From the NCBI RefSeq assembly GCF_037392515.1, contig NC_090283.1, forward strand, positions 38,022,249-38,086,248: a DNA stretch of 64,000 nucleotides, given 5' to 3'. A program made the translations under genes and the position numbers. The notes below the pieces were generated by a model, which saw only the letters and a list, made by a program, of their open reading frames with translations, was not told the origin of the DNA and did no database searches. Source of the DNA: Haliotis asinina (lineage: Eukaryota; Mollusca; Gastropoda; Lepetellida; Haliotidae). This document shows, piece after piece, positions 1-64,000 of this stretch (position 1 is the stretch's first letter; the number at the start of each line of letters is the position of its first letter).

Positions 1-235
1 GGTGACATTGTCTGCCAACAAGTGGCACCTTAACTTGGTTCAAGTGAATCAAAAACTACATTACTGGTGCACATGCTCAAAAGTTGCAAGTCTGTTACAG
101 ATGCTGCCTTCATCAAGAAAATCAACTTTTGACACCCTGAACATTCTATATGTTTTCAACCCTGGTAGAAATATCAGCTCATTGCACCTTGCAGTTTACA
201 AGGTTTTGATTCAAACAGCCATCCTTCAGCCATTA

Positions 236-433
236 CAGGATGCAGTATTCTGTATCCAGCAAACCCCTTGGAAACCACTATTCTCTATTTGTATGTATAC
301 AGAATGCAGTATTCTGTGTCCAGCAAAACCTTGGGGAACCACTATTCTCTATTTGTATGTATACAAGATGCCGTATTCTGTGTCCAGTAAATCCCTGGGA
401 AGCCAACATTCTCTATTTGTATGCATTCAGGAC
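236..433. repeat. Short tandem repeat, about 3 units of ~64 bp
   Basis: Three imperfect copies follow one another. Each contains 'GCAGTATTCTGT', then 'CCAGCAAA' or 'CCAGTAAA', then 'ATTCTCTATTTGTATG'. The small open frames over it come from the repeat and show no protein-like conservation. Confidence 0.75.
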
Positions 434-3400
434 AGACTACTTTATGTGCTCTGTGAACTCGGTAAAAACCACTTACTATGTGTAAGTGTCTGTTTGAGCA
501 TTCAAACTTCATACACAAATAAAGGCAGCAGTTTATGACCTTGTTCAGGAGAATGATCACACTTATCAAGGTTTGTTGAAGATACTCTTGTACTTTTAAA
601 CACATTCTGAGAGGCATTTTCACTTTCTTCTATTCTAAAATGGCATGATCCACAAATAAAGGTCCAACCACCATTGTTACATTGTTATTTATCATTTGAC
701 AGCTGTCCAAGACAGGATGCTTGATAGGCATTTTAGAAGATGTTTTATGATGGACGTAGAGATATTTCTGGGTTACAGCTTCCTTTTAATTGTACAGTAC
801 AACGTCAAAGACTGATATCTATTCTAGAAAATTCTAGAATTTATTCTAATATTAGTTTAGTCTATTCCATTCTAGAGTACATGTCAAACACTGGCAGCAA
901 CACAATATGGGTGCTAAACAGGCAGCATGTGTAGGAGCAGCTACGTGAATGAAACATCCTCCAATGCCTGCTTGGACACATTTGAAGCAAATTTAATACC
1001 ACGGAATAATTTGGATAGTTGCATATGTCAGCATTATCATGATACATACACTGGAACAGCTTGCTAACATTCCTCAATATGTGATGTGTCCTCCCGATGT
1101 GAAGGTAGGGCAGAACTTCATGGTGGCCACATCAGACATTGAGGCCTTAGTGTTATCACTTTGACTTTTGTTACAACTGACATCAATAATCTGTTTGTGT
1201 GAGTAGTGTCTAAGGAAGTATACATAATACAGCAACTGGGTTGGGTCTAGTAATTGTGTATCACATACATGGGAACTACTTAAAAACACACAAGGAACTC
1301 TTCAGTAATTGACTAGAGTGAGGTGTCTACAGCATTCATTGTGAGAGATGAAGCCATTTTAAGAAGGTAAGTTAAAAAATATGAAACTATAATTGCACCA
1401 AAGTTAACCTCTATTGTTCTGATATCACATGATCTCTCTGAAACAACAATAATAATGGTAGACATCATATTGTTCTAAATGGCGAAGCAAGGTGGGGCCC
1501 TCCTGCTCCAACTGACAACAATGACGATCATCCAAATACCCATGTGATAAAAAATATATGCATGTTAAAACATTTTTCTTTCAATATACAGATACATCAA
1601 AGCCATAATACTTTGCAATAATAAAGGCTATTAAGTTAAAACATATTAACCACTGCAGAAGTTTGATATGTTTCCTGTTTTCTGTGCCATCGCCATACTG
1701 ACTGATCTTAGTCATAAGTTTACATCCCAGTACTTATATGTTAACCATCTTCCAGTTGTAGTTTTCCAGTACTATTGTTTTCTGTAGGCAAGCCATGGCA
1801 TTCTGCAGGGCATTACATTACATGAAAAACTATAGAGTACAAATTACCTGTCAGAGACTGTTGAACTACACACATAAGACATGTCATGCACATGACATAC
1901 AACACGTCTACACGTCTCACATATGTCATGCATGTCATCCAACACAGCTACAGCTACAGCTACAGCTACCATGGAGGCTAGGACACACCAAATAAATGAC
2001 AGCTGAAAGAAAACACAATACAACTTGAATTTAAGGTCATCTCAAGTGGAAGTCACAATACAAATATGCACTACAGTTGATCATTTCTCAAAGAGGAAAA
2101 ACAGTTCTAGAAATAAATTCAAATATTTACAGTTCCAAAATTGCATCTTTTCCAAAGTTTCAAGGAAACGTAATGTATAAGCTTACTGATAAACACACCT
2201 GTTGAATACTATCATGAATCAACAATATCAACATTATGTGAAATTTAATAGACAAACATACTTTTTACATCTATTTATAGCTATTTTTACAATATGTAAA
2301 TCGATAAAAATAAACACTCATACCTGAAACAAGCTACATATAATTAACTTAGATGCATGCTTTTTTGTATCTTGTGATTTTCTTTCATGCCCTGCTCACT
2401 TCAAGATCATAAGGTAATGGACATCAAATTTATGTCATGCAATTTCAGATACTAACGCTTATTGTGAAGAAAATGGTATGTTTTGAAGTGGTTATTTTCA
2501 TTAAAATTAATTTGATGTACAAAAACAACATGCAAATTGTTGTGCAACAGGATCCATGGAAATGGTGAGCAACTGGACCCCTGACTGATTGACAAGTTGT
2601 CTTCACATGTATCTGCCCTCTCTCACAATCCATAACATGAATAAAGTGTATGAAATAATACTCTTGATAATGCTGCAGTCAGCGTTTGAAGCCATGTGCT
2701 GAAACTTTTCTATGAAGGTTGGATGTCTCCTGGAAGTGACTCGTAGGTATCTCACCTTTCTAAATAATTATAGGGTTATTGTGCTTAACACTATACTCTA
2801 ACACTGGATATGAGTAGAAATACATCACCAGACTGTTTCAATGACTTTGCAAAAAGCTGCAGAAGTAACTGAGTAACCACAGAATAGAGAATAACTTTAC
2901 TGTTATGGTTCATGCAGGTAAATGTTTACATCTTCACTTATTATATAGTGCACATAGTTTATCTGTATGGCCTGTACTTAGATATCTAACACTGGTGCTG
3001 TTTGGTTTTGATATCTTTCAGAAATATAAGAAAAATGAAGATCACTCTTTCTCAAAATAGTTTATGTATGTGAAATTTGTAAATGTACATAATTATTGAA
3101 AATCCATGCAAATTCTTTCTTAACAGACACAACATTGATCACTCTGACTATCACAGAAAACTGTTTAGTATGTCATATTTTAATATCACTAGTTTCCAGT
3201 TTATAGCAAAACAATGAAAATAACTGTAAAATGCTGTGTTGAGTTGCACAGAAAATTTGGTTCAGAAAATATAACATCATGCTTGGCCACATAATAGCTG
3301 AACACACACAAGACAAAAACATGCAATCTCCTTGCAGGAAGCATAGATTTCTTAAAAGAACATATTCCAAATGGAAGGTTTTATGCAAAACCACTCACAT

Positions 3401-3464
3401 GCATAGAGAACATGAAATTCAAAGTCAGAAAAATTTCAATATGCATTGGCAGCCTGCAACTTAC
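434..3464 (-). other. Presumed intron of the UNC93A-like gene; no exon recognised
   Basis: The UNC93A-like coding exon ends at a minus-strand GTAAGT donor just right of this stretch, so on that strand it should be intron. I looked for the missing C-terminal half of the UNC93 fold (further membrane helices) on the minus strand and found only short AT-rich open frames. The remaining exons probably lie left of the window. A short (CTACAG)n-like run sits near 1950-1972. Nothing else was recognised. Confidence 0.5.
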
Positions 3465-4515
3465 CCATAAATTTATTCGTTTGACATCGATGTAACACGC
3501 CACAGTCTGGAATCTTTATCATACCATCAGGGAACATGGACGTATTTCCAAAACTTGATACTGGTTTGGGTTTTTGACCAATCAGTATGGAAGATATAAG
3601 ATTTCCCCATATGTGCGTTGTCTGAAAGCATGCTAAGAAAATTCCATGAAAACGAAACATTTCATGCTCCAAAAGGTCTTTTGTAACCCTTGCTGAATCA
3701 AATGCTAATTTCAAGACATATGATATCTCTGCAGTCCAGAGGATACCTTGGCCTAGTCCAGCCAAAAGTGCAGTTGGAATCAATGTGTAAAATCGGGGAT
3801 AGAAATTAGCTCCAAACCAGATGAGATAACATAACATTCCCAGAGCTAATGACCACTTAGCTGAGAAAATGTTGATCACTACAGGTGCTAATAAACATGT
3901 GAGAACTGTTGTTCCATGAACACAACTCATTGTAATAATTCCTAAATTTGAAGCAGTGTTCACAGATGATTGCAGATTCTGAATGGCTCGAAATGAAGAA
4001 AATATTAGAATGAAACTTGCACACAGAACAATCAGATTCTTCTTGAAAGTGAACATTATTATTGATGGAATACTGCTGCCTTGCTCACTTGAACTAGGTG
4101 TTGGCTCTTCAGGGTCCTCATAGGGTTCTGGTGTTTTGGAGTTTTCTTCAATAACCACCTCCTTAACATTATGCTTTTGACATACATGGTTCTGTTCTCT
4201 AGTGTCATTTCCAACATGGTTCCGATTTTCGTTAATAACATTATCCAATTCAATTTCATCCATTTTTCGAGTTGCCTTTATATAACTTGCTTTCCTCTTT
4301 TTTCGCATCATATCATCTATGAAGTCTTCTGATTGTTCAGCAATGTCAGTTTCTCTTCTGGTGGCATACCTGTAACTTTCACTCCTTTGGCGGCTACACT
4401 GTGTTGCAAAAGTGTAACTTGGCCGCCTTGGACGATAAAGGCCAAAACCCATTCCAAGGCCACTGAAATCCCAAGGTGTTAGTGACATTTTGTATGATTT
4501 AAGTGAATGACACAA
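3465..4515 (-). CDS. UNC93A-like membrane protein, first coding exon (partial)
   Basis: The exon encodes about 350 residues. An unusually long, charged, probably cytosolic N-terminus (about 1-155; RKKRK near 71-75, acidic and Ser/Pro-rich stretch 125-147) precedes five likely membrane helices near 159-177, 192-214, 222-240, 244-262 and 288-313. UNC93/MFS-like signatures include FRAIQNLQSSV (176-186), YTLIPTALLAGLGQG (243-257) and WGNLISSILIGQKP (303-316), which match the UNC93A subfamily. The reading frame runs into an ATGG|GTAAGT splice donor at 3464, so the protein continues in exons outside the window. The start is uncertain: the first Met (4515) and one nine codons in (4488) are both possible. 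UNC93A orthologues are poorly characterised MFS-fold proteins; transport activity is not shown by the sequence. It is divergently arranged with UGGT. Confidence 0.8.
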
Positions 4516-6600
4516 TGATACTGTAGGTAAGTCAGATATTCAAGATCAAACATATATCCTTGATCTGACAGCTCTGGTAAAACACAAATTAACATGTAAC
4601 ATATCAGTAAGTTTAGTCAAGTTAATGGTATCACTGATTCATAAACCGAATAGCCGAATAATCCAATTACTCTTCAGCAACCGGTCATCCCTCGTTGTTG
4701 CATGTTGACATTGAAATACAACTACAAAAAAGAGTCCATGACACTGGTCGTCTGAAGATCCATGACGGTTATGAGAACAATAGTGTCGGTTTTAAGTCTT
4801 ATTCTCCTGGTAGAATCATTCCGTGATTGAAAAGGGAGGATGAAAATTAACAAATCCCTCCTCTGGATTCAGCTCATGTTGTGTATAGCGTCCGACCAAC
4901 AGATTCCCGGCTAAATAGTCGCCACAATTACCTTTATATTGGTGGCTATTGCGCCAAGCGCCATCGATCGATTCTACCCAACGCAGTTGCAGCGGCCATG
5001 CAGTCAGTCTGTTTTTCAGTCGTCACGTTATGCGGTTCTGCCTCTGCTGTAGCTGAAGGCTGATGCCAAGCACACACCGTCACCGACATTGCAGGTTCAC
5101 TGACGGTTTTCACCTATAACATCTGGCTGACACGCATAATCAGTGAAATTTTAAGAAGTTGAAATGATTTCAGGTGCGACACCATTCATTGCCAGAGTTT
5201 AACCGTTTCAGAAACTCCACACAGACAGACAAGCGTGTAGATCAAGGATTTTGACAGCAAATCGAATTTGCATGGCATTGCAGACGATTCACTTCCGGGT
5301 TATAGTCTCGCAGTCAATACAATCAAACATTCATGAACTGAACGCTAAATAATACCGTTAAAACGAAATATATTGAACAACATTTTGATTATACTTTTCG
5401 ATAACTTCAGTGATAAGGGTTGTGGAATAATTATCCAATGAAAATCGTCCACATTGAATATGTTTGTGCTGATCTAAAATATGGCTGCGTCCAGGAAGGT
5501 TCGTGCCGTTAACATGTTTATTTTATTTTAGTCACAGAAAAATGCATGTCGTATCGTTTTAGATCAAAATCAGTTAAACAATTTTGGTATTCAATTTATA
5601 TTAAAGTTTCATCAATTCAAATATTTGAGTATAGAATCTATTATTAACGAGAAATCACGCTGAAGCGATTGTGAACGACACGTTGCATTTCAGATCGAAA
5701 CCATACCCAGATATTCAAAGTTAAACAGTAACAGCAGTCACAAGCAAACAAACAGTTGATAATGTTTAGGCATCAGGTAACGGTGCCCGCCTGCTTCAGA
5801 TCGATTAACTCAGAAGCGCGGATGCTGTCTCGCTAAAGCCATATATCAATGCTTGCCTCACCCTTCAGTCCTCTCCAGTGGCACTTTTTCTCTGAGGCAA
5901 ACAGCCCTTTACAACTCATGGAAGCTGACATATCTTATAAGGCAAACAACCCTTTACAGTTCTAAAGGTTAGGGGTAAGAGTTCCCGTTCCCCTATCCCA
6001 AATAATATTTTTGAATTGATATGTACTTTAATTAACAAAACATAACGCAACGATTGCAAGAGGACTCACGAAAATAATATTAACAAAATATGTTCAATAT
6101 ATAGGGTTGAACCGCTGAGTGTTACCTCTGTTAATCTGTGGAAGAGAGAATGGAAGGTTTTAGGTTTTGGGTCAGGTACCTTTTCCGATTCTTACTTTTA
6201 GGGAGATGAAACATCTCCTTTCTGAGGGTTTAGGGTAAGACCTTATATAAAGACTGTATAATCCAATTAAATCCCACTGAAACACATTTCACCCCATCTG
6301 ACCTTCATCACTGCAGTCCCAGAAGCAGTGGAGCTCATGGCTAATTATGTCACTAATTATCTAAGGCAGTAATCTGGTGTGGCACATTTGAGCCCCTGAA
6401 ATGCAAATTAATATGAAAAAGTATGTCCATTAAAGTGCAGTACTGAGTTTGTTTTTATTCAGACATTTAGTTTACTGATTACTCTGTTACGCAGCTTTCA
6501 TTTCCAACAGAAAATCTGATTACAAAATTGTTTGAGCAGTAAAAACTCTTTTTAAGATAATGTACTAGTATATTAAACTGATGCAATGTTTGCCTTGTAG
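4516..6600. promoter_or_regulatory. Divergent intergenic region, probable bidirectional promoter and UGGT 5' UTR exon
   Basis: The UNC93A-like gene reads left from here and UGGT reads right. The UGGT start codon lies 12 nt inside an exon preceded by a clear acceptor (CCTTGTAG at 6593-6600), so at least one non-coding 5' exon and the transcription start must lie upstream in this interval. CpG-containing sequence is concentrated around 4880-5060 and 5480-5510, unlike the AT-rich flanks; the stretch near 5480-5515 (ATGGCTGCGTCC, then a possible GTTAAC donor) is one candidate 5' exon. No TATA box or exact start site can be fixed by eye. Confidence 0.45.
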
Positions 6601-6612
6601 GTGGATGGAACC

Positions 6613-8483
6613 ATGTTTGCAATAGTGATTGCTCTGTGTTTGCTGGCTACACTGACACCTGTCAGTGGCAAGTCAAAGTACATCAGCGTCTCTCTGGAGA
6701 GTAAATGGAAACACACCCCCATTCTTCTTGAAGCAAGGTGAGAATTTGAAAATATTAATGTTGATGCAATTTTAATGTTCTAAGAAATTTTAAACTGTTT
6801 GATGGTCCCTTAATTGGAGAAGAAAATACTATTATTTTTTTTTGTTATAGACATAGTCAGACTGAAAATTTGTTTAACTCCATAGATACAAAAAATTGAT
6901 GTTAGTTGAAGATTATTTAATGTTTAACAAATGAAAAATGGACCACATGTCTCACACATTAATTTATCTTGTTAATCATAAAACAGTACTCTGTTGTGGG
7001 TGTAGATAGTGTATTTGTTTCAAGTTTTAAGAAACAGAATCCCAAACAACATGCTTGGATTCCCTTCAGATTCCACTGATTAATTTGCAGTTATTTTTGC
7101 AGTTTTGAAGTAACTCAGTAGTTAATTCAGTCTTTGTGAGCTCATCACTGTTAATGGATTATGGTTTGTTGAAATATTCATTTCCTTGTACACAGGCTGT
7201 TTGTCTTGCTTTCGAAATATTTCTTGTGACTGTGACTTATTGCATCATGTGTATTCATAACTTTATCTTATTAATGACATTCAATTTTGTATTCCTTCCT
7301 TTGTTTTATTTTTCTTTCAGTGAAGGCATTGCAAAAGAGTCAAGCGATTACTTTTGGACTTTTATCAGTGATTTGTCCAGTCTTGGTACACAAAATGTCA
7401 AGGGAGGTAAGAATTGTGCTTACCGATATTGTGCAAAAATCAGCTATCTTCATATAAGTTAAAGTTGTTAACAGGATGCTGCACAACATTGTAGTAATTT
7501 GAAAGTCATCAACAGTTTAAAAGATTGAATATTTATCAACCTGTAGTTTGAGAGAATCTTTTCCAAACTAACACAAATTGTTTAATTTACAATTAGTCAT
7601 TAGTGGTAGCGTTTGACTGTTGTTGTATTCAGAGACAGATGAGTCCCAGTACCACCTGATACAGAAGTTGGCCAGCAAAGTGTTGTCTCCCTTGCAGCTT
7701 AATCTACTGAGATTCACTCTTGCATTAAGAGCTCACTCACCAACTGTACAGATGTACCAGCAGGTAATACCACAGAATGCCTACATATTTTGTATGAATA
7801 AAAGCTAAACCAAACTCATATTATTCATGATGTCCCCAACTTGTATGTTTGGTATTTGTTGATAGCTTGTCAGTACTGTTATGCAGTACTGGCTAGTCTT
7901 TTGCAGACCTGATTATTGATAGCTTGTCAGTACTGCTTATAATGAAATGCACCGTTTTTGTCCAGATTGCTGCAGAAGCTGGTATGGTGGAGAATTGTGA
8001 TGGCTTTGTTGACATACATGGAAGTAAATCATGTGACCCATCAAAACTTGATCAGCTGATCACATCAGCTAAAGAAAGGTAATAAGCCTACACTAGCAGT
8101 AGAATGTCTGTTCCTGGTTCAGAAAGTTTAAATTAAGAAAGTTAACCATTAAAATGGTTGGTGCTAGGTTACACATGTTGAATCAAGGGTGTTGCATTTG
8201 TCTAGCAATTATTCTTATGTTATTGTTATCCTATCCTGTGTAAGCCATCCTGTACATTCCTTTGTGTTTCTAAGAAGTGTGTATATTATCTGATGTTGAT
8301 GGTTGCAGACCCATGCCTACAGTGTACTCCTTCGACCATGTCTATCCAGGCAGTGAGATGGAGGACATCCTGGTCATACTATATGCTGAGGTCGGCACAC
8401 AGACTTTCATCAATTTCCACACAGCATTGTCACAGAGAGCTTCTGAGAGGAAGATCCGTTATGTGTTCAGGCACTTCTTGCAG
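6613..8483 (+). CDS. UGGT1: UGGT exons 1-5: signal peptide and first thioredoxin-like domain
   Basis: Exons are 6613-6737, 7321-7406, 7633-7763, 7966-8078 and 8309-8483. Residues 1-19 form a signal peptide (hydrophobic core [11 protein letters not shown], cleavage probably after VSG). Residues 20-210 match the first thioredoxin-like domain of UGGT, including [17 protein letters not shown] and YVFRHFLQ. As in other UGGTs there is no CxxC redox motif; the domain is structural. The first Met is chosen because it directly precedes the signal peptide and sits 12 nt after an acceptor. Introns are short (113-583 bp), unlike the rest of the gene. Confidence 0.93.
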
Positions 8484-11400
8484 GTACTTTATTTGTGCTG
8501 CAATAGTGAATTGGAACTTATGGCAGAGTAGGGCGTCATTTGTTCAAGGTTGTCTAAAGGCAGACTCACCCAGGCCGGCCCACTGAGGTGAGGCCAAAGT
8601 CGTAATGAATCAAATTCAACAATTGGCCACTTGGACCCATGTCGATTATGTCGCTTGCTCTCGTTGTCCTGAGATGTGGCGCAGCCAGTCAAATTGCATT
8701 TTGGTGTCACATGGTAGATATTTACATACAAATGCGAGACATTGCTTTGTCTGCTTCAAACAAACCACCCCCTGATCACTGAGGAAACAGATCGTTTTAT
8801 GGCCTATTATATGGTTAAAGAAAATGCTATGGAATATGATGAGCAGGAATTATTTCAAAAAAGAAAATAGGAATGCTGTGCTTATGCTTGGCAGTTCCAG
8901 CAAAGTTACTGCCGTCTTCTGCACATAGTATCACACAGCAGATAGCTGATGACATTTTGATACCATGGAAATAAAATCACGTGAGATAGTAGGACATTGA
9001 TACTAATATAAGATAGAATCAGATGAGAGGTGGCATATCGATCATATGATATTTGGTACAGCCACCAAGCATGTTGTACCATGTGTGGAAATTGTCAGGT
9101 TGTTATGATGTACCATTGAATTTGATGGCTTTACTGTAGTGCTCTGTTCAGAGTCAGATGAACCAATAGAAGAATTAGAACAGTACAATTTTAAGAAATT
9201 GTCCTGTCTGTTGTATTGTAATCACTCTCCTTAATTCAATGAGTGAGTGGAAAAGAAAAAACTTTTGAACTTATCTTGGCCTCTGGTCCAAGCACCAAAC
9301 CCTCCATTTGTCCTCTTTCAGGACATCTCACTGTCTCGTGTGAGAGGCATGCATAATGCTCAAATGCCTAGTCACATGACCATTCATTAGTGATCATTCT
9401 CCCTCTTGTCAGTGATCAGTGCAGATGCTAATTTGTGAAGTTGAAAATTTCCATAGAAGAATATGTGAAGGAAAGGAAGAGGAAGTTTTGTGATAAATGT
9501 AGAAATGTCTTTTCTGTTTCTGATCTACATACATCATTTGTGGAATGTGTGGGCTTTTGTTTTGGGATAATCGTTGTTCCTGCCTGACTGAGGAAGCTTT
9601 CACTGAATATAAGAAAGTTGGGTCCTCTGGCATGGGCCATCTCCTTGAAAAAGGTCAAAAGTATATCGTCCTAAGAAAGTAGGAAAACGGACATCCCATT
9701 CACCATCATCTGAACCAATTGTCTGAACCTAGGGATTGTTTTCTGAATGCTTCTTCAGACTCCTATTTACCAGAGAGTTCTTAGGCTATTCTTCTAGACT
9801 AGCTGACCAGAAGTTCCAACCTCCAGCGTGGGATCTATCTGTTGTTTTACATCATTTAGTCTCATATGAGTATGAGCCTGTACAAGATAAAGACTTTGAA
9901 CTCATATAATTCAAGACATTCTTCCTGGTTGCCTTTGGAACCACCACTCGTATATCAGAGCTCCATGCACTGTTTCTCGAGTGAAGTTTGAGCAGAAAGG
10001 GCAGGGTTTTTCTTGGGCTTCAATGGGATTTTGTGGCTAAAAACTAGTTGCCCAGACACCCTGATCGTATGTTTACCATGTTCACTATATTGGGTCATAA
10101 TGACACTGAAGATTTAGCACTTTGCTCAGTCAGAGCGCTTAGAATCTACTTAGCTGCATCAGTGAACTGACACAGGTTAAGGAAATGGCTGTTCATCCCT
10201 CTATCTACTGCATAAAGGGCTGAAATATCCCATAACACCTTAACCTGTTGGATACGATCAACCATTCTGCAGACTTTCAGGGTTGGCGAATTACTACCAT
10301 CGGCTACATTGAATCCCCATGAGACTTGGGCATTAGCCTCCACTGTTGTGTTGCATAGTAACTGATCCCTTGCGATGATTGTGGAAGGATGTTTTGGGAA
10401 GTTCGACACTTGTTTTTCATTATACTACGTATCAGTCACTGATGTGGAAGGTTTACACCACTGGTTCTGGCTCAGCAGTTGTCAGCCTGTCAACACAGAT
10501 AACTCAAGGAACTCAATCCACATGCGATTCACTGATTCCTTGTACATACAGAATAAATTATTGAACTTTGCTTCAATCTTTTGTTCTACTGTATGGGACG
10601 AGATGTATCACACATAGTCTAAGGGAGACTACTCAACGTACAATGTGAAGTCTATCATTATAATGCAGAGAAACATTGACATGCATGCTTACTGACCTCT
10701 ATTCACTGAGCAGTTATGTCAGTGAAGTGTGTATTCTGAATACCAGTGATTTCTACTCACAAGTTGCTGGATACATCTGTGATTAAGCTAATGTAAAGGA
10801 GCAAGGGTCATTCAATGTTCGGAACCTTTCACCCCTTGTGCTCTAATCAAGTGTGTCCATCTGTGCGTTCCTGAAGCAGGTGATGGCCAGACCAAGATCT
10901 TAGGTCTTACTTCAATGAGACTTTCTGTTAATCCGTGGCAAAGCCAACCACATTATTGCAAGCTCCCATCTCCCAGTATCACTCTTAGTATGCTAAGGGG
11001 TTCTGTAGATTAACCCATCACAAGCGTCAGAGTTACACAGTAACAGACCTCCATTGTGCATACAACTTATATTGGTAGTTAAACAGTATGAGACTTTGCT
11101 GTCTGAACTCTGACATAGTGTAAAATGCGTCCGGCTATCCTACCATGGGATAAGTACAATACGTGACATAGGATAAGTTTAAAAAGGTAATAATATATGT
11201 CTATACACTTATCCTATCTCACGCAATGGATGCCCACCCAGCCCTCCCACTACCTTGATATGCTTATGGTCATGCGACTAAACAATGGAGCATGATGCAT
11301 GCCTCTTGCGAGAGACTGGCAGATGTCCTGGAAGTGGGACAACATGCTTGGACTGGAAGTCGAGATAAGTTCGAAAGTGTTTTTGTTTCCATTCATTCAT

Positions 11401-14400
11401 CAAATTAACGAGGGAGTACAATATGTGAGATAGGCTAAGTATATATTTACATACAAATGCGAGACATTGCTTTGTCTGCTTCAAACAAACCACCCCCTGA
11501 TCACTGAGGAAACAGATCGTTTTATGGCCTATTATATGGTTAAAGAAAATGCTATGGAATATGATGAGCAGGAATTATTTCAAAAAAGAAAATAGGAATG
11601 CTGTGCTTATGCTTGGCAGTTCCAGCAAAGTTACTGCCGTCTTCTGCACATAGTATCACACAGCAGATAGCTGATGACATTTTGATACCATGGAAATAAA
11701 ATCACGTGAGATAGTAGGACATTGATACTAATATAAGATAGAATCAGATGAGAGGTGGCATATCGATCATATGATATTTGGTACAGCCACCAAGCATGTT
11801 GTACCATGTGTGGAAATTGTCAGGTTGTTATGATGTACCATTGAATTTGATGGCTTTACTGTAGTGCTCTGTTCAGAGTCAGATGAACCAATAGAAGAAT
11901 TAGAACAGTACAATTTTAAGAAATTGTCCTGTCTGTTGTATTGTAATCACTCTCCTTAATTCAACGAGTGAGTGGAAAAGAAAAAACTTTTGAACTTATC
12001 TTGGCCTCTGGTCCAAGCACCAAACCCTCCATTTGTCCTCTTTCAGGACATCTCACTGTCTCGTGTGAGAGGCATGCATAATGCTCAAATGCCTAGTCAC
12101 ATGACCATTCATTAGTGATCATTCTCCCTCTTGTCAGTGATCAGTGCAGATGCTAATTTGTGAAGTTGAAAATTTCCATAGAAGAATATGTGAAGGAAAG
12201 GAAGAGGAAGTTTTGTGATAAATGTAGAAATGTCTTTTCTGTTTCTGATCTACATACATCATTTGTGGAATGTGTGGGCTTTTGTTTTGGGATAATCGTT
12301 GTTCCTGCCTGACTGAGGAAGCTTTCACTGAATATAAGAAAGTTGGGTCCTCTGGCATGGGCCATCTCCTTGAAAAAGGTCAAAAGTATATCGTCCTAAG
12401 AAAGTAGGAAAACGGACATCCCATTCACCATCATCTGAACCAATTGTCTGAACCTAGGGATTGTTTTCTGAATGCTTCTTCAGACTCCTATTTACCAGAG
12501 AGTTCTTAGGCTATTCTTCTAGACTAGCTGACCAGAAGTTCCAACCTCCAGCGTGGGATCTATCTGTTGTTTTACATCATTTAGTCTCATATGAGTATGA
12601 GCCTGTACAAGATAAAGACTTTGAACTCATATAATTCAAGACATTCTTCCTGGTTGCCTTTGGAACCACCACTCGTATATCAGAGCTCCATGCACTGTTT
12701 CTCGAGTGAAGTTTGAGCAGAAAGGGCAGGGTTTTTCTTGGGCTTCAATGGGATTTTGTGGCTAAAAACTAGTTGCCCAGACACCCTGATCGTATGTTTA
12801 CCATGTTCACTATATTGGGTCATAATGACACTGAAGATTTAGCACTTTGCTCAGTCAGAGCGCTTAGAATCTACTTAGCTGCATCAGTGAACTGACACAG
12901 GTTAAGGAAATGGCTGTTCATCCCTCTATCTACTGCATAAAGGGCTGAAATAATCCCATAACACCTTAACCTGTTGGATACGATCAACCATTCTGCAGAC
13001 TTTCAGGGTTGGCGAATTACTACCATCGGCTACATTGAATCCCCATGAGACTTGGGCATTAGCCTCCACTGTTGTGTTGCATAGTAACTGATCCCTTGCG
13101 ATGATTGTGGAAGGATGTTTTGGGAAGTTCGACACTTGTTTTTCATTATACTACGTATCAGTCACTGATGTGGAAGGTTTACACCACTGGTTCTGGCTCA
13201 GCAGTTGTCAGCCTGTCAACACAGATAACTCAAGGAACTCAATCCACATGCGATTCACTGATTCCTTGTACATACAGAATAAATTATTGAACTTTGCTTC
13301 AATCTTTTGTTCTACTGTATGGGACGAGATGTATCACACATAGTCTAAGGGAGACTACTCAACGTACAATGTGAAGTCTATCATTATAATGCAGAGAAAC
13401 ATTGACATGCATGCTTACTGACCTCTATTCACTGAGCAGTTATGTCAGTGAAGTGTGTATTCTGAATACCAGTGATTTCTACTCACAAGTTGCTGGATAC
13501 ATCTGTGATTAAGCTAATGTAAAGGAGCAAGGGTCATTCAATGTTCGGAACCTTTCACCCCTTGTGCTCTAATCAAGTGTGTCCATCTGTGCGTTCCTGA
13601 AGCAGGTGATGGCCAGACCAAGATCTTAGGTCTTACTTCAATGAGACTTTCTGTTAATCCGTGGCAAAGCCAACCACATTATTGCAAGCTCCCATCTCCC
13701 AGTATCACTCTTAGTATGCTAAGGGGTTCTGTAGATTAACCCATCACAAGCGTCAGAGTTACACAGTAACAGACCTCCATTGTGCATACAACTTATATTG
13801 GTAGTTAAACAGTATGAGACTTTGCTGTCTGAACTCTGACATAGTGTAAAATGCGTCCGGCTATCCTACCATGGGATAAGTACAATACGTGACATAGGAT
13901 AAGTTTAAAAAGGTAATAATATATGTCTATACACTTATCCTATCTCACGCAATGGATGCCCACCCAGCCCTCCCACTACCTTGATATGCTTATGGTCATG
14001 CGACTAAACAATGGAGCATGATGCATGCCTCTTGCGAGAGACTGGCAGATGTCCTGGAAGTGGGACAACATGCTTGGACTGGAAGTCGAGATAAGTTCGA
14101 AAGTGTTTTTGTTTCCATTCATTCATCAAATTAACGAGGGAGTACAATATGTGAGATAGGCTAAGTATATAAGTACACAATTTATGTTGAAAATTTTCAA
14201 TCTTTTCTAAACATATTGTTTAGAGTGGTTAAATATCCCACGTGTCAGTAGATTTGAACTGTATCATATATATTACTATCATTGGTAAGGCAAGCTAACA
14301 CAAACCTATGATGAGTTTAGAGTTGGTCAAAATGCACCTATGTCTGAGTGCAGGAATATCTGTATGTTATCATTAAACACTTCCTGACAGAATCCCGCCG

Positions 14401-17400
14401 AGTCCCAGGTCCGTCTATCTGGGTATGGTGTTGAGCTGGCCATCAAGAGCACAGAGTACAAGGCCAAGGACGACACCAAAGTTGAAGGTAGGCTGACAGA
14501 GGGGGCTGGGGCATCACTGTTACACTCAGGTTGAGGGGAAGTTATAAACTGATTGCATCAGAAGTGCTGTCTACACCAGACACCAGCCAGATTTGATTGT
14601 ACACATTCTCTAGTATCAAGTCACTAGTGTTAGACTTAAATTGGTACATGTATTTGTGCTTACATGCTTAAAGTTCATGCTTGTTGTTCGTGTGTACGTT
14701 TTGTCATGGTATGTGTTTACTATGTGTTCTTGTGATGTGTCTAATGTGTCCTGTTTCTGTAAGCGTCGACGGTCCGTGTGTCACATGCAGGTATGTATGT
14801 ACGATGGTGGCTGGATCTCCCACATCACTTGTCGGTACTACCAGTAGTCATAGCACTCACCCTCCAAACACTGACCCATATCTTCTCTATACAGGACATA
14901 CCATCAAGCAAGACAGTCTAATGTTATAAGTCAAACTGCATGGGGCACGCCCCCCTGGACATAAGAGACAGACTGTTTCCTACCACTAACGCGTCTGGGG
15001 ATTGGGTGTTGTTATGTATGTCCACCTTATAATTTTGAATACCTTTGTTTGAAAATGCCTTTGTTTTCAATTGTTTTATGTTAGGTGTTTTTTTCCATTT
15101 GATGGATTGGTAAGTAATTGCAGTGAAATAATGGTAAAACATGATGGTATTCAGTCTACATATGGTGCAGTGTTCAACCCTCCTTACAAAATGTGTTGAT
15201 AGATAAGTCTAGATTCCGGTATTTAGGTGGTTGCTTACATTTAGAAAGTTTTGTTTTTCTTCATACCTTGTTCACCAGTATTTCTTAAAAACCCACAATG
15301 ATTATTTTTACTTACAAACCTCTAGTGACATCGAGCCACTATACTGTCTATCACGTTATATGTCAAGGTCCCACGAAACTGTATCATACCAGGGATTATT
15401 ACACAATCAGTGGGACTGTAGCATAAACCTCCCTTGACTTTGAAGTGTTTCTTGTCTTGAAGATTGATAGAACTTTCTCTTGCTATCACTGAATGTGATC
15501 CTAAAATATCACGTCATTGAAAACTTCCACCATATAGTGCTGATACCTTGTTTCGAACCTGCAACCCTTTGCTTACGAGATTGGCGATTTTATCCACTAG
15601 GCTAAGAAGGATCGCTGTGAAGAATGAGATTGTTTGTGAGCATGAATTGTGTGTCCTCACAAGATCGGTAGTGTGGGTAGTCCCCATGCAGGGCACGGTT
15701 AGCATGTGGGTAGAAGAAGAAGAAAGTTAATGATAATAATCTATCCTTTTATATAGTGCCAAACTCCACACAAGTCATTCTGATTGAGCTAACAATCAAA
15801 TCCAGATAACCTAAGCTGCCTGTCAGGTGCTAGAAGTCATTTGACCTATCCCATTGGGTACCCATTTTCTGCTTGGTGTACAAAAGTGATTTTAAACGAA
15901 CTACCTTGTCTAATGTGAGACCACATGTATCACCTTTGCTTCTTTGTGGGGCAGGACTGAAGTCATAGTTATTCTCAGGAATTAAGCTGCCATACATGGT
16001 CACCCATCCAAGGACTGTCCATGTCCAACATTGCTTAACTTCAACTGATTTTACATGTGATACATATCTACATATCAATAATCCAATGTACTCCCAATGT
16101 GGCTGTCATCATATGAGTATATACTGAATGGCTCCTAACCTTGTTTGGAGCCCTGATATAGCTAACAGTAATGTATATCAACATCTGTTAGCACTGTCTT
16201 TGAAACACTAACCAAGATCTATTGGCTAAAATCAAGTTGCACTTGTGGTCATGACTTTCTGGGAGATATGTTTCCTGCTTGTCACATGGTGATAGATATG
16301 GTGTGTTACTTATCTACCATGTCACATGGTGTTCGATATGATGTGTTCCTTATCTACCATGTCACATGGTGTTTGATATGGTGAGTTACTTGTCTACCAT
16401 GTCACATTGTGATAGATGTGATGTACTGCTTATCTACCACGTCACATGGTAATAGATGTGATGTATTGCTTATCTACCATGTCACATGGTGATAGATGTG
16501 ATGTATTGCTTTTCTACCATGTCACATGGTCAGTCCCTCCTGGATTCCGCGGCAAATTTTTAAGAATTCTGCAGCAAATTTAAACAAATTCTGCACCCTA
16601 TTTTTCAATATTCTGCAAAACATTCTGCGGTGAAAACATTTAGGAAAAACAACAAAAACATTATACCAAAAACCCTCATGGTTTCATTCTCAAACACAGA
16701 TATAAAGTTAAGTCGACAGTACACATCACATATTGAGTAAGTTTGATGACAAAGCACCAACACCTTTATCTGTGTTTGAGAATTCGTAACTTTGATGCAG
16801 ATGAACAACTTCCTGTTCATGGAAATACCGATTCTATATTTCTGCTAAATCTGAAATAATTTCAATTTTCAGAATGATCGATTTTGAGAACGTAATTGCA
16901 GTGTCAAATTCATATAATATTATTTGAAAGATGCCGAAAACTTACTTTATTAATAAAGTATTTTTCATCATGATTATTTTGAAAATGTTGTCACAGTACA
17001 TCTGTTAGTCTGTCATACAGACCCTGAAGTAAATATATCCAAGAAAGCCTACGCAAGTCTAGAAAATGTGGCAAGTCTAGATTTCCTTAGCTGAAAATGA
17101 AGAAAGTCTCAGGGCTCCATTTCATTATCTATTTTTTTCACTAAGAACGTTTTCTTCCGTAAGATAGGTTCATTTCAGAGACTAGTTGTTAGTCTATACA
17201 TATGTCAGTTTGTTTTATGTATAACCGAACCAACGTTAGACATCAGTTCTACTTTTCATTTCGGCTGTTAGTAAGTTTTCACTCAATTTATATCCCCCCG
17301 GCGTGTAATGTAGGGAGATATAGTCGACGTCCGTCTGTCCATCCATAATCATTTTGTTTCCGGAGCATAACTCAGAAACCGTTCAATATTTTTAGACCAA

Positions 17401-20400
17401 ACTTGATAGATATAGTAGTCTCAGCCTATGGTTGTGCCTTTTGCTAGTTACAGATTTTTGCCATTTATATTTTTTTTGTTTTTCCATGGAACATTTTGGT
17501 GTTAGTCGAATGGTGGGGTGGGCTTCGTTTCCAGAGCAGAACTCAAAAACCGTTCAATATTTTTCTGCAAAACTTGGTAGATGTATCAATCAGGACCTGA
17601 AGTGGTGCCTTTAGCTATGTACAGGTTTTTTGTGATTTATTATTTTCTCGGTTTCCATGGAAACGTCTTGGACTTAGTCTCAAAAGTGAGAGATATGTTT
17701 TGTTTCCGGAGCAGAACTCCAAAACCGTTCAATATTTTTCTGCAAAACTTGTTACATACATCAATCAGAACCTAACGTGGTGCCATTTGGTACATACAGG
17801 TTTCTGTGATGTATTATTTTCTTGGTTTCCATGGAAACATTTCGGACTTAGTATCAAATTGGAGAGATGGGCTTCGTTTCCGGAGCAGAACTAAAAAGCT
17901 GTTCAATATTTTCTGCAAAACTTGGTAGATATATCAATCGGAACCTAAAGTGGCGCCTTTCGCTAGTTACAGGTTTTTGTGATTTCCTAGTTTCTCGGTT
18001 TCCATGGAAAAGATTCAGACTTTGTCTCTGAAGTGAGAGGTGTTTCCTGAGTGGAACTCAAAAACTTCTTAATATCTGTCAGTGTAACTTGGTAGATATG
18101 TGTGGCAGGCCCCAAAGTGGTGCCTTTTGGTTTTTAAAGGTTTTTGTGATGTAATATTTTCTGGGTTTCCATGGAAACGTTTTGGACTTAGTCTCAAAAT
18201 GGAGGGATGGGCTTCGTTCCAACTTGAAAACCATTTCATATCTTTCAACAGATCTTGGCAGATATAAGAGACAGATCTTGAAATTGTGACGTTGCTGATT
18301 ACAGATATATGCCATATATAATTTTCATGAATTCCATGGAAACAATTCAAACTTAGTCTGAAAAAAACAGTGAGTAACTGTAAGATGATTTGTCCTTTCA
18401 AACATGTGGGGGCCGGGGGGATATGTCATCTTCTGAGGACTCTTGTGAAAATAAGCAAATTCCGTGACAGAAAAGTGGCAAATTCTGCACGGATTCTGTA
18501 AGAAAATGTGTTTTCCCCGCACCAGACGTTTTTCTGCATAGAAAGGTAAATTCCGTGATTTTTCTGCAACCACGGAATCCAGGAGGGACTGCATGGTGAT
18601 AGATGTGATGTATTGCTCATCTACCATGTCACATGGTGATAGATGTGATGTTTTGCTTACCTACCATTTCACATGGTGATAGATACAATGTATTACTTGT
18701 CTACCATGTCATTGTCACATGGTGATGGGTACAGTGTATTATTTGTCACATGGTGATAGATATGATATATTTCTTCTATACCATATCGCATTGTGGTAGT
18801 TACGGAGTATTACCTGTCTACCATGTCAAATGGTGGAAGATACAATAGCAGATGAATCTGACAGATGTAATCAAGGGCAGGTAACTGGAGCCGGTGTGAA
18901 CCACAGGAATGGATACTTTCATCAGACTTTTGCTAAATGCTAGCCCTGGTGCTGTAGAGCATAGGTAACTCATTAATGGTGTTTTTACACAGGCCATGCA
19001 GGGAGTGACAGCAGCCATGCAGAAGATGAGGAGGAGGATGTGCAGGGTTTCCTCTTCAACAAACTCAAGTGAGACAAAAAACAGAGAAACATTAAGGACT
19101 TGAGTGTTGGAGCATTACCTGGTTCCCTATATTTGTTGAAGATAAATATCTGTCTGTGTTTTCTTATGTCTTTAAGTGCTCGAACAAAACCAGTGTATAG
19201 TATGATGCTTTTGAAACTCATGCTACAAATGGGAAAGGGATTTTTATCTTGATTCGACAAATCAATCAGTCCAATGTGAGCAGCCTTTCAATATGATATG
19301 TTTGGGACATTCTTTAAACTACTGATTGATGCATGGTAAATAATATTTTTGCAATTAATGTGTAAACAGTTTGTCATTCAATGGATGCATCTCTATTTGA
19401 ATCCCCACATTGTTACAATTTGTGAAGCCAGTTTCTGGTGTTCCCCACCATGATGTTGCTGGAATGTTGCTGAAAGCAATGTAAAACCAAACTCAGTAAG
19501 TCAGTCATTAATGTCCACTGTCACAGATAATATGATGTAAATTCCCTCACACCTGATCCAGTATACATCATAGGTCAAAATGATTCAGTTACTAGAGTGT
19601 ACATCCGTCAAGGACTTTTCTTGTTTAACAGAAAACTGCACCCAGAATTGAAAGACAATCTGAAGGAGTTTCGGGATCATCTGATTGACACAAATGTAGA
19701 GTTAGCTCCCCTTGATGTCTGGCAGTTGCAAGGTGAGTCGTGGTTATCTTATGTGAAATAGTAGTTCATGATAGGTTCATGAGCAATCAGCTATAATTCC
19801 TCAACTGTTTCAGACAAACATAGTGTCATGTGACATACACAGTACACAGTGATAGGGACTACTATAAGGCTATCTCACAGTGGCTGTGAGTATACTGTGT
19901 ATAGTGTAAGGATGTTACAAGGTATCTTTATGAATATGAGTGTTGTGTGTTGTTGGTATGGGAATTGATTGTGTTATATCCCTGGGCCCACAATTGTTTG
20001 ACATGATCGTGGCTTGTGGTTGTATTGTCCCTGGGTCTACAATTGTTTGAGATGACCATGGTTTATGGATGTGTTGTATCTCCTGTACACCTGTTTGACA
20101 TGATCATGGCTTGTGGTTGTGTTTCAGACCTGAGTCTACAGGCAGCACAGCGGGTGTTGTCAGCTCCAACTGAGGATGCCCTCCGAATGCTTATGGATAT
20201 CAGCCAGAACTTCCCCTCACAGACACGGTAACAGTTTCCAAACATTGTAAAGGATGTTTAGCACACCTCCAAGGTGTAACATAACATGTATCGGTACACT
20301 TCCAGGATGTGACATAAGATGTAAAGTATGAGTACATCTCCAGGGTGTGACATAAGATGTAAAGTATGAGTACATCTCCAGGGTGTGACATAAGATGTAA

Positions 20401-23400
20401 AGTATGAGTACACCTCCAGGGTGTGACATAAGATGTAAAGTATGAGTACACCTCCAGGATGTGACATAAGATGTAAAGTATGAGTACACCTCCAGGATGT
20501 GACATAAGATGTAAAGTATGAGTACACCTCCAGGGTGTGACATAAGATGTAAAGTATGAGTACACCTCCAGGGTGTGACATAGGATGTAAAATATGAGTA
20601 CATCTCCAGGATGTGACATAAGATGTAAAGTATGAGTACACCTCCAGGGTGTGACATAAGATGTAAAGTATGAGTACACCTCCAGGATGTGACATAAGAT
20701 GTAAAGTATGAGTACACCTCCAGGATGTGACATAAGATGTAAAGTATGAGTACACCTCCAGGATGTGACATAAGATGTAAAGTATGAGTACACCTCCAGG
20801 GTGTGACATAAGATGTAAAGTATGAGTACACCTCCAGGGTGTGACATAGGATGTAAAATATGAGTACATCTCCAGGATGTGACATAAGATGTAAAGTATG
20901 AGTACACCTCCAGGGTGTGACATAAGATGTAAAGTATGAGTACACCTCCAGGATGTGACATAAGATGTAAAGTATGAGTACACCTCCAGGGTGTGACATA
21001 AGATGTAAAGTATGAGTACACCTCCAGGGTGTGACATAAGATGTAAAGTATGAGTACACCTCCAGGGTGTGACATAAGATGTAAAGTATGAGTACACCTC
21101 CAGGGTGTGACATAGGATGTAAAATATGAGTACATCTCCAGGGTGTGACATAAGATGTAAAGTATGAGTACACCTCCAGGGTGTGACATAGGATGTAAAG
21201 TATGAGTACACCTCCAGGATGTGACATAAGATGTAAAGTATGAGTACACCTCCAGGATGTGACATAAGATGTAAAGTATGAGTACACCTCCAGGGTGTGA
21301 CATAAGATGTAAAGTATGAGTACACCTCCAGGGTGTGACATAGGATGTAAAATATGAGTACATCTCCAGGGTGTGACATAAGATGTAAAGTATGAGTACA
21401 CCTCCAGGGTGTGACATAGGATGTAAAATATGAGTACATCTCCAGGGTGTGACATAAGATGTAAAGTATGAGTACACCTCCAGGGTGTGACATAGGATGT
21501 AAAATATGAGTACATCTCCAGGGTGTGACATAAGATGTAAAGTATGAGTACACCTCCAGGGTGTGACATAGGATGTAAAATATGAGTACATCTCCAGGGT
21601 GTGACATAAGATGTAAAGTATGAGTACACCTCCAGGGTGTGACATAGGATGTAAAATATGAGTGCATCTCCAGGGTGTGACATAGGATGTAAAGTATGAG
21701 TACACCTCCAGGATGTGACATAAGATGTATAGTATGAGTACACCTCCAACATGTGACATAAGATGTAAAGTATGAGTACACGTCCAGGGTCTGACATAAT
21801 ATGTACAGTATGAGTACACCTCCAGGGTGTGACATAGGATGTAAAATATGAGTGCATCTCCAGGGTGTGACATAGGATGTAAAGTATGAGTACACCTCCA
21901 GGATGTGACATAAGATGTATAGTATGAGTACACCTCCAACATGTGACATAAGATGTACAGTATGAGTACACGTCCAGGGTCTGACATAATATGTACAGTA
22001 TGAGTACACCTCCAGGGAGTGACATAAGATGTATAGTATGAGTATGCCTCCAGGATGTGACATAGGATGTACAGTATGGGTACATCTCCAGGGTGTGACA
22101 TAGGATGTATAATATGAGTACACCTCCAGGTGTAACATAAGATGTATAGATACTTATACACATTTGAATCTAGCTTGTTGTGTTGTCACAGATCCCTTGT
22201 GAAGACCAACGTTGACATTAACATAAAGAAGGAAATTCAGAAGAACCAGCAGGTCGGTATGATTGGTGTAATATAGACATTGGGTGGATACAGAGCTTTA
22301 ACTCAGTGTTGCATTGATTGTTATTGGAATCTTGTACTGACATATTGCTACAGAAATTGTTTGAAATGACATTGTCCAGAACTTCGAGGCTGACCACTCC
22401 CTTCTGCCTGGTGATTCTGCTCTGTACTTAAATGGGCTGCCAGTGGACTTGGAAATCTATGACATCTTCTCCCTTCTAGAGGTCATGAGGTCAGAGGCCA
22501 AAGTGCTTGAGGGGCTCCACTCACTTGGCTTCAAGGTCAGTGGAACAAAAATGTACATAGGATCTGTTTTCATTTCAGTTCATCTGAAAATCTGATATCT
22601 TTAGGTCCTGGTGTGATGGTCTAAACAGTTTATTCTCAGAAACCATTGGTCCAAGGAACATGTTGAATTAGTTTCATCTCAAAGATTCTTGCTTTTGTTT
22701 GGCATATTTGCAATCTCCCTATACAAGCTTTCTGTGAGCATCTTCTCACCTGATACTCCCTGACTGAGTAAGCTGTACATGTGGCAAGTGTGTTACTAAT
22801 ACTTTAATACTAGTGCTGACATGGTATTTTTCCAATTAACTTTTAAATTTAGTGTTAGTTTCTTGTCATCCATTTTTGTTCAGATTTGTTTTCATGCTAA
22901 TGGTAACCTAAGAACCAAGCAACAACCAACCAAAAACGTTTGGTATATAACCAGATAAGGTACTGCACACACTTCTACCAGTGTTATCTGAACAAATCTG
23001 TTTGCCATATTTTCTGATGTTAACTTTAATTAGTGTAGCATCTGTATATAAGATTTCCAGCAATGCTGTAGACATGAGGGCATGAAATGTGTGTCTATAT
23101 TGGTCACAGGGGGAGAACCTGCATCGCCTCCTCAACACTGACCTGAAAGGTGGAGATGATAAAAGTTATGCCCTGGACATCCGCCATGGTGCAATACAGG
23201 TACATGCAAGAAAATACTTCACACTGATCACTCATGTCTTGAAAACAATGATGTTTGTGTTTAGAAGGGTCTGGTTGATCCCTAGTAACCTCTGCTGGTA
23301 ACAAGTGCTGAAAGGATTAGATGGGGCGGATAGCTCTTGCTAAGGCAATACAAAATTTCACACTTGATTCGTATAAATCTTATGGCACAGTTGTGCATGT

Positions 23401-26400
23401 AATACTCTCTGTAGCACCACTGTATGCTGCAGTATGTTGCAGTACTATGTGTTGCTTTATTTTGCTGTATGTTGCAGTACTGTATGTTGTATGTTGCAGT
23501 ACTGTATGTTGGTGTATGTTGCAGTGCTGTATGTTGGTGTATGTTGCAGTACTGTATGTAGTTGTATGTTGCAGTACTGTATGTAGTTGTATGTTGCAGT
23601 ACTGTATGTTGTATGTTGCAGTACTGTATGTAGTTGTATGTTGCAGTACTGTATGTTGGTGTATGTTGCAGTGCTGTATGTTGGTGTATGTTGCAGTGTT
23701 GTATGTTGTGTATGTTGCAGTACTGTATGTAGTTGTATGTTGCAGTACTGTATGTTGTATGTTGCAGTGCTGTATGTAGTTGTATGTTGCAGTACTGTAT
23801 GTTGGTGTATGTTGCAGTGCTGTATGTTGGTGTATGTTGCAGTGTTGTATGTTGTGTATGTTGCAGTACTGTATGTTGGTGTATGTTGCAGTACTGTATG
23901 TTGGTGTATGTTGCAGTGCTGTATGTTGGTGTATGTTGCAGTACTGTATGTAGTTGTATGTTGCAGTACTGTATGTAGTTGTATGTTGCAGTACTGTATG
24001 TTGTATGTTGCAGTACTGTATGTAGTTGTATGTTGCAGTACTGTATGTTGGTGTATGTTGCAGTGCTGTATGTTGGTGTATGTTGCAGTGTTGTATGTTG
24101 TGTATGTTGCAGTACTGTATGTTGGTGTATGTTGCAGTACTGTATGTTGGTGTATGTTGCAGTACTGTATGTAGTTGTATGTTGCAGTACTGTATGTAGT
24201 TGTATGTTGAAGTACTGTATGTTGGTGTATGTTGCAGTGCTGTATGTAGTTGTATGTTGCAGTACTGTATGTAGTTGTATGTTGAAGTACTGTATGTTGG
24301 TGTATGTTGCAGTACTGTATGTAGTTGTATGTTGCAGTACTGTATGTTGGTGTATGTTGCAGTACTGTATGTTGTATGTTGCAGTACTGTATGTAGTTGT
24401 ATGTTGCAGTACTGTATGTTGGTGTATGTTGCAGTACTGTATGTTGGTGTATGTTGCAGTACTGTATGTTGTGTATGTTGCAGTACTGTATGTTGGTGTA
24501 TGTTGAAGTACTGTATGTTGGTGTATGTTGCAGTGCTGTATGTTGTGTATGTTGCAGTACTGTATGTAGTTGTATGTTGCAGTACTGTATGTAGTTGTAT
24601 GTTGAAGTACTGTATGTTGGTGTATGTTGCAGTGCTGTATGTAGTTGTATGTTGCAGTACTGTATGTTGTTGTATGTTGAAGTACTGTATGTTGGTGTAT
24701 GTTGCAGTACTGTATGTAGTTGTATGTTGCAGTACTGTATGTTGGTGTATGTTGCAGTACTGTATGTTGTATGTTGCAGTACTGTATGTAGTTGTATGTT
24801 GCAGTACTGTATGTTGGTGTATGTTGCAGTACTGTATGTTTGTGTATGTTGCAGTACTGTATGTTGGTGTATGTTGCAGTACTGTATGTTGGTGTATGTT
24901 GCAGTACTGTATGTAGTTGTATGTTGCAGTACTGTATGTAGTTGTATGTTGAAGTACTGTATGTTGGTGTATGTTGCAGTGCTGTATGTTGGTGTATGTT
25001 GCAGTGTTGTATGTTGGTGTATGTTGCAGTGCTGTATGTTGTATATGTTGCAGTACTGTATGTTGGTGTATGTTACAGTGCTGTATGTAGGTGTATGTTG
25101 CAGTACTGTATGTTGGTGTATGTTGCAGTGCTGTATGTTGGTGTATGTTGCAGTGCTGTATGTTGGTGTATGTTGCAGTGCTGTATGTTGGTGTATGTTG
25201 CAGTACTGTATGTTGGTGTATGTTGCAGTACTGTATGTTGGTGTATGTTGCAGTGCTGTATGTTGGTGTATGTTGCAGTGCTGTATGTAGGTGTATGTTG
25301 CAGTACTGTATGTTGGTGTATGTTGCAGTACGGTATGTTGGTGTATGTTGCAGTGCTGTATGTTGGTGTATGTTGCAGTGCTGTATGTTGGTGTATGTTG
25401 CAGTGCTGTATGTTGGTGTATGTTGCAGTGCTGTATGTTGGTGTATGTTGCAGTACTGTATGTAGTTGTATGTTGCAGTACTGTATGTAGGTGTATGTTG
25501 CAGTGCTGTATGTTGGTGTATGTTGCAGTACTGTATGTTGGTGTATGTTGCAGTACTGTATGTTGGTGTATGTTGCAGTGCTGTATGTTGTGTATGTTGC
25601 AGTACTGTATGTAGTTGTATGTTGCAGTGCTGTATGTAGGTGTATGTTGCAGTACTGTATGTTGGTGTATGTTGCAGTGCTGTATGTTGGTGTATGTTGC
25701 AGTGCTGTATGTAGGTGTATGTTGCAGTGCTGTATGTTGGTGTATGTTGCAGTGCTGTATGTTGGTGTATGTTGCAGTACTGTATGTAGTTGTATGTTGC
25801 AGTACTGTATGTTGGTGTATGTTGCAGTGCTGTATGTTGGTGTATGTTGCAGTACTGTATGTAGTTGTATGTTGCAGTACTGTATGTTGGTGTATGTTGC
25901 AGTACTGTATGTTGTATGTTGCAGTACTGTATGTAGTTGTATGTTGCAGTGCTGTATGTAGGTGTATGTTGCAGTACTGTATGTTGGTGTAGGTTGCAGT
26001 GCTGTATGTTGGTGTATGTTGCAGTACTGTATGTAGTTGTATGTTGCAGTACTGTATGTTGGTGTATGTTGCAGTACTGTATGTTGTATGTTGCAGTACT
26101 GTATGTAGTTGTATGTTGCAGTGCTGTATGTTGGTGTATGTTGCAGTACTGTATGTTGGTGTATGTTGCAGTGCTGTATGTTGGTGTATGTTGCAGTGCT
26201 GTATGTTGGTGTATGTTGCAGTGCTGTATGTAGGTGTATGTTGCAGTGCTGTATGTTGGTGTATGTTGCAGTGCTGTATGTTGGTGTATGTTGCAGTACT
26301 GTATGTTGGTGTATGTTACAGTGCTGTATGTAGGTGTATGTTGCAGTACTGTATGTTGGTGTATGTTGCAGTGCTGTATGTTGGTGTATGTTGCAGTGCT

Positions 26401-29400
26401 GTATGTTGGTGTATGTTGCAGTGCTGTATGTTGGTGTATGTTGCAGTGCTGTATGTTGGTGTATGTTGCAGTACTGTATGTTGGTGTATGTTGCAGTGCT
26501 GTATGTTGGTGTATGTTGCAGTGCTGTATGTAGGTGTATGTTGCAGTACTGTATGTTGGTGTATGTTGCAGTACGGTATGTTGGTGTATGTTGCAGTGCT
26601 GTATGTTGGTGTATCTTGCAGTGCTGTATGTTGGTGTATGTTGCAGTGCTGTATGTTGGTGTATGTTGCAGTGCTGTATGTTGGTGTATGTTGCAGTACT
26701 GTATGTAGTTGTATGTTGCAGTACTGTATGTAGGTGTATGTTGGAGTGCTGTATGTAGGTGTATGTTGCAGTGCTGTATGTTGGTGTATGTTGCAGTGCT
26801 GTATGTTGGTGTATGTTGCAGTGCTGTATGTTGGTGTATGTTGCAGTGCTGTATGTTGGTGTATGTTGCAGTGCTGTATGTTGGTGTATTTTGCAGTGCT
26901 GTATGTAGGTGTATGTTGCAGTACTGTATGTTGGTGTATGTTGCAGTGCTGTATGTTGGTGTATGTAGTACTGTATGTAGGTGTATGTTGCACGTACTGT
27001 AAGATGTGTAGGGTGTATGTTGCAGTGCTGTATGTTGGTGTATGTTGCAGTACTGTATGTAGTTGTATGTTGCAGTACTGTATGTTGGTGTATGTTGCAG
27101 TACTGTATGTGGTGTATGTTGCAGTACTGTATGTAGTTGTATGTTGCAGTGCTGTATGTTGGTGTATGTTGCAGTACTGTATGTAGGTGTATGTTGCAGT
27201 ACTGTATGTTGGTGTATGTTGCAGTACTGTATGTAGGTGTATGTTGCAGTACTGTATGTAGGTGTATGTTGCAGTACTGTATGTTGGTGTATGTTGCAGT
27301 ACTGTATGTTGGTGTATGTTGCAGTGCTGTATGTTGGTGTATGTTGCAGTGCTGTATGTTGGTGTATGTTGCAGTGCTGTATGTTGGTGTATGTTGCAGT
27401 GCTGTATGTTGGTGTATGTTGCAGTGCTGTATGTTGGTGTATGTTGCAGTGCTGTATGTTGGTGTATGTTGCAGTGCTGTATGTTGGTGTATGTTGCAGT
27501 ACTGTATGTTGGGTATGTTGCAGTGCTGTATGTTGGTGTATGTTGCAGTACTGTATGTAGGTGTATGTTGCAGTACTGTATGTTGGTGTATGTTGCAGTG
27601 CTGTATGTTGGTGTATGTTGCAGTACTGTATGTAGTTGTATGTTGCAGTACTGTATGTTGGTGTATGTTGCAGTACTGTATGTTGTATGTTGCAGTACTG
27701 TATGTAGTTGTATGTTGCAGTCTGTATGTAGGTGTATGTTGCAGTACTGTATGTTGGTGTATGTTGCAGTACTGTATGTTGGTGTATGTTGCAGTGCTGT
27801 ATGTTGTTGTATGTTGCAGTGCTGTATGTTGGTGTATGTTGCAGTACTGTATGTTGGTGTATGTTGCAGTGCTGTATGTTGGTGTATGTTGCAGTACTGT
27901 ATGTTGGTGTATGTTGCAGTACTGTATGTTGGTGTATGTTGCAGTGCTGTATGTTGGTGTATGTTGCAGTGCTGTATGTTGGTGTATGTTGCAGTGCTGT
28001 ATGTTGGTGTATGTTGCAGTACTGTATGTTGTATGTTGCAGTCTGTATGTGTTGTTGCAGTACTGTATGTTGGTGTATGTTGCAGTACTGTATGTTGGTG
28101 TATGTTGCAGTGCTGTATGTTGGTGTATGTTGCAGTGCTGTATGTTGGTGTATGTTGCAGTACTGTATGTTGGTGTATGTTGCAGTACTGTATGTTGGTG
28201 TATGTTGCAGTACTGTATGTAGGTGTATGTTGCAGTACTGTATGTGGTGTATGTTGCAGTACTGTATGTAGGTGTATGTTGCAGTACTGTATGTTGGTGT
28301 ATGTTGCAGTACTGTATGTTGGTGTATGTTGCAGTACTGTATGTTGGTGTATGTTGCAGTACTGTATGTTGGTGTATGTTGCAGTACTGTATGTTGGTGT
28401 ATGTTGCAGTGCTGTATGTTGGTGTATGTTGCAGTGCTGTATGTTGTTGTATGTTGCAGTACTGTATGTAGTTGTATGTTGCAGTACTGTATGTTGGTGT
28501 ATGTTGCAGTACTGTATGTAGTTGTATGTTGCAGTACTGTATGTTGGTGTATGTTGCAGTACTGTATGTTGGTATGTTGCAGTACTGTATGTAGTTGTAT
28601 GTTGCAGTACTGTATGTTGGTGTATGTTGCAGTACTGTATGTTGGTGTATGTTGCAGTACTGTATGTTGTGTATGTTGCAGTACTGTATGTATGGTGTAT
28701 GTTGAAGTACTGTATGTTGGTGTATGTTGCAGTGCTGTATGTTGTGTATGTTGCAGTACTGTATGTAGTTGTATGTTGCAGTACTGTATGTTGGTGTATG
28801 TTGCAGTACTGTATGTTGGTGTATGTTGCAGTGCTGTATGTAGTTGTATGTTGCAGTACTGTATGTTGTGTATGTTGCAGTACTGTATGTTGGTGTATGT
28901 TGCAGTACTGTATGTTGGTGTATGTTGCAGTACTGTATGTTGTGTATGTTGCAGTACTGTATGTTGTATGTTGCAGTACTGTATGTAGTTGTATGTTGCA
29001 GTACTGTATGTTGGTGTATGTTGCAGTACTGTATGTTGTGTATGTTGCAGTGCTGTATGTTGTGTATGTTGCAGTGCTGTATGTTGGTGTATGTTGCAGT
29101 ACTGTATGTTGGTGTATGTTGCAGTACTGTATGTAGTTGTATGTTGCAGTACTGTATGTAGTTGTATGTTGAAGTACTGTATGTTGGTGTATGTTGCAGT
29201 GCTGTATGTTGGTGTATGTTGCAGTGTTGTATGTTGGTGTATGTTGCAGTGCTGTATGTTGTATATGTTGCAGTACTGTATGTTGGTGTATGTTACAGTG
29301 CTGTATGTAGGTGTATGTTGCAGTACTGTATGTTGGTGTATGTTGCAGTGCTGTATGTTGGTGTATGTTGCAGTGCTGTATGTTGGTGTATGTTGCAGTG

Positions 29401-32400
29401 CTGTATGTTGGTGTATGTTGCAGTGCTGTATGTTGGTGTATGTTGCAGTACTGTATGTTGGTGTATGTTGCAGTGCTGTATGTTGGTGTATGTTGCAGTG
29501 CTGTATGTAGGTGTATGTTGCAGTACTGTATGTTGGTGTATGTTGCAGTACGGTATGTTGGTGTATGTTGCAGTGCTGTATGTTGGTGTATGTTGCAGTG
29601 CTGTATGTTGGTGTATGTTGCAGTGCTGTATGTTGGTGTATGTTGCAGTGCTGTATGTTGGTGTATGTTGCAGTACTGTATGTAGTTGTATGTTGCAGTA
29701 CTGTATGTAGGTGTATGTTGCAGTGCTGTATGTTGGTGTATGTTGCAGTACTGTATGTTGGTGTATGTTGCAGTACTGTATGTTGGTGTATGTTGCAGTG
29801 CTGTATGTTGTGTATGTTGCAGTACTGTATGTAGTTGTATGTTGCAGTGCTGTATGTAGGTGTATGTTGCAGTACTGTATGTTGGTGTATGTTGCAGTGC
29901 TGTATGTTGGTGTATGTTGCAGTGCTGTATGTAGGTGTATGTTGCAGTGCTGTATGTTGGTGTATGTTGCAGTGCTGTATGTTGGTGTATGTTGCAGTAC
30001 TGTATGTAGTTGTATGTTGCAGTACTGTATGTTGGTGTATGTTGCAGTGCTGTATGTTGGTGTATGTTGCAGTACTGTATGTAGTTGTATGTTGCAGTAC
30101 TGTATGTTGGTGTATGTTGCAGTACTGTATGTTGTATGTTGCAGTACTGTATGTAGTTGTATGTTGCAGTGCTGTATGTAGGTGTATGTTGCAGTACTGT
30201 ATGTTGGTGTATGTTGCAGTGCTGTATGTTGGTGTATGTTGCAGTGCTGTATGTTGGTGTATGTTGCAGTGCTGTATGTTGGTGTATGTTGCAGTGCTGT
30301 ATGTTGGTGTATGTTGCAGTGCTGTATGTTGGTGTATGTTGCAGTACTGTATGTTGGTGTATGTTGCAGTACTGTATGTTGGTGTATGTTGCAGTGCTGT
30401 ATGTTGGTGTATGTTGCAGTACTGTATGTTGGTGTATGTTGCAGTGCTGTATGTTGTGTATGTTGCAGTGCTGTATGTAGGTGTATGTTGCAGTGCTGTA
30501 TGTTGGTGTATGTTGCAGTACTGTATGTTGGTGTATGTTGCAGTGCTGTATGTTGGTGTATGTTGCAGTGCTGTATGTAGGTGTATGTTGCAGTGCTGTA
30601 TGTTGGTGTATGTTGCAGTGCTGTATGTTGGTGTATGTTGCAGTGCTGTATGTTGGTGTATGTTGCAGTGCTGTATGTTGGTGTATGTTGCAGTACTGTA
30701 TGTTGGTGTATGTTGCAGTGCTGTATGTTGGTGTATGTTGCAGTACTGTATGTAGTTGTATGTTGCAGTACTGTATGTTGGTGTATGTTGCAGTACTGTA
30801 TGTTGTATGTTGCAGTACTGTATGTAGTTGTATGTTGCAGTACTGTATGTAGGTGTATGTTGCAGTGCTGTATGTTGGTGTATGTTGCAGTACTGTATGT
30901 AGTTGTATGTTGCAGTACTGTATGTTGGTGTATGTTGCAGTACTGTATGTTGTATGTTGCAGTACTGTATGTAGTTGTATGTTGCAGTGCTGTATGTAGG
31001 TGTATGTTGCAGTACTGTATGTTGGTGTATGTTGCAGTGCTGTATGTTGGTGTATGTTGCAGTACTGTATGTAGTTGTATGTTGCAGTACTGTATGTTGG
31101 TGTATGTTGCAGTACTGTATGTTGTATGTTGCAGTACTGTATGTAGTTGTATGTTGCAGTGCTGTATGTTGGTGTATGTTGCAGTACTGTATGTTGGTGT
31201 ATGTTGCAGTGCTGTATGTTGGTGTATGTTGCAGTGCTGTATGTTGGTGTATGTTGCAGTGCTGTATGTAGGTGTATGTTGCAGTGCTGTATGTTGGTGT
31301 ATGTTGCAGTGCTGTATGTTGGTGTATGTTGCAGTACTGTATGTTGGTGTATGTTGCAGTACTGTATGTTGGTGTATGTTGCAGTACTGTATGTAGTTGT
31401 ATGTTGCAGTACTGTATGTTGGTGTATGTTGCAGTACTGTATGTTGTATGTTGCAGTACTGTATGTAGTTGTATGTTGCAGTACTGTATGTTGGTGTATG
31501 TTGCAGTGCTGTATGTTGGTGTATGTTGCAGTGCTGTATGTTGGTGTATGTTGCAGTGCTGTATGTTGGTGTATGTTGCAGTGCTGTATGTTGGTGTATG
31601 TTGCAGTGCTGTATGTTGGTGTATGTTGCAGTACTGTATGTAGGTGTATGTTGCAGTGCTGTATGTTGGTGTATGTTGCAGTACTGTATGTTGGTGTATG
31701 TTGCAGTACTGTATGTTGGTGTATGTTGCAGTGCTGTATGTTGGTGTATGTTGCAGTGCTGTATGTTGGTGTATGTTGCAGTGCTGTATGTTGGTGTATG
31801 TTGCAGTACTGTATGTTGGTGTATGTTGCAGTAATGTATGTTGCTGTTTGTTGCAGTACCTCAATGACCTAGAGAAGGACAAGGAGTATAAAGGCTGGCC
31901 AGGCAGCATCCAGGATATTCTGCGGCCGACGTTCCCGGGCATGCTCAGACATCTACGCAAAAACATCTTCCATCTTGTTAGTATTTGTTGTTAGTGATTC
32001 ATTTGTTCACTCTTAACTTTCCATTTTTATGAAGCTGGCATATGTATTTAGCTGAAGAGAATGGCTGACAGACTTGATTTTTCTGCATTTTGCCAGACTG
32101 TCTTATATTTTCAGCAACATTGTTATGTACACTCTGCACTGAGACTTCCACAATCAGTATACTTTGAATAGAAGTAGCAGTCTTAGGGATTGTTTACTAA
32201 AGCCATCTGAAGTTAGGTTTCATTGTTTGACTGTCACTGAAATGTGGACAAGACAACTTTTGTGTGCTTAGTCTTTACTTACTCTCTCTCAAGGTGTAGA
32301 CAAATTATTTGAACATTTCTTGAAAAAAGTTCTGGAAACTCTGTTAAGTCTGTCATGAGACAACAGCTCTGACCTCATCGGAAACCCCAAATATTTAATT

Positions 32401-35400
32401 ATTTCCACATTTCTCAGATTTTCATATACAAATACAATTAACAGCTGATGAGTTCACATGTAAAAGGTAAACCCACAGTCTTTCTAACATACATCTGTTA
32501 TGTTTCCATGGAATCGTTCATTGAAACAATACTAAGTAAATAAAAGTAACCAATTGAGCACCATGAGCACCAATTATGTTATCCTTTTGAAAAAAAAAGG
32601 ACACCTGTATATCTGACAGTATTTGCTTTGTAGAAATTTTGAAAAGTACACCCTGTAGCAAAAAATTCCTTGAGTATTCCTCTCATTATTGTAACATATC
32701 AAAATGATAAAACATAAAACCTTGTAAACATAGGAGTAAAAATTGACATTGCACTCGTCTCTTTGTAGTTCTTTGACCTATACGTCCTTTAGTTTGTGGG
32801 GCAGTGGGGTAGCTTTGTGATTAAGGCATCCGCTTGTTCGATTCCCCTCTTTGGTCCAATGTGTGAAGCTCATTTCTGTCGTGAAGATCAAATTTGGATG
32901 ACATTCACTTGTTCTCTTGCAACATCAGTTTATGAAACAATCTGCAGTTATGAATTATGTGTTTTCTATTGTTAGTATGACTGCGTTTCAGGATATACAA
33001 TGAACACCTACAAGAGAGTACACCAGCTTGTGGTGACTCCTTGCTCTCAACATTGCTGCTTGTCTGCTGCTAGGTAGGAACTGCTAGCTGGTACTATGGG
33101 ATCTTATGTAACACTGGAGATGACACAACTTTATGGATGATCAGCTTCTTTATTTTAACAATGGCGACATAATGGTATTGGTTCTTATACCACCTAATTC
33201 TTAAAATAAAGAAACTGATCATTTGTAAAGTTGCCATCTGTATACCAGCAGTGTCTAGAGTGCCACTCAAACAAATCATCTGTAACACTGCCTTGGAATG
33301 TTGCAGGTTTTCATTGTTGATCCAGCTGATCCCACCAGTAAGGAACTCATCAAAATGGCTGAGGCTTTCTATGTACACAAGGCCCCTATAAGGTGAGACA
33401 AGGTTTTCGTTATTAAAGTATAAAGCTCTGCTCTGGGAGTGATAGTTTCTTGTATTTGGAAATGTGTTTCTGATTGGAATATGAATCAGATGAAATGCTG
33501 TCACAAGAGTCCCCTTTCTAACAATAAAGTAACATGTATTGCTGCAGGTCTGTATTATAAATTGATGTGTTCTGTTGTGCATGGCTGTGTAATTGTCCAC
33601 ACCACAAGCTATGATATTTGAGCTGCAATGGACTGTTAATAAAGGAGTCTGGGAACACAAACCAATCACTTGACAATAACAGCAACTGTGCATGATGGTC
33701 TCATATGAGACAGTTACCCAGGTGACAGGTTACACACAACTGTTCCTCATGGGTTTCAGCAGAATCTGGCTGCTGAGGAAATGATGGTACTGGTTGTGTG
33801 ACCTGTATTATAGTGGGTCTGTGTCACCATGTGTTTCATGTTGAGTGTTACCAATTTTCATGTTCTCGTATTCTAGGCTGGGGATTGTGCTGGTCAGCAG
33901 CAGTGATGAAAGTGTCAATGGAAAAACTGATGCTAGTGTTGCGTTTGCACGTGCCTTCAACTTCATCCAGATTGATACTGGTGTACCCCGAGCTGTGTCA
34001 TTCATTACTGACGTGAGTGTAGACAGGCACATGGCTGTCCTGCCATGCAAGCCACTCTCATTATGTTTGTGAACACTGATGTACACTATGAAGTTATATT
34101 GAAATAGATAGATAGTTTATATATCATATATATAAATGCTTGTAAGCATAGAGTATAGAGGTATGATGGGTCATAATTTTACAAAAGCTTTATATAATCT
34201 GGTACTACATTTTGTAGGTGTATGAGAAGATTGGCACAGGTGAGATCACTGCCGAGGCGGTGATGGACGAGTTCTCCATTCAGTTTCCTGGGGAAGACAA
34301 GGAACTGGTGTTCGGGGACGACACTGACTATAATGACGTCAGGAAGGTGGGTGCTTCACATAGCTTGTATAATACTGTTTTCTGTAAGAAACATGTCCCA
34401 GATGGAACTAATAATGAATAGGATAACATGATAGTAATATGTATATGTTTTAAGGTGATTGGTGGGGACTAGTTTGTAGGATAAAAGATGTCAGGGGATT
34501 TTTATGAGGTTAAAATCCCGCAACCTGGGAGATAGACACGAGAGGCAACGTATAATGTCATAGGAAATGTAGTGGCGTGAAGTCACCGGAGGGTTGTAAG
34601 TGAGAATAGGTCCTGTGTGCTTGTACCACATATATGATGCAGTAAAGCTGCAACATGACTTTGTTACTAGTTGAAAGAAGATTATTTAAGAGCCTCTTTC
34701 ATAGAGCTAGAATATATCGGGCAAAATCAGTCCACAAATTATTCAGTCTGTTATCAGTCAGTCATAAATATAGCATGGCTTGTGTTGCATGTACATTCTG
34801 CAATACAGCCCTTGTTATACCCAAAGATTCTCCTCCTCAGCTGCATGTGTGTGATGATATTGATGTTACAGAGTGGAAATGAGTTTGTGGCTCAGTCAGG
34901 GCTGAGTGGCTTCCCCCAAGTTCTGATGAATGGCAGCCCCTTGAAGAAGCAGTACTTGGCCCAGGACTCCTTCGAGGAAGGAGTAGTCAACGAGATTCTG
35001 AAGGCTACACCCACTGTACAAAAGGCAGTGTATCATGTAAGTAGCTGAGAATGATGACAGTTGTTAAGATTCTGTGTATTATGAGACCTCCTTGTAACCA
35101 ATAAACTAATGTAAATATTTTGGACAATTTCACCAGTTGGAGTCTGTTCATAGAATTGACTTTTTAATTGATGTTGTGATAACATTTTTCTGTTTGCTAC
35201 CACATACAATCACTGTCTCCTCTTGACTGCTGTGTTTATGTCTGCCACCAGGGGGAGTTGTATGACAGCATGAACGTCCTGGACTGGTTGATGGAAAAAG
35301 ACAATGTCCTACCTCGCCTCAACTCCAGGATTCTTTCCACTGCTGCCAAATCTCTGGATCTCTCTGAGAATATTGGTGAGCAGCTCCCTTGAACATCTTG

Positions 35401-38400
35401 CTAAGTGATTATGTTGCTCCTGGCAGAGTTATCTCTTGTAAACATCACTTCCTGAAGCAATTCATCACAGCCTGCATTTGATGTGGCAGGGACGTTTGTG
35501 ATGTCTGAATCTAATTACGTCTATGTTTTTTCTAGACAGTGAAATTTTCCATGACACAGCCACATTCAGCATGATGAATGCGAGAGATATGGCCTCCATT
35601 ATGGCTGACCATCTGAAATACCTGACCCGGCGAGGTAAGTAAACGTTCAATCTCTTGAATGGTGTTAGACTACTGACTTTGTTATGTCCCAGTCAACACT
35701 GAAAAAAGTTGTAAACTCACTTAGAGACATTATTTAAATAATCTAATTTTTTTTATTTAGATCATTTCACATTTGGGGTCTTCAACTGTGCGTTGTTTAT
35801 GTAAAAGTTTACATGTGTCAACAGAGGAGGATGCACTGAGATCTGTCAGCATGTGGGTTGTATCTGACCTCGAAACACCCCAAGGGAGACAACTAATGTA
35901 CAATGCAATCAAGCATCTGGTGAGAGCATTTGTAATTCTGTTGCATGAATGTGTGGGTCCTGTCTCTCTGTATAGTAGAGGTGTGACGATATGTTGTATC
36001 AATAATCGTGATACTTTATCAGACAATAAATATATCAATACTTTTTTTGTCGTATCGTGTTACGTATCATTGACCTTAATTATCACTACAAATTGATGGT
36101 TATGTCAAAATTTACACTGTTGCTTGATATCAAAATATACGTTTCCAAAGAAAATAACACACTAAAGGCAGTATATCGTGATGTGCATTGAATCGTATCA
36201 TATCGTTCCAAGATATCGCATTATGAATCGTATTGTGAATTTTCTGTATTGTCACACCTCTACTGTATAGTACTACATGTGTCCCATCCTATATGTCATG
36301 TAATATAGTATAGTTATGCTGTCAACAATTTGACTTAAAACAAGTTAAAACACAAGTATAATTGCTACATGATGATATGAATCGGCTGAGTTTTGGAATA
36401 CATTGGGGGATCCAAAGGTGTGTGCAGGGGTGTGAACCTTGTTCTCTTGAAAGTTTATTAAATGACACGTGAAAACACTTGAAAATGAAGAGTGCATCAA
36501 CTCCCCTCCACCACCCACCCCCACCCACCATCCCCCACCCCCCACCCACCCCACCATACTTCTCAACAGTGTGCATCTCCACTTTCTCAAAAATCTGTAT
36601 TAGCCTGTGGAGTGAAGGCTGCGTGAAACAATCTAGGAAGGTTCCAGGCCTGACTGTTCCCCTTTTAGCTTATACTACTACTTTATCAGTCACTGTTTTT
36701 TTCCACTATTTATATTTTGATGTGTTTTAGCTGTAACCTTTGTGATAAGGCAGCATTCACAATCACTAATATCAACTTACTTTAAATATTATTTTTGTTG
36801 TGTACGTGTAGAAATCTTCTGCTGACATGCGTTTGAGCATGATCTTCAATCCATCATCGACGAACCACGACAACAACTTGAACAAAGCTGTGTATACCGC
36901 CCTGACCACCCTGTCCGGGAACATCGCCAAGAACTTCATCACAAAACTGGTGAAGGAGGAGAATGTTCTAGAGATCAAGGCTGGCACCAAGAAACTGGAT
37001 GATCTCGAAGTTCATGTGAGCTGATGTTGATCAAACCTGTTACCTTTCAAAAGCAAATGTATTGGATATAAGTTGTTATCAAGCACTTCTTGGCACCATG
37101 GAAGAAACTCGGGTACATATGCTCACACACACTCACCCAACTGTCACATTTGGGTCTCTTTGTATTGAAATAGTAAAGTTTAGCAGCATACACATGAAGT
37201 GAGTGAGTGAGTGAGTGAGTTTAGTTTTACGCCATATTCCAGCTATATGGCAGCGGTCTGTAAATAATCGAGTGTGGACCAGACAATCCAGTGATCAACA
37301 ACATGAGCATCGATCTGCCCTATTGGGAACCGATGACATGTGTCAACCATGTCAACGAGCCTGACCACCCGATCCTGTTAGTCGCCTCTTATGACAAGCA
37401 CAGTCGCCTTTTATGGCAAGCATGGGTTGCTGAAGGCCTGTTCTACCCCGGGACCTTCACGGGTAGCATACACATGAAACCTGAAGGCTGTCAGTGAGTG
37501 TTGTGTTATGTTGTGGCGTGCTGAAAATGTTGTGCTCTGTGTTCAGGGGATGGACATGAAGAAATACCTGGCAGCTCTCAACAAACAGGGTGACTCGTTC
37601 CTCAAGTCTCATCGAGCATTTGCTCAAAAGGTTCTGCAGTTTGGGGAAGCAGCACGTGGGATTGTTACCAATGGCAAGGTGAGCCCCTTCTTTCTATAGC
37701 ACGTGGGATATGATAATGTAGTTGCCATATTATGGAGATGACATCTTATCTTGATTAAACATACTATGTATCTCATAATGATAATAGCATAACTCTCTAT
37801 GGAGGTGTTCTGAGCCTGTGTCCTCTTAATATGTCTCATAGTCGGCCATCATTGTGAATGGTTAATATATCTCATGATTGACCATTAATGTGAATGGTAG
37901 ATATGTCAGATGATTGGCCATAAATGCAAATGGTAAATACAATTTCTGTTCTAGGATGCGCGATTCGCGCTAATAATGATCTAATCGCCCCTCATAAGAA
38001 CAACAGAGTGCGAAGATTTTTAACTTACCTTACCATAGGTCTTATGCATATTACCTCAAGCTTCGCTAGAAGAGATCAGACAGTCGTTGATTCGCCATTC
38101 CCTAGATGGCTACCTCATGTAATCTACGAATGTAGTCACGGAAGTGACGTGATCTCCCCACTCGCGCAAGCGCGAACAATCCAAAATTCACTTTTACTTC
38201 TAGCGTTCGTCTGTTCGGACGTTTTTGGTTCGCTTAGTTTACCTACTTTGTGGTTCAATAAAGTTGTTTCCTCACGGGTAGGTATGGTTTGTATCCCTTA
38301 GGTGTGCGTGTTAAGGTAAGTTATCTTTTAACTGCACTTACTTTGCTACCTCGTGTTGTTTTTTCTCTCACTTCGGGGTGGGTTCGCCCGTGTCGTGTGT

Positions 38401-41400
38401 GAGTGCGGCATGGCGTCCGTGGGGGTATTATATCTTGCTGGTTTTCTCCCTCCATGTGGTTTTCCATGTCGATTAGTATTTTTGCCAGGTTTCACTGCAT
38501 TTATATGTTTTTTCGTGCCACGTTGCGATGTACGCAGGCAACCCTTTTGGTTGTTTGCCCTTCGCTGTCACGAGCTTACGGGCGTGCCTACTTTATAGTG
38601 GGGGTGCGTTGGTGCTGCATTTCTGGTATAGGGGTGTTTTTTCTACCGCCTAGCGTTGGTTTCAACGCATTGTTTTGTTTTGTATGTTGCACTTAACTGT
38701 GTATGTCTCGCCAGTTTAGCACCGTCTGCTAGGGGCAGGAATCGGCGAATTTCCCCACCCTTGGTGCCCGGATTGTGCGTCTCTGGCCTGCTCTTTTGAC
38801 GGACGCTGCCAGTGCTGCGAGGCGTTGTTGGTTGCTGGTTTCAAGGCTTCTTTTGCGGCTAAGAGGAAGCATTTTTCACAGCGGAAGAGAAGGTTGTCGT
38901 CTCCAGCGTCGTCGTTGGGATCTCTGCCGGACGACCCTGACTTACAACCGCCTTCAGCGCCTGTGCCGACGCCTGGGATGGGGCGTTCGTCCATGACGCC
39001 TGTACGTTTGTCCCAGGAACCACCTCGCTCGGATTCCATCGTGGATCTGTTTTCGTCCGGAGGCTTGTGTCATCCGGAGGTCCAGAGGTTCCTGCGCTCC
39101 CTCCTCACGCCCGGTGCTGCTGTGATGCCAGCGTCTGTCTCGACACCAGCGCCTATGCCGACACCAGCGCCTGTGCTTACGCCAGCACCTATGTCTGCGC
39201 CAGCGCCTAAGCCTACGCCGGCGCTTACGCCAGCGCCTGTGCCTGCGCCAGCGCTTACGCCAGTGCCTATGCCTGCGCCAGTACCTATGCCTACGCCAGC
39301 GTCTATGTCTACGTCAGCGCCTGTCCCGACACCAGCGCCGACGCCGGACCCTGTGCCAGCGCCAGCACCTGCGTCTTACCGTATACCCAGGGTGTTGCAT
39401 ACGTTGTCCAGGGAAGAGGTTTTGCAACGACAGTTGGATGAAGCGCGCGCTCAGGGCTTGGAGGCAGAGAGCTCTCGGCGCAGATCGCGCTCCAGGTTCC
39501 CTGGGAGTCGGTGATCCTGTACCCTCCACAGTAGTCTTTGTCGGAGTTCTCGGTCCCCGCGACGCCCTTTGAATGTGGACTCTCGCTTTACTACCAGGTG
39601 AAAATGTTACTTGCTCTCCCAGTCCATATCACCTCGACGTTCCTCTAGAACTCGGCGTTTGCGGTCACCGGAACCACCTTGGATCCCGTCTAAGGAATCT
39701 ACTGCTCATGCATCGACTCCGTCTCTTACACTGCGGCGTGATTCGAATTCCATGTCCTGGGAGGTTTTTGCCCGGACTTCGACGAGGAAGTAGGAGGCGA
39801 CGGAGATGGTGATGGCACTTGACTACCCTTATCAGTCGTCTTCGAGTGGATTGCTGACAGGTTACCGGACTGCCCTTCGCCTTCGGCTGATTCCAGCAAC
39901 CCTGCAGCAATTCATTTATCACCGGAACTACTCATCCCGCCTCATCCTATGTGGCGGACGCCATGGTTGTATTACATGCGGTCTATGCGAAATTGTCAAC
40001 TAATCCGAATTTCTAAGCGTGTAAGTCGAGGAAGTCAGATTACAAGATAGACAGCCTGGTTTTCGCGGGCAGCGTGGCTGTCTTGGTTGTATCTCTGTAG
40101 CGGTTATTGGGCTCCTCGCGGCTCTCTCATAGAGTGCTGGATTCTAAGCAGGTGAACATTGAGACTGAACTCAAGCGGATGCTTAAGCCGTTGTCTGCGC
40201 TGGCGTCAGCTACCTCGGCGGCGGCGATGGACTTGTCTGAAGACAACGCCTCGAGGATCGATCACCGTACCAGATATTCCTACGCCGGTAGGTGGGAGGG
40301 ACTGGTCGCATCCCAGTAGATCCTTACGTTACAATTTGTCTACATATATTTCAAGCGGAGAAAGTTTTCTTTCACGTGCTTTACTCATTTCGTCACGAAG
40401 ATTTTTCGAGACAACAACAAAGTGACACGCCTAACTACACCTCTTATTACAAGAGAGGACGGCATTTATCTTCGGGGAAAATTCCAACACATCTATCTGA
40501 AAAACAATTTGTCTACGTCAGTTTCAAGCGGCGGAAGGGTTTTCGCGCGCTTTACTCATTTGGACACGTGCTCGCAAACAGCATGGTTACGGTCAAGCCT
40601 ATAGGCTAGCAGGGTATCACCGTTTACAAGATTTCATGATGATCAGTTACCTGCTACACCGATGACGTCACGTCTACATTTTGATTGGTGCCCGAGAGAC
40701 AACGCCCTGCAAAGGATCCCAGGGTCGTTACATCTACAATTTGATTGGTCATCGAGGGACAACGCCCTGCGCAGAATGTGTTGTTATGATTCTAGTGTAA
40801 GGAAGTTGTCTGCAGTGACTTACAGTCATTTTACAATGGAAAGATGTCGTTTACACTCTAGACTAGCAGTCTACAGCGGCATTGGATTTCTCTAGTCGGC
40901 ATAGAAATCCTCTAACAGTAGTCTCAACGCTGCTTATCAGGAGGCGTGCAGCGATGTATGGCAGTTTCTGATCGGACAGACGGCCAGTTATAAGTAGACT
41001 TCTTGAAATGTCAACACATTCATAATGTACAGCGTGGTTGTTCTGAAGTCGAAGAATGACGCATTTTTATGGCATACAAGCTTATCTTGAGAGAGTTGTA
41101 CTTAATTATCAGGCTGTTAAGTCAGCTTCAACTAACTCCGCGGGATTTGATTCATCACATCGCCGTCTCAGGTTCGGGGGTCGAAGTTCAAGGCGATGTT
41201 AAAAGCAAGCTGTACTCTGTCCGTTATCACTATGTCAGTGATAATGTCTACTCGATTTGCTCACGTCACCTTAGGATATGATCAGACGTAGACGTCTACT
41301 CTTACGTCTATGACAGCGTTTTCTTGATCATGATTTCAAGACAGGTTTACGACATTGGACGTCTTGACTCCCCACCAGTGGTAGACTCGCTGGTCAATGT

Positions 41401-44400
41401 TTGGAACTTGCATATTAGAGCCGTCATTCAACAACCATCTTTAGGTTGACACGTCTCTACCAGGATTGAGTGCCTATCTAGTCAAGGAGGTTGCAGCAGG
41501 ATTCTGGGGGAGTGGAGCTCTATCTCTTCACATCACCCAGTTGAAGATAAAAGCGGTGATGCATGTCTATTGTTGGTTGACAGCACCGAGAGACAAGCTA
41601 CTGATGATCCATACGGTCAACTCAATAGTAGCCCTCTAGGTAACAAGGGTCAAGGAGGCCTCGACCTCTACTACACTTGTCGTTTCTACCCTTCGACATG
41701 GTCGAGTCTGATCCTCCAAATAAAAGTATCTCACATACCAGGAGCCTGCATCTTCATGGCAGACGCCTTATCTCGCCCCCTACGTCTATCTCCAACAGAG
41801 AATATGTTGTGTCGAGAGACGTTTCAAATAATCGGCTTCCAGAGTGGGACCAATTGTTGTACCATCCTCACAATTGGACACTGCACCTGGATCCGTCACG
41901 GTTTCATCTTTGCGCCTGGACCATCTGTGATAGTCTTGAGGGCCAAGGGGTACTCATCTCAAGTGGCGAAATTAATCACCCTGGAACACAGGGTTTCCAC
42001 TCAGTCACTTTATGGACCTGCAGGCGTGGGCGATCGACACGATCCTGCGACTGCTTTTGGTCGCACCTTGGTGGCCAGCCAGGCCATGGTTTCTCGCCAG
42101 CGGAGAGTCATACCAGCTCCCAGATTAGTTACGTCTGCTTCGACATCCGCACAGTCGGCAGCTGCATCCGGACCCACTGAGATTTCATCTTCACAGTTGG
42201 GTCATCTGCAGAAGGTAATAAGAGTTAAGGGCTACTCCTCGTGCGCGGCAAGCGTCCTAGCTTGTACGCATCGAATGTCCACTAGGTCCTTATATGACGA
42301 CAAGTGGCGCTCATTTGAGAGTTTTTGCGCTCAAAGATCACAAGACCCTATGACAGCTTCTCCACAGTATTTAGCGAACTTCCTCCTGTTCCTGCATAAC
42401 TGCAAGCATCTTAGAGGCAGTACCTTGGGGACTTATCTGTCGGCTTTGAACTCTATTCGATTAAAGCAGATAAACAGATTTCCAAGGTACCAGATCCTAT
42501 TGCGCTACTCAAGGCCTGCAAATTGGAGGACCGGAAAGTTAAGCTTCGTCCTCCAGTTTGGGACCTCAACATCGTCCTACAACATCTTAGAGGACCTCCG
42601 TATAAGCCTTTAGAGGAAGCCTCCTTCATGTATTTGGGACGGTCTTCATTCTAGCGTTAGCTACCGCAGATAGAGCTAGTGAAATTCATGCCCTGGACGT
42701 CACGCAGGTTCGCTTGGATCAGTCGAGGCATGGACCAGCCCACTTGGGTCTCCTGTGAGATTTTGTGGCCAAGAATCAGCTCCCTGGACAGCCAGACAGG
42801 CTGTTCTCCATTCCTCTGTCATCTGCAGTCTTGGGACAACATGACTTGGAGGAGGAGCTGCTGTGTCTCGTTAGAGCCCTCAGATGTTACATCCGGAAGT
42901 TGGCTTCTAAGAGACGTTCCCCTAAAAGACTGTTCATCCCGCTTTCGACTACCTGCAAAGGGGAGGTGAACAGGAACACAGTCACCTTATGGCTTCGATC
43001 TACGATCCTGGCGGCTTTTGATGCCAAGCGTCTACCTCATCCCACACGAGATCAGAGCGTTGGCGTCTACCATGGCCCTCCATAGAAATTGCACAGTGCC
43101 ACAAACTATGGAAGGCTGCTTTTGGAAGTCGTCGTCTACTGCCTTCGTTTCCCACTACCTGAGGGACTTGGCAGTTGAGGACATGGAGGGGGAGCTGCTG
43201 TGTCTCGTTAGAGCCCTCAGATGTTACATCCGGAAGTTGGCTTCTAAGAGACGTTCCCCTAAAAGACTGTTCATCCCGCTTTCGACTACCTGCAAGGGGA
43301 GGTGAACAGGAACACAGTCGCCTTATGGCTTCGATCTACGATCCTGGCGGCTTTTGATGCCAAGCGTCTACCTCATCCAGTGGCGAACAACCCACACGAG
43401 ATCAGAGCGTTGGCATCTACCATGGCCCTCCATAGAAATTGCACAGTGCCACAAACTATGGAAGGCTGCTTTTGGAAGTCGTCGTCTACTGCCTTCGCTT
43501 CCCACTACCTGAGGGACTTGGCAGTTGAGGACATGGAGGGACTACAGTCTTTCAGTCCGTTGGTGGTTGCCCAGCAACTTACCCGGACGTCCGCCCATTA
43601 GGTAATAACACTGTTACTTACCGCTGGTCTTAAGATTAACCTCACCCTCAGGGTGCGTCGGTTTTTCTTTGGAGTTCCCTTGGGTTACTCTTTGTCCTGC
43701 TTCCAGGTTTGTCCTGTGACTGTTGGCATTGGTCTCCCAGGTTCTCCTAATGCATGTGCACTGGTTGCTGAGGGATGGTCCTCCGGAGTCCACACCACCA
43801 TCCATCTGTCGAAGCCATATGCATAAGACCTATGGTAAGGTAAGTTAAAAATTTATTAAAATCTAAATATTTTAGATATTTAAATACTTACCTTACCATA
43901 GGGCGGTGACTCCCTCCCAACGCTGGATGCTCCTCCCCACTCTGGACTCTTCGGACCTTCCTGTTGCCAGTAAAAGTGAATTTTGGATTGTTCGCGCTGG
44001 CTCGAGTGGGGAGATCACGTCACTTCCGTGACTACATTCGTAGATTACATGAGGTAGCCATCTAGGGAATGGCGAATCAACGACTGTCTGATCTCTTCTA
44101 GCGAAGCTTGAGGTAATATGCATAAGACCTATGGTAAGGTAAGTATTTAAATATCTAAAATATTTAGATTTTAATAAACTTGTGCATAGTAGTTTGCTCC
44201 CTACCTAACTTCCAAAAAACATACAACAAAAGCTTCATATTGACAAGGAATGACTTTTTAAATCGGAGCCAGCCACAGAGTCAAGTTTGAGTGACAACAT
44301 GTAAACATAACAGAGTAACCTCCCTTGGTTAAAACCACTATCGGCACTGGGGAAATGGAATTCCATTCATATCAGTATGAAAATGGATACACAGAATACC

Positions 44401-47400
44401 ACTGAGAAAGCAACAGTGTCCGCCATGTCTCCCCAGACCGATACGTCTGTTAAGGAGACATGTGAATCGAAAGGCAAGCAAAACGCGGAGACTGACCTTG
44501 GTCCCTCCGACTCTAAAAAAAACCAAATCAAGTTTTTTTCAGAAAAAATGGTTGAAAGAATGGCCATGGCTCTCTCAAAATGAGCTTGGTGCTATGATAT
44601 GTGACTATTGTAGCCAAAATATAATGATCAATAGTTTCACTGGTGGTGGTTGCAATAACTTTTGTACATCCACACTATTTTGAAAGAGGGTAATACAGGT
44701 ATTTTGCCTTACATTTTCCAAACCCCCCCCTCCCTTTTTTGTGAGGGGGCGAGAAATCCCTCCCTAGATTTTCAGTTCTAGAATGTGAATGGTAAAAATG
44801 TCAGATGACTGGCCGTTAATGTGAATGGTAACTATGTCAGATGATCGGCCAGTAATGGCAATGGTAAATATGTCAGATGACTGGCCATTGATGTGAATGA
44901 TAAATATGTCAGATGACTGGCCATTGATGTGAATGACAAAAATGTCAGATGACTGGCCGTTAATGTGAATGGTAAATATGTCAGATGATCGGCCATTAAT
45001 GGCAATGGTAAATATGTCAGATGACAGACCATTGATGTGAATGATAAATATGTCAGATGACTGGCCATTAATGTGAGTCGTAAATATGTCAGATGACTGG
45101 CAATTGATGTGAATGGTAAATATGTCAGATGACAGGCCATTGATGTGAAAGATAAATATGTTAGATGACAGGCCATTGATGTCAATGGTAAATAATGTCA
45201 GATGATTGGCCATTAATGTGAATGGTAAATATGTCAGATGACTGGCCATTAATGTGAATCGTAAATATGTCAGATGACTGGACATTGACGTGAATGGTAA
45301 ATATATCAGATGACCGGCCATTGATGTGAATGATAAATATGTTAGATGACAGGCTAATGATGTCAATGGTAAATATGTTAAATGATCGGTCATTGATGTG
45401 AATTGTAACTATGTTACCAGGTGATCGGTCCCCTGGATGACGGGGAAGACTTCCTACCAGATGATGTTGGTCTCTTGGAGAAATACACATTGCAGCAGTC
45501 TGCTCGTAAAATCCGTGAGCAGATCCGTGGCCTGGGATATGACAATGACATGTAAGACAATACCTCATAGCATTGTGCTTTGTTAAATCAAGAAAGGATA
45601 GAGACATCGACATGTTTCAAAACGTTTATGGAAGCTGAAACTGTTGAGGAAAGAAGCAGCCAGATGAATGTGATACAGCTCATTCTTGCTATAACTGGCT
45701 AATGCTTAGTAATAGTTACTGCAAACCATGTGCTTTCACATTTAAAGTTGTTAACTTCAGCTTGAAGTTGCTTGCATTCACCTAAAACTTTCCTCTTTCC
45801 AGGGGAAGTAACTTGCTCCTGAAGGTGGCAGCACTGTTGACTGCCAAGAGTCAGACTGAGGGCAGGAAAAAAGTCAGCTTCAAGTCTGATGAACACAGGT
45901 AACTACTCTCTACAATGATGCTTCTCTGCTGTGAAAGTCATTATTAATTATAGTAGAGACAATTTCTGTGTGAGGTACTAATGTGAGTGATGGTGATTTG
46001 TAGTGTGTTGAAGATCCCTGCGGATGACTCCATGCCAGCCTTTGTTATGGAGGTGATTCTAGACCCTGTGTCCAGAGAGGCCCAGAAGCTGTCTGCAGTA
46101 CTCAACATTCTCAAGCAGAGCACCAACATGGAGATCTGCATCTATATGAACTGTAAGGACAAGCTCTCGGAGATGCCTCTCAAAAGGTAAGTCCTTCACA
46201 CAGAGTTCTGCGAAATAAATTGGCGGATGTTTACAAAACTTACACCACTCTGTCATGCTGTACAACACTGATACCACTGAAAGAAATTCATGAGACAGTC
46301 ACAAGACCCATAATTGGCTGTCTCCAGTTCCTTTTGCTGAACCATCCCATCCAAATGTATTTCTTTTGGTATCTAGAAAACCTCAAAGATCCATGATTTA
46401 CCTTGAGTCTCCTTACTTCTTTACTTTCTGCTCAAGATAGATGTATATTTATTTCAGCTACTATCGATATGTCCTTGACCCTGAGTTGACCTTCAAGGTT
46501 GATGGTTCATACACACGTGGTCCTGTAGGTCGGTTCACTGACATGCCAGAGAAGTCTCTGCTGACCCTAAACATGGATCCTCCTGAGAGTTGGCTGGTGG
46601 AGGCTGTCCGGTCTCCCTATGACCTTGACAATATCCTACTGGAAGAAGTAAGAATATGTGATGAAAAGTCTGAACAGATTCTATAGATATGAAAAGGACA
46701 GAGCACAGGAGAGATACCTGTCACAGCGATTCTTATTAATGCACAGTTAAAACATTGGAGCATGAAGATTGCAAAAAGGAGCACACATAAGGTGCAGTCT
46801 AATGGATTAATCTAACCAAATCATTTTCGGCTTCACAAGTTTCACCCAAAGACGCATTATGCATTAGGCAATATGTGTGTCTGTGTGTACCAAATTCATG
46901 TAATACTGAATGTTTGTTGGCAGGTCGAGGATGGAGTGAAGGCTGATTTTGAACTAGAGTACATTCTCCTTGAAGGTAGGGTTGATTCAGAGACAATTTG
47001 TGTTGGAAGAACATCTTGAATCACAAACAATCCTCATGCAAAGTCTGGTTTCAGATCGATCCTCAGACCCTTGACTGGTTGTAAGAATCTATTTAGTGGA
47101 TTGGTGGTTCAGACTTGGGTTGATCACATGGCACTGTTCGTTGACATGTTGATTGTTCCACATGGTATCAATCACTGGTTTGTCTGGTCCAGACACAGTT
47201 AATCACATGCTTTGTCATATACATTGAATATTACTCAATGAGGGCTAAATGTAGAGAAAACATTGGCAGGAATGTTTGATGACCACAGCTGCCGTGTTCA
47301 CGTGACTGCTTGTGTCTTCAGGTCACTGTCATGACTCCTCCACCATGCAGCCACCAAGAGGCCTTCAGTTTATACTTGGCACCAACAGCACACCTGCTGT

Positions 47401-50400
47401 CATGGACACCATTGTCATGGCAAACCTGGTAAATTATTTCATTCTGTTTGAGTGAATCATTTTGTTTGCCTGTTAGAGAACTTTTATATGAGTAGTCATC
47501 AGTTAACATATCACAGGAAAATACTGATGCATTTTACCTCATTACAGTCATTCTGTTTTGACCAGTGTGATTCAAATTTCAAATACACCCTTGTGAGAGA
47601 ACTGTAAGATCATATTAAAGGTCCGTGATTGGATGATATATGGTGATGGTCTAAGGTCAGGTTATAATGGACTACCTTCTTGACAGTAATTTATTGATAG
47701 AAAATAGCCTCATTTCAGTGCGACTCACATACAAAACTTTGTTGTTTTGGATTATTGATAGGTGTTCTTACATATCTAGTTATTATGTTAATCTTGCCTT
47801 GATAATATACAAGTACTGCAGAAATATTTTGTGACGTGACTCCCTGGAAATGAGTAGTAAGCAGTAGGTTATGCTATGTATTATTGCGCTTGTGTGGTCA
47901 TGAGCGTAGACAAAATGTATGTCAGTTCGATGTTGAAAAGGAGTAGTGTTAATGTGTTATTGAATAGAAATTACTGCTGTCATGTCCATCAGATTATCTC
48001 ACAACTTAAAAAAAGCACTAAACTCATATCTTAGTCTGTGTAACACTGTTATGAAACTGTTGTAGGGTTACTTCCAACTCAAGGCCAACCCAGGAGTGTG
48101 GCAACTGCAGCTGAGAGAAGGGCGCTCCAGGGAGATCTACGACATCAACAGGTCAGTGAACGAAGGTCAAACTGATAGTTACCAGGAGAATGTGCAAGAA
48201 TCATCAATGCATCGACTTCTTTCTTTCCCTGGATGTCAGTATCGTGTTTAACTGTTTCAGTCATGACTTCACAGACACACCCAAGGGTTCCTCTGATGTT
48301 GTGGTTGCCATTAGCAGCTTCAAGAGCAAGATCATCAGGGTCAAGGTGAGATGATCATGTACAATGAAGCCACTTTAGTACTTGCCCTGACAGAGAGTAG
48401 AGCTAGAATATACCATGGCACAGGAATGGATCATTTTGTAGCTTCTAAATGGGCTGCACCAATATGGTATGGTCATACAGGGTTGTTCCCAACATTTGCA
48501 ACATTTGTAGGAGTGATGTAACATATCTTTGTCTGTGTGGATGACATGATAGTTCTGTAGATGACGTGATGGCTCTGTGAGAGGGTGGATAATGTGATGG
48601 TTCTGTGTCTGGGTGGATAATGTGAGGGTTCTGTGCCTGGGTGGATGACATGATGGCTCTGTGTCTGGTTGGGTGACGTGATGGTTGTGTGTCTTGGTGG
48701 ATGACGTGATGGTTCTGTGCCTGTGTGGATGATGTGATTGTTCTGTGGCTGTGTGGATGACGTGATGGTTCTGTGCCAGTGAGAATAATGTGATGGTTCT
48801 GTGGATGATGCGATGGTTGTGTGTGTGGGTGTATGATGTGTTCGTTCTGTGCCTGTGTGGATGATGTGGTGGGTCTTTGGCTGTGTGGATGACGTGATGG
48901 TTCTGTGATTGTGTGGATGATGTGATGGTTCTGTGGATGATGCGATGGTTGTGTATCTGGGTGTATGATGTGTTGGTTCTGTGCCTGTGTGGATGATGTG
49001 ATGGGTCTGTGGCTGTGTGGATGACATGATGGTTCTGTGATTGTGTGGATGATGTGATGGTTCTGTGGATGATGCGATGGTTCTGTGCCTGTGTGGATTA
49101 TGTGTTGGTTCTGTGCCTGTGTGGATGATGTGATGGGTCTTTGGCTGTGTGGATGATGTGTTGGTTCTGTGCCTGTGTGGATGATGCGATGGTTGTGTGT
49201 CTGTGTGGATGATGTGTTGGTTCTGTGCCTGTGTGGATGATGTGATGGGTCTTTGGCTGTGTGGATGATGTGTTGGTTCTGTGCCTGTGTGGATGATGCG
49301 ATGGTTGTGTGTCTGTGTGGATGATGTGTTGGTTCTGTGCCTGTGTGGATGATGTGATGGGTCTGTGTCTTGGTGGATGATGTGTTGGTTCTGTGTCTGT
49401 GTGGATGATGTGTTGGCTCTGTGCCTGTGTGGATGATGTAATGGGTTGTGGCTGTGTGGATGATGTGATGGTTCTGTGGCTGACATTATGGGTCTATGTC
49501 TGGGTGGATGATGTGATGGTTCTGTGCCTGTGTGGATGATGCGATGGTTGTGTGTCTGTGTGGATTATGTGTTGGTTCTGTGCCTGTGTGGATGATGTGA
49601 TGGGTCTTTGGCTGTGTGGATGATGTGTTGGTTCTGTGCCTGTGTGGATGATGCGATGGTTGTGTGTCTGTGTGGATGATGTGTTGGTTCTGTGCCTGTG
49701 TGGATGATGTGATGGGTCTGTGTCTTGGTGGATGATGTGTTGGTTCTGTGTCTGTGTGGATGATGTGTTGGTTCTGTGCCTGTGTGGATGATGTAATGGG
49801 TTGTGGCTGTGTGGATGATGTGATGGTTCTGTGGCTGACATTATGGGTCTATGTCTGGGTGGATGATGTGATGGTTCTGTGTCTGTGTGGATGATGTGAT
49901 GGTTCTGTGATTGTTCTGTGGATGATGTGATGGGTCTGTGGATGATGTGATGGGTCTGTGTCTGTGTGGATGATGTGATGTTTCTGTGGATGATGTGATG
50001 TTTCTGTGGATGATGTGATGTTTCTGTGGATGATGTGATGGTTCTGTGGATGATGTGATGGGTCTGTGGATGACGTGATGGGTCTGTGTCTGGGTGGATG
50101 ACATGATGGTTCTTTGCCCATGTGGATGAGGTGCTGGTTCTATGTCTGTGTGTATGAGGTGCTGGTTCTGTGGCTACTGACCCCAATGCTCTCTGCTGAC
50201 AGGTTTCCAAGAAGGCTGACAAGCAGAAGGAGCAACTGCTGCAGGACTCAGATGAGGGCCAGGGTTTGTGGGATTCCATTTCCAGGTCAGTGGCGTCGTA
50301 TGTTCTGAAGTAAGTACTGTGCTCTCCAGCTGGTGTATTTGTGTGTCCACATAGAGGGCTAGTATGTTTCATCTTGACCTGGTGCATGCTGGAGTAAGTA

Positions 50401-53400
50401 GATGGCTGTGTGTCTGTGTCTGTGTCTGTCTGCAGGACCTCTTGTTGTGTTGTACTGATGGAGATGTGTATAGCAGGATACACTTTAAAGAAATAGATGA
50501 TACCTAAGCCCCACCTGATCCAGAATACAGTAGACTTTCCCTGCTTGACACCCCTAGAAAACTGTGGACAAATCAAGTTGTTGATTAGACTGATCATCTG
50601 TTATTAACAGCATCATGAATGGGTAGACAGATCCAACCTGACATGATGCATCAGTGCATCATCTGCATCCAAAAATGACCAGCTCTAATGACAAGAAGAC
50701 AACTCTACAGAGGCCATGTCATGCAGTAAACAATGGGTGAAAAGAGTGATGTAGAAGGCTATCATTCTCAACAGTCAACCATATATTTTTGGATTTGTTT
50801 GCACAGTGTGATGCGTATCTGTTTGTGTTTGTAATGCTGTCTGTGGGTGGCTTTGATGTGTCATACTGTACTGGTGCATAAAGCTTAAAAGTTGATGTTT
50901 TAGTATTCATTTCCATTTCCCCATTAATCTTCTGAATCATAAGTCTGAACAACAAATTACTTTCCGTTTAAGGAGACTAGTAATATTATGAAACTGAAAA
51001 AAACTGTGTGAAATGAATAGACCACTGGATAAATCAGCTCATGAAATTTGTTCATCATGAATCTGAGAGAACATACCTATATGGTCTCCCAAAGGTTCAT
51101 TAGAGCAGAATGAATTAATTTTAATCAAACGAAAATGTAGGTTATGGTTTCATAAGAATTTGTTTTCTCATGATGTCAAGATTTGACCCATAGCTTGTCA
51201 TGCAACTGAGTGAGACTGAGAGTTGAAGTAATTGTTAAGCTGTAATTCTTGAGCCTGTTTGTAAACAATGAAGGAGTGATCTGATTCCATATGTAGACAA
51301 ATGTGTAGAAAATTTCTGAATCCGATTCTGTGCTTAAAACCACAGACCTTCTGATCTGAAGTTGGACATCTTGTCCATATGACCAAAGAGGTTACCCCAT
51401 CAGCAATCAGACATGGTAAATAGCTGCTATTAGAGTACTTATTTGTATTGAACTTGGCAAGTTGATTCACGGAGATGGAAGATTACACTATCTGACTCGG
51501 TTACCTGAATGCCAGTCAGAGCTACTTCAACCTGTACATGAATACACAGATTGCTGTTCACAGCTAGTATGCTTTCTCTCACCCATCCTCAAGTGAAGGT
51601 TGTAGATTGGATAAAGATACAGCTGGAATTGCTGTAAACTTTCTAACCTATAAAAATGTGGCTACAGTTATGTGACCATAAGTATTTTAGATGTAACTGA
51701 AAGCACAAGAAGGTGACTGAAGGTGACTGACTGAGTGGTTTGGAGTGAAAACTGCCAAAAATGGAGTTTTCATCTAACAGAAAATATCTCCATTAGCTGT
51801 AAGAACAATTATGGTCTAACTACAATCCCCAAGATATCAAGAATGACTAAGTAAAACATATATATGATCATATTATATTTAGTATTGCAACATTTCATTG
51901 TATGTTTCACATGGAAAATAGAACAAAACATATATAGGTCTTGTTGATTAACCTAAGCCTAAGGTAGCCTAAGGTTGACACATGAAGCTGTTTCTTGTTA
52001 GAAAATGCTTTTCATTTATGCAAGATCAAAATCGAAAGTGCAAGTGTAAGAACGGTAGTCAGTCTACTTGTTGCTAAAATGTTGGAAGTTAGGGTAAGCC
52101 TTTTGTCTCTGTCTGTGTGCCCAGGTTTGATGTCCTGTGCTCACGTGGTTGTGGATGTTTATATGTTGTCCACCTTGTCATCTGTTGTGGACATAAACAT
52201 ATTTAAATCATTTGCAAACTTAGTTCAGAGTCAGTGTACATGGTTACTCTCAGTGGATGGTCCATACAATGTATACATGATGACTGCCAGTGATAGCACT
52301 GTAGCAGTATACATTAACATGCTGCCCTATGCAATAAATAAGAAATTGCTATTAAAATACTGCCCTATGCAATAAATAAGAAATTGTTGTTAAAATGCTG
52401 CCCTATGCAATAAATAAGAAATTGTTGTTAAAATGCTGCCCTATGCAATAAATAAGAAATTGTTGTTAAAATGCTGCCCTATGCAATAAATAAGAAATTG
52501 TTGTTAAAATGCTGCCCTATGCAATAAATAAGAAATTGTTGTTAAAATGCTGCCCTATGCAATAAATAAGAAATTGTTGTTAAAATGCTGCCCTATGCAA
52601 TAAATAAGAAATTGTTGTTAAAATGCTGCCCTATGCAATAAATAAGAAATTGTTGTTAAAATGCTGCCCTATGCAATAAATAAGAAATTGCTATTAAAAT
52701 ACTGCCCTATGCAATAAATAAGAAATTGTTGTTAAAATGCTGCCCTATGCAATAAATAAGAAATTGTTGTTAAAATGCTGCCCTATGCAATAAATAAGAA
52801 ATTGTTGTTAAAATGCTGCCCTATGCAATAAATAAGAAATTGTTGTTAAAATGCTGCCCTATGCAATAAATAAGAAATTGTTGTTAAAATGCTGCCCTAT
52901 GCAATAAATAAGAAATTGTTGTTAAAATGCTGCCCTATGCAATAAATAAGAAATTGTTGTTAAAATGCTGCCCTATGCAATAAATAAGAAATTGTTGTTA
53001 AAATGCTGCCCTATGCAATAAATAAGAAATTGTTGTTAAAATGCTGCCCTATGCAATAAATAAGAAATTGTTGTTAAAATGCTGCCCTATGCAATAAATA
53101 AGAAATTGCTATTAAAATGCTGCCCTATGCAATAAATAAGAAATTGTTGTTAAAATGCTGCCCTATGCAATAAATAAGAAATTGTTGTTAAAATGCTGCC
53201 CTATGCAATAAATAAGAAATTGTTGTTAAAATGCTGCCCTATGCAATAAATAAGAAATTGTTGTTAAAATGCTGCCCTATGCAATAAATAAGAAATTGTT
53301 GTTAAAATGCTGCCCTATGCAATAAATAAGAAATTGTTGTTAAAATGCTGCCCTATGCAATAAATAAGAAATTGTTGTTAAAATGCTGCCCTATGCAATA

Positions 53401-56400
53401 AATAAGAAATTGTTGTTAAAATGCTGCCCTATGCAATAAATAAGAAATTGTTGTTAAAATGCTGCCCTATGCAATAAATAAGAAATTGTTGTTAAAATGC
53501 TGCCCTATGCAATAAATAAGAAATTGTTGTTAAAATGCTGCCCTATGCAATAAATAAGAAATTGTTGTTAAAATGCTGCCCTATGCAATAAATAAGAAAT
53601 TGCTATTAAAATGCTGCCCTATGCAATAAATAAGAAATTGTTGTTAAAATGCTGCCCTATGCAATAAATAAGAAATTGCTATTAAAATGCTGCCCTATGC
53701 AATAAATAAGAAATTGTTGTTAAAATGCTGCCCTATGCAATAAATAAGAAATTGCTATTAAAATGCTGCCCTATGCAATAAATAAGAAATTGTTGTTAAA
53801 ATGCTGCCCTATGCAATAAATAAGAAATTGCTATTAAAATGCTGCCCTATGCAATAAATAAGAAATTGTTGTTAAAATGCTGCCCTATGCAATAAATAAG
53901 AAATTGCTATTAAAATGCTGCCCTATGCAATAAATAAGAAATTGTTGTTAAAATGCTGCCCTATGCAATAAATAAGAAATTGCTATTAAAATGCTGCCCT
54001 ATGCAATAAATAAGAAATTGCTATTAAAATACTGCCCTATGCAATAAATAAGAAATTGTTGTTAAAATGCTGCCCTATGCAATAAATAAGAAATTGCTAT
54101 TAAAATGCTGCCCTATGCAATAAATAAGAAATTGTTGTTAAAATGCTGCCCTATGCAATAAATAAGAAATTGCTATTAAAATGCTGCCCTATGCAATAAA
54201 TAAGAAATTGTTGTTAAAATGCTGCCCTATGCAATAAATAAGAAATTGCTATTAAAATGCTGCCCTATGCAATAAATAAGAAATTGCTATCTAATTTTAT
54301 ATATTTTGTATGCTTCATTGCATACATTTGACATAATTTTACATATTATTTGTACATCATTTTATATTCACCTTACTTGTATTTTTAAATGAGGAATTTA
54401 TCTGTCTGTTGGAAACTTTCACATTTACAATGTATCCTGGTCTGTAGTAAAGGCAGTGATGTGAGTATTTCATGCAGTTATCAAGAGACAAGTGAAAATA
54501 TATTGTCAAGATTGAGAAAAGCTTATCAAGTGAAATGAATCATCAGTACAAAAGCACTGTCCAGTTCTGACTACAGAATGATATAACTGAAATTTCTGGG
54601 GCATGTTTCAGCGAGAGCTGCACCAGTATCAGTTTGTAACTGTTTCTGATGTATGATTCTGAAATGTAGACCTGAACAGTAGTTTTCTGTCTATTTGCTG
54701 CAGCTCTTTCACCGGACAGAAATCTGATGAAGATGAAGATGAAACCCTTAACATCTTTTCCCTGGCTTCAGGACATCTGTATGAGAGATTTTTGAGGTAG
54801 GTTGTCATCTTAGCAACAATTAACTCCAGCAGTGGCTCAGTATTAGCAGCAGTTGACACAAGACGTGGCTTAGCATCTGCAGCAATGGTTCAGTATTGGC
54901 CTTAGTTGAAACACAAAGTGGCTTAGTATCTGCAGCAGTGATTCAGTATTAGCTGTACTTAACACAAAAATGGCTTAGCATCAGCAGCAGCTAACTGCAG
55001 TAGTAGTTCAGTATTAGCCGTAGTTGGCACAAGAAGTGCTTTAACATCTGCAAATGAAGAATTGGTTCACCTTTGTTATCAGCATGTACATCATTCATGA
55101 ATTGGCATGTGTAAAGTTTAAGTGGGCGCATTATGAAAATACTAGCGCCTTCAGCATGTATTAGCTGCATGGATATGTTTGATATTTAAATATCCTGTAA
55201 TTGTAATAAAGTTGTGGCTGGACAGCGTAGGATTATTTGTTAGTAATGGACTCGTATGGATGTGGTATGTTCCACCATGAGTGCCTGACTTCACTCACTG
55301 GTAACAAGAGGACATTAAATGTACTTTACCCTGTTACTGTTACTCAGTCATACCCAGAAATGGTTGATGGAGAAAACATACTGATTGTCTACTATGTTTG
55401 CCCGGTTATCTTGCAGAATAATGATGCTGGGTGTGTTGAAAAATACAAAGTCAAAAGTGAAATTCTGGTTTCTGAAAAATTACCTGTCGCCAACGGTAAC
55501 GGTAAGTATAGCCACAGTACAGATAATATAATTCTGTGTTTTGGAGTTCATCTGAGTTGCTTGATCCATTCTATGATAAATACCCTGAACCCATGCTAGG
55601 TCATAATGTTTTCCCAAATGACAAGGAACTGAAAATGGCTATCCAATCAAAAGAGCTCTAGAGAAATCATAGTGATGTATGTATCCAGAGTACAGGTAAA
55701 TAAGAGATATGCACTGTTGCCAGATGACTGGACAAATACCTTGAGCCTTGCATAAATTTTAGTTGAGATTGAAGTCTAGTGATCTATGAAACACTGCTGG
55801 CAAGTGAGAGTTGCCAGTATGTGGCAACATATTTTAGCTACATTTCATACTGAAATTTTGGTTCTGTTGTATAGTTGTATGATGTCTGCTCTTTACAGGA
55901 CTTCATACCACATATGGCCAAGGAGTATGGGTTCGAATATGAGCTCGTGCAGTACAAGTGGCCACGTTGGCTTATACAACAGAAGGAGAAACAGAGAGTT
56001 ATCTGGGGGTGAGTGAGTGGCAGGTTCATTGTGGGTATGCTGGGGGTGAGTGAGTGGCAGATTCATCGTAGGTATTGTGAGGGTGAGTGAGTGGCAGGTT
56101 AATCGTAGGTATTCTGGGGGTGAGTGAGTGGCAGGTTCATTGTGGGTATCCTGGGGGTGAGTGAGTGGCAGATCCATAGTAGGTATCCTAGGGGTGAGTG
56201 AGTGGCAGGTTCATCGTAGGTATCCTGGGGGTGAGTGAGTGGCAGGTTAATCGTAGGTATTCTGGGGGTGAGTGAGCGGCAGGTTCATCGTAGGTATCCT
56301 GGGGGTGAGTGAGTGGCAGGTTCATCGCAGGTATCCTGGGGGTGAGTGAGTGGCAGGTTCATCGTAGGTATCCTGGGGGTGACTGAGTGGAAGGTTCATC

Positions 56401-59400
56401 GTAGGTATTCTGGGGGTGAGTGAGCGGCAGGTTCATCGTAGGTATCCTGGGGGTGAGTGAGTGGCAGATTCATCGTAGGTATTGTGAGGGTGAGTGAGTG
56501 GCAGGTTAATCGTAGGTATTGTGAGGGTGAGTGAGTGGCAGGTTCATCGTAGGTATTCTGGGGGTGAGTGAGCGGCAGGTTCATCGTAGGTATCCTGGGG
56601 GTGAGTGAGTGGCAGGTTCATCGTAGGTATTGTGAGGGTGAGTGAGTGGCAGGTTCATTGTAGGTATCCTGGGGGTGAGTGAGTGGCAGGTTCATCGTAG
56701 GTATCCTGGGGGTGAGTGAGTGGCAGGTTCATCGTAGGTATTCTGGGGGTGAGTGAGCGGCAGGTTCATCGTAGGTATCCTGGGGGTGAGTGAGTGGCAG
56801 GTTCATCGTAGGTATTCTGGGGGTGAGTGAGCGGCAGGTTCATCGTAGGTATCCTGGGGGTGAGTGAGTGGCAGGTTCATCGTAGGTATTGTGAGGGTGA
56901 GTGAGTGGCAGGTTCATCGTAGGTATCCTGGGGGTGAGTGAGTGGCAGGTTCATCGTAGGTATCCTGGGGGTGAGTGAGTGGCAGGTTCATCGTAGGTAT
57001 CCTGGGTATGGGTATTACTGGTAGTAGTAAGTCACACTGATACTAGCACCCTATAGGAGTACAGGGACAGGACCTCATTACAATGTGCTCACAAATGGGA
57101 GAGGTTCATTGTGGGTTGGGAGTGAATATAGAAGCATGAGAGCCTGTGGCTGTGTCCAGTATCATGTGTTTGTCGTCACGGGGAGGTAAGAGCATGGGAA
57201 CCTGTGGCTGACAAACCTGTGTTTGTTGTCATTGGGAGGTAAGGATGGGTTGTCATCACAACCATAACAAATGTGACTGTCAGTTTGTGTCAAGTAGTCA
57301 TTTCTCATTTACTGCTGTCTTTTCTTTCAGATATAAAATCCTGTTTTTGGATGTGCTGTTTCCACTACATGTAAAGAAAATAATATTTGTTGATGCTGAT
57401 CAGGTGAGTTTGACATTTCTCAATACTATTTATAACAGAATTTTGGGCATTGAAATAGGTTTGGTGTAAAGTTTGCAATTCATAATTGGACTGAATCTGC
57501 TGCATTGTAAATAGTGCTTGATTTTTAAAAAGTTACTCTGTCGCTGTAACTTCAGTGAGAAGATTGTTTGACACTGTCTCAGAAGGTAGGAGAACTACAT
57601 ATGACAGTCCTGTTATAAGAAAACTGATTCTTGATTTCAGATTGTGAGAGCAGATTTAAAAGAGCTGTATAACTTAGACTTGGGAGGGGCCCCTTATGGT
57701 TACACACCATTCTGTAGTGATAGGAAGGAGATGGATGGCTTTAGGTAAGTTCTCACCTTCCCAGCTTCTAATCCTGTTCCAACAAATGTTCAAACCTTTG
57801 TCGCCTTTATCAAAGATGCAAGTGGTTCCTTTCTACAATAAAAAATGGGTATCAGAATGTGATCCAGCTGTTTGTAATGTGTATGATGGGAAGTGATTGT
57901 ACAACTTTTGCTCTTCTTTGTTTCAGGTTTTGGAAGTCCGGCTATTGGGCCAGTCATCTTGCCGGCAGGCCATACCATATTAGGTAGTATGCTTCAGTAT
58001 CAGAAGAACTTGGTACACATAGATACTGTTTACAGATACTGTGATTACATTCCTGTAAAATCACTATTGTGTATGTCTTGTATTGTCATTGAAATAAAAG
58101 ACTGTGTGGATAGAAGGTGAAGTTAAAGCTAAGAAACATCTTACATTCAGTTTGTTAAGTTGCGTGAAACATACAGTAGTGGATTTCCATCTGATAAAGC
58201 TGTCTTATTTCCTAACTGCAGTGCCTTGTATGTGGTGGATCTGAAGCGGTTCCGGCATATCGCGGCAGGGGACCGGCTACGAGGACAGTACCAGGGTCTG
58301 AGCCAGGACCCCAACAGTCTTGCCAACCTGGACCAGGATCTGCCCAACAACATGATCCATCAGGTGGCCATCAAGTCCCTGCCCCAGGAGTGGCTGTGGT
58401 GCGAGACATGGTGTTCCACAGAGTCCCTGCAGTATGCCAAGACTATAGATCTGGTCAGTTACTACACTAGCCTAGGTAGATTTAGTCCACGGAGGCCTGA
58501 CAGTATGCCAAGACTATAGATCTGGTCAGTTACTACACTAGCTTTGGTAGATTTAGTCCACCGAGTCCATGCAGTATGGCCCTGGCAGTATGCCAAGACT
58601 ATAGATCGGGACAGTTTCTACACTAGCCTAGGTGGATTTAGTTCTCAGAGCCCATGCGGTATGCCAGTACTATAGATTGGGTCAGTTACTACACTAGCCT
58701 AGGTAGATTAAGTCCTCAGAGCCCATGCGGTATGCCAGTACTATAGATTGGGTCAGTTACTACACTAGCCTAGGTAGATTTAGTCCTCAGAGCCCATGCG
58801 GTATGCCAGTACTATAGATTGGGTCAGTTACTACACTAGCATAGGTAGATTTAGTCCTCAGAGCCCTGGCGGTATGCCATGACTATTGATGTGGTCAGTT
58901 ACCACGCTAACCTCTGTTGACTGAAGAATTTGTCTTCATCAGTGGAATGTAGTCCTCCTAGCTACTGCTGATACTGCATTGCATGAAATTTGTTGTTCTG
59001 TTGACAGTGCAACAACCCACTCACCAAGGAACCTAAGCTGAGTGCTGCCATGAGGATTGTACCAGAGTGGAAAGAATATGATTATGAAATAAAAGTGTTA
59101 TGGGATAGAGTGTATGGAACCAACACTCGACTGCAGACAGAATATGAAGTATCTGATAAACAAAAAGGTATGGAAGCGTTCTTATTTCTTTGGTTGTATC
59201 CCTCAAGGTGAGGCTTGTGAACGTCCTGGTGACAGGGTCACTGGACACGTGGGATGGACAGGGTCAGCTGGTGAAATTGTCTATTACAGATATAGATGCT
59301 CTGGTACAAGTATACATCCTCAGAACATGGTCAGAGCAAGGATTATGTAGGAAATACTGTTCACATATGTAGCAGGGGTGATGGGATAGCCTAGTGGTTA

Positions 59401-59795
59401 AAGGGTTCACTTGTCATGAATAACATCTGAGTTCAATTCCACACATAAAGCCCATTTCTGGTGTGCAGTACCAGGATATTGCTGGAATATTGTTAAAAGT
59501 GGCATAAAACTAGACTGATTGACTCACATATGTAGCATTATTTCTTAGTTGTATATCTTCCCTTCCTACATTCCCCTCACCACTTCTGTTGTTTGTAATA
59601 TCTTCACCCTCCATAAAACATTTGTGACAGTGATTGACTTGGAGACAACCTTCCCATCTCCTTTGTTATCATTAATGGTAACATATTGATACTATGAAAA
59701 ACAAGGTGTTGCAAAATCTTTTGCCATGTGTATATATGTAAGTACATTTTATTTTCTGTTATGTTCCAGATTCAATGGAAAAGGATGAATTATAA
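6613..59795 (+). CDS. UGGT1: UDP-glucose:glycoprotein glucosyltransferase (UGGT), 40 coding exons
   Basis: UGGT re-glucosylates N-glycans of misfolded glycoproteins in the ER lumen, returning them to calnexin/calreticulin. Exons read from GT-AG junctions with phase agreement throughout: 6613-6737, 7321-7406, 7633-7763, 7966-8078, 8309-8483, 14391-14487, 18993-19068, 19632-19732, 20128-20227, 22192-22252, 22380-22535, 23110-23199, 31857-31976, 33307-33392, 33877-34012, 34218-34346, 34872-35036, 35252-35375, 35536-35634, 35825-35919, 36812-37015, 37547-37678, 45421-45551, 45803-45898, 46004-46186, 46458-46647, 46924-46975, 47322-47428, 48066-48151, 48261-48345, 50203-50285, 54704-54796, 55417-55501, 55899-56008, 57331-57403, 57641-57744, 57927-57983, 58222-58453, 59008-59167, 59770-59795. 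The lengths sum to 4554 nt: 1517 residues plus stop, close to the ~1550 usual for animals. A signal peptide (1-19), four thioredoxin-like domains, beta-sandwich region, GT24 domain with DAD at 1322-1324 and terminal KDEL are all present. No break was found. Whether it is the orthologue of vertebrate UGGT1 or the pre-duplication gene cannot be decided here; the symbol names the family. Confidence 0.95.
9911..10545 (+). pseudogene. Decayed DIRS-type tyrosine recombinase, copy 1
   Basis: Reading through stops and frameshifts, the plus strand gives [17 protein letters not shown], then [12 protein letters not shown], then LFIPLSTA, then [17 protein letters not shown] and EGCFGKF. These align piece by piece with the recombinase part of the DIRS-like element at 42640-43601 ([63 protein letters not shown]). 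R-I-S-E is the first catalytic-arginine box; in the second box the HxxR arginine is replaced (HETW). The relic is non-functional. The imperfect inverted pair GTGACATAGGATAAG and CTTATCCTATCTCAC at about 11162-11223 resembles the terminal hairpin of the other element. Confidence 0.7.
12636..13271 (+). pseudogene. Decayed DIRS-type tyrosine recombinase, copy 2 (tandem duplicate)
   Basis: This is the same relic as at 9911-10545, carried in the second 2.73-kb unit. It differs by a one-base insertion near 12947, which shifts the small overlapping frame. It was duplicated together with its surroundings and is not an independent insertion. Confidence 0.7.
14391..14487 (+). CDS. UGGT1: UGGT exon 6
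   Basis: The acceptor TTCCTGACAG precedes AAT and the donor is GAAG|GTAGGC. It encodes about residues 211-242, including [19 protein letters not shown], one of the most conserved UGGT segments (end of the first thioredoxin-like region). It stands alone between the 2.7-kb duplication and a 4.5-kb intron. Confidence 0.93.
14488..16270. other. Intron 6, left part
   Basis: This is non-coding intron sequence. Apart from the minus-strand tRNA-like SINE near 15536-15640 I recognise nothing. Small open frames here have no protein-like features. Confidence 0.5.
15536..15640 (-). repeat. tRNA-derived SINE-like sequence
   Basis: On the minus strand the sequence reads TAGCCTAGTGGATAAAATCG (A-box-like), then CAATCTCGTAAGC (anticodon-arm-like), then GGTTGCAGGTTCGAAAC (B-box). 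The order and spacing fit a tRNA-derived RNA polymerase III promoter. Mismatched arms suggest a SINE head, not a working tRNA gene. Target-site duplications were not found. Confidence 0.55.
16271..16530. repeat. 40-bp minisatellite, left segment
   Basis: Six to seven units of about 40 bp share CTACCATGTCACATGGTGAT followed by AGATGTGATGTATTGCTTAT. The array is cut by the element at 16531-18591 and resumes at 18592. Confidence 0.88.
16531..18591. mobile_element. Non-autonomous DNA transposon with 22-bp terminal inverted repeats
   Basis: The left end CAGTCCCTCCTGGATTCCG and the right end CGGAATCCAGGAGGGACTG are inverted copies (about 22 bp with one mismatch: CGCGG versus CGTGG). The element interrupts a 40-bp minisatellite and is flanked by CATGGT on both sides (16525-16530 and 18592-18597), a likely 6-bp target duplication. 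Subterminal sequence is rich in ATTCTGC and AATTCCG motifs. There is no transposase frame. The interior holds a ~172-bp tandem repeat (17292-18400). I cannot assign a superfamily; a 6-bp duplication is uncommon, and the array makes its exact length uncertain. Confidence 0.85.
17292..18400. repeat. ~172-bp tandem repeat, about 6 units, inside the TIR element
   Basis: TTCCATGGAA recurs near 17482, 17653, 17827, 18000, 18167 and 18332, about every 170 bp. Each unit also carries GGAGCAGAACTCAAAAACCG, TTCAATATTTTTCTGCAAAA and GGTGCCTTT. Units are diverged, so the repeat is older than the neighbouring minisatellites. Confidence 0.85.
18592..18845. repeat. 40-bp minisatellite, right segment
   Basis: This continues the array at 16271-16530 after the inserted transposon, with more diverged units (for example CTACCATGTCAAATGGTGGAAG at the end). 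Confidence 0.85.
18993..23199 (+). CDS. UGGT1: UGGT exons 7-12: second thioredoxin-like region
   Basis: Exons are 18993-19068, 19632-19732, 20128-20227, 22192-22252, 22380-22535 and 23110-23199. They encode about residues 243-437: an acidic linker ([10 protein letters not shown]), [47 protein letters not shown], then [17 protein letters not shown] and [13 protein letters not shown], and [10 protein letters not shown]. Each segment aligns in order with animal UGGT. Exon 10 has a weak donor (CAG|GTCGGT) and lies between two arrays. Confidence 0.92.
19398..19500 (+). repeat. 3' part of a tRNA-derived SINE
   Basis: GTGAAGCCAGTTTCTGGTG, GATGTTGCTGGAATGTTGC and AATGTAAAACCAAACTCAG match the tail of the complete SINE at 59375-59523 (AAGCCCATTTCTGGTGTG, GATATTGCTGGAATATTG, GGCATAAAACTAGACT). 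The tRNA-like head is missing or decayed. Confidence 0.7.
20264..22141. repeat. 38-bp minisatellite in UGGT intron 9, about 49 units
   Basis: The unit is GTACACCTCCAGGGTGTGAC followed by ATAAGATGTAAAGTATGA, repeated every 38 bp with few variants (ACCTCCAGG/ATCTCCAGG, GGGTGT/GGATGT, AAGATGT/AGGATGT). Right-hand units (about 21700-22050) are more diverged and include a duplicated block. Because 38 is not a multiple of 3 and the minus strand lacks stops in any frame, three overlapping 620-650-codon open frames appear; they are not genes. Confidence 0.95.
23430..31856. repeat. 8.4-kb minisatellite of a ~25-bp unit filling UGGT intron 12
   Basis: The unit is GTATGTTGCAGTACTGTATG followed by TTGGT, with 22-, 24- and 25-bp length variants and AC/GC (GCAGTACTG or GCAGTGCTG) and TTGG/TAGT/TAGG alternatives. 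Length implies roughly 335 units. The last unit runs directly into exon 13: its TTGCAG is the splice acceptor. A segment from about 24908 recurs at about 29128, showing large block duplication within the array. The minus strand has a 2297-codon open frame and the plus strand many shorter ones; both are repeat artefacts. Confidence 0.96.
31857..31976 (+). CDS. UGGT1: UGGT exon 13
   Basis: The exon opens right at the end of the 25-bp array (TTGTTGCAG|TACCTC) and closes CATCTT|GTTAGT. It encodes 40 residues (about 438-477) including [20 protein letters not shown], a conserved UGGT block. The next exon begins VFIVDPA, giving the family's HLVFIVDPA junction, which fixes both boundaries. The donor GTTAGT is non-optimal but in phase. 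Confidence 0.92.
31977..33306. other. UGGT intron 13 with one SINE-like remnant
   Basis: AT-rich intron sequence. A degenerate tRNA-derived SINE lies around 32795-32893 (GTGGGGTAGCTTTGTGATTA, TTGTTCGATTCCCC, GTGTGAAGCTCATTTCTG). Nothing else is recognised. Confidence 0.55.
33307..37678 (+). CDS. UGGT1: UGGT exons 14-22: central thioredoxin-like domains
   Basis: Exons are 33307-33392, 33877-34012, 34218-34346, 34872-35036, 35252-35375, 35536-35634, 35825-35919, 36812-37015 and 37547-37678. They encode about residues 478-867: [98 protein letters not shown] and RGIVTNGK. These cover the third and fourth thioredoxin-like modules. All introns are in phase and exon 22 ends just before the intron that carries the DIRS element. 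Confidence 0.93.
35976..36262. mobile_element. hAT-type MITE, 287 bp, in UGGT intron 20
   Basis: The ends are inverted: TAGAGGTGTGACGATA at the left and TATTGTCACACCTCTA at the right. Both sides carry the 8-bp direct repeat CTGTATAG (35968-35975 and 36263-36270). An 8-bp target duplication with TAGRGGTGTGAC-like ends is typical of hAT elements. The interior is AT-rich with repeated TATCG/CGATA-type motifs and no coding frame, so it is non-autonomous. Confidence 0.9.
36501..36556 (-). other. C-rich tract, potential G-quadruplex on the minus strand
   Basis: The plus strand has repeated CCC runs (CCACCCACCCCCACCCACC, then CCCCCACCCCCCACCCACC) in UGGT intron 20. The complementary strand therefore has more than four GGG runs with short loops. 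Structure formation is inferred. Confidence 0.5.
37199..37464 (+). mobile_element. SINE-like retroposon with 14-bp target duplication
   Basis: The 266-bp element starts with a GTGAGTGAG array and contains GTTTTACGCCATATTCCAGC, GGACCAGACAATCCAGTGAT, TTGGGAACCGATGACATGTG and GGTTGCTGAAGGCCTGTTCT. The direct repeat AGCATACACATGAA flanks it exactly (37185-37198 and 37465-37478), typical of target-primed insertion. I associate this sequence with a highly abundant abalone repeat; that is from memory and unverified. Confidence 0.88.
37836..37955. repeat. 36-bp minisatellite, left remnant (UGGT intron 22)
   Basis: Three to four diverged units (GTCGGCCATCATTGTGAATGG, GATATGTCAGATGATTGGCC) belong to the same family as the array at 44778-45420. 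The DIRS-like element and the hAT fragment lie between the two parts, so they were inserted into one ancestral array. Confidence 0.8.
38825..39514 (+). CDS. DIRS gag-like proline/alanine-rich ORF
   Basis: This open frame of 229 codons has a basic N-terminal part ([14 protein letters not shown]), a middle segment ([20 protein letters not shown]) and then about 20 repeats of the type P-x-P-A-P, ending in an Arg/Ser-rich tail. Its position ahead of the RT and recombinase remnants suggests the gag-like product of a DIRS element. Similar pentapeptide repeats can expand by slippage. No Zn-knuckle is visible. Function is inferred only from position. Confidence 0.5.
   Translation: MLVAGFKASFAAKRKHFSQRKRRLSSPASSLGSLPDDPDLQPPSAPVPTPGMGRSSMTPVRLSQEPPRSDSIVDLFSSGGLCHPEVQRFLRSLLTPGAAVMPASVSTPAPMPTPAPVLTPAPMSAPAPKPTPALTPAPVPAPALTPVPMPAPVPMPTPASMSTSAPVPTPAPTPDPVPAPAPASYRIPRVLHTLSREEVLQRQLDEARAQGLEAESSRRRSRSRFPGSR
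41069..41281 (+). pseudogene. Reverse transcriptase C-terminal remnant of the DIRS element
   Basis: The frame contains [20 protein letters not shown], resembling the S-x-L-x-P-x-Q-x-I-x-H/Y-L-G-V block that follows the palm domain in DIRS reverse transcriptases. The catalytic YxDD box could not be found intact upstream, and the flanking region is full of stops. The assignment rests on this block plus the neighbouring RNase H and recombinase segments. Confidence 0.4.
41570..42613 (+). pseudogene. DIRS RNase H tail and start of tyrosine recombinase
   Basis: The frame is 347 codons. Residues 54-70 ([17 protein letters not shown]) match the HIPG...ADALSR end of RT/RNase H polyproteins. Residues 236-300 ([20 protein letters not shown], then [10 protein letters not shown] and [13 protein letters not shown]) match the N-terminal SAM-like domain of DIRS recombinases. 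The Met is not a real start: the frame is a read-through of two normally separate parts, and it drifts off the recombinase frame before the catalytic domain. Confidence 0.65.
42640..43601 (+). pseudogene. DIRS tyrosine recombinase catalytic region, internally duplicated and frameshifted
   Basis: Across two frames the region reads [16 protein letters not shown] (first Arg box), [57 protein letters not shown] (HxxR box), [12 protein letters not shown] and [14 protein letters not shown] (probable catalytic Tyr). A ~335-bp stretch containing the HxxR and Tyr boxes is present twice: GAGCTGCTGTGTCTCGTTAG occurs at about 42856 and 43191. The copy boundaries follow GGACATGGAGG. Frameshifts between boxes make it inactive. 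Confidence 0.75.
44377..44683 (+). pseudogene. hAT-type transposase N-terminal zinc-finger fragment, frameshifted
   Basis: One frame gives a 68-codon peptide ([20 protein letters not shown] at its start). The next frame continues with [23 protein letters not shown] and [11 protein letters not shown]. The order W-L-K-x-x-P-W-L, C-x-x-C, N-S-F-x-x-G resembles the TTF/BED-like finger at the N-terminus of hAT transposases and of ZNF862-type domesticated relatives. An A-rich and T-rich stretch between the frames probably caused the shift. No transposase core follows before the array at 44778. Confidence 0.5.
44778..45420. repeat. 36-bp minisatellite abutting UGGT exon 23
   Basis: Units of 36 bp (GTGAATGGTAAATATGTCAG, then ATGACTGGCCATTAAT) repeat about 18 times. 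The last units run into the exon 23 acceptor; TATGTCAGATGATCGGCCA in the unit resembles TATGTTACCAG|GTGATCGGTCC at the exon boundary. Because 36 is a multiple of 3 the minus strand stays open with a 12-residue repeat; this is not treated as a gene. Confidence 0.92.
45421..46647 (+). CDS. UGGT1: UGGT exons 23-26
   Basis: Exons are 45421-45551, 45803-45898, 46004-46186 and 46458-46647. They encode about residues 868-1067: [92 protein letters not shown] and [12 protein letters not shown]. This is the conserved region joining the last thioredoxin-like module to the beta-sandwich domains. Exon 23 starts at the first base after the 36-bp array. Confidence 0.94.
46924..50285 (+). CDS. UGGT1: UGGT exons 27-31: beta-sandwich region and linker
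   Basis: Exons are 46924-46975, 47322-47428, 48066-48151, 48261-48345 and 50203-50285. They encode about residues 1068-1205: [74 protein letters not shown] and [19 protein letters not shown]. The donor of exon 31 used here is CCAG|GTCAGT; a second in-phase donor (GAA|GTAAGT) lies 24 nt downstream at 50309/50310. Confidence 0.93.
48480..50170. repeat. 28-bp minisatellite in UGGT intron 30
   Basis: The unit is GATGGTTCTGTGCCTGTGTG followed by GATGATGT, about 28 bp, with shorter ~20-bp units (GATGTTTCTGTGGATGATGT) near 49970-50080. Larger blocks of about 310-350 bp are themselves repeated (about 49190-49500 and 49500-49860). It ends some 30 bp before the exon 31 acceptor. Open minus-strand frames (His/Pro/Ser/Thr-rich) are artefacts of the repeat. 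Confidence 0.92.
50310..52320. other. UGGT intron 31, left part; no feature recognised
   Basis: AT-rich single-copy-looking intron sequence. Small open frames on both strands (such as 51995-52375 plus) show no domain or conserved motif; that one runs into the following array. Confidence 0.5.
52321..54290 (+). repeat. 38-bp minisatellite with AATAAA in each unit, about 52 units
   Basis: The unit GCTGCCCTATGCAATAAATA followed by AGAAATTGTTGTTAAAAT repeats every 38 bp with almost no change. Two versions differ at TTGTTGTTAAAAT versus TTGCTATTAAAAT; the first ~32 units are almost all the first type, while after about 53590 the types largely alternate, giving a 76-bp dimer. Each unit contains AATAAA in the sense orientation of UGGT. 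Confidence 0.96.
54704..59167 (+). CDS. UGGT1: UGGT exons 32-39: GT24 catalytic glucosyltransferase domain
   Basis: Exons are 54704-54796, 55417-55501, 55899-56008, 57331-57403, 57641-57744, 57927-57983, 58222-58453 and 59008-59167. They encode about residues 1205-1509. An acidic segment (SDEDEDET) leads into [48 protein letters not shown], then FVDADQIVRADL with the metal/UDP-glucose-binding D1322-A-D1324, [68 protein letters not shown] (1415-1422), [13 protein letters not shown] and [14 protein letters not shown]. This is the GT24 fold with all expected blocks present. Exon 33 (85 nt) is easily missed because it lies in a longer open frame read in another phase. Confidence 0.95.
54828..55055. 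repeat. Diverged ~65-bp tandem repeat in UGGT intron 32
   Basis: Three to four units share GGTTCAGTATTAGC, then AGTTGACACAAGA, then TGGCTTAGCATCTGCAGCA with many substitutions, so this is an old array. Confidence 0.7.
56001..57010 (+). repeat. 37-bp minisatellite whose unit contains the exon 34 splice donor
   Basis: The unit is GGGGGTGAGTGAGTGGCAGG followed by TTCATCGTAGGTATCCT (37 bp, about 27 copies). The first copy overlaps the end of exon 34: TGGGG|GTGAGT is the real donor (56008/56009), and the downstream copies repeat GGGGGTGAGT or GAGGGTGAGT. Variants include TATTCTGG, TATTGTGA and GAGCGG. Confidence 0.94.
58421..58905 (+). repeat. ~70-bp tandem repeat containing the exon 38 end and its donor, 7 units
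   Basis: The first unit includes the last 33 nt of exon 38 (GAGTCCCTGCAGTATGCCAA, then GACTATAGATCTG) and the donor GTCAGTTACTACACTAGCC. Six more copies follow in the intron with progressive change (AGATCTGGTCAG, AGATCGGGACAG, AGATTGGGTCAG, TGATGTGGTCAG). The real donor is taken as the first, because the protein then continues IDL|CNNP as in other UGGTs. Confidence 0.9.
59375..59523 (+). mobile_element. tRNA-derived SINE with 14-bp target duplication
   Basis: GATAGCCTAGTGGTTAAAGG is A-box-like and GAGTTCAATTCCACAC is B-box-like, in the order of an RNA polymerase III promoter. The tail GCTGGAATATTGTTAAAAGT, GGCATAAAACTAGACTGA follows. The direct repeat TCACATATGTAGCA flanks it (59361-59374 and 59524-59537). 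It lies in the last UGGT intron. Confidence 0.88.
59770..59795 (+). CDS. UGGT1: UGGT exon 40: terminal microexon encoding the KDEL signal
   Basis: After TTATGTTCCAG the exon completes the split codon (G|AT) and encodes DSMEKDEL followed by TAA. KDEL is the canonical ER-retrieval tetrapeptide, as required for a soluble lumenal enzyme with no membrane anchor. Only 26 coding nt are in this exon. Phase with exon 39 (ending AAAAAG|GTATGG) is correct. Confidence 0.93.
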
Positions 59796-60190
59796 CACTG
59801 GCCAAAGGTTTAGAGTATTTTATGTACATATGTAAAGTTTGTTGTAATATGATGTGTGGAAATTCTCATCCTCCCTGGTGGAGACCATCTTCATGTTGTG
59901 AGAGGGGAAGTGACTGGAGGCTTGGTACCTACACTGTTGGGACATACATATAGTTAAGAGAGACTGTACAATACACACACAACTGCCCCAACAGTGTCTC
60001 ATCTACGGGTGTGCTCCACCTATTGGCAGTATAACAGATCTCAGCAGACTGCACTCATCAAGATGGACTTACACTACCTGTTTCAAGACTGAGGGAATAT
60101 AGCAACAGACTTTTGAAGTTTATATCGTTGCCATTCTCCATATTCTTGTCCGATGAAAATCATGAATAAATTTATCTTATGTATAAATGA
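59796..60190 (+). terminator. UGGT1: UGGT 3' UTR and polyadenylation signal
   Basis: The sequence after TAA holds no conserved frame. AATAAA at 60165-60170 (in CATGAATAAATTTATC) gives a 3' UTR of about 390 nt. A second, weaker ATAAAT occurs a few bases later. The cleavage position is not visible directly. Confidence 0.7.
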
Positions 60191-63100
60191 GAAATTATCC
60201 AACATCTCACAATTCTGTTGTTTAGCTTTGAACTCGCCTTGTACCAATAATTTGAACATAGAACTTGCTTCCTGGTAGTGAAGAAAGGCGATAGAATTTA
60301 GAATTTATTAGTGCTTGGTTTCTTCAGGTTTCAGGTGGACATCATTTGTGAAGTACCTTCCAAATTCATAGTAATAATTCCAAACATGATAAGGTGGTAC
60401 ATTGAAGTCACAGAGTTACTAGTGTTTGTAGTCAAGTGTGTTGTTAATCACTGGGGGTGGTCAGTAGGGACTGCTAGACATGGTCCAGCAGCAGGTCATA
60501 GAACGCCCTCAGACTGCCTGCCGTATGACATCACTGGGTACGTCTTACATGTCATGAACAGCGTTTTGTGGACCTCAATAATTGTACATCAATATGCATC
60601 TTTTACGTTTTTTTATTAGTGATAAAATCTGGAATCTTCTTGTAATTGGGTTGTCTGCCATGGTAGTCATCATTTTGAAACCATTTAGAAAAGAACAGCA
60701 ATTGCATATTCATCACAAGCACTACCACTCGTATTCAAGATGGGGGGCCTAAAAAAGGCTTCAAATGGATGAACAGGAAAATTTTGATATCAGCTAATGG
60801 CCACTTGTTGCCTTGTAAAAATTATGTAAATTTCCGTGAAAGTGAACTTTGTATGTATGTGTTAGATGACTGTATTTACGATCTGTTGGTGCATGGGTGT
60901 AACCTGTGACACACTGAATGGTGTAGGTCTGAATGCATGAAGCATCACAACTGGCATGACTGGTTCAAATCTTGTAAAATGTGAGACTGATACATCTATT
61001 TATACTTTCATGTTCGACCTCTTTACTATGTAATATTCTAACATATTTCATTCAGTATAAGTCAAGGCTGTATATTTTAACTGTGCAAATTAATGTTGAT
61101 CGTACATACTGCATAAAGTTGAAAGTAAATAGATTGGTAACTTATATATGATAAGATTACATTTGTCTGGCCCAAACAATGAAACCCATACATGACGTAG
61201 TGTTGCTGCAGTAATCTAGCATAACACCAAGACCTTGCTTGATGAATATAACCAACACACTCTCTCATAGTTCACTGCTGGTGTAATTCTATACCATGTG
61301 TTTTCTGTAATATTATCCTTGATAATATGTTGATTTATTTCTGGTTGAAGGAACACCTCTGGTGTGCATTGCTGTCCTAATTTTGCATTAACCCTCTATG
61401 ATACACTGTTACCTAGTGAGGACAAGCAATCATAGTTGATATGCAGGAACAATCCTGCCAATGAAGAACTTTACATCTGATTCATGAAAACTTTTGGGTG
61501 CACAACATTTACTAGAACTACTTGGATCAATCTTTCAGAAGTCACTGTATCAAGACCAGATGTCCTCACTTTAGCTTGATGGATTTGGATGCCTTTTGCC
61601 ATCCCTATTGCCATTGTCTGCTCATGTCGACAATGTGTCCTGGTCACCCTGTGATGGATATAGCAGGGTTGTGCAGCTGGGCAGCAGAGAAAACCTCAAA
61701 GGTCATGCCTCAGTTCTACTTAAAATATTATGGGCTTCCATTAACATATGATTTAGCACATGACCCTTGTGGTCATTGATACGGACAGTTGTATGGTAGA
61801 TCTGACAATGAATGCACTGTGCAATGACAATTTGGGGGTAACCTGAACTGACGTCGGAAACATTGATCCATGTGTTTTCTGTGTAAATGGCTCACAGGAT
61901 CTGAGTGTGTTTGGATGCTATATGTAGTAGCAATGTCGTTGTTGTATCCATGTTACACTTAAAGCACCCCTAAACTGTACAACAAAGTCAGGAAAAGATG
62001 GTTTCATATCAGTTTCTTTTTTTTGACATTCTGAGATACTTTGTTCCTACTTCAACAGATATATCATGAACATCATTTGGAAATGAAGTCCGGGACTGTT
62101 TTCAGAATATGTCTCCTTCCATTATGACACAGGTGGTGTGTCCATTAACTTCAATGACAGATGTTCAGAAAGATCATCATCAGCAGTATGGAAGCAAGTG
62201 TTTCTCCCTGGCAACTATTGCTCTTTGATTGCCCTCTTGATTTATCATATCTGCCCAACATCAATCCAAAGTGTAAATCATGAGAAAATAAACATTCCAT
62301 ATATGGAGAGTCCTGTTGTGTTCAGCTGCAGCCAATCTGCAGGATGAGGGACAGCCTCACAGTGCTCTCAGTGTACTACTTCAAAGCAACAGGAATATCA
62401 TGGATGACCTCTCACTCACCTCATCTTTCTCATTGTTTTCAGTCATATCAGTTGTTGGTAAATAATCAAGTCTGGTACAGACAATCAGATGATCCACATC
62501 AGTGGCATAATGACATTTATCTGATAATGTTGGTCACCAAATGTGACAATTATTTACTGACAGCCAGTTCTGAACCAGAGCATAGAAACCAAGTCAACAA
62601 CCCAACAGTGAGAATCACTGATGAAAAAACATTCCATGAACATCATTTTCAAACAGAATAGATCACATTTATCAAATTGTACCAGGAATTTGGAAATCCC
62701 AATAAAAAACACCAACAGCTCTATTTTACAGAAGGTAATTTTTTCCTAAATAGTCATACAGTTTTTTGCAATAGTGTTCAATATAGGTTACAAAGGAACA
62801 GTTTTGGTTACTATATAGTATTTCACGTATATGTTGCAATATATCTCCAGCTGATAATACAATTAAAATTAATAAAGAGGAGTATTTGAGATTTTAGGGA
62901 CAAGAAGTTCAATATCTGCTTTCTTAAACACTCCATTTGCACCATTTAGGGTTCATACTAACACCCCTTGGTCAGAAGAAAGTACACTTCCATCAGCTGA
63001 TAAAGTCCTCTTGGACAACAATCAGCCCTTACTGTTCTTCACCCTGAAGTATGTTCATCAACCAACACAGCATATCTTGATCTTCTTGACTCGTAAGCAT

Positions 63101-63895
63101 GTTTATCAACCATCTCAGTATTATAATCCTCTTGATACTGAAGTATGTTATTTACCATGTGTACGTGCACAACGCAGTAGCCCCAAACACGTCTATGGGG
63201 TCTCATTCTGGATTTTGACGTTTTTTCAAGGTCGAGAAATCACTTAGAACATTAATTTTGACACTCATCTTGCATCACACATTTGTTAGAGATTGTTTCT
63301 AGTCATTTGTTTTAAGATGAAAATCATATACATGCAAATTACATGCCATACACCAGTCATCTTGCAAAAGCAACTACATTACAAATAACTATGGTTGTAA
63401 GGAAGAGCAAATGGTGATGCACTCTCAAAACATTCAATAACATCATATCAACATTGGTTGACTCCAATACATCTCCTAAATAGTTTTAATCATAAATAAA
63501 AAAAAAATCAAGACCTCCCCTACTTTTTTTGAAGAGTATATCTTGATCATCTTGCCTCTGTAACATGTTACTTTTTCCATAAATCACTTTGCCATTGGAG
63601 AGAAAAAGACAAGAAAAACTATTTTCATGCTACAATTTGTCAGATGTTAGTACAAAAGTGCACGTACATCATGAACAAAAATGTGTAAACTTCTCTAATT
63701 TATTTCACTCTTACAGGCAATAATTCTTAACATGCTTCAGGTTAAAAGTTAGAAGTTACCATAATTTTTCATTAACTCTTGAATTCCTTTTCGATTTCAT
63801 GAAACAACTTGTGATCCAACAAATAAGAAATACTGGTACTAAAATTTGTGATTACTGACTACAAACCAATAATATCAGCCTCAAGGTAATCAGTG
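60191..63895. other. Intergenic sequence with no recognised gene
   Basis: AT-rich DNA. Open frames up to about 105 codons (60311-60619, 61522-61779, 62344-62661 plus) lack recognisable domains, splice context or codon bias. A minus-strand AATAAA (TTTATT at 63699-63704) could serve as the poly(A) signal of the candidate gene at the right edge. Confidence 0.5.
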
Positions 63896-64000
63896 TCAAA
63901 GTACACTCCAAGGATCCTTCACCCAACTTGCATCACTGAAGTATTCCATTGTAATGTAGTCCAGCACTGATGTGGGCAGAAAGTCAAGCCCATTCTCCTC
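63896..64000 (-). CDS. Candidate C-terminal exon of an unidentified gene (partial)
   Basis: On the minus strand, from the window edge, 34 codons are open and end in TGA: EENGLDFLPTSVLDYI, then TMEYFSDASWVKDPWSVL. The mix of acidic, aromatic and Trp residues looks like genuine protein and unlike nearby AT-rich chance frames, and AATAAA follows about 190 nt downstream on that strand. I do not recognise the family. Because it is cut by the window edge, this could still be a chance open frame. Confidence 0.4.
   Translation of the reverse strand, partial: EENGLDFLPTSVLDYITMEYFSDASWVKDPWSVL

Follow-up and report, generated by a model that had tools for sequence, protein, structure and literature searches.

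Several tandem arrays in the introns of one gene in the analysed window (64,000 nucleotides of Haliotis asinina DNA) start or end at an exon, with units that resemble the splice site of that exon. The question is whether these arrays derive from the splice junctions and whether their birth must have been directed there. The gene encodes a UDP-glucose:glycoprotein glucosyltransferase (UGGT). Its model was built by splice-aware alignment using human UGGT1 as the guide; it has 45 exons over a wider span, 38 of which are trusted, all 38 within the interval given below. Pfam Glyco_transf_24 (PF18404) gave six matches, all within UGGT and in place on the 3′ exons, and a phmmer search with the joined exon pieces matched UGGT chains in the PDB. 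Exon numbering differs from that of an earlier sequence-only reading, and sites are given by coordinate.

6601 to 59167, + strand: UGGT gene (splice-aware alignment, PF18404 and phmmer)

The 14 intron rows reduce to 11 UGGT arrays once two arrays that insertions had interrupted are each joined up and one that lies inside a retroelement is discarded. Five of the 11 contain the adjoining junction, namely the acceptors at 20128, 31857 and 45421 and the donors after 56008 and 58453. Both types of boundary are duplicated (three acceptors and two donors among five arrays), and the units include 3–39 nt of exon in a relaxed alignment. These junction-containing (mirage) arrays are as follows.

19979 to 20140, + strand: 49-bp mirage array, 2.9 copies, containing acceptor 20128 and 13 nt of exon (TRF limits 19979–20120)
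23458 to 31859, + strand: 25-bp mirage array, 339 copies, ending in acceptor 31857 with 3 nt of exon
44783 to 45439, + strand: 36-bp mirage array, 17.5 copies, with acceptor 45421 and about 19 nt of exon in a gapped alignment (TRF end 45414)
37821 to 37939, + strand: detached part of the 36-bp array, across a retroelement insertion from the main part
55997 to 57006, + strand: 37-bp mirage array, 27 copies, with the donor after 56008 and 12 nt of exon (TRF start 56003)
58415 to 58913, + strand: 70/71-bp mirage array with the donor after 58453 and at most 39 nt of exon (TRF start 58426)

The sequence-only reading had reported at least four exon-adjoining UGGT arrays whose units contain or resemble a splice site. 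TRF recovered all four, the relaxed alignment places the junction inside each, and a fifth (acceptor 20128, 49 bp, 2.9 copies) had been overlooked. The similarity of unit and splice site, proposed there for comparison with shuffled controls, withstood that comparison: for each of the five units the score against its own junction was reached by 0 of 200 shuffled units, and in relaxed alignments by none of 165 other junctions from four genes. The splice signal is largely retained in the copies: AG is present in 337 of 339 acceptor copies of the 25-bp array, and donor copies carry the signal in 27/27 cases in the 56008 array and 6/7 in the 58453 array. The claim that the arrays derive from real splice junctions is supported, and it is the outermost copy from which the conserved protein is obtained. 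The human guide and the generic splice matrix might raise the suspicion that the resemblance is due to chance or that the gene model is wrong; given the shuffle and junction scores, exons that follow the guide right up to the junctions and the Pfam placement of the 3′ exons, such an explanation is hardly credible.

Six arrays (A, B, D, G, H and I) are without a junction, and all six were absent from the sequence-only account. For three of them (D, G and I) the edges lie 18–27 nt from a junction in the relaxed alignment.

16280 to 18711, + strand: 40-bp array (16280–16530 and 18592–18711) enclosing a 173-bp array (17356–18218), without junction
20294 to 22146, + strand: 38-bp array, 49 copies, without junction; relaxed edge 18 nt from the donor after 20227
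48556 to 50172, + strand: 28-bp array, without junction; relaxed edge 27 nt from acceptor 50203
52314 to 54286, + strand: 38-bp array, 52 copies, without junction; nearest junction 417 nt away
54827 to 54990, + strand: 53-bp array, 3.1 copies, without junction; relaxed edge 27 nt from the donor after 54796

The same architecture was found in nearby genes, where the junction is contained in two of three COG3 arrays, one of two RHBDD1 arrays and the single array of an ankyrin-type gene. The RHBDD1 case is at a two-copy stage, with a unit of 101 bp. The third COG3 array (exon 22, 50 bp) is a degraded candidate, matched in a gapped alignment by 1 of 500 shuffles and by none of 82 other acceptors, and was scored as not covering the junction. 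On another chromosome (C1) we took 14 arrays with three copies of the donor motif AGGTRAGT; six adjoin a predicted coding exon whose end lies in the unit (NDUFS2, MTO1, HIRA, an APH-domain gene, an SH3 gene and one further exon). What the units contain, where the junction lies and the fact that donors as well as acceptors are involved, in more than one gene and also on a second chromosome, were observed directly.

We interpret the arrays, with a probability of roughly 0.78, as mirage-type minisatellites: products of ordinary tandem duplication and array growth that are tolerated across junctions since the outermost site would still give a normal mRNA. A short tandem duplication would by chance straddle an exon–intron border, giving a unit composed of the exon end, the splice site and some intron. 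The array would then expand as any minisatellite does, presumably via slippage or unequal exchange. The copy beside the body of the exon should still be spliced correctly into a normal mRNA, and because of this the surplus copies would be treated as intron and the duplication would be nearly neutral. Unit–junction matches far above those of shuffled units and of the 165 other junctions support the mirage reading, as do the arrays of like build in the nearby genes and on C1.

The sequence-only reading knew of no described mechanism that predicts the pattern; this no longer holds, as the mirage minisatellites of amphioxus have the same arrangement. They are described as lying across exon–intron borders, whether 5′ or 3′, in Adh3, troponin C, the globins BflGb6 and BflGb9, and PGBD5, with AG/GT signals in the units and splicing reported as regular (PMC3087553, PMC3902484). 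This precedent, in which the accounts give no sign of disturbed splicing, counts in favour of our interpretation. The border-spanning repeats and the AG/GT within the units are shared with the UGGT arrays; in the amphioxus accounts units are of 10–72 and 150–160 bp (25–101 bp here) and BflGb6 has 3–6 copies (up to 339 here). The present arrays occur in another animal, five in one gene and in several genes, and are known from the DNA of one assembly. Ordinary intronic VNTRs have similar unit lengths and homogeneity, and the 25-bp unit is likewise locus-specific, found at 85% identity or above only at its own locus among the matches listed; unlike them, the mirage unit includes the splice junction and the end of the exon.

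Selection could produce the same picture if arrays arose anywhere and those overlapping a junction were kept, or if selection favoured decoys weaker than the outer site in use. One array gives a hint of this: among 337 copies the used acceptor 31857 has the highest score (2.6, the runner-up reaching 1.7, with a generic matrix), and it departs from its unit in the pyrimidine tract. The donors speak against selection for the outermost site: in the 56008 array 26 of 27 copies, counting the used donor itself, equal or exceed its score, and one of the six other copies in the 58453 array equals the used donor there. With no positive reason for keeping such arrays apparent, we regard selection as quite improbable.

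The other proposal, that array birth is directed to the borders between exons and introns, where breaks, R-loops or the start of re-replication might act, was examined against a null model of uniform birth. For UGGT alone, 2.8 of the 11 arrays are expected to contain a junction and five do (P = 0.093); the argument that the coincidences by themselves imply a junction-directed process is not supported. Across 19 arrays in five genes the excess is modest (nine observed, 4.9 expected, P = 0.017), with flanks that were entered by hand and are approximate, those of RHBDD1 and the ankyrin-type gene being estimated; 24 arrays of a UNC93A-like gene, most of whose exons have no model, were excluded. 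Edges within 30 nt of a junction are also in excess (14 against 7.8 expected among the 19 arrays, P = 0.0004, at a cut-off chosen post hoc). Most array-bearing introns are short once the arrays are subtracted, and under the uniform-birth model much of the coincidence arises because the ancestral introns were short.

Splice-motif arrays were also counted per motif, by eye from the listed rows as distinct arrays, against backwards-motif controls. No excess was seen for donor motifs (ratio 1.00, 95% CI 0.46–2.16) or acceptor motifs (0.66, 0.39–1.11), the intervals being wide and compatible with about a two-fold bias; this too speaks against a junction-directed process. The donor control comprised 17 arrays, with an opposite-strand pair 2.6 kb apart taken as two (as one: 16, ratio 1.06), and the acceptor control 29, with two such pairs each taken as one (separately: 31, ratio 0.61, P = 0.053). 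Totals of raw triple matches (2260 against 1819 for donors, 1833 against 1967 for acceptors) are dominated by large arrays and were set aside.

A predicted exon adjoins 6/14 donor arrays, compared with 4/24 single AGGTRAGT motifs (Fisher 0.127) and 0/40 in a second set (Fisher 0.0001), or 4/64 pooled (P = 0.0016). This comparison favours the arrays, as the threshold for accepting a predicted exon (total 15, coding 7) was fixed after the array loci had been seen and array loci were permitted more donors per locus than single sites. Of the 64 single sites, 40 were drawn from the first 100 listed places and are confined to the end of C1 (0.08–1.97 Mb), which makes them a poor control. A rarer motif pattern for spreading the control sites was dropped, its matches being mostly dispersed repeats.

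Targeted birth gains from these excesses and from the arrays on both flanks of the MTO1 exon; against it stand the motif counts, the six of 11 UGGT arrays that lack a junction and the 27 introns of CLTC, none of which holds an array with units of at least 12 bp in at least three copies. We consider it unlikely. Array birth looks random or near-random with respect to junctions, perhaps with a two-fold bias; the excess over uniform birth and the exon-adjoining donor arrays hint at a real bias, and a junction-directed process is weakly supported. It is conceivable, and in our view rather doubtful, that minisatellite birth in this genome is mildly biased, about two-fold, to junctions through a lesion linked to transcription or splicing, and that mirage arrays are a main route of intron growth in more than one phylum.

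The arrays might instead be traces of introns gained when exonic AGGT segments were duplicated in tandem (the Rogers model), a process which, as described for ATP2A1 and potato RdRp, likewise duplicates DNA bearing splice signals. AG or GT and exon ends do lie inside the duplicated segments here. The authors of the amphioxus globin account propose that mirages can seed introns, and minisatellites with units of about 30 bp at exon–intron boundaries of human genes in segmental duplications are described as altering exons or as associated with new introns and alternative transcripts (PMC2812944); that account, as far as it is available, does not state that the unit originated from the junction itself, unlike our reading. 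Intron gain would derive both splice sites from copies of one segment, which is the case for 0/7 arrays scored at both ends: in all seven the opposite intron end is unlike the unit, with 13 to 155 of the 165 other junctions scoring at least equally (COG3 exon 23 was left out, and the ankyrin-type gene was scored at its candidate acceptor only). The arrays make no new intron; one end of an existing intron has been copied many times. Intron gain is accordingly very improbable.

If the host is a mollusc, mirage arrays are no peculiarity of lancelets, since several genes of an animal from a distant phylum carry them too. Such arrays leave tens to hundreds of decoy splice sites next to the used one and offer a simple account of harmless intron lengthening. 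They also provide natural test cases for splice-site choice, the used acceptor or donor having almost identical copies beside it that can number in the hundreds. A strand asymmetry was noted as well, with G exceeding C on the sense strand in 12 of 12 UGGT array pieces, yet in 13 of 24 in the UNC93A-like gene; it was not used in the analysis.

UGGT was modelled on the plus strand of the window (C4:38,022,249-38,086,248 in a genome of 1.14 Gb; C1, C2 and C4 are chromosomes) by splice-aware alignment to an approximate human UGGT1 sequence. The model has 45 exons, of which 38 are trusted; the seven weak exons were excluded ahead of the array, junction and birth-test counts. Pfam Glyco_transf_24 gave six matches in the 3' exons of UGGT and none elsewhere among the matches listed. 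TRF returned 44 rows in the window. The 14 array rows within UGGT introns were reduced to 11 arrays by merging two insertion-split arrays and dropping one array internal to a retroelement, and five of these 11 contain their own abutting junction.

UGGT arrays containing their own junction (plus strand, window coordinates)
Acceptor 20128: 49 bp unit, 13 nt of exon in the unit
Acceptor 31857: 25 bp unit, 3 nt of exon in the unit
Acceptor 45421: 36 bp unit, about 19 nt of exon (gapped alignment)
Donor after 56008: 37 bp unit, 12 nt of exon in the unit
Donor after 58453: 71 bp unit, 39 nt of exon in the unit

The sequence-only reading had placed at least four UGGT arrays at splice sites, and the four it named were borne out (acceptors 31857 and 45421, donors after 56008 and 58453); the 49 bp array at acceptor 20128 was absent from its list. 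The resemblance of unit to splice site that it proposed also held against shuffled controls: for all five units, the score was reached by 0/200 shuffled units and by 0/165 other junctions from four genes. We regard the origin of such arrays from splice junctions as real. Tested against all junctions, five of the six remaining UGGT units had a best match other than their own junction, and the 173 bp unit had no junction match in the relaxed-alignment comparison. Among the 113 matches listed for the 25 bp unit, identities of at least 85% were confined to its own locus; off-locus identities were 67-76%, with one short match at 80%.

The sequence-only reading also knew of no described mechanism that predicts this pattern. 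That view is not supported: UGGT-type arrays are mirage minisatellites, in which the unit carries its own exon end, splice junction and intron, an already-known kind found here in a genome too large to be that of amphioxus, which is about 0.5 Gb. Among the papers listed in a literature search on 'mirage' minisatellites were two amphioxus reports (PMC3087553, PMC3902484) and no others on the subject; the PGBD5 paper, one of these two, gives troponin C and PGBD5 as further cases. In a nematode review, 'mirage' denotes a transposon. Human minisatellites at exon–intron boundaries may give rise to novel introns, according to one study (PMC2812944), and the accessible text on earthworm metallothionein reports intronic minisatellites and describes no junction origin. 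The Rogers model of intron gain, as set out in a potato intron-gain paper, was considered and does not fit UGGT-type arrays. The mechanism is most likely ordinary tandem duplication plus array growth, and the arrays would be tolerated because the outermost junction remains functional.

Splice sites were scored with a generic matrix. On this scale the used acceptor 31857 scores 2.6, and the runner-up among 337 AG-bearing copies scores 1.7. In the 56008 array, 26/27 donor copies (the used one counted) match or exceed the score of the used donor. Besides its used donor, the 58453 array has six copies: one with an equal score, four with lower scores and one that lacks GT. Decoy sites in the arrays are therefore not weak in general.

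Neighbouring genes were surveyed for 100 kb either side of the window. COG3 (Pfam COG3_C) has three arrays, two with junctions and the third a degraded candidate.

Junction-containing repeats in neighbouring genes
COG3, exon 23 donor: unit reaches 43 nt into the exon (relaxed alignment)
COG3, acceptor of exon 13: 11 nt of exon
Ankyrin-type gene: 35 bp x 171, donor and 22 nt of exon in the unit
RHBDD1: two-copy duplication of 101 bp (93% matches) across an acceptor, 34 nt of exon

Ankyrin repeats were matched by Pfam in the exon neighbouring the array-adjoining one, which itself had no Pfam match. The gene that we take to be RHBDD1, from the guide sequence used, has a Pfam rhomboid domain; its second array contains no junction. 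In clathrin heavy chain, modelled with 28 exons on C1, there are two 2-copy repeats (42-44 bp), and no unit of at least 12 bp forms an array of three copies; occurrence of the feature is therefore patchy across genes.

Donor-motif arrays were defined by an exact AGGTRAGT occurring three times, 20-50 bp apart. The 100 matches listed extend to 64.20 Mb on C1 and were grouped by eye into 14 distinct arrays. At their 5' edges, six adjoin a predicted coding exon and include part of the exon end in the unit; for the other eight, no predicted exon exceeded the pass mark.

C1 arrays adjoining predicted exons
L038: 21 nt of exon in unit; Pfam Complex1_49kDa, above cut-offs
L043: 39 nt of exon in unit; Pfam APH, weak
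L044: 7 nt of exon in unit; Pfam SH3, weak
L045: 27 nt of exon in unit; Pfam Hira, above cut-offs
L046: 23 nt of exon by TRF edge; Pfam GIDA, above cut-offs
L047: 12 nt of exon in unit; without Pfam support

From their Pfam families we take L038, L045 and L046 to be NDUFS2, HIRA and MTO1; L043 and L044 are tentatively ACAD10/11 and RIM-binding protein. The MTO1 exon is flanked by arrays on both sides (L046 positions 71-353 and 462-751) whose units carry its acceptor and donor, and 5' of the exon the repeat stops exactly at AG. Elsewhere in the genome, judged on matched letters only, arrays at C2:44582147 and C2:100017194 have a pyrimidine-rich stretch and AG fused directly to GTAAGT, the arrangement of recursive splice sites. 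Numerous loci among the 100 matches listed carry AGGTGAGTATATTGCAG or AGGTAAGTCTCCTGCAG, so donor-like motifs are present in dispersed repeats.

Whether array birth is directed to junctions, as the sequence-only reading suspected, was addressed in three ways. In the first, each array was collapsed to one unit and placed at random in the remaining intron, using 19 arrays from five genes and leaving out the 24 arrays of an UNC93A-like gene. Junctions were contained in 9/19 arrays versus 4.91 expected (P 0.017), in 8/16 versus 4.60 without three 2-copy repeats (P 0.034) and in 5/11 versus 2.82 for UGGT alone (P 0.093). Array edges lay within 30 nt of a junction in 14 cases versus 7.82 (P 0.0004), with the cut chosen post hoc. 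In the second, motifs read backwards served as controls. Donor-motif arrays numbered 14 versus 17 among the matches listed for the same C1 stretch, and single motifs 82,247 versus 100,004 genome-wide, a rate ratio of 1.00 (0.46-2.16). For the acceptor motif TTTYCAG there were 36 arrays versus 29 (C1 up to 94.13 Mb) and 639,782 singles versus 337,961, a ratio of 0.66 (0.39-1.11); alternative grouping of adjacent rows gave 1.06 for donors and 0.61 for acceptors. These ratios pool true and chance motifs, and set arrays from part of C1 against singles from the whole genome. In the third, a predicted coding exon lay at the 5' edge of 6/14 arrays versus 0/40 single motifs (P 0.0001), all 40 from a chromosome end, and versus 4/24 single motifs in 264 kb (P 0.127); the predictor recovers 55/79 known internal exons, and its pass mark was fixed after the arrays were seen. 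Overall, the evidence for a preference of array birth for junctions is weak and inconsistent.

Within UGGT intron 37679-45420, the 36 bp array is split in two by a presumably DIRS-like retroelement of ~6 kb (37924-44204), whose two ends bear similar ORF text, inverted relative to each other. Since the element separates its two parts, the array seems to predate the insertion. Near-identical ORF text, partly resembling this element, occurs at 8769-11010 and 11494-13736, ~2.7 kb apart in a single UGGT intron. UGGT forms a head-to-head pair with the UNC93A-like gene (C4, minus strand, window -49.7 to 4.0 kb), and 24 arrays lie in the interval examined for the latter. G exceeds C on the sense strand in 12/12 UGGT array pieces (16280-58913), in 13/24 arrays of the UNC93A-like gene and in 30/42 overall.
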